DNA from: a virus
Virus record (IMG/VR): IMGVR_UViG_3300048107_000357
Span: 1-22,300 of that record
Direction: 5' to 3' (one strand)
Length of the DNA stretch: 22,300 nucleotides
Positions 1-22,300 of the stretch are shown piece after piece. The number at the start of each line of letters is the position of its first letter. The first letter of the stretch is position 1. The notes beneath the pieces are model-generated. The model was not told the origin of the DNA. It saw nothing but the letters and a program-made list of their open reading frames with translations, and ran no database searches. The position numbers were made by a program, and so were the translations under genes.

Positions 1-1207
1 TCACACCATGCTTCTCAAAGAAATCAAAAACATCTTTATTATAGTTGTTGACGATGACATTCTGCTCATCAACAACAAGCATGTTGACATCAAATACAGT
101 CTCCTCAACGTAAATGACCCAGTCATTCAACCAAGTGTCTATAAATTCAGTCAAAGAATGATTGTCTTCTTCTCCAGCAACCCACCAGCGTCCATTATTT
201 GGTAATGAATTTTTCATGTTGGAGAACTCTTCTACTTGAGACCAACCTTGCCCACCGATATTACAAACATCCCAACCAGGGAAAGTTATATCAGTGTGCT
301 TTGGATCGCCAATACTAATCAAGCACCCAGGTTTGATTGGTGCCAATGCTCCGTCAGAATGTCCAGGGAAATGTAGTGGATGGATTCTATAATCAGGGAA
401 CATCTTCTGCCATTTCTCAAGAGCATAGTCCTCATTGATATAAGTAAGAATATTATTGATGGCAAAGTAAAGATCCTTTCCACACTTGATTGTCGAAGCA
501 CCATTCACATACGAATTATAAACAACCTCTCCTCCCTGTTCTTTGAACCAATTCTCTGCATCTTGAAACTCATTGTATTTTTTATTGACTCGACGTGGAT
601 TGCCAATTGTATTTGTCGCAGCACTCTCACATAATCTAGTGACATCATCAATGTGCAATACCTGCATCAACCATCCAATAGGAAAGTCTTTTCCATCTGT
701 CAAAAACTTATGTGCTTCCTCAACAACCTCTTTAGATGCGGCAGCCTGACCTTTAGAACCACGACCAGGTTTGACAAGATCTAAAAGATACTCACTGAGG
801 ACTTGTGCTTCTGGTTGATTTTTTGCGTACTCAGCATTGTCCCGGATAGCATAGATCATATGTTCGACATTTATATCCTCCAAATAATCATGATTCGGCA
901 TGTATAACTTGTTTCCCAGAACCATAGTATGATCACGAGGGATCATGGCAGAAGGATAGTTAGCTGTGTACCCCCAGTTATGATCCCTCTTCCAGTCGTC
1001 AGAAACATTAGTTCTAATTACATCAACGCCTAACTCAATAAGTTTATTGGACAGTCTTACAAAATCCTCTTCAGTTTCTTGTGCAATCCTTTCCATCCCA
1101 GCACGTGCCCTAGGATCCTTGATGTAACTATAAAATTCAGGAGGGTATGATCTTCCAACCAAACATGTTTTCAGTTTATCCCATGGTTGATTTACTGAAG
1201 GTGACAT
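1..1207 (-). CDS. Amidinotransferase-family protein, C-terminus cut off by window edge
   Basis: The frame is open from an ATG at 1207 to the window edge (402 residues, no stop). It resembles the glycine/inosamine amidinotransferase (guanidino-group modifying) fold. Visible signs are the N-terminal strand KTCLVGRSYPPEFY (about residues 13-26), an IPRD motif at 89-92 and GHSDGALAPIKPGCLIS at 282-298, which matches the family's His-x-Asp-Gly active-site loop. In this family the catalytic cysteine lies near the C-terminus, here probably beyond the edge, so activity cannot be judged. Family members move an amidino group from arginine to an amine; the substrate here is unknown. An upstream ATG at 1212 is out of frame. 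A GAGCAGG sequence lies about 12 nt before the start, inside the hairpin described separately. The preceding gene ends 18 nt upstream. Confidence 0.8.
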   Translation of the reverse strand, partial: MSPSVNQPWDKLKTCLVGRSYPPEFYSYIKDPRARAGMERIAQETEEDFVRLSNKLIELGVDVIRTNVSDDWKRDHNWGYTANYPSAMIPRDHTMVLGNKLYMPNHDYLEDINVEHMIYAIRDNAEYAKNQPEAQVLSEYLLDLVKPGRGSKGQAAASKEVVEEAHKFLTDGKDFPIGWLMQVLHIDDVTRLCESAATNTIGNPRRVNKKYNEFQDAENWFKEQGGEVVYNSYVNGASTIKCGKDLYFAINNILTYINEDYALEKWQKMFPDYRIHPLHFPGHSDGALAPIKPGCLISIGDPKHTDITFPGWDVCNIGGQGWSQVEEFSNMKNSLPNNGRWWVAGEEDNHSLTEFIDTWLNDWVIYVEETVFDVNMLVVDEQNVIVNNYNKDVFDFFEKHGV

Positions 1208-1212
1208 AGCAT

Positions 1213-1242
1213 AAAAATACCTGCTCTATTTAGAGAACAGGT
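1213..1242 (-). terminator. Terminator-like hairpin overlapping the leader of the amidinotransferase gene
   Basis: On the minus strand ACCTG, a TT bulge and CTCT pair with AGAG and CAGGT around an AAAT loop. ATTTTT follows and ends just before the start codon. The stem covers the stop codon of the preceding small gene. The loop region also reads CTAAATA, a motif like cyanophage/T4 late promoters, and the 3' arm holds the only Shine-Dalgarno-like sequence of the next gene. It could be a weak intrinsic terminator, an RBS-masking hairpin or a late promoter; the bulge makes efficient termination doubtful. Confidence 0.45.
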
Positions 1243-1444
1243 AGATGAGACCAGGGATGATGATGAAAAACTGTGGAAGGAAATTCATGACGATTGCACG
1301 TTCCTTCCACTTGAATCCCACGTATGTCCAACCACTAGCACCTACAAGTTGGAGGATACTATTCCAGGGAGTCCACCCCATCACATGAAAAACCATAGCG
1401 ATGAGGATGATGGTTGCAGAAAACCATTTGATTTGTTGAACCAT
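1226..1444 (-). CDS. Small membrane protein, unknown function (72 aa)
   Basis: The protein is short and strongly hydrophobic, with about three membrane-spanning stretches (near residues 5-23, 28-44 and 52-70) separated by the charged turn KWKER. I do not recognise a named family with confidence; similar small membrane proteins of unknown role occur in cyanophages. The ATG shares one base with the TGA stop of the HEGWH gene upstream (TGATG), so translation is probably coupled. The stop lies inside the hairpin that precedes the amidinotransferase gene. Confidence 0.7.
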   Translation of the reverse strand: MVQQIKWFSATIILIAMVFHVMGWTPWNSILQLVGASGWTYVGFKWKERAIVMNFLPQFFIIIPGLIYLFSK

Positions 1445-2115
1445 CAGTCAATAAAACCATTCTCCTCTAAGTATTGACGTGTGAGTGGAGTAGGTTCATA
1501 TTCCTTCCACATTTGACCAGCAGCACAGGCATTCAATGCATTCATGGTCATGTGTTCAGTCTTACCTGCCCACATTGCTTCCTTCTCCCATGGAATTGCT
1601 CCTGGTTGAAATGCATAGGTCCTACGTGCCATCTCTTGCCACATCTCAGGGACAGCATCTTCGGGCAAGATAATAGCAATCAAACTATTATCAATCGTTC
1701 CTGCCATACAATCTTGTGCTGCATGCCATCCTTCATGTCTCATCACACTCATCAGAATGTGTGGACGACCCATGAATGTTTTGTTTAGATAGAAGTTATT
1801 ACTTACAGTATGATAGACACCACGGTGTCCTACTGGGAAATACTTTTCGTCAGCAAGATATACCTTCACACCAACATGACTTAGTGAAGACATCATGTGG
1901 TTGAACTCTGTTGCCACTGAAGTAAATGCTTCAGGGTTGTCATAATTTGTGGAGACATCCAACAAACTATGCACTTCCTTCACATCATCGGTGCATTCTT
2001 GAAGGAGCATACACCCCATAGAATGATTGCTATAGTAGTCATCCTCTTCAATAGGATCTGCCATTGCAGGGAGAGCACCGCCTAACAGGAGCCCTGCCAG
2101 AAGAAATTTGAACAT
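1444..2115 (-). CDS. Secreted protein with HEGWH zinc-protease-like motif
   Basis: The 223-residue protein begins with a clear signal peptide (FKFLLAGLLLGGALPAMA, likely cut after residue 19), so it should leave the cytoplasm or sit in the periplasm. Residues 127-131 read HEGWH, an HExxH zinc-binding signature, within SVMRHEGWHAAQDC. A glutamate in the following 40-60 residues could be a third metal ligand, but none stands out. Several cysteines (35, 41, 136, 196) could form disulfides after export. The best description is a metallopeptidase-like secreted protein with unknown substrate. Its ATG follows directly after the T-tract of a terminator hairpin, and the only purine-rich element (AGGGAGG) is about 18 nt away in the hairpin's 5' arm, so translation or transcription may be controlled here. 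Confidence 0.7.
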   Translation of the reverse strand: MFKFLLAGLLLGGALPAMADPIEEDDYYSNHSMGCMLLQECTDDVKEVHSLLDVSTNYDNPEAFTSVATEFNHMMSSLSHVGVKVYLADEKYFPVGHRGVYHTVSNNFYLNKTFMGRPHILMSVMRHEGWHAAQDCMAGTIDNSLIAIILPEDAVPEMWQEMARRTYAFQPGAIPWEKEAMWAGKTEHMTMNALNACAAGQMWKEYEPTPLTRQYLEENGFID

Positions 2116-2141
2116 AAAAAAGGGGGGTCGTTAGACCTCCC
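2116..2141 (-). terminator. Intrinsic terminator at the end of the psbD/DoxX gene group
   Basis: On the minus strand GGGAGGTC and GACCCCCC form an 8-bp stem with one A-C mismatch around a TAAC loop, followed at once by TTTTTT. The T-run touches the ATG of the HEGWH gene at 2115. A weak promoter-like pair (TGGCAA at 2166-2171 and TATATT at 2143-2148, 17 nt apart) would start transcription within the hairpin and could drive the next gene; it is not strong enough to list separately. Confidence 0.75.
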
Positions 2142-2175
2142 TAATATAGCACAGTCATCTAGATTTTGCCAGAGA

Positions 2176-2382
2176 CTATAGCGGCGACGATATATTATTA
2201 TTTAGATAATCTTTCTCAGTTTGATAGGGATGTGTATCACCTGTGTATAGTTTGTACCCTTCAATTAGATCAGGTACTAACCATTCATGAACTGGAGCAC
2301 ATGCTTTCCAATTGATGGGTTGGATGCAGTTCATGACAGCAACATTCCAAAACGCTACCAAATGTATTACCAATGTAGTCAT
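2176..2382 (-). CDS. Small protein, unknown function (68 aa)
   Basis: The 68-residue frame starts with a short hydrophobic stretch (TTLVIHLVAFWNVAVM, residues 2-17) that could be a signal anchor. A polar C-terminal part follows, with two cysteines near residues 19 and 28. I do not recognise a family. The start overlaps the stop of the 71-residue gene by 4 nt (ATGA), the coupling used throughout the window, which supports it being a real gene. A CTAAATA motif lies within its 3' end at 2199-2205 and might act as a late-type promoter for what follows. Confidence 0.6.
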   Translation of the reverse strand: MTTLVIHLVAFWNVAVMNCIQPINWKACAPVHEWLVPDLIEGYKLYTGDTHPYQTEKDYLNNNISSPL

Positions 2383-2594
2383 TCGTCCTTCTTGTAAAGG
2401 TCTTCTAGTTTTTCTCTAGTTAGATCAACATACATTACTTCTTCTCCTGCTTGTGGTGCTTCAGGATGACGTGGTTTAGGGGGTTTATTCATCTCTATAG
2501 AAATAGATTGAATATTAGTCCACATCATAGCAAAAGCAGTGCCCGAAAGCACTGCAAAGCAGACAAAATAAAGGGCAAGTTCAAAGGTATTCAT
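2379..2594 (-). CDS. Small single-span membrane protein, unknown function (71 aa)
   Basis: Residues 5-27 form one hydrophobic segment ([20 protein letters not shown]). A proline-rich linker (KPPKPRHPEAP) and a charged tail ending in EKLEDLYKKDE follow, the layout of a membrane-anchored small protein with a cytoplasmic tail. No family recognised. The ATG lies 14 nt inside the end of the DoxX-like gene in another frame, and the gene ends in an ATGA overlap with the next one, so it is placed in the psbD transcription unit. A membrane role linked to DoxX or thylakoids is possible but is only inference from position. Confidence 0.6.
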   Translation of the reverse strand: MNTFELALYFVCFAVLSGTAFAMMWTNIQSISIEMNKPPKPRHPEAPQAGEEVMYVDLTREKLEDLYKKDE

Positions 2595-2982
2595 GAAGTC
2601 TTCGTTTTATAAGATGGTCTATTGAGAAGTTACCTGGACCACTGAGGACGATACATGCTGCACCTCCCCAGTAAAGAACTAAAAGTTCTAACAAGTAGAT
2701 GTTGAATCCAGATGTAACTAGAGCATGATAAATTGCGAATGATATTGTACCTAAGATTGCTAAGGCACCCAGACGAGTGCCAAGTCCACAGATAACCATC
2801 CAACTCCCCACAACCTCAGCAAATGCTGCGAAGTATGAGGAGACGATTGGGAATGGAAGATGCAATGGTCGTACAAATGCATCCGCAAAGTTTTCAATGT
2901 TCTCTAGTTTCTCATAACCATGATGGATAAGCATAGTGCCTAACGCTATGCGAAGTAATAAGAATCCTAGAGACTGAATCAC
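2581..2982 (-). CDS. DoxX-family membrane protein
   Basis: This 133-residue protein has four hydrophobic segments (about 3-20, 44-64, 70-90 and 95-113) and DoxX-like sequence: [17 protein letters not shown] at the N-terminus and [20 protein letters not shown] in the middle. Its length fits the DoxX family, membrane proteins whose role in most organisms is undefined, with some tied to oxidative stress or quinone/thiosulfate oxidation. It starts with GTG, whose GTGA overlaps the psbD stop by 4 nt; the next ATG would remove the first helix. Tight coupling to psbD suggests it is made with D2 during infection and may act in the same membrane, but no direct partner can be read from the sequence. 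Confidence 0.85.
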
Positions 2983-4034
2983 AATGCGTTACCTCTTGGT
3001 AGAACTTCTTCTGGGAATACAAAGTTCTCGTGGGGTTGGTCAACTGGTGCCAACCATGCACGTAGTCCTTCGTTGAGCAAGATATTTTTCGTATAAAAAG
3101 TCTCGAACTCAGGATCCTCAGCGGCACGAATCTCTTGACTTACGAAATCATAAGCACGAAGATTGAGAGCCAGACCAATAATCCCAATGCTAGATGTCCA
3201 GAGACCCATGACAGGAACAAAAAGCATAAAGAAATGAAGCCAACGCTTGTTACTAAAGGCAACACCGAAAATCTGAGACCAGAAACGGTTTGCCGTAACC
3301 ATTGAGTAAGTTTCCTCTTCCTGCGTAGGTTCAAAAGCTTTGAAGGTGTTTGCCTGTTCACCATCTTCAAACAGTGTGTTCTCCACTGTAGCACCATGAA
3401 TTGCACAGAGCAAAGCACCGCCAAGGATACCTGCAACACCCATCATGTGGAAGGGGTTTAGCGTCCAGTTGTGAAATCCTTGGAGGAATAAGAGGAATCT
3501 AAAAATTGCCGCAACGCCAAACGACGGTGCGAAGAACCAACTCGATTGACCCAGAGGATAGATAAGGAAGACAGAAACAAAGACAGCAATAGGACCAGAG
3601 AAAGCAATTGCATTGTAAGGACGAATGCCGACGAGACGTGCGATTTCAAATTGTCGGAGCATGAATCCGATGAGTGCGAATGCACCATGCAGGGCAACGA
3701 ATGCCCAGAGACCACCGAGTTGTACCCAGCGGACAAAGTCACCCTGTGCTTCTGGACCCCATAGAAGGAGAAGACTGTGACCCATTGCATCAGCAGGTGT
3801 ACTGACTGCAGCGGTAAGAAAATTGCAACCTTCTAGGTAAGACGACGCGATGCCGTGGGTGTACCAGGAGGTAGCGAAGGTGGTGCCAGTTAGCCAACCA
3901 CCAATTGCCATGTAGGCAGTGGGAAGTAGAAGTAGTCCAGACCAGCCGATGAAGACAAACCTGTCCCGTTTCAACCAGTCATCAAGGATGTCAAACCATC
4001 CTCGTTGGTTTTGCTGAAGCGTTGAAGCGACCAT
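2979..4034 (-). CDS. psbD: Photosystem II reaction centre protein D2
   Basis: Full-length D2 (351 residues; 352 is usual). D2 pairs with D1 to form the photosystem II core in the thylakoid membrane, binding P680 chlorophyll, pheophytin, the quinone QA and the non-haem iron. Counted here, the redox tyrosine is Tyr159 (in FLIYP), the P680 ligand is His196 (in NPFHMMGV) and the iron ligands are His213 (AIHG) and His267 (RWLHFF), each one less than standard numbering. The C-terminus is intact. Phage psbD is thought to support photosynthesis during infection. It starts 2 nt after the 93-residue gene and has no clear Shine-Dalgarno sequence, so coupling is likely. The psbA terminator upstream means expression depends on read-through or an unseen promoter. 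Confidence 0.98.
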
Positions 4035-4036
4035 TG

Positions 4037-4318
4037 TTATTTACTGTAAGTGTCGTAGTTTAGGAGATCATCTTGTTCTTTTGTTACTTGATCATCAAAC
4101 TGATCAATAACTCGAAGACGTTGCTCTGCAATTACAAGTCTATCCAGACAGAGATTGATTTCGTGGAGAGTATTCATATCAACTGCGTTGGGTGATACAG
4201 CAGCAGTATGAGCAGGAAGACGTTGATCCAAATGCTTTTGAATCGTTGATTTTGCATCTTTGATCTTTTCTCTGCACTGTTCTCGTAAGTGTTGCAGAGT
4301 ATTGCGACGAGTATTCAT
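4037..4318 (-). CDS. Unknown protein between psbA and psbD (93 aa)
   Basis: A small, charged, probably all-helical protein without a signal peptide or membrane segment. It has a basic N-terminal half ([20 protein letters not shown]) and a glutamine- and aspartate-rich second half that could form a helical hairpin. The ATG at 4318 is chosen over an in-frame TTG at 4324 because the TTG touches the T-tract of the psbA terminator; neither has a good Shine-Dalgarno sequence. It ends 2 nt before psbD. The family is not recognised. Its position suggests a small factor co-made with D2, but nothing in the sequence shows a photosynthetic role. Confidence 0.65.
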
Positions 4319-4322
4319 GTCC

Positions 4323-4347
4323 AAAAAAATAGGGGACCGAAGTCCCC
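4323..4347 (-). terminator. psbA terminator with UUCG tetraloop
   Basis: On the minus strand GGGGAC-TTCG-GTCCCC forms a perfect 6-bp GC-rich stem with the very stable UUCG tetraloop, followed by TATTTTTTT. It starts 22 nt after the psbA stop. This is a textbook Rho-independent terminator and should make psbA mostly monocistronic, with psbD and its followers expressed from read-through or another start. The T-tract runs almost into the start of the 93-residue gene. Confidence 0.9.
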
Positions 4348-4369
4348 CGTAGTATAACAGGAAATGTTA

Positions 4370-5449
4370 TCAACCGATAGCAGGTGCGGTGAGTGCAACA
4401 GGAGTTGACTCAGCAGCAGCAAGATCGAGTGGGAAGTTGTGTGCGTTACGCTCATGCATAACTTCCATACCCAAACCTGCACGGTTCAGAACGTCTGCCC
4501 AGGTGTTCAACACACGACCCTGACCATCAAGGATGGACTGGTTGAAGTTGAAACCGTTGAGGTTGAACGCCATCGTGGACACGCCAAGGGCGGTGAACCA
4601 GATGCCAACAACAGGCCATGCAGCAAGGAAGAAGTGCAAGGAACGTGAGTTGTTGAATGAAGCGTATTGGAAGATCAAACGACCGAAGTACCCGTGGGCA
4701 GCTACGATGTTGTAGGTCTCTTCTTCTTGACCGAACTTGTAACCATAGTTCTGTGACTCTTGCTCAGTCGTCTCACGAACCAGCGAGGACGTAACAAGCG
4801 AACCGTGCATAGCACTGAACAGTGAACCACCGAAGACTCCAGCAACACCCAACATGTGGAAGGGGTGCATGAGAATGTTATGTTCGGCTTGGAAAACCAA
4901 CATGTAGTTGAAGGTTCCCGAAATGCCCAAAGGCATAGCATCGGAGAACGAACCTTGACCAAATGGGTACACCAGGAATACTGCGGACGCAGCCGCAACA
5001 GGAGCAGAGTATGCGACACAGATCCAGGGGCGCATGCCCAGACGGTAAGAAAGTTCCCACTCACGTCCCATATAGGCATAGATGCCGATAAGGAAGTGGA
5101 AGACTACCAGTTGGAAGGGACCACCGTTGTATAGCCACTCATCAAGTGAGGCAGCTTCCCAGATGGGGTAGAAGTGAAGACCAATTGCGTTGGAGGATGG
5201 GACAACTGCACCAGAGATGATGTTGTTTCCATACATGAGTGAACCAGCGACGGGTTCACGGATGCCGTCAATATCGACGGGGGGTGCTGCTACGAAAGCA
5301 ACGATGAAGCAGATGGTTGCCGCCAACAGAGTTGGGATCATCAGTACACCAAACCAACCGACATAGAGACGGTTATTGGTGGAAGTAACCCACTCGCAGA
5401 ACGAATCCCACGCGGAGGTTGTTTGTTGTTGTCTTGAAAGAGTAGACAT
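4370..5449 (-). CDS. psbA: Photosystem II reaction centre protein D1, high-light (E130) type
   Basis: Full-length D1 (359 residues), uninterrupted by the intron known in some phage psbA genes. D1 carries the water-splitting manganese cluster and the QB quinone site and is the photosystem II subunit that turns over fastest. Key residues are all present: Tyr161 (YZ), Asp170, Glu189, His190, His198 (P680), iron ligands His215 and His272, and His332, Glu333, His337, Asp342 and Ala344 for the Mn cluster and C-terminal cleavage. Residue 130 is Glu (GREWE), the state of the cyanobacterial high-light form. The tail ends TAPAIG, one residue shorter than the usual host ING ending. GC content looks higher than in the flanking glycan genes. 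There is no clear Shine-Dalgarno sequence before the ATG. Confidence 0.99.
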
Positions 5450-5594
5450 TGAAAAGGGTAAGGATAAGTGCGGGGAACACTAGTATGATATTCCTGCTGC
5501 ACCCTCAGCAACAGGTATTAGAGACGTTGTTATTCTCCCTATAGGTCTCGGTTTGAGGGGAGAGCATTACTACGTTACGCTTTGTAACGTATTT
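5450..5594 (-). promoter_or_regulatory. psbA 5' leader with three inverted repeats
   Basis: The predicted transcript start near 5594 leaves a leader of about 145 nt that contains no gene. It holds a perfect 8-bp inverted repeat at 5571-5591 (TACGTTAC, 5-nt loop, GTAACGTA) beginning within about 3 nt of the RNA start; a 6-bp repeat at 5534-5563 (TCTCCC/GGGAGA, 18-nt loop); and an 8-bp stem with one G-U pair at 5493-5515 (CCTGTTGC/GCAGCAGG, 7-nt loop). GAGAC in the loop of the second could pair with GTCTC just downstream (5521-5525), giving a pseudoknot-like arrangement. None has a T-tract, so they are not terminators. A role in mRNA stability or translation control of psbA is inference. Confidence 0.55.
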
Positions 5595-5600
5595 GTATTT

Positions 5601-5629
5601 AGTATAACATGAATCCCTAACTTTGTAAA
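5601..5629 (-). promoter_or_regulatory. psbA: psbA promoter (sigma70-type, with overlapping CTAAATA motif)
   Basis: On the minus strand TTTACA (5624-5629) and TATACT (5601-5606) are separated by exactly 17 nt, close to the sigma70 consensus used by the host polymerase. The -10 box runs into CTAAATA (5597-5603), giving TATACTAAATA; CTAAATA resembles the late-promoter element of T4-like phages. The site may therefore serve early host polymerase and the late phage-modified polymerase. The -35 box lies inside the last codons of the preceding DUF616 gene. Confidence 0.75.
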
Positions 5630-6477
5630 GGCAAAGTTGGAGATATCACATTACGTTCAATGAACTCAGAGTGATCATGTTTTGCGAAAACAAAGGGATG
5701 TAATCCCGTGATCTCTCTTAGTTCAGCAAGGATCTCACGTCGCTTCGTCCATTGGTCAGGTTTCCCTGCCTGTGGATGCCTTTTGCGACGGTATTGTTTT
5801 CCTTGCTGTCCAAATAATATACCACAACTACCTGCTCTGTGGAGATACTTCCCTCTTTTGTCTCTCCATAGTTCATGCCACCCATCTTCGATGAAAGTCA
5901 TCTGCTTATTGGTGAACTGCTTGGCAGCATCAAACGAAATCTGATCTCGGTTGGGTCCAATCTGTGCATACTTCCACCACAGATCACCAAACTCTTCATA
6001 GTTTTCTAGACGACGCCAGATAGATCCCAGCACAGGACTGCTGTACTTCTTGAAGTCATAGTTCATCCACTTCAGGACTCGGGTGATCTCTAGTTGCTGC
6101 TCCTTTGTATTCATGGAGGACATAAACCCCTCCAAGATCTCATCGTAGTATGAGTAACGATTCACATGACGGATGACTGTGAAAGAACTCTCCTCAAAGT
6201 ATCTCTTACAATTTTCTACGTATTCTTTAGTCATGATGTAGCAACCATCAATCCACACAACCTCCTCACCCTCATCAAATACTTTATGAGGATTGATCTT
6301 GACGTAGGAAGAACGGATACGAGGACAGGAATGATCACATGGAATCTCTCGGAACTCCCATGGACCTTTCCTTTCAACAGTATCATCAGCGAACATCACA
6401 TACTTGACATCCGGATCGTAGTAATTTTCATCCGGTATCTCATCGTATCCATTAGTGATACAAGAGTAGATAATCAT
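5617..6477 (-). CDS. DUF616 (TOD1/MUCI70-like) glycosyltransferase, array member 4
   Basis: A 286-residue soluble protein with the DUF616 pattern: an N-terminal strand IIYSCITNGYD (2-12), CPR at 51-53, WIDG at 75-78, SIWRR at 152-156 and NRDQISFD at 176-183. DUF616/TOD1/MUCI70 proteins are predicted GT-A type glycosyltransferases; plant members act in cell-wall polysaccharide synthesis, but donor and acceptor here are unknown. WIDG is the likely counterpart of the DxD metal/sugar-nucleotide site. It is the closest paralogue of its neighbour at 6474-7289: both share the N-terminal motif, WIDGCY, SPVL, SIWRR and the HPQAG segment. Its ATG overlaps the previous stop by 4 nt. It is the last gene of the glycan block, and its end carries the psbA promoter. 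Confidence 0.75.
   Translation of the reverse strand: MIIYSCITNGYDEIPDENYYDPDVKYVMFADDTVERKGPWEFREIPCDHSCPRIRSSYVKINPHKVFDEGEEVVWIDGCYIMTKEYVENCKRYFEESSFTVIRHVNRYSYYDEILEGFMSSMNTKEQQLEITRVLKWMNYDFKKYSSPVLGSIWRRLENYEEFGDLWWKYAQIGPNRDQISFDAAKQFTNKQMTFIEDGWHELWRDKRGKYLHRAGSCGILFGQQGKQYRRKRHPQAGKPDQWTKRREILAELREITGLHPFVFAKHDHSEFIERNVISPTLPLQS
5619..5638 (-). repeat. Inverted repeat over the psbA -35 box
   Basis: AACTTTG and CAAAGTT form a perfect 7-bp inverted repeat with a 6-nt spacer. It covers the final codons and part of the stop codon of the DUF616 gene and overlaps the psbA -35 hexamer. No T-run follows directly, so it is a poor terminator. It could be an operator for a DNA-binding protein or a weak 3' end hairpin for the glycan mRNA. 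Confidence 0.5.
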
Positions 6478-7289
6478 CGGTTCAATACGTTTGCATCAAT
6501 CATTGATTGGAAGTTGTGCTTGTAGTACAACCTTGGAATCATACGAGTGCACCGACGTATCTCCTTGAGCATTTCATCTTCACGCTTATACTGCTCCAGA
6601 TCTCCTGCTTGGGGATGCTTTCCTAAGCGATTCAACTTACCTGTTCGGTGGTCAAAATCAATACCAACCTCAGGCCAGTTGTCTTTTAGTGTATTTTTTA
6701 TTGTCTGCCAGGGTAATGCAGTCAGTTGACGTGCAGTATCAAAAGAAATCTGGTCACGGTTAGGACCAATCAAAGAATACTTCCACCACAAGTCACCAAA
6801 CTTACTGATCTCAGGAGTAATACGTCTCCAAATTGATGCCAGTACAGGACTGCAATAGTCTTTGAAGTTATAGTTCAGTTCCACCAATGCTTCCATGATC
6901 TCCACCATCTGTGCCTTGGTATTGAATGAAGACACGTAACCTTCCATCACTTCCTCAACAAAATTGAAGCGACAAGGATGAATCATATGAGTCTGATTGT
7001 TACGACTCAGGATATGTTTAGAAGTTTCTACAAACTGTTTGGTGATTACATAACACCCATCAATCCAAACCACGGACTCACCCGCATCAAAATAAAGATG
7101 AGGACAGATCTTGGGGTGAGCAGATCTCCTACGTGGACACTCCTCTTCTACTTTGATTGGATACTCTTCCCATTTTTCTGGCACATCAACAGTGCCATCT
7201 GTAAAGGCAACATACCTGACACTGGGATCATAGTAATGATCATCAGAGAATTTGTCGTATCCGTTAGTGACGCAGGTGTAAATAATCAT
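6474..7289 (-). CDS. DUF616 (TOD1/MUCI70-like) glycosyltransferase, array member 3
   Basis: A 271-residue paralogue of the following gene. It has IIYTCVTNGYD (2-12), CPRRR at 51-55, WIDG at 75-78, SIWRR at 152-156 and GPNRDQISFD at 175-184, then a tail with GKHPQAGDLEQY and a basic stretch. No signal peptide or membrane segment is present, so it should act in the cytoplasm. Family knowledge supports a glycosyltransferase; the linkage cannot be predicted. It overlaps both neighbours by ATGA. Its C-terminal KHPQAG-D-EQY segment also appears in the two copies inside the 825-residue protein, tying the array to one duplicated ancestor. Confidence 0.75.
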   Translation of the reverse strand: MIIYTCVTNGYDKFSDDHYYDPSVRYVAFTDGTVDVPEKWEEYPIKVEEECPRRRSAHPKICPHLYFDAGESVVWIDGCYVITKQFVETSKHILSRNNQTHMIHPCRFNFVEEVMEGYVSSFNTKAQMVEIMEALVELNYNFKDYCSPVLASIWRRITPEISKFGDLWWKYSLIGPNRDQISFDTARQLTALPWQTIKNTLKDNWPEVGIDFDHRTGKLNRLGKHPQAGDLEQYKREDEMLKEIRRCTRMIPRLYYKHNFQSMIDANVLNR

Positions 7290-8227
7290 ATGGGGTGTGG
7301 GAAAAAGAATGGATCATCAAAGTGGGATCTAATAGTTCGACTCGGTCTTCGTATGACACCAGTCTTTCTATTGGTATACCACAGAAGACTGTGATATGGA
7401 TTCAAAACGTTCAATTTTCTGTACTTATAATCGAAATCATCTGACATATCACCGAACAACCAGACAGGTTTATCATTTTTAGTAAGAAGAGCACAGCGAT
7501 AGTTCCTTGAGTTCTTTTCCAGACCTGTCACCCCACATAGAATGTCTACTGCCCACTCAGGATTGACATGATACTCAGCACCATACCTACCCCCCTTGTT
7601 CGCCCACCACTCACCACCATCACTGGCGTCTGACCATACATCAATCAATTCTCTAGCAGGAATAGTTTCATACTTCATACCACTCATCTGCAATGCCACT
7701 GCAAAGGACAGTTGATCCCTCCTACCACCCTTCAAGTACCAATCCCACCATAGTTGGTCGAAGTCAGTCTTACCACGCCTCCAGAGGATCGTACACAGGG
7801 GTGACAGATAGTCCTTGAAGTTATACCCTGCCTCCACAGCAGCAACCGTGAACTTATACACATCAGCGAAAGGAACAAGTCCTCTACAAATATATTCAGC
7901 ACACTCTTCAAGATACCTATGACAATGTGGATGCTCTATTACAGTAAAACTATCCTGAGAAAGAATGTAATTACTTACTTCACAAAATTTATTGTTTAGT
8001 GTATGAAGTTTAGATGCATCGATATACACATTTGGTTCATCAAATGGGCACAACATCTTCACCAGACGTGACATACGCACAGGATCAGATGAGAACCCAG
8101 GTATGTACTCTAGTTCCCAACCTTCCTGCTCCTTCACACTTCCATCATGGAAACAAACACACCTACAATCAATATCTAATTGTGGTAACTGAAAGTATCC
8201 GTTAGTAATGGATGTATAGAGGATCAT
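7286..8227 (-). CDS. Divergent DUF616-like protein with C-terminal extension, array member 2
   Basis: The first 200 residues follow the DUF616 plan (ILYTSITNGY at 2-11, CFHDGS at 25-30, LWRR at 148-151, RRDQLSF at 169-175), but the WIDG motif is altered to YIDA (68-71). A tail of about 110 residues not shared with the neighbours follows; it is rich in aromatic residues (KYRKLNVLNPYHSLLWY) and ends PFFFPHP. The lost glycine in the putative catalytic loop and the new tail suggest a changed donor, a changed acceptor or a non-catalytic partner role. It overlaps the genes on both sides by 4 nt, so it is expressed with them. Membership in the family is likely; activity is uncertain. Confidence 0.65.
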   Translation of the reverse strand: MILYTSITNGYFQLPQLDIDCRCVCFHDGSVKEQEGWELEYIPGFSSDPVRMSRLVKMLCPFDEPNVYIDASKLHTLNNKFCEVSNYILSQDSFTVIEHPHCHRYLEECAEYICRGLVPFADVYKFTVAAVEAGYNFKDYLSPLCTILWRRGKTDFDQLWWDWYLKGGRRDQLSFAVALQMSGMKYETIPARELIDVWSDASDGGEWWANKGGRYGAEYHVNPEWAVDILCGVTGLEKNSRNYRCALLTKNDKPVWLFGDMSDDFDYKYRKLNVLNPYHSLLWYTNRKTGVIRRPSRTIRSHFDDPFFFPHPI

Positions 8228-10701
8228 ATAATGTCATAGTGTTTCATGTAGAACTCATGAAACTTATATTTGATATACAAAAGTGGTTTTAGTTTGGTAA
8301 TTTTCTCTAGATCTTTTATGAACTGATCAACCTTGGTGTACTGCTTCTTGTCCCCATACTGAGGATGCTTCTTGACTCTACCAACCTTGTGCTGGAAACC
8401 CATCTTGATTCCAGAGTCAGACCTGTTCTCATAATACAGAGGTTTGGTGCCAGTCAATTGAACAGCAGCATCAAAAGGAATACTATCCCTATTGATACCT
8501 TTCTTACTCCAATTATACCACTGCTCATTGAATTCTATAGTCTCATCGTACAAATATCTCCATACGATTGAACACTGAGGACTAGAATACTTATTGAACT
8601 TATATTTTGTGGCACTCAGTGCCTCAGTGATCTCAATTCCCCCCTCATAGGGGAAGAAAGCACATGTAAATCCTTCCAACAACTCATCATAGTATGAGAA
8701 CTTACTGATGTTCCTAAGTGTGGTAAAAGGGAAGGAATACAAACTCTTCTCAACAAACTCTCGGGTATGTTTGAAGCACCCATCCACCCACACAGTGTAA
8801 GTTCCTTTCTCAAAAAACTCATGGGGGTTACACTTTGGATAGAACGCCAAGTCTCGTGGACAATCAATATCAAGATCTAATTTGATGTACTCCCATGGAC
8901 CCTTGGTAGTATCAATAGTGCCATCATGAAAACATACGTATCTTATTTCAGGATCATAGTAATTCTTATCTGGTATCACATCATGTCCATTAGTGATGCA
9001 TGTATAGATGACAACAAATCTTTTATCGACACGGACACCTTCTTGATAAGGATAAGTATTGAATGACAGTCCTAAACTACCACCAATACCATAGTATTTC
9101 ATGTAAAACTCATGGAGTTTGTACTTACAAAACAACTTTGCTTCATATCCAGTCTCTCGATCAATTTCCATAAGGAACTGATCCACCTTTTTATATTGCT
9201 CTAGGTCACCCAGTTGCTCATGCTTTTTGATTCTACCTTTCTTGTTATTGAAACCAAATTGTATACCACAGTCATCCCGGTTATCATAGAACCGGGGAGT
9301 TACTCCTGTGAACTGCATGGCAGCATCAAAAGGAATCGTATCTCGATTTAGATACCCCTCCTCATACCATTTCTTATTGAACTCGATTACCTCCGGAGTC
9401 AACTGTCTCCAGACAACAGAGCACTGTGGACTAGAATATTTTAGGAAGTCATATCCCGCCGATGCCAGATACTTGGTGTAGTTGACTGCTGTGTTGTACC
9501 TATAGAAAGCACAAGTAAATCCTTCCAACAACTCATCGTAGTATGAGAACTCTCCTCCATGACGCAGGACCGAGAAAGGAAAACATCCAAGAGATCTTTC
9601 AATAAAATCATAAGAATGATCAAAGCATCCATCAACCCATACTGTATATGAGTTAGGAGGAAAAAACTCATGAGCATTTGCTTTGACATAGAACGCCAAC
9701 TCTCTTGGATTATCAATACCAAGATGAGAAACATCAATATACTTCCAAGAACCTGACATCTTTTGACTATCAGGAACAGATAACTTCCCATCATGGAAGA
9801 TCCAATAGTTTACGTCTGGATCAAAGTAAAAACTTTGAGGGATATCATAATCATTAGTGATACATGTATAAACATTCAATTGATTATGTTTGATTCTTTC
9901 TCCAAATTCATGAGGTAAAGTGGGCACTGCTGCCTTCATCATTGCAGAAGTAATATCACTGTCCCAGATTTTTACTAATTTATTTTGAAAGTCAGTGATC
10001 TGTTTGTTGGTTGGTCGATCAATATTATAAGATTCTTCGTACTTCTTGACCCTATTAGTGTTGTCAAGACTGACCTGCATCGGTACACGCAGTGCTGTCA
10101 GTCCTGTCTCATACTCAGCAAGTGCACTAGCAATTTGATCACGGTTGACTCCTCTCCTATACCACCGTGCCCATGCTCTGTTCCACTGTCTATTCTCTTG
10201 GAAGTTATGTCTCCAGACAACGCAGTTGATTGTTTGTTTGTAATCCTTTTTAGGGTAAGGATCATAACCAGCCAGCATCCTCTCGGACATCCTGGTAATT
10301 TCTAAACTGTCAGAAAATCCTTCGGCATATAACTTATTGAACTCTTCAAGCAAACTGCGGGGGTCAGGGTGCTCTTGTAGTACAACAAAACTATGAGGAT
10401 GCCGAAAGACTTTCCTACTATATTCAACAAGATCTCGGGTTATATTATATGCTGCGTCTACCCACACAGTCAGATCAGAAGACTGTGTGAAGTATATATG
10501 CGGTTCATGCTTGATAACATATGACTTCCTAACAGGACAGTCAGGAAGTTCTACATTTAGATCATCAAGATGTACATACTCCCACGGACCTTTGGTTGTA
10601 GGAATGCTTCCATCATGGAACAAAACATACCTACAACCTTCCTCAACATATGCGTCGGGGACAGAATCATATCCGTTGGTTATGCACGTATAAAAAATCA
10701 A
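8224..10701 (-). CDS. Three-domain DUF616 protein (825 aa), array member 1
   Basis: The protein is three DUF616-like domains in one chain: domain 1 about residues 2-215, domain 2 about 276-538 and domain 3 about 563-825. Each opens with (I/V)YTCITN followed by a FHDG strand. Domains 2 and 3 are close copies: both have VWVDGCF (354-360 and 637-643), SYYDELLEGFTCAF, KYSSPQC and IPFDAA, and both end in KYK-HEFYMK. Domain 1 is more divergent, with VWVDAAY at 79-85. A TTG codon is chosen as start because the resulting MIFYTCITNGYD lines up with the ATG starts of the paralogues and gives a TTGA overlap with the previous stop. Such a chain could add several sugars in a row or act as a scaffold; this is inference. 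Confidence 0.75.
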   Translation of the reverse strand: MIFYTCITNGYDSVPDAYVEEGCRYVLFHDGSIPTTKGPWEYVHLDDLNVELPDCPVRKSYVIKHEPHIYFTQSSDLTVWVDAAYNITRDLVEYSRKVFRHPHSFVVLQEHPDPRSLLEEFNKLYAEGFSDSLEITRMSERMLAGYDPYPKKDYKQTINCVVWRHNFQENRQWNRAWARWYRRGVNRDQIASALAEYETGLTALRVPMQVSLDNTNRVKKYEESYNIDRPTNKQITDFQNKLVKIWDSDITSAMMKAAVPTLPHEFGERIKHNQLNVYTCITNDYDIPQSFYFDPDVNYWIFHDGKLSVPDSQKMSGSWKYIDVSHLGIDNPRELAFYVKANAHEFFPPNSYTVWVDGCFDHSYDFIERSLGCFPFSVLRHGGEFSYYDELLEGFTCAFYRYNTAVNYTKYLASAGYDFLKYSSPQCSVVWRQLTPEVIEFNKKWYEEGYLNRDTIPFDAAMQFTGVTPRFYDNRDDCGIQFGFNNKKGRIKKHEQLGDLEQYKKVDQFLMEIDRETGYEAKLFCKYKLHEFYMKYYGIGGSLGLSFNTYPYQEGVRVDKRFVVIYTCITNGHDVIPDKNYYDPEIRYVCFHDGTIDTTKGPWEYIKLDLDIDCPRDLAFYPKCNPHEFFEKGTYTVWVDGCFKHTREFVEKSLYSFPFTTLRNISKFSYYDELLEGFTCAFFPYEGGIEITEALSATKYKFNKYSSPQCSIVWRYLYDETIEFNEQWYNWSKKGINRDSIPFDAAVQLTGTKPLYYENRSDSGIKMGFQHKVGRVKKHPQYGDKKQYTKVDQFIKDLEKITKLKPLLYIKYKFHEFYMKHYDII
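8227..9876 (-). repeat. Tandem duplication encoding DUF616 domains 2 and 3
   Basis: The halves 9088-9876 and 8227-9015 encode homologous domains. Their DNA is still alike in places: tccttccaacaactcatc occurs at 8671 and again at 9520, an offset of 849 nt (283 codons), with tagtatgagaact following in both. A short linker that differs from the domains (residues about 539-562) separates the copies. Retained DNA identity points to a fairly recent duplication. Confidence 0.7.
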
Positions 10702-11444
10702 TTTAGTTTATCCACAGGTTGCGACTTACCCAATGCTTCACTCACTGTACGGTTTGTGACGTTACCAGGTTCACGTAAGAACCATCCAGTAGCAATGTAC
10801 TTAGATTCATTACCCGTAAGGAATGAACCTCTGTGCATGTGAGTATACGTAGCAGGCCAAAGAACAATAGTTCCTTTCTTAGGATGGAACGTTTTCTCCT
10901 GGTGATAGAAGTCAGTGCCGCCACCATTCTCAGGAGGGATATCATTCAGATAAATCATCCACGTCAGCACACGGTCACGGTAGAGGAAGTTGCCATTCTC
11001 ACAATGCCATACATGGTATCCACCACCTGGATCAGTGCGTTGTAGTTTGCAGGTCCAAGAAGAAATTGGATCACAAGAATCAACGAGACCTTTGTACTTC
11101 TGTACGTACATCTCAAATGCTTGACCAATTGCTTGGTTGACCTGAGCGGTCATCGTTGTGTCACAAACTTCAAGATAGAGTTGATGGTCCTTACGACCCA
11201 TGCCACCTTTAGGGAATTGGGATTCCCCATCATTGAAGTGGTCAATGGTAAAATCATTGTCTCCAATTTTTGTGACGGCATGCTCGGAGGATTCTCCTAC
11301 GAAATGCTTTTTGTTGTACCAGTATTCAAAAACCTCACGCAAAGAATCACAGAATTCCCAGCGTACAAAGTTCTCAAAGATACCTATGTGATCATAGAAA
11401 ACTGGTTCAGTGAAGTCAGGTTGTTTGATGATCTCTTCTGTCAT
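10698..11444 (-). CDS. 2OG-Fe(II) oxygenase (prolyl-4-hydroxylase-like)
   Basis: A 248-residue protein whose second half fits the double-stranded beta-helix of 2-oxoglutarate/Fe(II) dioxygenases: YHVWHCENG at 143-151, MIYLND at 163-168, NGGGTDFYH at 173-181, then GTIVLWPATYTHMHRGS at 191-207 and KYIATGW at 215-221. The first iron motif appears as H147-x-E149 rather than the usual HxD, the distal histidine is H202 or H204, and K215 may bind 2-oxoglutarate. Such enzymes hydroxylate proteins, lipids or small molecules using oxygen and 2-oxoglutarate. Its place between GT25 and DUF616 genes suggests a hydroxylated acceptor (for example hydroxyproline or hydroxylysine) or a modified sugar. ATGA overlap upstream and TTGA downstream. 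Confidence 0.8.
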   Translation of the reverse strand: MTEEIIKQPDFTEPVFYDHIGIFENFVRWEFCDSLREVFEYWYNKKHFVGESSEHAVTKIGDNDFTIDHFNDGESQFPKGGMGRKDHQLYLEVCDTTMTAQVNQAIGQAFEMYVQKYKGLVDSCDPISSWTCKLQRTDPGGGYHVWHCENGNFLYRDRVLTWMIYLNDIPPENGGGTDFYHQEKTFHPKKGTIVLWPATYTHMHRGSFLTGNESKYIATGWFLREPGNVTNRTVSEALGKSQPVDKLN

Positions 11445-12241
11445 TGTTTCTGTGCTTGTTCCATGTACACTGATGGTGGTATTCTACCACAATATTCGTC
11501 TAGTTCCATAATCTGATCGACAGTATGCTCCCTAGCATCTCTCTCCCAGAACTGTGCTAGTGCCTCATTACTACCCTTATGAAAGATGTCAATATGTTCT
11601 TCATGAATTGAAGAACCCATGTCCAATCTGTAATTGAATAGGGGAGTAGAGTAAGACTTACCACTGTCAAGAATCAAATCCTCTGACACTGCACGAGGTT
11701 TGATGTTCTGATCCAGTTTCCACTGATTGCCACGGAGGTGACACCTAAGGACCTTGGTTGCATGGTGCCTGCTGATTAGATAACCAGCAGCAGAGAAATC
11801 ATTGATGAACCTTTGATGTAACTTGAGAGTAATCCCATTGGGATTGATGATGGTTAGTTGCAGGCAGTCCCAGTTGATGGGCAGTCGCTTCCTAACATCC
11901 TTCCAAGTGAAAGTCCAATGCTTGACAGTGGAAAGATCAATGTCGTCCTCCATGATGAAGACTTCATCTAGGTCAGTCTCTTCGACAAAGTAACGCAGAG
12001 CATTTAGGTGAGACATTACACATGCGATCTCACCTTTGTTCATATTATGAGGTACAGAACCCTTCAGGTTCTCCTCATACTCATCACCATCAATACCACT
12101 AATGCGGTGGTTATCAGTGAGTCCCCAGTAGTCCAATTGATCTTCCATGTATTCCCGTCGTTGGGTCACACGGTCTAGATTGATCCAAAGAACTTTAGGG
12201 AACCCCTTCAGTTTGTCGATAGACTTATTCCTATCAGTCAT
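11441..12241 (-). CDS. Glycosyltransferase family 25
   Basis: The sequence matches GT25, which includes bacterial LPS galactosyltransferases and animal collagen hydroxylysine galactosyltransferases. From the chosen start, the family strand VLWINLDRVTQRREYM is at 17-32, GEIACVMSHLNALR at 70-83 and the metal-binding FIMEDDID at 95-102; SEDLIL comes later. The open frame extends upstream to 12313, but the ATG at 12241 is chosen because it places the family start correctly and overlaps the previous stop by 8 nt, as at the next junction. The protein is then 266 residues, the usual GT25 size. It lies next to a 2OG oxygenase of prolyl/lysyl-hydroxylase type, a pairing with a known parallel in collagen modification; the donor is probably a UDP-sugar. 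Confidence 0.85.
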   Translation of the reverse strand: MTDRNKSIDKLKGFPKVLWINLDRVTQRREYMEDQLDYWGLTDNHRISGIDGDEYEENLKGSVPHNMNKGEIACVMSHLNALRYFVEETDLDEVFIMEDDIDLSTVKHWTFTWKDVRKRLPINWDCLQLTIINPNGITLKLHQRFINDFSAAGYLISRHHATKVLRCHLRGNQWKLDQNIKPRAVSEDLILDSGKSYSTPLFNYRLDMGSSIHEEHIDIFHKGSNEALAQFWERDAREHTVDQIMELDEYCGRIPPSVYMEQAQKQ

Positions 12242-13196
12242 CCGTGCCAGGGCGTTTGCCATTGCGGACACCACGATACACCATGTATAGGGGCTCCTTA
12301 TAATATTCTTCAATAGCGTCCCTACTCATGTTGCCAAGTTTTTCCCACAACGCACGGTTCTCTTCGATGTGAGGGTTGTTGAACCAAGAGTTAGGAGTAC
12401 GACGGTGCTCCATATGATAGATCAAATCATTTAGACGCAGCACTTGTGAACAAAGATTGAAGCGACTATAACGTTCGTCATCTTCATATCCATAGGCAAC
12501 GAAACCTTCATTCTCACCACCAAGTCTGAGATATTCTTTGGTGTCAAAGAACTGTACGAAACCAAACTTGGCATCATATAGAGTTGCACTCTTCACAAAT
12601 GCATTGAAGTTGAAGTTGCTATTGATGAACCGAGTACATTCCTCATCAGTAACTCGTAACTGATATTGATACTCTCCACACCCATAAGGATAGACACACT
12701 TCACAGGTTCAGGAGTTGCCTCAGGATCATTCGGAGGAATCCAACCATAAAGAATGGCATTCTGCGCCAAGATATAGTTGTTCATCGGCAGCAAGACATC
12801 GCAGTCATAGTTGCAGACCACAGGGGTCTCAACCAACATCAGCATGTCGTTTATCAAACGAGTCCTATGGAAGACTTTATCATCACTCTCCTCAAAGATA
12901 TGATGAATCTTTTCCATCTTCTCAGGGGGCAATGCTTCATCAAGCATTGGCACCACACTCTTCAAGAAAATAGATTCAACATCATGTTCCTTGATAATAA
13001 TCTGCGTGTCAAAGTTACGCAGAAGATAGATTAGTGTTGTCGTGATGTTACGCATCCGATCAACACTTTCGATTCGCAAAGGAATGATGAAGGTTGTTTT
13101 AGTCAGGTCCCAGGAGTTTACCGGTTGGATCTGAAGATCCTCGTACATCCCAAGATCTTGAATTTCAACACCTTCTTGGTGGATTGTTTCAGACAT
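12234..13196 (-). CDS. GT-A fold glycosyltransferase (GT2/galactosyltransferase-like)
   Basis: A 320-residue protein with a nucleotide-sugar-binding start (TTFIIPLRIESVDR, 34-47), a DCD metal motif at 131-133 inside NYDCDVLLP, and a C-terminal acceptor segment GGENEGFVAYGYEDDERYSRF (226-246) followed by IYHMEHRR. That GGxNExFxxYGxEDxE arrangement is typical of the catalytic end of beta-1,4-galactosyltransferase and chondroitin-polymerase type enzymes, so hexose or HexNAc transfer is expected. The frame extends to 13259, but the ATG at 13196 is preferred: it overlaps the GT11 stop by 8 nt and leaves out a low-complexity TTTPLTFTALTG stretch that is only GT11 DNA read out of frame. Confidence 0.8.
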   Translation of the reverse strand: MSETIHQEGVEIQDLGMYEDLQIQPVNSWDLTKTTFIIPLRIESVDRMRNITTTLIYLLRNFDTQIIIKEHDVESIFLKSVVPMLDEALPPEKMEKIHHIFEESDDKVFHRTRLINDMLMLVETPVVCNYDCDVLLPMNNYILAQNAILYGWIPPNDPEATPEPVKCVYPYGCGEYQYQLRVTDEECTRFINSNFNFNAFVKSATLYDAKFGFVQFFDTKEYLRLGGENEGFVAYGYEDDERYSRFNLCSQVLRLNDLIYHMEHRRTPNSWFNNPHIEENRALWEKLGNMSRDAIEEYYKEPLYMVYRGVRNGKRPGTDD

Positions 13197-13977
13197 TGAT
13201 AGATTTCCAGTTAGGGCAGTAAAGGTCAGAGGTGTCGTGGTCTTTAGTATACCCGTCACCGAACCAACGGTTAGGGGCGATGATTGTCTTGTCTGAGTTT
13301 GTACTCAACCAAGACCCCCACCATGAGAATGATGAGTTAGCAATGATAAAGTCGTGACATAGACTCATCATACAGAGGTCGGCAACATTGTCGCCACCCT
13401 CAGAGATCAAGAAACGATCTTCTACAAATTGTTCGTTACACCAGGCAGGATCGTCAGAAAAAACAACGACAGTCCTGTCAGAATCAAAGTGCGAAAGGGC
13501 ACGATCATAATAGTCCTTGGTGCATGGAGGGTGGTTGTCGCAGTTAGTTATGTAGTCACCCCTCCGAACATGTAGAGCAATTGGTCGGTCAACCGAACCA
13601 ATCATTTCTTGACATGGTTCTTTGATATTATTTTTGAATTCAAAGTCCTCACGGATCTCAGATTCAATATGTTTGAACCACTTCTCGCTTTGTAGATACC
13701 CATAAACATTATGCCCATCAGGCATCTTGTCAAACAGGTTCTTATCAAAGTGAAAGTGTTCTTCCTGAACATAAGGTCCAGGACATACCCCGATGTTTGT
13801 TAGTCCAGTAAGTTTGAAACACTCAAACAGTTGATGGTCAGTCCACTCATCTTTGAAATCGCTAGGAGGAATACAAAAATCGTATCCATGCTCAGCAGCA
13901 ATACCACGTAGTCCTGCATACTGAAACATCTGATTTCCTAGACGACCATGCCGACCTAGGTGATTGAATCCAATCAT
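13189..13977 (-). CDS. Alpha-1,2-fucosyltransferase family GT11
   Basis: Clear GT11 signatures: GRHGRLGNQMFQYAGLRG at the N-terminus (8-25), the GDP-binding HVRRGDY at 136-142, VFSDDPAW at 172-179 and ANSSFSWWGSWL at 213-224. At 262 residues it is a normal bacterial length, with no membrane anchor. GT11 enzymes move fucose from GDP-fucose to galactose or similar in a 1,2 linkage. No GDP-fucose synthesis gene is in the window, but a GDP-mannose 3,5-epimerase is, whose product GDP-L-galactose is a known alternative donor for plant FUT1; the true donor is open. ATGA overlap with the GT2 gene upstream. Confidence 0.92.
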   Translation of the reverse strand: MIGFNHLGRHGRLGNQMFQYAGLRGIAAEHGYDFCIPPSDFKDEWTDHQLFECFKLTGLTNIGVCPGPYVQEEHFHFDKNLFDKMPDGHNVYGYLQSEKWFKHIESEIREDFEFKNNIKEPCQEMIGSVDRPIALHVRRGDYITNCDNHPPCTKDYYDRALSHFDSDRTVVVFSDDPAWCNEQFVEDRFLISEGGDNVADLCMMSLCHDFIIANSSFSWWGSWLSTNSDKTIIAPNRWFGDGYTKDHDTSDLYCPNWKSINV

Positions 13978-14657
13978 TTATGTTTCTCCTTCAAATATTC
14001 AATCTCTTGTGGCATAAGATCCTCAAACTTTCGTTGTGTTTGATGGGGGTGTTCTCTATTAGAAATATGATAGTGCTGAAGAACTTTTGGTTCCCCGTAG
14101 TTCTCATACAACCTATAGTACATGTCACAATCCATCAGCATGGTGAGTTCTTCATCAAAGTATTCACCACATCCATTACGGAGAGCAAGAATAGATGGAG
14201 AACTAAGGGTGTTGACACCCTCTAGCAAACGATTGTTATAGACAGGAATCTTAGGGTTGTAGTGAGTCTTACCATCATCTAAGGTATGAGCAAATCCAGT
14301 TACTGCCCACTCCACTCCTTCAGTAAAAGCAGCGTCAAGTTCAGCACATAGATTCTTAGTAAGAATCATATCATCACTGAAGATAATTTTCAAGATCTCA
14401 CCATCTGCTAAACGCATAGCGTTATTGGTGTTAGCAGAAATGTTACCTGACTTACTTGGGTTGCGAACGTAATTGATCTCAAAGAGATCATCGTACTCTT
14501 CACATGCCTGTAGAACTTTATTTGATGTGCCATGATCGGACACCCAAACATTGAAGTTCATATCACTCTGCAATGACAGACTATGAAAGATGTCAAACAA
14601 ATACTGTTGACACCTAGGGTTCTTATCATGCGTAGGGATGCAAAAACTTACTCTCAT
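13974..14657 (-). CDS. Glycosyltransferase family 2
   Basis: A 227-residue GT-A protein. It starts with VSFCIPTHDKNPRCQQYL (3-20), has a VSDHGTSN segment near 39-46 where GT2 enzymes bind the nucleotide, and carries the metal motif IFSDDMILT at 92-100. LMDCDMYYRL later corresponds to the acceptor/catalytic region. It is compact, without transmembrane segments, so it should be cytoplasmic. Donor and acceptor cannot be read from the sequence. It overlaps its neighbours by ATGA on both sides and sits between GT10 and GT11 genes. Confidence 0.85.
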   Translation of the reverse strand: MRVSFCIPTHDKNPRCQQYLFDIFHSLSLQSDMNFNVWVSDHGTSNKVLQACEEYDDLFEINYVRNPSKSGNISANTNNAMRLADGEILKIIFSDDMILTKNLCAELDAAFTEGVEWAVTGFAHTLDDGKTHYNPKIPVYNNRLLEGVNTLSSPSILALRNGCGEYFDEELTMLMDCDMYYRLYENYGEPKVLQHYHISNREHPHQTQRKFEDLMPQEIEYLKEKHK

Positions 14658-15445
14658 TTCCCTACAAACTCCTTGATTTTATTTGTAAGTCTAGGCACTA
14701 CATCGTTTTCACTATGGAAACGCTTAGCAATTTCATAGTTCTGCTCGATTGCAGGCTTTCTCCAATCATACATTTCAGTGTCCAGATGTCTTAGGATAAG
14801 TTCAAGCTCTTCCATATCATGAAATACAATCACACCATCCATATTGAACCAATCACTAAGGTTAGGACAACCATAATAAATGGGTACAGTTTTTGACGCA
14901 AAGCAATCAATAACTTTTTCAGTAAAGTAATTCTGTTGGCGAGAGTTCTCTACTGTAATATGGAACTTAGCGTTCTCAAAGAAATCATTCCTCCGTTGAT
15001 GAAAAGGAGGTGACTTATGTGCATAGTATTGCAATCCATTAGATACATCTATCTTCTTGAGCATCTCAAAGATGTCAAGACGCATGTTGTGTCCAACAGT
15101 TTGGTTCTTATTACTTGTGACAAAGGTAACATTGTTACCCTTATCCAGAATAAGATCAGAAAAATTCAACCAACTAGATCCCCACTCAAACAATTCTGCT
15201 TGGGGGTGTATGTCGATAATTTTCTGAGTGAACGTGTAGATTTTATCAAAATGATGAGCACCACGAAGTGCTCCCTCAGTCACTGTAGGAAGGATTGAAT
15301 ATGGTTCCGCTAAGAACAGAATTTTTACATCTGCTTGCGGATCATAATCAAGGTTATCAATAGAGATACTGACAGACCTACCACCAAGATCAAGATGCTT
15401 ATCTTGCCAAGGGTTCCACCAAAGAGGATAGTATTTTACTGTCAT
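14654..15445 (-). CDS. GT10 (alpha-1,3/4-fucosyltransferase-like) glycosyltransferase
   Basis: The C-terminal half shows the GT10 nucleotide-binding block: FHITVENSRQQNYFTEKV at 161-178, then ASKTVPIYYG at 183-192 and DGVIVF. In this family the E-N-S and TEK-x-x-x-A-x-x-x-x-x-P-x-Y-x-G residues bind GDP-fucose. At 263 residues it is somewhat shorter than most bacterial GT10 enzymes, with a brief N-terminal acceptor domain. It is the second fucosyltransferase-type enzyme in the block, next but one to the GT11 gene, and may use GDP-L-galactose or GDP-fucose. Coupled by ATGA on both sides. Confidence 0.85.
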   Translation of the reverse strand: MTVKYYPLWWNPWQDKHLDLGGRSVSISIDNLDYDPQADVKILFLAEPYSILPTVTEGALRGAHHFDKIYTFTQKIIDIHPQAELFEWGSSWLNFSDLILDKGNNVTFVTSNKNQTVGHNMRLDIFEMLKKIDVSNGLQYYAHKSPPFHQRRNDFFENAKFHITVENSRQQNYFTEKVIDCFASKTVPIYYGCPNLSDWFNMDGVIVFHDMEELELILRHLDTEMYDWRKPAIEQNYEIAKRFHSENDVVPRLTNKIKEFVGK

Positions 15446-16113
15446 CGTATGTCTTGAAAATGATAATGAAAACCAAAGGTCTCAATTCCTTTGTGTTCCG
15501 GGCACTCTACTTCTTTAGAGAACCTAGCGGCAACTTCCACTGGAGCAAAGACGCATCCTTGTTCCTCAAAAAGGTGCCGATTGTGGATACATATGTTTCC
15601 GTCCTCGTTATATAGTCCGGCATTCATATGCTTGTAGAAGTCTCCTTCGTTGACTTCCCAAGGCACAGTCACACGCGAGGGAACTTGTAATAACTTTCTG
15701 GAACGTAAGGAAAATCCCCCATTCCCAACCCGCTGACTCTTACCCCAGGGGTCGAGATAGGCGGTTGGATCGTCTCTCCACGGGGCACCGATGTAGTCGT
15801 ATTGTAACCACGAATTATCCCATAACCAAGGTCGAATAACAAAACCGTCAGGATGAATAAGGAGGCAATGCGAGGATTGAATATGATTGAGAAAATTATA
15901 TATGCAATAAAAATTGAAATCATTGATACTCTGGATTGGATAAGTTTTCTCATACTGTGCTTGATCACAGAGACCTTCTGGTCTTCCTTTACTGCCAAGA
16001 AATTTGACAGCACCCCATTCAATAGATTCACATGATTTATTTACCGCATAGACTGCTTCCGGTATGTCAACATCTGCTAGCATCAGCAGTGTGACTTCAG
16101 GAATCTTTAGCAC
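15442..16113 (-). CDS. DUF5672-family protein (putative glycosyltransferase)
   Basis: A 223-residue protein with DUF5672 features: VTLLMLADVDIPEAVYAV at 7-24, LIHPDGFVI at 85-93, YDYIGAPWR at 105-113, VGNGGFSLRSRKL at 129-141 and a final GFHYHF. DUF5672 proteins are found in glycan gene clusters and are thought to be GT-A-like transferases, but activity has rarely been shown. The start codon is GTG at 16113, 17 nt inside the previous gene and preceded by AGGG; the later ATG would delete the first beta-strand VTLL, so GTG is preferred. The function in this cluster is probably sugar transfer, by context. Confidence 0.75.
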   Translation of the reverse strand: MLKIPEVTLLMLADVDIPEAVYAVNKSCESIEWGAVKFLGSKGRPEGLCDQAQYEKTYPIQSINDFNFYCIYNFLNHIQSSHCLLIHPDGFVIRPWLWDNSWLQYDYIGAPWRDDPTAYLDPWGKSQRVGNGGFSLRSRKLLQVPSRVTVPWEVNEGDFYKHMNAGLYNEDGNICIHNRHLFEEQGCVFAPVEVAARFSKEVECPEHKGIETFGFHYHFQDIR

Positions 16114-17002
16114 GTTTGACTGCCCTGTTGAACACCGAGTATAAGTCTAACAGATTAGTGTCAATATTTCTAGCCTTGTCACAAAGATCTTGAGCATTCG
16201 ACAACACGGTTTTAGTGATCTTCCTAAAGTCATTTACCCATAAGACAGGATAGTCTTTATATAACTCTTGCAAGTAATCATTTTTCACCATGATTGGCAC
16301 CCGTTTTAGGTAAAGCACCTCCCAGTTTCGATGACAATCAACCGCATTGCCTTGAGGACAGATCATAAATTTATGATTCTGAATCTCTCTCAGGTAGGTC
16401 TCATAGTTTACTGCTTCTCCGACCGTCGCGTAGGATCTTTTACTAAAAATCTCACGGATGTTGCCACGTGCACTGATGTTAGTGTGCTCTGCATGATTGA
16501 TGTAGAGTAATTTTTTAGGTTTAGGATCTTTCTCCATAGCAACGTGGAGAATACTTTGACGTTCATCATTGGCACTCAACTTCCTACCCACACCATAAGG
16601 AAATGGATATAGTTTATCTTTGAACCCCACTGCATTTGCAGCAAAAATCCCCAACACATTGTCGGGGATATCAATATCAGAATTGATAGGAGTGTCTTCG
16701 TTATTACAAAAAATTATAAATTTTTTCTGAGGATAACAAGCACATAGTTTCATTAGATCATTACGTTTCTGTAGACCATTGATCCACACTTGATCTTTTT
16801 TATTACCGCACTTGATTTGTCTGTGATACAATCTAATGTTATCAATGAATAGTTTGATAACTTCTTTATCACATAAAAAATCAGTGTTAGATGAGTTGGC
16901 ATCATTCATAAAGGCACCGTAGACTCCTCCTACCATGCCTGCCTGATCACCAAAACTATAGTCACAAAGATCTGCAACCGCTGGTCCCGAAATCAGCTTC
17001 AT
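16097..17002 (-). CDS. Exostosin-like (GT47-type) glycosyltransferase
   Basis: A 301-residue protein. Its C-terminal part carries the exostosin-like pattern YLREIQNHKFMICPQGNAVD (203-222), then CHRNWEVLYLKRVPIMVK (223-240) and YPVLWVNDF (251-259). In GT47-related proteins this region binds the nucleotide sugar. The N-terminal half is less clear, with KFIIFCNNED near 94-103. No anchor or signal is seen. Eukaryotic exostosins build heparan sulfate and xylans; phage and bacterial relatives have no fixed role. Coupled by ATGA to the GT17 gene upstream. The family call is moderate; a GT-B-type transferase of some kind is more certain. Confidence 0.65.
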   Translation of the reverse strand: MKLISGPAVADLCDYSFGDQAGMVGGVYGAFMNDANSSNTDFLCDKEVIKLFIDNIRLYHRQIKCGNKKDQVWINGLQKRNDLMKLCACYPQKKFIIFCNNEDTPINSDIDIPDNVLGIFAANAVGFKDKLYPFPYGVGRKLSANDERQSILHVAMEKDPKPKKLLYINHAEHTNISARGNIREIFSKRSYATVGEAVNYETYLREIQNHKFMICPQGNAVDCHRNWEVLYLKRVPIMVKNDYLQELYKDYPVLWVNDFRKITKTVLSNAQDLCDKARNIDTNLLDLYSVFNRAVKRAKDS

Positions 17003-17844
17003 ACTTTCACAAACTTCTTCAGTTTACGATTCTTCTGTGCCCTCACATATGAAGGGAAGGTGTCGTCGATCTCTACAGTAGTTGGTTGGTAAAGATAACT
17101 ACGACCATAAGGATCTAGATTATGCTTGATCCTATCCTCCATACTAGACCTAAACTCTTCTGTATTATTTTCCTGATGCTCATAAGCATCCATCTTCTGT
17201 CGTACCGTATCTGCATCACCAAAGAAACTCCAATGCCATGAGGCATTAGCAATCTTGTATGCCTGATGATGTGACTGACGGAGTTTGTCAACACTCATTG
17301 TCTTCAGTGTTTTGAAATCACACACTCTGGTTCCCATCCACTGGTCCTCACATTTGACGTTGAGGTAGTAGTAATAAAGGGGACCAGTAAGAACGTAATG
17401 ATTATTAGGATCAAACCAGTCATCAATACATTTCAGTGCTTCAGGGTTGGCAATTTCATCAGCATCACTGGTAAGAATAATGTCATCATCCTTTGCCTTA
17501 CCTAGCAGAGCATAGATTGCACTGTCCTTATGGAAGCATGCACGTTGGTACGGTAGTGGCAGTTTATAGATATCATCTTCCATCATGCTCCGGTGATAAG
17601 GAACATTCTCCCAGAATTTTTCTAATGTCTGATTATCGTCAATCGTCTCATGATAGATGATCTTGTCTTCCCACTTCTTGAACCGCTTACGGTTCTCTGA
17701 GAAGTACATAGGTTTTTGGTTACCTGTGAATGTAATATTAGATTCATTGATAACAAAATAATCTACTTCGTTACCAAGAATATTCATTCTCATTTCAAGT
17801 AAGTCCAGTTCATTATAGAACGTGAACACATCATAGACTGCCAT
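16999..17844 (-). CDS. GT17 (beta-1,4-N-acetylglucosaminyltransferase-like)
   Basis: Strong match to GT17. It starts VYDVFTFYNELDLLEMRMNI (3-22) with VDYFVINESNITFTG at 27-41 and KPMYFSEN at 44-51. The metal-binding motif is TSDADEI at 125-131, followed by the WHWSFFG segment. In animals GT17 (MGAT3) adds bisecting GlcNAc to N-glycans; bacterial and viral members have unknown acceptors. The length (281) is normal for prokaryotic members. Its ATG overlaps the preceding 2OG oxygenase by 14 nt and its end overlaps the exostosin-like gene by 4 nt. Confidence 0.88.
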   Translation of the reverse strand: MAVYDVFTFYNELDLLEMRMNILGNEVDYFVINESNITFTGNQKPMYFSENRKRFKKWEDKIIYHETIDDNQTLEKFWENVPYHRSMMEDDIYKLPLPYQRACFHKDSAIYALLGKAKDDDIILTSDADEIANPEALKCIDDWFDPNNHYVLTGPLYYYYLNVKCEDQWMGTRVCDFKTLKTMSVDKLRQSHHQAYKIANASWHWSFFGDADTVRQKMDAYEHQENNTEEFRSSMEDRIKHNLDPYGRSYLYQPTTVEIDDTFPSYVRAQKNRKLKKFVKV

Positions 17845-18373
17845 AATTTATGTTCAAAGAAAAGCGTACGTTAGAGGAGGGAGAAGAACTGGAGTGGAGT
17901 GTCCTACCATCGAACACTATTATTTTACCACGTTTAGGTTCCTCTGTATGTATCACATCACCAGATGAATCAAAAAAATATGTGTCACCATCAGAATCAT
18001 TAGGATAATAGAGTGCGACTACATGTGGACGGTCGTCATCAACGTGAGGATTGTGAGGGACATCCACAGCATCAGGTCTGGGATATTGCAGGGTCATATG
18101 TGCCCTGAACATCTTCTTGTCTGGTAAGTTGATTGCTTTACCAATCTCATCCCACGGAAACTTATAAAAAAAGTCAGACGTTGTGCCCTTGACGTGCAAT
18201 AACGTATGACTGAAGTAGGGATTCATTTTTTTTCTCAAGGGATGGTCTACGTTGCCGTATGCACAGTCCTTGAAAAAATAGTAGGGCATCTCATGACACA
18301 GATTCTCAATCAGTTTTTGATGAGTAACCTTGAGTCTATACCTTGTAACTAAAGAGGAACTCTCGTTGTTCAT
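17831..18373 (-). CDS. 2OG-Fe(II) oxygenase-like protein, second copy type
   Basis: A 180-residue protein that keeps the full facial triad: HNPHVDDDRPH with H110 and D112 (HxD), then RGKIIVFDGRTLHSS with distal H160, and R170 (in NVRFSLNINY) for 2-oxoglutarate. The core LYYPNDSDGDTYFF fits the jelly-roll strands. It is not closely related to the oxygenase at 10698-11444 in length or motif spacing. The start ATG lies 38 nt inside the previous gene; AGGAG is 15 nt upstream and no other ATG occurs before residue 29, so this start is kept. It probably hydroxylates a sugar, lipid or peptide in the same glycan pathway; the substrate is unknown. Confidence 0.75.
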   Translation of the reverse strand: MNNESSSLVTRYRLKVTHQKLIENLCHEMPYYFFKDCAYGNVDHPLRKKMNPYFSHTLLHVKGTTSDFFYKFPWDEIGKAINLPDKKMFRAHMTLQYPRPDAVDVPHNPHVDDDRPHVVALYYPNDSDGDTYFFDSSGDVIHTEEPKRGKIIVFDGRTLHSSSSPSSNVRFSLNINYGSL

Positions 18374-19109
18374 TAGTGTTCGCCCACTCTCCTGTCTTGA
18401 TATAGTCTGATAGGACCATCATATTGATGACTACATCCGTATTATAAAGCATTTTATAATTTAGATGTTCACCAATACACAAGTCTGTGCAATAAAGATT
18501 AGTAATTTTATCACTACAAAGTGCTGCAGCAATACCAAACGTCCCTACTCCAGACGTAGCGACATGTTTTGCTGCCATTAGCGTAGCAAAATCTTCCTCA
18601 ACGCTTTTAGATTGGACCGTAACCTTAGGATTCCACCTGAGTTCTTCAACGATTGGATTGTGTCGGTCAGGTTCAGTGACGACAATTGCCTTCTCAAAGT
18701 TCTCAAGTAGTGCACCATAAAAACAGTAAGGATTAGGGACATATTGACCAGGATTATCAACCCCCCGGTCAAAGACATCTCCACTACGAATATGGATAAC
18801 GAGGCAATCAGGATCCACCTCCACAGGTGGGAGGTCAAGACGCGGTCTGATATATGTTTTACAAAACGATCGCATCTCGGTATAGACTTTACCGATTTCG
18901 AGCGGGACTTCTTTGAATGGTCCATCATAATAAAAAAATTTACTAAACCCAGACCGTCTAGTGTCACCAAACTTTTCAGTAAAAGTAGAAATTATCTCGT
19001 GCTCTAGGGGTTGGATAAACTCGGTGCTGTATGCCTGAGCACACATCAATCCAACAGCACATTGTTGAATGTTGTTACCAAGTCTACCATACCAATGAGA
19101 TAGTTTCAT
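18336..19109 (-). CDS. Fucosyltransferase-fold protein (GT11/NodZ-like)
   Basis: The N-terminus YGRLGNNIQQCAVGL (7-21) and the central VIHIRSGDVF (104-113) correspond to the GRLGNQ and HxRxGD motifs of GT11/GT23-type enzymes that bind GDP-sugars. KHVATSGVGTFGIAAAL (181-197) corresponds to the later SSFS/GxGTFG block. It differs from the clear GT11 at 13189-13977, so it is a distinct family member rather than a duplicate. At 257 residues it is normal in length. Donor probably a GDP-linked sugar. ATGA overlap with the FkbM gene upstream and a 38-nt overlap downstream. Confidence 0.75.
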   Translation of the reverse strand: MKLSHWYGRLGNNIQQCAVGLMCAQAYSTEFIQPLEHEIISTFTEKFGDTRRSGFSKFFYYDGPFKEVPLEIGKVYTEMRSFCKTYIRPRLDLPPVEVDPDCLVIHIRSGDVFDRGVDNPGQYVPNPYCFYGALLENFEKAIVVTEPDRHNPIVEELRWNPKVTVQSKSVEEDFATLMAAKHVATSGVGTFGIAAALCSDKITNLYCTDLCIGEHLNYKMLYNTDVVINMMVLSDYIKTGEWANTNEQREFLFSYKV

Positions 19110-19762
19110 ACAAAAATGTTTCGTGCTTCTGATCTAACACACGCAAAGGGTTTCCAAACTGATTCTTTTACAACAGTAGGATCAACCCACCAATCTTCAT
19201 AAGAATTGCCACCATTACAAACACAAGCACATACCAGTTGGTAACCAAGATCCTCTAAGAACTTACGTGAATGATCACGGATGGTGTCACCGTCCTTGTA
19301 CGAGTCATGTTCAAAAGTGATGACGCTGGCACGGAATTCATCATGAGGGAATGCTTTGAGTGCATTGAACGTCACCTCAGGAGGTTCACAGTCAACAGAG
19401 AAGTAATCAACACGACCCTGCCACTTCTCTTTAGCGATTGCTTCGGAGTAATCAAACTTAGTGGCATCTGCTTCATAGCAGTGGTTTTGCCGTGCCATGT
19501 CTCCGTTGAAAACCTCACACATTGAACGCTCAATCTCTACAGAGAAACCACGCCAACCAAATACGGTCTCAAGTAGGAAAGTATTACTCAAAGATTGAGG
19601 ATGGTTAGCACCCACCTCAACATACTTACCATTCTTTTTTCCATTCAGCATAGTTAGGACAAACAAATCCTGGTATGCTTGAGAGAAATTTTGGAATACT
19701 TTGGTATGCCCCGTAAAAGTATGCTTCAGGGTATCGCGTTCATAGTTATACGTAGTGTTCAT
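19106..19762 (-). CDS. FkbM-family methyltransferase
   Basis: A 218-residue protein with the FkbM start FSQAYQDLFVLTML (26-39) and the S-adenosylmethionine-binding motif KYVEVGANHP (46-55), then WRGFSVEIE (70-78) and DYFSVDCEPPE, where acidic residues bind the cofactor. FkbM enzymes O-methylate sugars or other hydroxyls; in polysaccharide clusters they often cap or decorate glycans. Its position between the sugar-nucleotide enzymes and the transferases fits sugar O-methylation. ATGA overlaps on both sides. Confidence 0.88.
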   Translation of the reverse strand: MNTTYNYERDTLKHTFTGHTKVFQNFSQAYQDLFVLTMLNGKKNGKYVEVGANHPQSLSNTFLLETVFGWRGFSVEIERSMCEVFNGDMARQNHCYEADATKFDYSEAIAKEKWQGRVDYFSVDCEPPEVTFNALKAFPHDEFRASVITFEHDSYKDGDTIRDHSRKFLEDLGYQLVCACVCNGGNSYEDWWVDPTVVKESVWKPFACVRSEARNIFV

Positions 19763-20859
19763 GCGCCCTCAAGGTTCTTGCCGATTTGTTGAATGATCCA
19801 ATTGTAAGTTAGAGAGATACCTTCTTCAAGGGTTTGTGAGTAATCCCAACCTAATTTCTCTCGGATTAGATCGTTGTTGGAGTTGCGTCCTCGAACACCT
19901 GTGTGAGGAACATCAAGATGAATCTTAGTAACATCTTTACGTGCAACTTTTGCAGTGATTTCTGCCAGTTGGTTGATGGTGACCATCTCCTCAGATCCAA
20001 TGTTCACAGGACCCATGAAGTCAGACTGCATCAGTCTCCAAGTCGCTTCGATGCATTCATCAATGAACAAGAAGGAACGAGTTTGTAAGCCATCTCCCCA
20101 CACCTCGATAGATCCACCCTGGAGCGGGAGGAAAGCGACTTTGCGGCAGATTGCAGCAGGTGCCTTCTCTTTTCCACCGTCCCAGGTTCCTTCAGGTCCG
20201 AAGATGTTGTGATAGCGAGCGACACGAACAGGAATCCCATGATTACGGTTGTAAGCAAAGAAAAGTCTTTCGCTAAAGAGTTTTTCCCATCCGTACTCCG
20301 AATCAGGAGCAGCAGGGTACGCAGATTCTTCACGGCAGTCTGGGTTATCAGGGTCTAATTGATTATGCTCAGGATACATGCAAGCAGAAGAACTGTAAAA
20401 GATCTTTGTGGGTTGATCTTTCTTAGGACGATTTGCTACCGTCCACTCTTTGTCACGACCATCAAAGGTCTCATTGAATTTGTGGACTGACTGCAGCAGG
20501 TTCAAGTTGATGCTTGCAGAGTTATGCATGATGTCTGCATCATGCTCACCCGTGAAGATGTAACCAGCACCACCCATGTCGGCAGCAAACTGATAGATCT
20601 CATCAAAGGTGTCAATGTACTGGTAAGGAACAGAGTTATAAAAGTTACCCTGTTGACCCTTGTACTCAATTACACGTTCGACAAAAGTATAATCTCGCAG
20701 ATCACCTTGGATGAATTCATCCGCTGCTGAATCTGAGAAGTCAGGAACCTTGAGGTCTACACCACGAACCCAATACCCTTCGGTCTTGAGTCGCTTGACC
20801 ATATGACTACCGATGAAACCACCGGCACCCAGGACCAATGCTCGCTTTTGTCTATCCAT
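19759..20859 (-). CDS. GDP-mannose 3,5-epimerase-like SDR
   Basis: A 366-residue extended SDR that closely follows plant-type GDP-mannose 3,5-epimerase, which makes GDP-L-galactose (and GDP-L-gulose). It has the NAD-binding GAGGFIG at 11-17, FAADMGGAGYI at 91-101, the redox/acid Cys160 in YSSSACMYPE, Tyr189 and Lys193 in EYGWEK, and Lys232 in GKEKAPAA. GDGLQTRSFLFIDE and GVRGRNSNNDLIREKLGW are also strongly conserved. Short insertions near 65-85 and 130-148 are unlike the plant form. It shares one base with the rfbH-like stop (TAATG). Its product is a plausible donor for the GT10 and GT11-type transferases downstream. Confidence 0.9.
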   Translation of the reverse strand: MDRQKRALVLGAGGFIGSHMVKRLKTEGYWVRGVDLKVPDFSDSAADEFIQGDLRDYTFVERVIEYKGQQGNFYNSVPYQYIDTFDEIYQFAADMGGAGYIFTGEHDADIMHNSASINLNLLQSVHKFNETFDGRDKEWTVANRPKKDQPTKIFYSSSACMYPEHNQLDPDNPDCREESAYPAAPDSEYGWEKLFSERLFFAYNRNHGIPVRVARYHNIFGPEGTWDGGKEKAPAAICRKVAFLPLQGGSIEVWGDGLQTRSFLFIDECIEATWRLMQSDFMGPVNIGSEEMVTINQLAEITAKVARKDVTKIHLDVPHTGVRGRNSNNDLIREKLGWDYSQTLEEGISLTYNWIIQQIGKNLEGA

Positions 20860-22160
20860 TAGTAATTTTCGGAAATGTAATTAGAAACAACCTCACCTAT
20901 GTATTCTAACATAGGTTCAGTGATAACAGGACTACACCCAACAAAAAATACATTGTCTAGAACCTTACATGCATTTGGATAATTACTTGCAGGTTCAATA
21001 TGACGGTATGCAGGGTGCATCAAAATATTACCAGCAAAATAGTTTCTTGTCTGGACTTTATTGCTCTCTAAATATTTTACGAGGCGGTGTTTATATTCTT
21101 CGCAGACAATAGGAACACCAAACCAACTGGTCTCTGCATGCTCTTTCTCTTCAATAACCCGAGCACCAGGGATCTGACTGAAGATCTCGTGAAGTCTAGC
21201 TTTGTTGCTACGACGGATGCGATGTATCTCGTTTTGCTTAGTCAGTTGTACCAACCCAATAGACCCTTGCAGGTCGGCAGGCTTGAGGTTGTATCCCTGA
21301 ACGCCAAAGACATACTTATGATCGACATCTTGATCGTACCCTTCCAACCAGCGGTCGAATCGTTGTCCACAGACACCGTTGGGCAATTTGTTTTGGGATC
21401 CTACACAATAACAACCTCTCCCCCACCATGCAAAAGACCTGGCGATCTGGACGATCTCCTCAATGTTGGAGGAAACCATCCCGCCTTCAATCGTGCTGAT
21501 ATGGTGCGCTGGATAGAAAGAACAAGACGCTGCGACGGCATGTTTGGTAAGCAACTCACCACGCCACTTGGAACCGAGAGAGTCACAGTTGTCAGCGATG
21601 TACCGCAGGTTATTCCTATTGACAATCTCGATGAACTTATCGAAGTCATAGGGATTTCCCAGAACAGGAGACGAAAAAAGCGCCACGGTTCTAGGAGTGA
21701 TCTTACTCTCTAGTTGATCAAGATCCCAGTTGAGGTCATCATAATTGATGTCTACAAAAACTGGTGTAAGTCCATTCTGGATGATGGGATTGATAGTTGT
21801 GGGGAACCCACAGGTGCAGACGATGATCTCATCACCATCATGCCAATCAAAATACTTTTTTAGTGCAGCAATCATCACCAGGTTGGCAGATGATCCACTG
21901 TTCACCATCACAGAATAGTCAAACTCAAACTGCTTAGAGAATGCACGTTCAAATTTGTTGACTTCTTCACCAGCAGGCAACCATTTACCTTGGAGTAAGG
22001 TAGTGATGGCGGCAGCAGGTTCTTGATTATCCCAGTAAGGACCAGAATAATAAACATTATCACCTGGTTGCCATCCCCTGTTTGCCATGTAGGGAAATAG
22101 TTTTTCACCGTCCGCCTCTAAGGCATCGATGAAGTTCTCAACTTTCTTTCTTACGAACAT
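20859..22160 (-). CDS. rfbH: RfbH-type PMP-dependent sugar 3-dehydratase with [2Fe-2S] motif
   Basis: The 433-residue protein has the DegT/DnrJ aminotransferase fold but reads SFYPAHHIS at 214-222, with His220 in place of the PLP-binding lysine. This is the hallmark of CDP-6-deoxy-L-threo-D-glycero-4-hexulose-3-dehydrase (RfbH/E1/AscC), which removes the 3-OH on the way to 3,6-dideoxysugars. The E1 iron-sulfur pattern C-x57-C-x-C is exact (Cys192, Cys250, Cys252); the fourth cysteine (Cys264) follows after 11 residues instead of the usual 7. Asp190 should hold the cofactor ring. A reductase (E3/AscD-like) partner is not in the window. Its ATG lies 10 nt inside the upstream SDR gene. Substrate is probably a CDP- or other NDP-4-keto-6-deoxyhexose. 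Confidence 0.88.
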   Translation of the reverse strand: MFVRKKVENFIDALEADGEKLFPYMANRGWQPGDNVYYSGPYWDNQEPAAAITTLLQGKWLPAGEEVNKFERAFSKQFEFDYSVMVNSGSSANLVMIAALKKYFDWHDGDEIIVCTCGFPTTINPIIQNGLTPVFVDINYDDLNWDLDQLESKITPRTVALFSSPVLGNPYDFDKFIEIVNRNNLRYIADNCDSLGSKWRGELLTKHAVAASCSFYPAHHISTIEGGMVSSNIEEIVQIARSFAWWGRGCYCVGSQNKLPNGVCGQRFDRWLEGYDQDVDHKYVFGVQGYNLKPADLQGSIGLVQLTKQNEIHRIRRSNKARLHEIFSQIPGARVIEEKEHAETSWFGVPIVCEEYKHRLVKYLESNKVQTRNYFAGNILMHPAYRHIEPASNYPNACKVLDNVFFVGCSPVITEPMLEYIGEVVSNYISENY

Positions 22161-22300
22161 AACGACTCCACAATTTCAACAGTGTCCATACTTGGCATGA
22201 ATCCTAATTCTCGAAGCTTAGTAGTGTCAAGATAAAAGTCTTGTGTCTGGACATCATTATGAAATTTGGGAGGATCAATCATATCTATGGCAGAACGACT
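22151..22300 (-). CDS. NAD-dependent epimerase/dehydratase, C-terminal end only
   Basis: The last 49 residues of a gene that enters from the right edge. DPPKFHNDVQTQDFYLDTTK then LRELGFMPSMD is the typical C-terminal stretch of extended SDR sugar epimerases/dehydratases, where a DxxKxxELG(W/F)xP motif ends the substrate domain. It stops at TAA (22151-22153), overlapping the rfbH-like start by 10 nt. Directly before an RfbH-type dehydratase, a role in NDP-dideoxy or deoxysugar synthesis is likely, but the catalytic part lies outside the window. Confidence 0.7.
   Translation of the reverse strand, partial: SRSAIDMIDPPKFHNDVQTQDFYLDTTKLRELGFMPSMDTVEIVESLCS

Follow-up and report, generated by a model that had tools for sequence, protein, structure and literature searches.

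The PhotoRC-II RNA (RF01717), described by Weinberg et al. 2010 (PMC2864571), lies upstream of psbA in marine cyanophages, and its Rfam consensus consists of two hairpins. Rivas 2020 (PMC7657543) lists RF01717 among the families whose annotated structure lacks some covarying pairs, which its main text does not specify, and the pseudoknot described below may already be on record there. PhotoRC-I (RF01716), which is psbA-associated in the hosts' group, is a separate family of 44 positions. A literature search found no measured binding partner, transcript end or psbA effect for any PhotoRC-II RNA.

Other leaders offer points of comparison. In cyanophage S-PM2, psbA is the sole gene differentially expressed by light and its 5'-UTR carries sigma-70 and gp55 motifs together with a 36-bp inverted repeat, according to the accessible part of Puxty et al. 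2018 (PMC5931967), in which no link to PhotoRC-II was found. The late promoter published for S-PM2 reads NATAAATA (PMC2984593). In cyanobacteria, RNase E control of psbA 5'-UTRs is documented in Synechocystis (PMC10989914). In the T4 gene 32 operator, a pseudoknot in the leader is where gp32 nucleates (PMC535899).

A viral psbA leader of the PhotoRC-II family

The window, meaning the whole stretch of DNA analysed, is 22,300 bases of an uncultured viral contig whose closest matches are cyanophages. Its psbA protein matched 512 phage records at 80-99% identity by tblastn. The leader runs on the minus strand from about 5594 to 5450, between the end of a glycan-related gene (5617) and the start of psbA (5449). 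Upstream of psbA, window positions 5617-22160 hold a large island of glycan-modification genes: Pfam identified TOD1/MUCI70-like, GT25, GT11, GT10, GT17 and 2OG-Fe(II) oxygenase families, and epimerase- and aminotransferase-like ORFs were named by reading.

RF01717 was the sole Rfam match in the whole window and covered the complete model (Table 1); PhotoRC-I was not found in the same scan. The two hairpins with their conserved loop and linker sequence (ACCGAGACC, CGUCUCUCAUA, AGGGU) are present. This whole-model agreement in sequence and structure, upstream of psbA and in a marine cyanophage setting, places the leader in PhotoRC-II, a known cis-regulatory family. The Rfam match holds only the 3' arm of the 5'-terminal hairpin (P0), and a third downstream hairpin (P3) lies outside the Rfam model pairs. 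To the two-hairpin consensus the comparative analysis adds three supported parts, namely the pseudoknot, P0 and P3, and it identifies P0 with the S-PM2 hairpin.

Table 1. Features of the psbA locus in the window
Feature	Position	Strand	Basis
Promoter: -35 TTTACA (5629-5624), 17-nt spacer, -10 TATACT (5606-5601)	5596..5629	-	10/12 sigma-70 matches
P0, 5'-terminal hairpin, TACGTTAC-AAAGC-GTAACGTA, 8 bp	5571..5591	-	Fold and conservation
Rfam RF01717 PhotoRC-II match, model positions 1-96 of 96	5480..5577	-	65.3 bits, gathering score 39
P1, 6-bp hairpin, arms 5563-5558 and 5539-5534	5534..5563	-	Fold and covariation
Pseudoknot helix, GAGAC 5549-5545 (P1 loop) with GTCTC 5525-5521	5521..5549	-	Comparison
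P2, 8-bp hairpin, arms 5515-5508 and 5500-5493, loop TGAGGGT, conserved AGGGU (5505-5501)	5493..5515	-	Fold and covariation
P3, 5-bp hairpin, arms 5481-5477 and 5471-5467, loop TCCCC, conserved CCC (5475-5473)	5467..5481	-	Fold and covariation
Unpaired pyrimidine-rich stretch (17 nt) ahead of the start codon, without Shine-Dalgarno	5450..5466	-	Sequence and predicted fold
psbA, photosystem II D1 protein, 359 aa, uninterrupted	4370..5449	-	ORF and tblastn

Promoter, predicted RNA 5' end and start region

A T4-late-like sequence, ACTAAATA (5603-5596), overlaps the sigma-70 promoter. From the usual spacings, RNA is predicted to start at about 5594-5590, with the sigma-70 start near 5594 and the T4-type late start near 5590; P0 would thus stand at the 5' end of the RNA. 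The first-pass annotation had placed one inverted repeat at the very 5' end, which agrees with a predicted start at the base of P0, and as far as the sequence allows the start is not predicted any closer to the gene. The arrangement is common among relatives: TATNATAAATA is matched at a minimum of 9 of 11 positions in 193 of 210 related leaders, 190 of which also carry TTGACA at 5 or more of 6 positions. Among psbA loci found by protein similarity and with enough upstream sequence, the promoter is present at 44 of 51 with the element versus 7 of 45 without it, the clearest of the latter seven being an uncultured phage contig, L043.

The stretch immediately ahead of psbA reads TATCCTTACCCTTTTCA (5466-5450). 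As had been proposed, psbA has no clear Shine-Dalgarno sequence: none was seen near the ATG at 5449, and SD-like motifs are likewise absent from all 161 related leaders inspected. No terminator-like site was seen on the minus strand between 5600 and 5449. An upstream reading frame was considered and rejected; the window has an ATG at 5567-5565, at a position that is not conserved (T is the commonest letter in columns 5566, with 57%, and 5565, with 41%). Many relatives (L015, L014 and similar), not including the window, have an AUG in the 3' arm of P3 (CCCTGATGG), shortly before psbA begins.

Predicted fold and conserved hairpins

The predicted fold of positions 5590-5450 contains P0, P1, P2 and P3. 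The three inverted repeats recorded by the first-pass annotation were all found where claimed, on the minus strand, but the fold has four hairpins rather than three. Taken alone, the window leader is structured weakly above chance (fold z = -2.03, with 6 of 200 shuffles as good). A hairpin whose loop perfectly matches a downstream 5-mer also arose in 285 of 500 leader shuffles, so that the single sequence could not establish a pseudoknot and comparison has to decide. With relatives included, the structure stands decisively above chance, all helices including the pseudoknot covary, and the earlier observation of a structured leader is confirmed.

Relatives were collected from psbA protein searches of viral contigs and from DNA patterns based on P2; a first, loose DNA pattern gave many chance matches. 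The collection holds 210 leaders with the element, of which 169 are non-redundant at a 92% filter, still including two chance matches (L377 and L449). A covariance model was built from 31 leaders with the pairs of P1, P2 and P3 and without those of the pseudoknot, and 102 matches from 100 sources were aligned to it. The alignment is therefore not fitted to the pseudoknot, though conserved sequence there still guides it. For P1, P2 and P3, which were in the model, covariation counts lean towards the structure; the pair types are numerous.

Within this alignment, P1 is paired in 88% of cells with double changes at all 6 modelled pairs, and it occurs with several unrelated stem sequences. P2 and P3 covary strongly, and P3, 17 nt before the start codon, has double changes at all 5 of its modelled pairs. 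P0 varies in sequence and length among relatives, and its ability to fold is retained: across 152 leaders the P0 stretch has a mean z of -2.59 and reaches -3 kcal/mol or better in 95%, and its arms pair with their own partner at -10.6 versus -6.6 kcal/mol with permuted partners (n=147). In the stems, G-U cells outnumber A-C cells by 126 to 61 overall (63:21 in P2, 22:5 in P3), with an excess in all four helices, which favours an RNA read from the minus strand.

The unpaired nucleotides behave differently from the stems, which drift while the unpaired blocks stay nearly invariant. Conserved at 97-100% are the ACC before the pseudoknot strand (5552-5550, in the P1 loop), one A before the pseudoknot partner, U.AUA after that partner, the AUA that follows P2, and the loop sequences AGGGU (P2) and CCC (P3). 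This combination fits a predicted binding surface better than simple armour.

Covariation of the pseudoknot

The first-pass annotation had suggested an H-type pseudoknot between GAGAC and GTCTC and a covariation check across cyanophage psbA leaders. That check bears the proposal out. In the 102 aligned leaders, 99.8% of pseudoknot cells are paired and compensatory changes occur at 4 of the 5 pairs. There are 37 doubly changed cells, a count reached in none of 500 shuffles, and pairing falls to 27-75% when the partner is slid out of register. Eight intact haplotypes are found: GAGAC/GTCTC (68 leaders), AAGAC/GTCTT (14), AGGAC/GTCCT and GAGGC/GCCTC (4 each), GAGAT/ATCTC (3), and GGGGC/GCCCC, GGGAT/ATCCC and GGGAC/GTCTC (2 each, the last with one G-U pair). 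One further leader, GAGAC/GTCTT, stays paired only through G-U, and two leaders could not be aligned at the pseudoknot.

On the tree, same-branch double substitutions number 10, 5, 4 and 2 at the four varying pairs (~21), and a per-pair tree null gave P values of <0.001, 0.008, 0.010 and 0.011; this null assumes a single leader history, which the visible exchange of modules violates. When all pairs were analysed for covariation against an APC tree null, the first pseudoknot pair reached E = 0.2, a consequence of misregistered P1 sequence types and of modules that appear to recombine; a test of pre-stated pairs on the model-based alignment was used in its place. RNAalifold picked the pseudoknot helix unprompted from the seed alignment. 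The DNA patterns did not create the compensatory variants, since these also occur in leaders retrieved purely by protein similarity (L002, L007, L020, L049, L052, L053 and L054). Comparison across the family thus shows that the RNA folds into P0, P1, the H-type pseudoknot, P2 and P3.

Distribution and natural variants

In a search of 22 long or special records, 18 carried exactly one copy of the element, in phage genomes or contigs of at least 122 kb. Of the remainder, the fragment L074 has one copy, L043 has none, and two contigs have two copies each, one of each pair being truncated before P3 (L406:4637-5977 and L194:4319-5811). In L406, an HNH-endonuclease-like ORF (4848-5345, minus strand) lies between the two copies upstream of psbA, and a GIY-YIG-like ORF follows psbA (both named by reading), which suggests that a homing endonuclease has inserted at the leader. 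The full leader is carried by named phages such as S-SSM4, P-TIM40, P-RSM1, Syn19 and S-SKS1.

Among picocyanobacteria, only 1 of 400 Cyanobiaceae genomes gave a PhotoRC-II match. This candidate for presence in hosts was rejected, as the match lies on a 189-kb T4-like phage contig with Ssb-like and PhoH-like proteins (named by reading). By this distribution PhotoRC-II is a phage-only family. PhotoRC-I scored above the cut-off in 19 of 201 picocyanobacterial genomes.

Natural variants dissect the leader. The S-PM2 leader shares with the window the combined sigma-70/gp55 promoter and the 5' hairpin, and its 36-bp inverted repeat is, by comparison, the P0 element; unlike the window, it has nothing resembling P1, the pseudoknot, P2 or P3. 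The light response of S-PM2 therefore cannot require the PhotoRC-II core, and the hairpin common to both leaders is P0. L043 resembles S-PM2, with only the promoter and P0, about 100 nt upstream of psbA. The converse is seen in L074 (L074:1424-1490), a natural deletion variant and minimal form that has P1 and the pseudoknot without P2 and P3. Since P0 alone survives in S-PM2 and L043, and L074 has lost P2 and P3 while retaining P1 and the pseudoknot, no single part beyond the promoter is indispensable.

In two loci, L577 and L550, 188 nt that may be a group I intron interrupt the psbA coding sequence near residue 287, and a full PhotoRC-II leader is present. A psbA intron as an alternative to PhotoRC-II was rejected, as both split loci also carry the leader. 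S-PM2 has an intron and lacks the PhotoRC-II core.

Proposed function and alternatives

The best explanation of these data, to which we give an even chance of being correct in its entirety, is that the window encodes the psbA transcript of a T4-like cyanophage, made from a combined early and late promoter, whose leader is a PhotoRC-II RNA in which P0 shields the 5' end and the pseudoknot domain presents a site for a putative trans-acting factor. P0 would slow 5'-end-dependent decay of the RNase E type and would most likely act as an mRNA 5'-end stabiliser; the RNA stabiliser suggested by the first-pass annotation is plausible for this part. The P1-pseudoknot-P2-P3 domain would present a binding site made of ACC, AGGGU, CCC and the two AUA blocks to the putative factor, more probably a protein than a metabolite. 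Once bound, the factor could set either ribosome access to the SD-less, unstructured start region or decay, and the outcome would be control of D1 synthesis and of psbA mRNA life during infection. A light- or host-factor-responsive role, which the first-pass annotation also raised, would be as conjectural as the trans-factor. By analogy, the leader may work like the T4 gene 32 operator, with which it shares the layout of a T4-type phage leader carrying a pseudoknot 5' of an unstructured ribosome-binding region. It is not a member of that class, as it has no UUAAA/UAAA repeats before the ATG and its gene is psbA.

A purely passive leader, whose hairpins merely protect the mRNA 5' region from nucleases with no trans-factor involved, is rather unlikely, yet it accounts well for P0, which stands at the predicted 5' end, is the sole part kept in S-PM2 and L043, and has a precedent in the RNase E control of Synechocystis psbA 5'-UTRs (PMC10989914). 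What it does not call for are the invariant loops (ACC, AGGGU, CCC and AUA) and the conserved pseudoknot, which passive stems do not require. Those same features, a compact 5'-UTR pseudoknot with invariant unpaired nucleotides, would suit a ligand-sensing riboswitch whose pseudoknot would serve as the aptamer for a metabolite and alter how ribosomes reach the start codon. Riboswitch folds are commonly H-type pseudoknots. This reading is nonetheless improbable: the minus strand of the leader lacks a terminator-like expression platform, there is no Shine-Dalgarno sequence for a switch to hide (161 of 161 leaders), and the element accompanies a single gene in a single group of phages, a narrower range than most riboswitches have. 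Weinberg et al. (PMC2864571) graded PhotoRC-II 'n' (probably not) in this respect.

The absence of a local Shine-Dalgarno sequence in those 161 leaders and the SD-like character of the P2 loop raise the idea of remote ribosome loading, in which AGGGU/GGAGGG would be a distant Shine-Dalgarno sequence brought near by P3, perhaps through kissing of the P2 and P3 loops. These loops pair over 7 bases in three leaders, but L074 lacks both P2 and P3, and we regard the idea as very improbable. Kissing was itself rejected, loop complementarity being 3.79 versus 3.76 for permuted partners (P = 0.12), with no excess. Finally, because the region adjoins the promoter, the inverted repeats could be protein-binding sites or cruciforms in DNA rather than RNA structure. 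They lie downstream of the predicted start, however, the stems contain more G-U than A-C cells when read on the minus strand, and the crossing covariation of the pseudoknot has no DNA-dyad counterpart, which together leave a DNA-level element with scarcely any likelihood.

Implications for the PhotoRC-II family

The binding-site reading of the PhotoRC-II leader can be taken further, as a tentative possibility. PhotoRC-II would then be a five-part RNA whose pseudoknot and flanking hairpins are absent from the reference model, and whose pseudoknot core might be a trans-factor-dependent switch of translation or decay, evolved by cyanophages to govern a photosynthesis gene they had captured, in place of the host's leader control.

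The reference structure of PhotoRC-II should be revised. Among the auxiliary metabolic genes of ocean viruses, psbA is the best studied. A defined pseudoknot with natural compensatory variants, natural deletions (L074, L043 and S-PM2) and a predicted 5' end make the control of psbA directly testable.

Follow-up and report, generated by a model that had tools for sequence, protein, structure and literature searches.

Do the clusters of sugar genes carried by cyanophages encode functional pathways and, if so, on what do these act? A 2010 comparison, in its available text, left unsettled whether such clusters are functional or just 'stuffer DNA' (PMC3037559). Here we analysed a window of 22,300 bases, the entire IMG/VR record IMGVR_UViG_3300048107_000357, from an uncultured ocean virus of cyanobacteria in which an operon of sugar genes lies just before photosynthesis genes. 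The operon predicts specific sugars, of the L-galactose or L-fucose type together with a 3,6-dideoxyhexose, and what the cluster acts on therefore becomes testable. Placed on virions, the glycan would give ocean bacteriophages a parallel to the capsid glycosylation of chloroviruses; placed on host cells, it would explain the large genome share spent on altering the host surface. We give about an even chance to the reading in which the one operon makes one defined oligosaccharide, most likely put on a phage structural protein.

Extent and packing of the operon

On the minus strand, from 22300 to 5617, the window contains 18 complete genes (ORFs between 22160 and 5617) and a truncated one (Table 1), and every junction is an overlap, as the first-pass annotation had stated. 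Successive gaps between the 18 ORFs are -1, -4, -4, -38, -14, -4, -17, -4, -4, -4, -71, -80, -4, -4, -4, -4 and -4; the overlaps of -71 (g12/g13) and -80 (g13/g14) become -8 if the internal ATGs at 13196 and 12241 are the true starts, and the PHROG match of g14 begins at the internal Met of the latter. The truncated g01, where the contig stops, shares 10 bases with g02. Because the window is the whole record, the 5' end of the operon is cut.

The operon exceeds the window in G001, a 192-kb relative used as reference genome, where ORF75, mannose-6-phosphate isomerase (MPI), RmlB and a full SDR (284 aa, 110765-111619; Pfam Epimerase 3.4e-30) lie upstream. There the run comprises 22 overlapping genes over ~18.9 kb, with 21 junctions at or below zero, which is far beyond independent chance against the background of 54 in 136 same-strand junctions (~40%, from a rough gene prediction in which small genes are missed). 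Tight packing is common for such cassettes, with junctions at or below zero, as annotated, in 21/24 cases in S-SM2, 19/22 in Bellamy and 13/15 in S-SCSM1. The setting is that of a T4-like cyanophage: psbA and psbD match cyanophages, nucleotide-sugar and glycosyltransferase genes are contiguous, and a 20-kb stretch of G001 matches T4-like cyanophage terminase, portal and sheath genes (71-76% nucleotide identity over 2-14% of the query), with no close isolate in that comparison.

Table 1. Operon genes and neighbouring psbA features in the window
Feature	Position	Strand	Basis
g01, SDR (NDP-sugar epimerase/reductase-like), C-terminal 49 aa, cut by contig end	22151..22300	-	frame translation
g02, E1/RfbH-like 3-dehydrase	20859..22160	-	3bcx 9.6e-66, motif positions, NCBIfam RfbH
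g03, GDP-mannose 3,5-epimerase (GME)	19759..20859	-	2c59 6.3e-80
g04, probable FkbM-type methyltransferase	19106..19762	-	PF05050 E 0.06, below cut-off
g05, GT-B-like, probably fucosyltransferase superfamily	18336..19109	-	AF2 model pLDDT 90.6; IHIRSGD motif
g06, 2OG-Fe(II) oxygenase	17831..18373	-	phrog_61 4.7e-9, phrog_274 3.6e-30; PF13640 below cut-off
g07, GT17	16999..17844	-	PF04724 5.9e-26
g08, RXYLT1/GT47-like transferase	16097..17002	-	PF24785 6.1e-4, PF03016 6.1e-3, both below cut-off
g09, DUF5672, GT-A-type transferase	15442..16113	-	PF18922 6.2e-18; RN05-S relative annotated GTA-type
g10, GT10 (fucosyltransferase family)	14654..15445	-	PF00852 6.1e-10
g11, GT2	13974..14657	-	PF00535 1.5e-9
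g12, GT11 (fucosyltransferase family)	13189..13977	-	PF01531 1.2e-27; phrog_2644 1.7e-106
g13, GT7C-type transferase; likely true start 13196	12234..13259	-	PF02709 24.2 bits, cut-off 23; phrog_15655 1.8e-88
g14, GT25; likely true start 12241	11441..12313	-	PF01755 1.2e-12; 9crz (glycosyltransferase R655) E 8.1e-4
g15, 2OG-Fe(II) oxygenase	10698..11444	-	PF13640 1.9e-12; PDB prolyl 4-hydroxylase 0.0016
g16, 825 aa, three TOD1/MUCI70-like domains	8224..10701	-	PF04765 31.9 bits, cut-off 21.4; 55/314 profile positions
g17, single TOD1/MUCI70-like domain	7286..8227	-	35% to g18, 1.9e-30
g18, single TOD1/MUCI70-like domain	6474..7289	-	45% to g19, 4.3e-87
g19, single TOD1/MUCI70-like domain, GT-A fold	5617..6477	-	AF2 pLDDT 92.8
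Promoter-like site for psbA, TTTACA-17-TATACT with TG	5601..5629	-	consensus scan only
PhotoRC-II RNA (RF01717), psbA leader	5480..5577	-	65.3 bits, gathering 39
psbA (D1), neighbour, probably separate unit	4370..5449	-	psbA/psbD stretch ~84% nt identical to cyanophage records
Terminator-like hairpin 3' of psbA	4331..4348	-	terminator scan

Sugar-nucleotide genes and transferases

Profile and PDB matches, together with motifs, identify the nucleotide-sugar enzymes expected from the first-pass annotation, namely an SDR, an E1-type 3-dehydrase (g02) and a GDP-mannose 3,5-epimerase (g03). The RfbH-type label of g02 stood in part: it carries the motifs of E1/SpnQ-like 3-dehydrases, but its 347.9 bits fall below the cut-off of 423 of the NCBIfam RfbH equivalog (NF011936), and we therefore call it E1-like. 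A His replaces the PLP Lys (PAHHIS aligned to 3bcx), and the four-Cys motif, Cys192-X57-Cys250-X1-Cys252-X11-Cys264, has a 4-residue insertion relative to 3bcx. The g03 protein retains the SSACMYPE, YGWEK and GGKEKAPAA motifs of 2c59, which presumably hold the catalytic Cys/Lys and Tyr-Lys residues. The [2Fe-2S] four-Cys motif of E1/SpnQ-type 3-dehydrases is described in the available part of PMC8987622. The RmlB of G001 scores above the TIGR01181 cut-off (376 vs 365). The operon had also been called self-contained, a description not supported for a cluster cut in the contig, among whose genes none was seen for GDP-mannose or dTDP-glucose synthesis and no E3-like reductase was recognised; a ferredoxin-like ORF was picked out by eye at 135797-136096 of G001.

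The operon further contains 13 probable transferase genes (15 domains), a probable methyltransferase and two 2OG-Fe(II) oxygenases, in agreement with the earlier reading; the 'at least eight' transferase types claimed rise to ten, one of them counted solely from a structure model and one scoring under its Pfam cut-off. In RN05-S too, a gene annotated FkbM comes after the epimerase. The g05 protein had no Pfam match and its top Foldseek rows were SDR proteins; its model has VIA Z scores of 11.0 to FUT8, 10.3 to POFUT1 and 9.7 to NodZ, with heptosyltransferases also at 9.5-9.6, so that its nearest VIA matches are enzymes that use GDP-fucose. Together with the IHIRSGD motif, significant for the fucosyltransferase superfamily, the model places g05 probably in that superfamily. 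The R655 matched by g14 is a Mimivirus protein. The repeats of g16 begin near residues 4, 278 and 566. In its model g19 is of GT-A fold (VIA Z 11.7 to LARGE1, 182 residues aligned, rmsd 3.4; 11.0 to alpha-1,3-galactosyltransferase; Foldseek TM only ~0.4), and PF04765 at E<=0.1 matches 9 of 21 family members, g19 not among them.

Hydroxymethylation and glycosylation of DNA of the T4-like kind require 2OG oxygenases and glycosyltransferases, the two enzyme classes found here. That they modify phage DNA is nevertheless highly improbable, given that the transferase families belong to polysaccharide and glycoconjugate synthesis, that the operon would supply an NDP-deoxysugar and the GME product, and that a review, in the part available, finds no evidence of cyanomyovirus DNA modification or glycosylation (PMC2984593).

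Conservation and selection

The same gene order, which the first-pass annotation had proposed to seek in other genomes, recurs as one conserved unit: in a locus sample picked by similarity to window genes, and hence biased, 474 of 475 adjacent core-gene pairs are kept across 57 virus clusters, and 455 core pairs are directly adjacent among window genes. Upstream genes are likewise kept where there is room (SDR in 37/37 clusters, RmlB in 35/35, MPI in 32/33). Relative to G001, dN/dS is 0.03-0.19 in all 18 genes (one genome pair, without formal test), akin to psbA (0.084) and psbD (0.049) in the same pair.

Non-functional filling for headful packaging, a possibility raised for cyanophage LPS clusters in the available text of PMC3037559, is next to negligible in view of these values, the conserved order and the intact catalytic motifs of g02 and g03. 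Whether the cluster is functional in this lineage is largely answered by the low dN/dS in 18/18 genes and the near-invariant order, and we read the operon as probably one functional pathway to one defined oligosaccharide.

Transcription context

Within 4000-22300, promoter-like sites are about as many as chance predicts (45 vs 43.9, sd 7.0). An excess is seen for terminator-like sites, both strands taken together (28 vs 11.1 expected, sd 3.3), so that the earlier 'no visible terminator' cannot be taken literally; of the coding-strand hairpins inside genes, the strongest, at 16669-16647, is conserved in close relatives only. The psbA gene is probably a transcription unit apart, being equipped with a promoter-like site, a PhotoRC-II leader (70.9 bits in G001, also over gathering) and a terminator-like hairpin of its own. 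Of the 22 clusters that extend far enough, 21 have psbA as the next gene within 700 b, and the setting beside photosynthesis genes is thus real and conserved.

In G001 a near-consensus sigma-70-like promoter lies ~268 b ahead of MPI, and sites with at least 11/12 matches occur there in 13 of 33 clusters, against 19 of 1000 random G001 stretches. This suggests early expression in part of the group, which would also fit an early remodelling of LPS/core oligosaccharide or capsule on the host surface, against superinfection or grazing, by means of the host lipid carrier, flippase and ligase.

Proposed pathway and its target

The substrates, step order, product and target that we infer would be as follows. 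MPI would supply host GDP-mannose synthesis, and g03 would convert GDP-mannose into GDP-L-galactose (and/or L-gulose), which the fucosyltransferase-type g05, g10 and g12 would use, or equally host GDP-L-fucose. RmlB would turn dTDP-glucose into a 4-keto-6-deoxy sugar, g02 would take off the 3-OH with electrons from a donor that may be ferredoxin, and reduction of the ketone by the SDR would yield a 3,6-dideoxyhexose. Soluble cytoplasmic transferases (g05, g07-g14) would assemble a fixed core to be modified by the methyltransferase and oxygenases, and the evolutionarily flexible g16-g19, with 4-6 GT-A-type domains, would add variable outer residues. The glycan would most likely be put on a structural protein of the phage and so decorate the virion, as in chloroviruses and some mycobacteriophages; no virion protein was linked to the operon.

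Among 586 ORFs of at least 60 aa in G001, three or more predicted membrane segments (simple hydropathy) occur only in psbA, psbD and DoxX, the flippase profile PF01943 matched 0 of 4 records (control 13/14), and no candidate flippase, polymerase or ligase was seen in G001. The reported lack of flippase and polymerase is borne out to this extent, but the step from there to a soluble machine is not supported, as host cells supply export machinery. Hosts have their own flippases and ligases, and the missing genes therefore do not separate virion from host-surface glycosylation; soluble transferases are normal in O-antigen synthesis as well. A soluble or lipid-linked glycoside or exopolysaccharide freed at lysis, neither virion nor LPS glycan, would suit the many transferases and the lack of a recognised anchor gene among operon genes, but is quite improbable with no polymerase or export candidate in G001, and we know of no precedent for a phage-made released product so complex.

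Host-surface remodelling is a real possibility, if a doubtful one. GT10, GT11 and GT25 are frequent in LPS loci. In a Prochlorococcus genome an SDR and dehydrase pair (56% and 73%) adjoins genes that by eye seem glycan-related, so that at least one operon sugar may be of host-surface type. Remodelling is also the published reading of P-SSM2-type clusters in the available part of PMC2984593. Three points stand against it, none decisive: G001 has no polytopic export candidate; the operon order is near constant, while the surface islands of hosts differ from strain to strain (PMC2984593, part available); and close orthologs are scarce in host-family genomes. Among 201 genomes from the G005 family, a survey that includes G005 itself, found by its dehydrase, the dehydrase at 60% identity or more occurs in 3 (one hit with an in-frame stop), the epimerase in 1 and a TOD-like gene in 1. 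Virion glycosylation is slightly favoured over host-surface glycosylation.

An elaboration that we consider unlikely is virion glycosylation of chlorovirus complexity. Here the core would sit on a phage protein, perhaps with g15 hydroxylating the acceptor residue and the neighbouring GT25 g14 priming it, by analogy with procollagen-type glycosylation; the fast-evolving GT-A array and alleles exchanged by recombination would vary the sugars; and photosynthetic electrons delivered via ferredoxin would drive 3-deoxygenation, tying the operon to its psbA neighbour.

Comparison with known systems

In PBCV-1 the glycosylation genes are not known to be gathered in one gapless operon. Its virus-encoded transferases for the capsid protein are mostly soluble, as here, and early-expressed, and it likewise has a multi-domain transferase, one formerly annotated exostosin, and methyltransferases, its glycan containing L-rhamnose and L-fucose; it differs in its eukaryotic algal host and in a glycan proven to sit on the capsid protein (PMC9614988, part available).

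Closer in kind are the cyanomyovirus 'LPS' clusters of P-SSM2, S-SSM7 and S-SM2, likewise packed sugar-nucleotide and glycosyltransferase genes of T4-like cyanophages (PMC3037559 and PMC2984593, parts available). S-SM2 has GME, GT11, GT7C-type and GT25 genes in common with the window, together with a weak GT10-like one; S-SM2 and Bellamy have phosphoheptose-type sugar genes instead. In contrast to these clusters, the G001 operon lies between talC and psbA with no tRNAs in the surrounding 34 kb, and it has a 22-gene order conserved in relatives, the RmlB-SDR-dehydrase set and the TOD1-like array. The S-SCSM1 cell-wall cluster (PMC9602691, part available; NC_070962 100-128 kb) also has MPI, epimerases including GME, GT11, GT2, GT7C-like and GT25 genes end to start, but window-gene relatives are 26-61% identical and arranged differently, and the stretch examined has no 3-dehydrase and a g19 match of only 126 aa (25%).

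RN05-S shares MPI, RmlB-like, SDR, GME, FkbM, GT17, 3-dehydrase (67%), DUF5672 (40%), GT2, GT11, GT7C-like and GT25 genes, but in another order, and GT10, GT47-like, g05-like and TOD-like genes were undetected in the 31 kb examined. S-B05, S-B43, RB11-B and S-H68, like RN05-S isolates on Synechococcus MW02/LTWRED, matched the window via single genes. Marine virus AG-345-D19, an uncultured, unannotated record single-cell amplified from Pacific seawater, has three contigs in operon order at mostly 55-80% identity (MPI-RmlB-SDR-g02-g03-g04-g05; g07-g12; g14-g15-g16-psbA), but these contigs have additional SDR-like genes and a second FkbM-like one, g06 and g13 were unseen on them, and the TOD genes are just 43% and 31% identical. 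Cyanophage sugar clusters were already known from P-SSM2, S-SM2, S-SCSM1 and RN05-S; what is new is the fixed order, the array of 4-6 GT-A-type domains that is linked to psbA and lies near TOD1/MUCI70 in family, and signs of allele exchange.

Gene content and architecture of the operon

The window spans an entire IMG/VR virus record (22,300 bases). On its minus strand, 18 complete genes and one truncated gene (g01, an SDR remnant) follow each other through end-to-start overlaps with zero intergenic bases. The two longest of these overlaps probably arise from start codons called too far upstream. The same 18 genes were found in identical order, at 93-99% protein identity, in a second record of 192,351 bases (IMGVR_UViG_3300028197_000003, hereafter G001), which is linear and possibly incomplete. 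In this relative the unit comprises 22 genes with 21 overlapping junctions, and starts with ORF75, which matched no known family, a cupin mannose-6-phosphate isomerase (MPI), RmlB (TIGR01181, 376 bits against a cut-off of 365) and a full SDR. The first-pass annotation had described a 16.7 kb gapless phage glycan operon beside photosynthesis genes; its gene list was correct, but the 5' part of the unit is missing because the contig stops there, and packing of this style also occurs in the cassettes of isolates, where tight packing is typical and the longest strictly gapless runs reach 14 genes in S-SM2, 9 in Bellamy and 9 in S-SCSM1. The genome-wide gene-gap statistic of G001 is rough, because small genes were missed by the gene caller.

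The psbA/psbD stretch of the window shows about 84% nucleotide identity to Synechococcus and Prochlorococcus phages. T4-like cyanophages have terminase, portal and sheath genes that match a 20-kb stretch of G001 at 71-76% identity, but the matches cover only 2-14% of that stretch, so this virus has no close isolate among them. A 402-amino-acid ORF of the window, cut at its 3' end, had no PHROG or NCBIfam match and resembles, by eye, the amidinotransferase fold; G001 carries it in two tandem copies, the second being 61% identical.

Coordinates of features in the window and in related records
Record	Feature	Position	Strand	Evidence
Window	402-aa ORF, 3' end cut	2-1207	-	
Window	UUCG terminator-like hairpin after psbA	4331-4348	-	hairpin scan
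Window	PhotoRC-II RNA, psbA leader	5480-5577	-	65.3 bits, gathering 39
Window	GT25 gene g14 and 2OG oxygenase g15	10698-12313	-	
Window	terminator-like hairpin inside g08	16647-16669	-	
G001	22-gene unit	109268 to 128153		
G001	counterpart of the 402-aa ORF, first tandem copy	132563-133888		
G001	counterpart of the 402-aa ORF, second tandem copy	133907-135370		
L179 (Prochlorococcus AG-347-J21)	SDR and 3-dehydrase pair	9189-11299		56% and 73%
L193 (LR756502, 642-kb phage)	related gene set	445-465 kb		3-dehydrase 57%

Conservation, selection and recombination

Loci were selected by similarity to g02, g16 and g13 (the best 80 each for g02 and g13), and later by a TOD alignment (the best 80), so that the counts apply to this kind of virus and not to all cyanophages. 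Loci sharing an exact 400-mer were clustered and represented once, although related viruses may be split across clusters; 162 loci gave 63 clusters, 57 of which held at least three of the core genes g02-g15. The order count left out the six others as well as g04-like matches below 45% identity, which correspond to an additional FkbM-like gene that many loci carry between g10 and g11, and it considered window-gene matches only, whatever foreign genes stand between neighbours. Under this definition 474 of 475 adjacent core-gene pairs followed the window order, 455 of them being consecutive window genes, and the lone exception is a double match of g09 in one locus (L101).

Of the 14 core genes, 11 were never missing from a cluster spanning them; the remaining three were g04 (36/40), g06 (26/37) and g07 (34/38). 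Where there was room upstream of g02, the SDR (37/37), RmlB (35/35) and MPI (32/33) were found. As a small control, psbD followed psbA within 800 bases in only 5 of 11 clusters. In the separate scan based on the TOD alignment, g13-g15 lay upstream of the TOD1/MUCI70-like array (g16-g19) in 34 of 39 clusters, and in 21 of the 22 with room psbA came next, no more than 700 bases beyond the array. The array itself varies in size: judged by length, it has about four to six domain units across 19 clusters, distributed over one-, two- or three-domain proteins.

Between the window and G001, dN/dS ranged from 0.03 to 0.19 across all 18 genes, on which basis the stuffer-DNA reading was rejected. Synonymous divergence was uneven when the window was compared with another locus (L124): dS was 0.30-0.80 for g02-g04, 1.46 for g08, 0.10 for g09, near-identical at synonymous sites, 0.47 for g10 and 3.15 for g11, and g06 and the TOD genes were saturated. 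Milder unevenness was observed in three further loci (L102, L094 and L122). Judged from these sequences, the pattern looks like allele exchange by recombination inside a fixed gene order.

Predicted enzymes

The g02 product is predicted to be an NDP-sugar 3-dehydrase of the E1/SpnQ-like type: a histidine replaces the PLP lysine and the four-cysteine [2Fe-2S] motif is kept, with a four-residue insertion, the two former features being those described for such enzymes (PMC8987622). It was not named RfbH because its score fell under the RfbH equivalog cut-off. Its neighbour g03 retains the motifs of, and is predicted to be, a GDP-mannose 3,5-epimerase.

No Pfam match was obtained for g05. Its model is confident, and the best VIA matches are GDP-fucose-dependent (FUT8, Z 11.0; POFUT1, 10.3; NodZ, 9.7), and bacterial heptosyltransferases scored 9.5-9.6, lower by 1 to 2 Z units; Foldseek gave a TM of about 0.3, with SDR proteins in the first rows. 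Together with g10 (GT10) and g12 (GT11), g05 makes three transferases of GDP-L-sugar-using kinds adjoining an enzyme that makes GDP-L-galactose, with which we infer that they cooperate. Further families in the operon are GT17, DUF5672, GT2, GT7C, GT25 and two 2OG-Fe(II) oxygenases, along with an RXYLT1/GT47-like transferase matching under the cut-off and a weakly matching FkbM methyltransferase.

The g16-g19 array holds six paralogous domains of 28-55% mutual identity. The array family appears to border on TOD1/MUCI70, whose profile matched g16 over its cut-off and 9 of 21 family members at E<=0.1. The g19 model has a GT-A fold (VIA Z 11.7 to LARGE1 and 11.0 to alpha-1,3-galactosyltransferase; Foldseek TM only about 0.4). 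Searches of the TOD and g05 profiles against the sequences of solved structures returned nothing meaningful. The GT25 gene g14 is directly followed by the oxygenase g15, whose motif appears to be HxE, not HxD; among solved structures the two have, at weak E-values throughout, their best relatives in glycosyltransferase R655 (9crz) and in prolyl 4-hydroxylases.

Regulation and the psbA boundary

In G001, MPI has a TTGACA-17-TATACT site about 268 bases upstream of it, with GATAAATA just ahead of that site. Sigma-70-like sites with at least 11 of 12 matches were present in 13 of the 33 clusters (268-279 bases upstream in 12 of these) and in none of the remaining 20; the control frequency was 19 in 1000 random 450-base stretches of G001. 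For some members of the group this points to early transcription by a sigma-70 of the host type. Early timing is also reported for the glycan transferase genes of chloroviruses (PMC9614988), so an early promoter does not discriminate between glycosylation of the virion and remodelling of the host surface. The late-promoter motif [ACT]ATAAAT[AGT] had 43 plus-strand matches in G001, nine within 150 bases of a called start, one of these directly at the g07 start inside the operon. A terminator-like hairpin inside g08 still pairs in L094 despite sequence changes, but its conservation is limited to close relatives; at greater distance the pairing weakens or disappears.

A PhotoRC-II RNA, preceded by a promoter-like site, occupies part of the long gap that separates the operon from psbA. 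Because psbA has this site, the leader and a terminator-like hairpin, it is probably a unit of its own; co-transcription with the operon is judged unlikely.

Target of the glycan and links with hosts

Among 586 G001 ORFs, a simple method predicted at least three membrane segments only in psbA, psbD and DoxX; it caught three of the five D1 helices, and weak segments can escape it. PF01943 was found in none of four records, with the control detected in 13 of 14. Both results are what a phage without its own flippase, polymerase or ligase would give, but host cells have all three.

A host origin of the operon was considered. The Prochlorococcus genome AG-347-J21 carries an SDR and 3-dehydrase pair whose nearby genes appear, by eye, glycan-related, and therefore the dehydrase-pathway sugar may also be of a host-surface type. 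Across 201 genomes of the family to which AG-347-J21 belongs, a set that includes AG-347-J21 itself, found through its dehydrase, a dehydrase of at least 60% identity occurred in three (one with an in-frame stop), the epimerase in one (75%) and a weak TOD-like match in one. Scans of genome contigs, which require exact short peptide matches and thus reach close relatives only, recovered no relative of g08 and, for g02, two loci with the SDR and dehydrase pair alone, and the host-derived reading was rejected. A collagen-like acceptor was likewise set aside, G001 ORFs of at least 60 amino acids having no runs of eight or more G-x-y units. The gene types give no support to DNA modification, and according to a review, evidence that cyanomyoviruses glycosylate their DNA is lacking (PMC2984593).

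In our judgement, virion glycosylation is somewhat more likely than remodelling of the host surface, given how little gene order and content vary among diverged viruses.

Comparison with known systems

Virion glycosylation has been described in mycobacteriophages, as cited in PMC12363180 and PMC12619734. Clusters of the present kind have been described in P-SSM2, S-SSM7 and S-SM2 (PMC3037559, PMC2984593) and in S-SCSM1 (PMC9602691); the titles and abstracts in the partly covered literature contained no description of this exact operon. RN05-S holds much of the window's toolkit but in a different gene order. The window's order is found across three contigs of AG-345-D19, a single-cell-amplified marine virus, on which g06 and g13 were not seen. 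At E<=1e-5 among 50,697 phage records, g16 matched only AG-345-D19, and g08 only this virus and an uncultured 642-kb phage. The latter has a related gene set in another order, with further matches to two GT47-like, a GT17-like, a DUF5672-like, a GT2-like and three GT11-like genes. The operon is real, well conserved and very probably functional, and is a new form of the known cyanophage sugar cluster.
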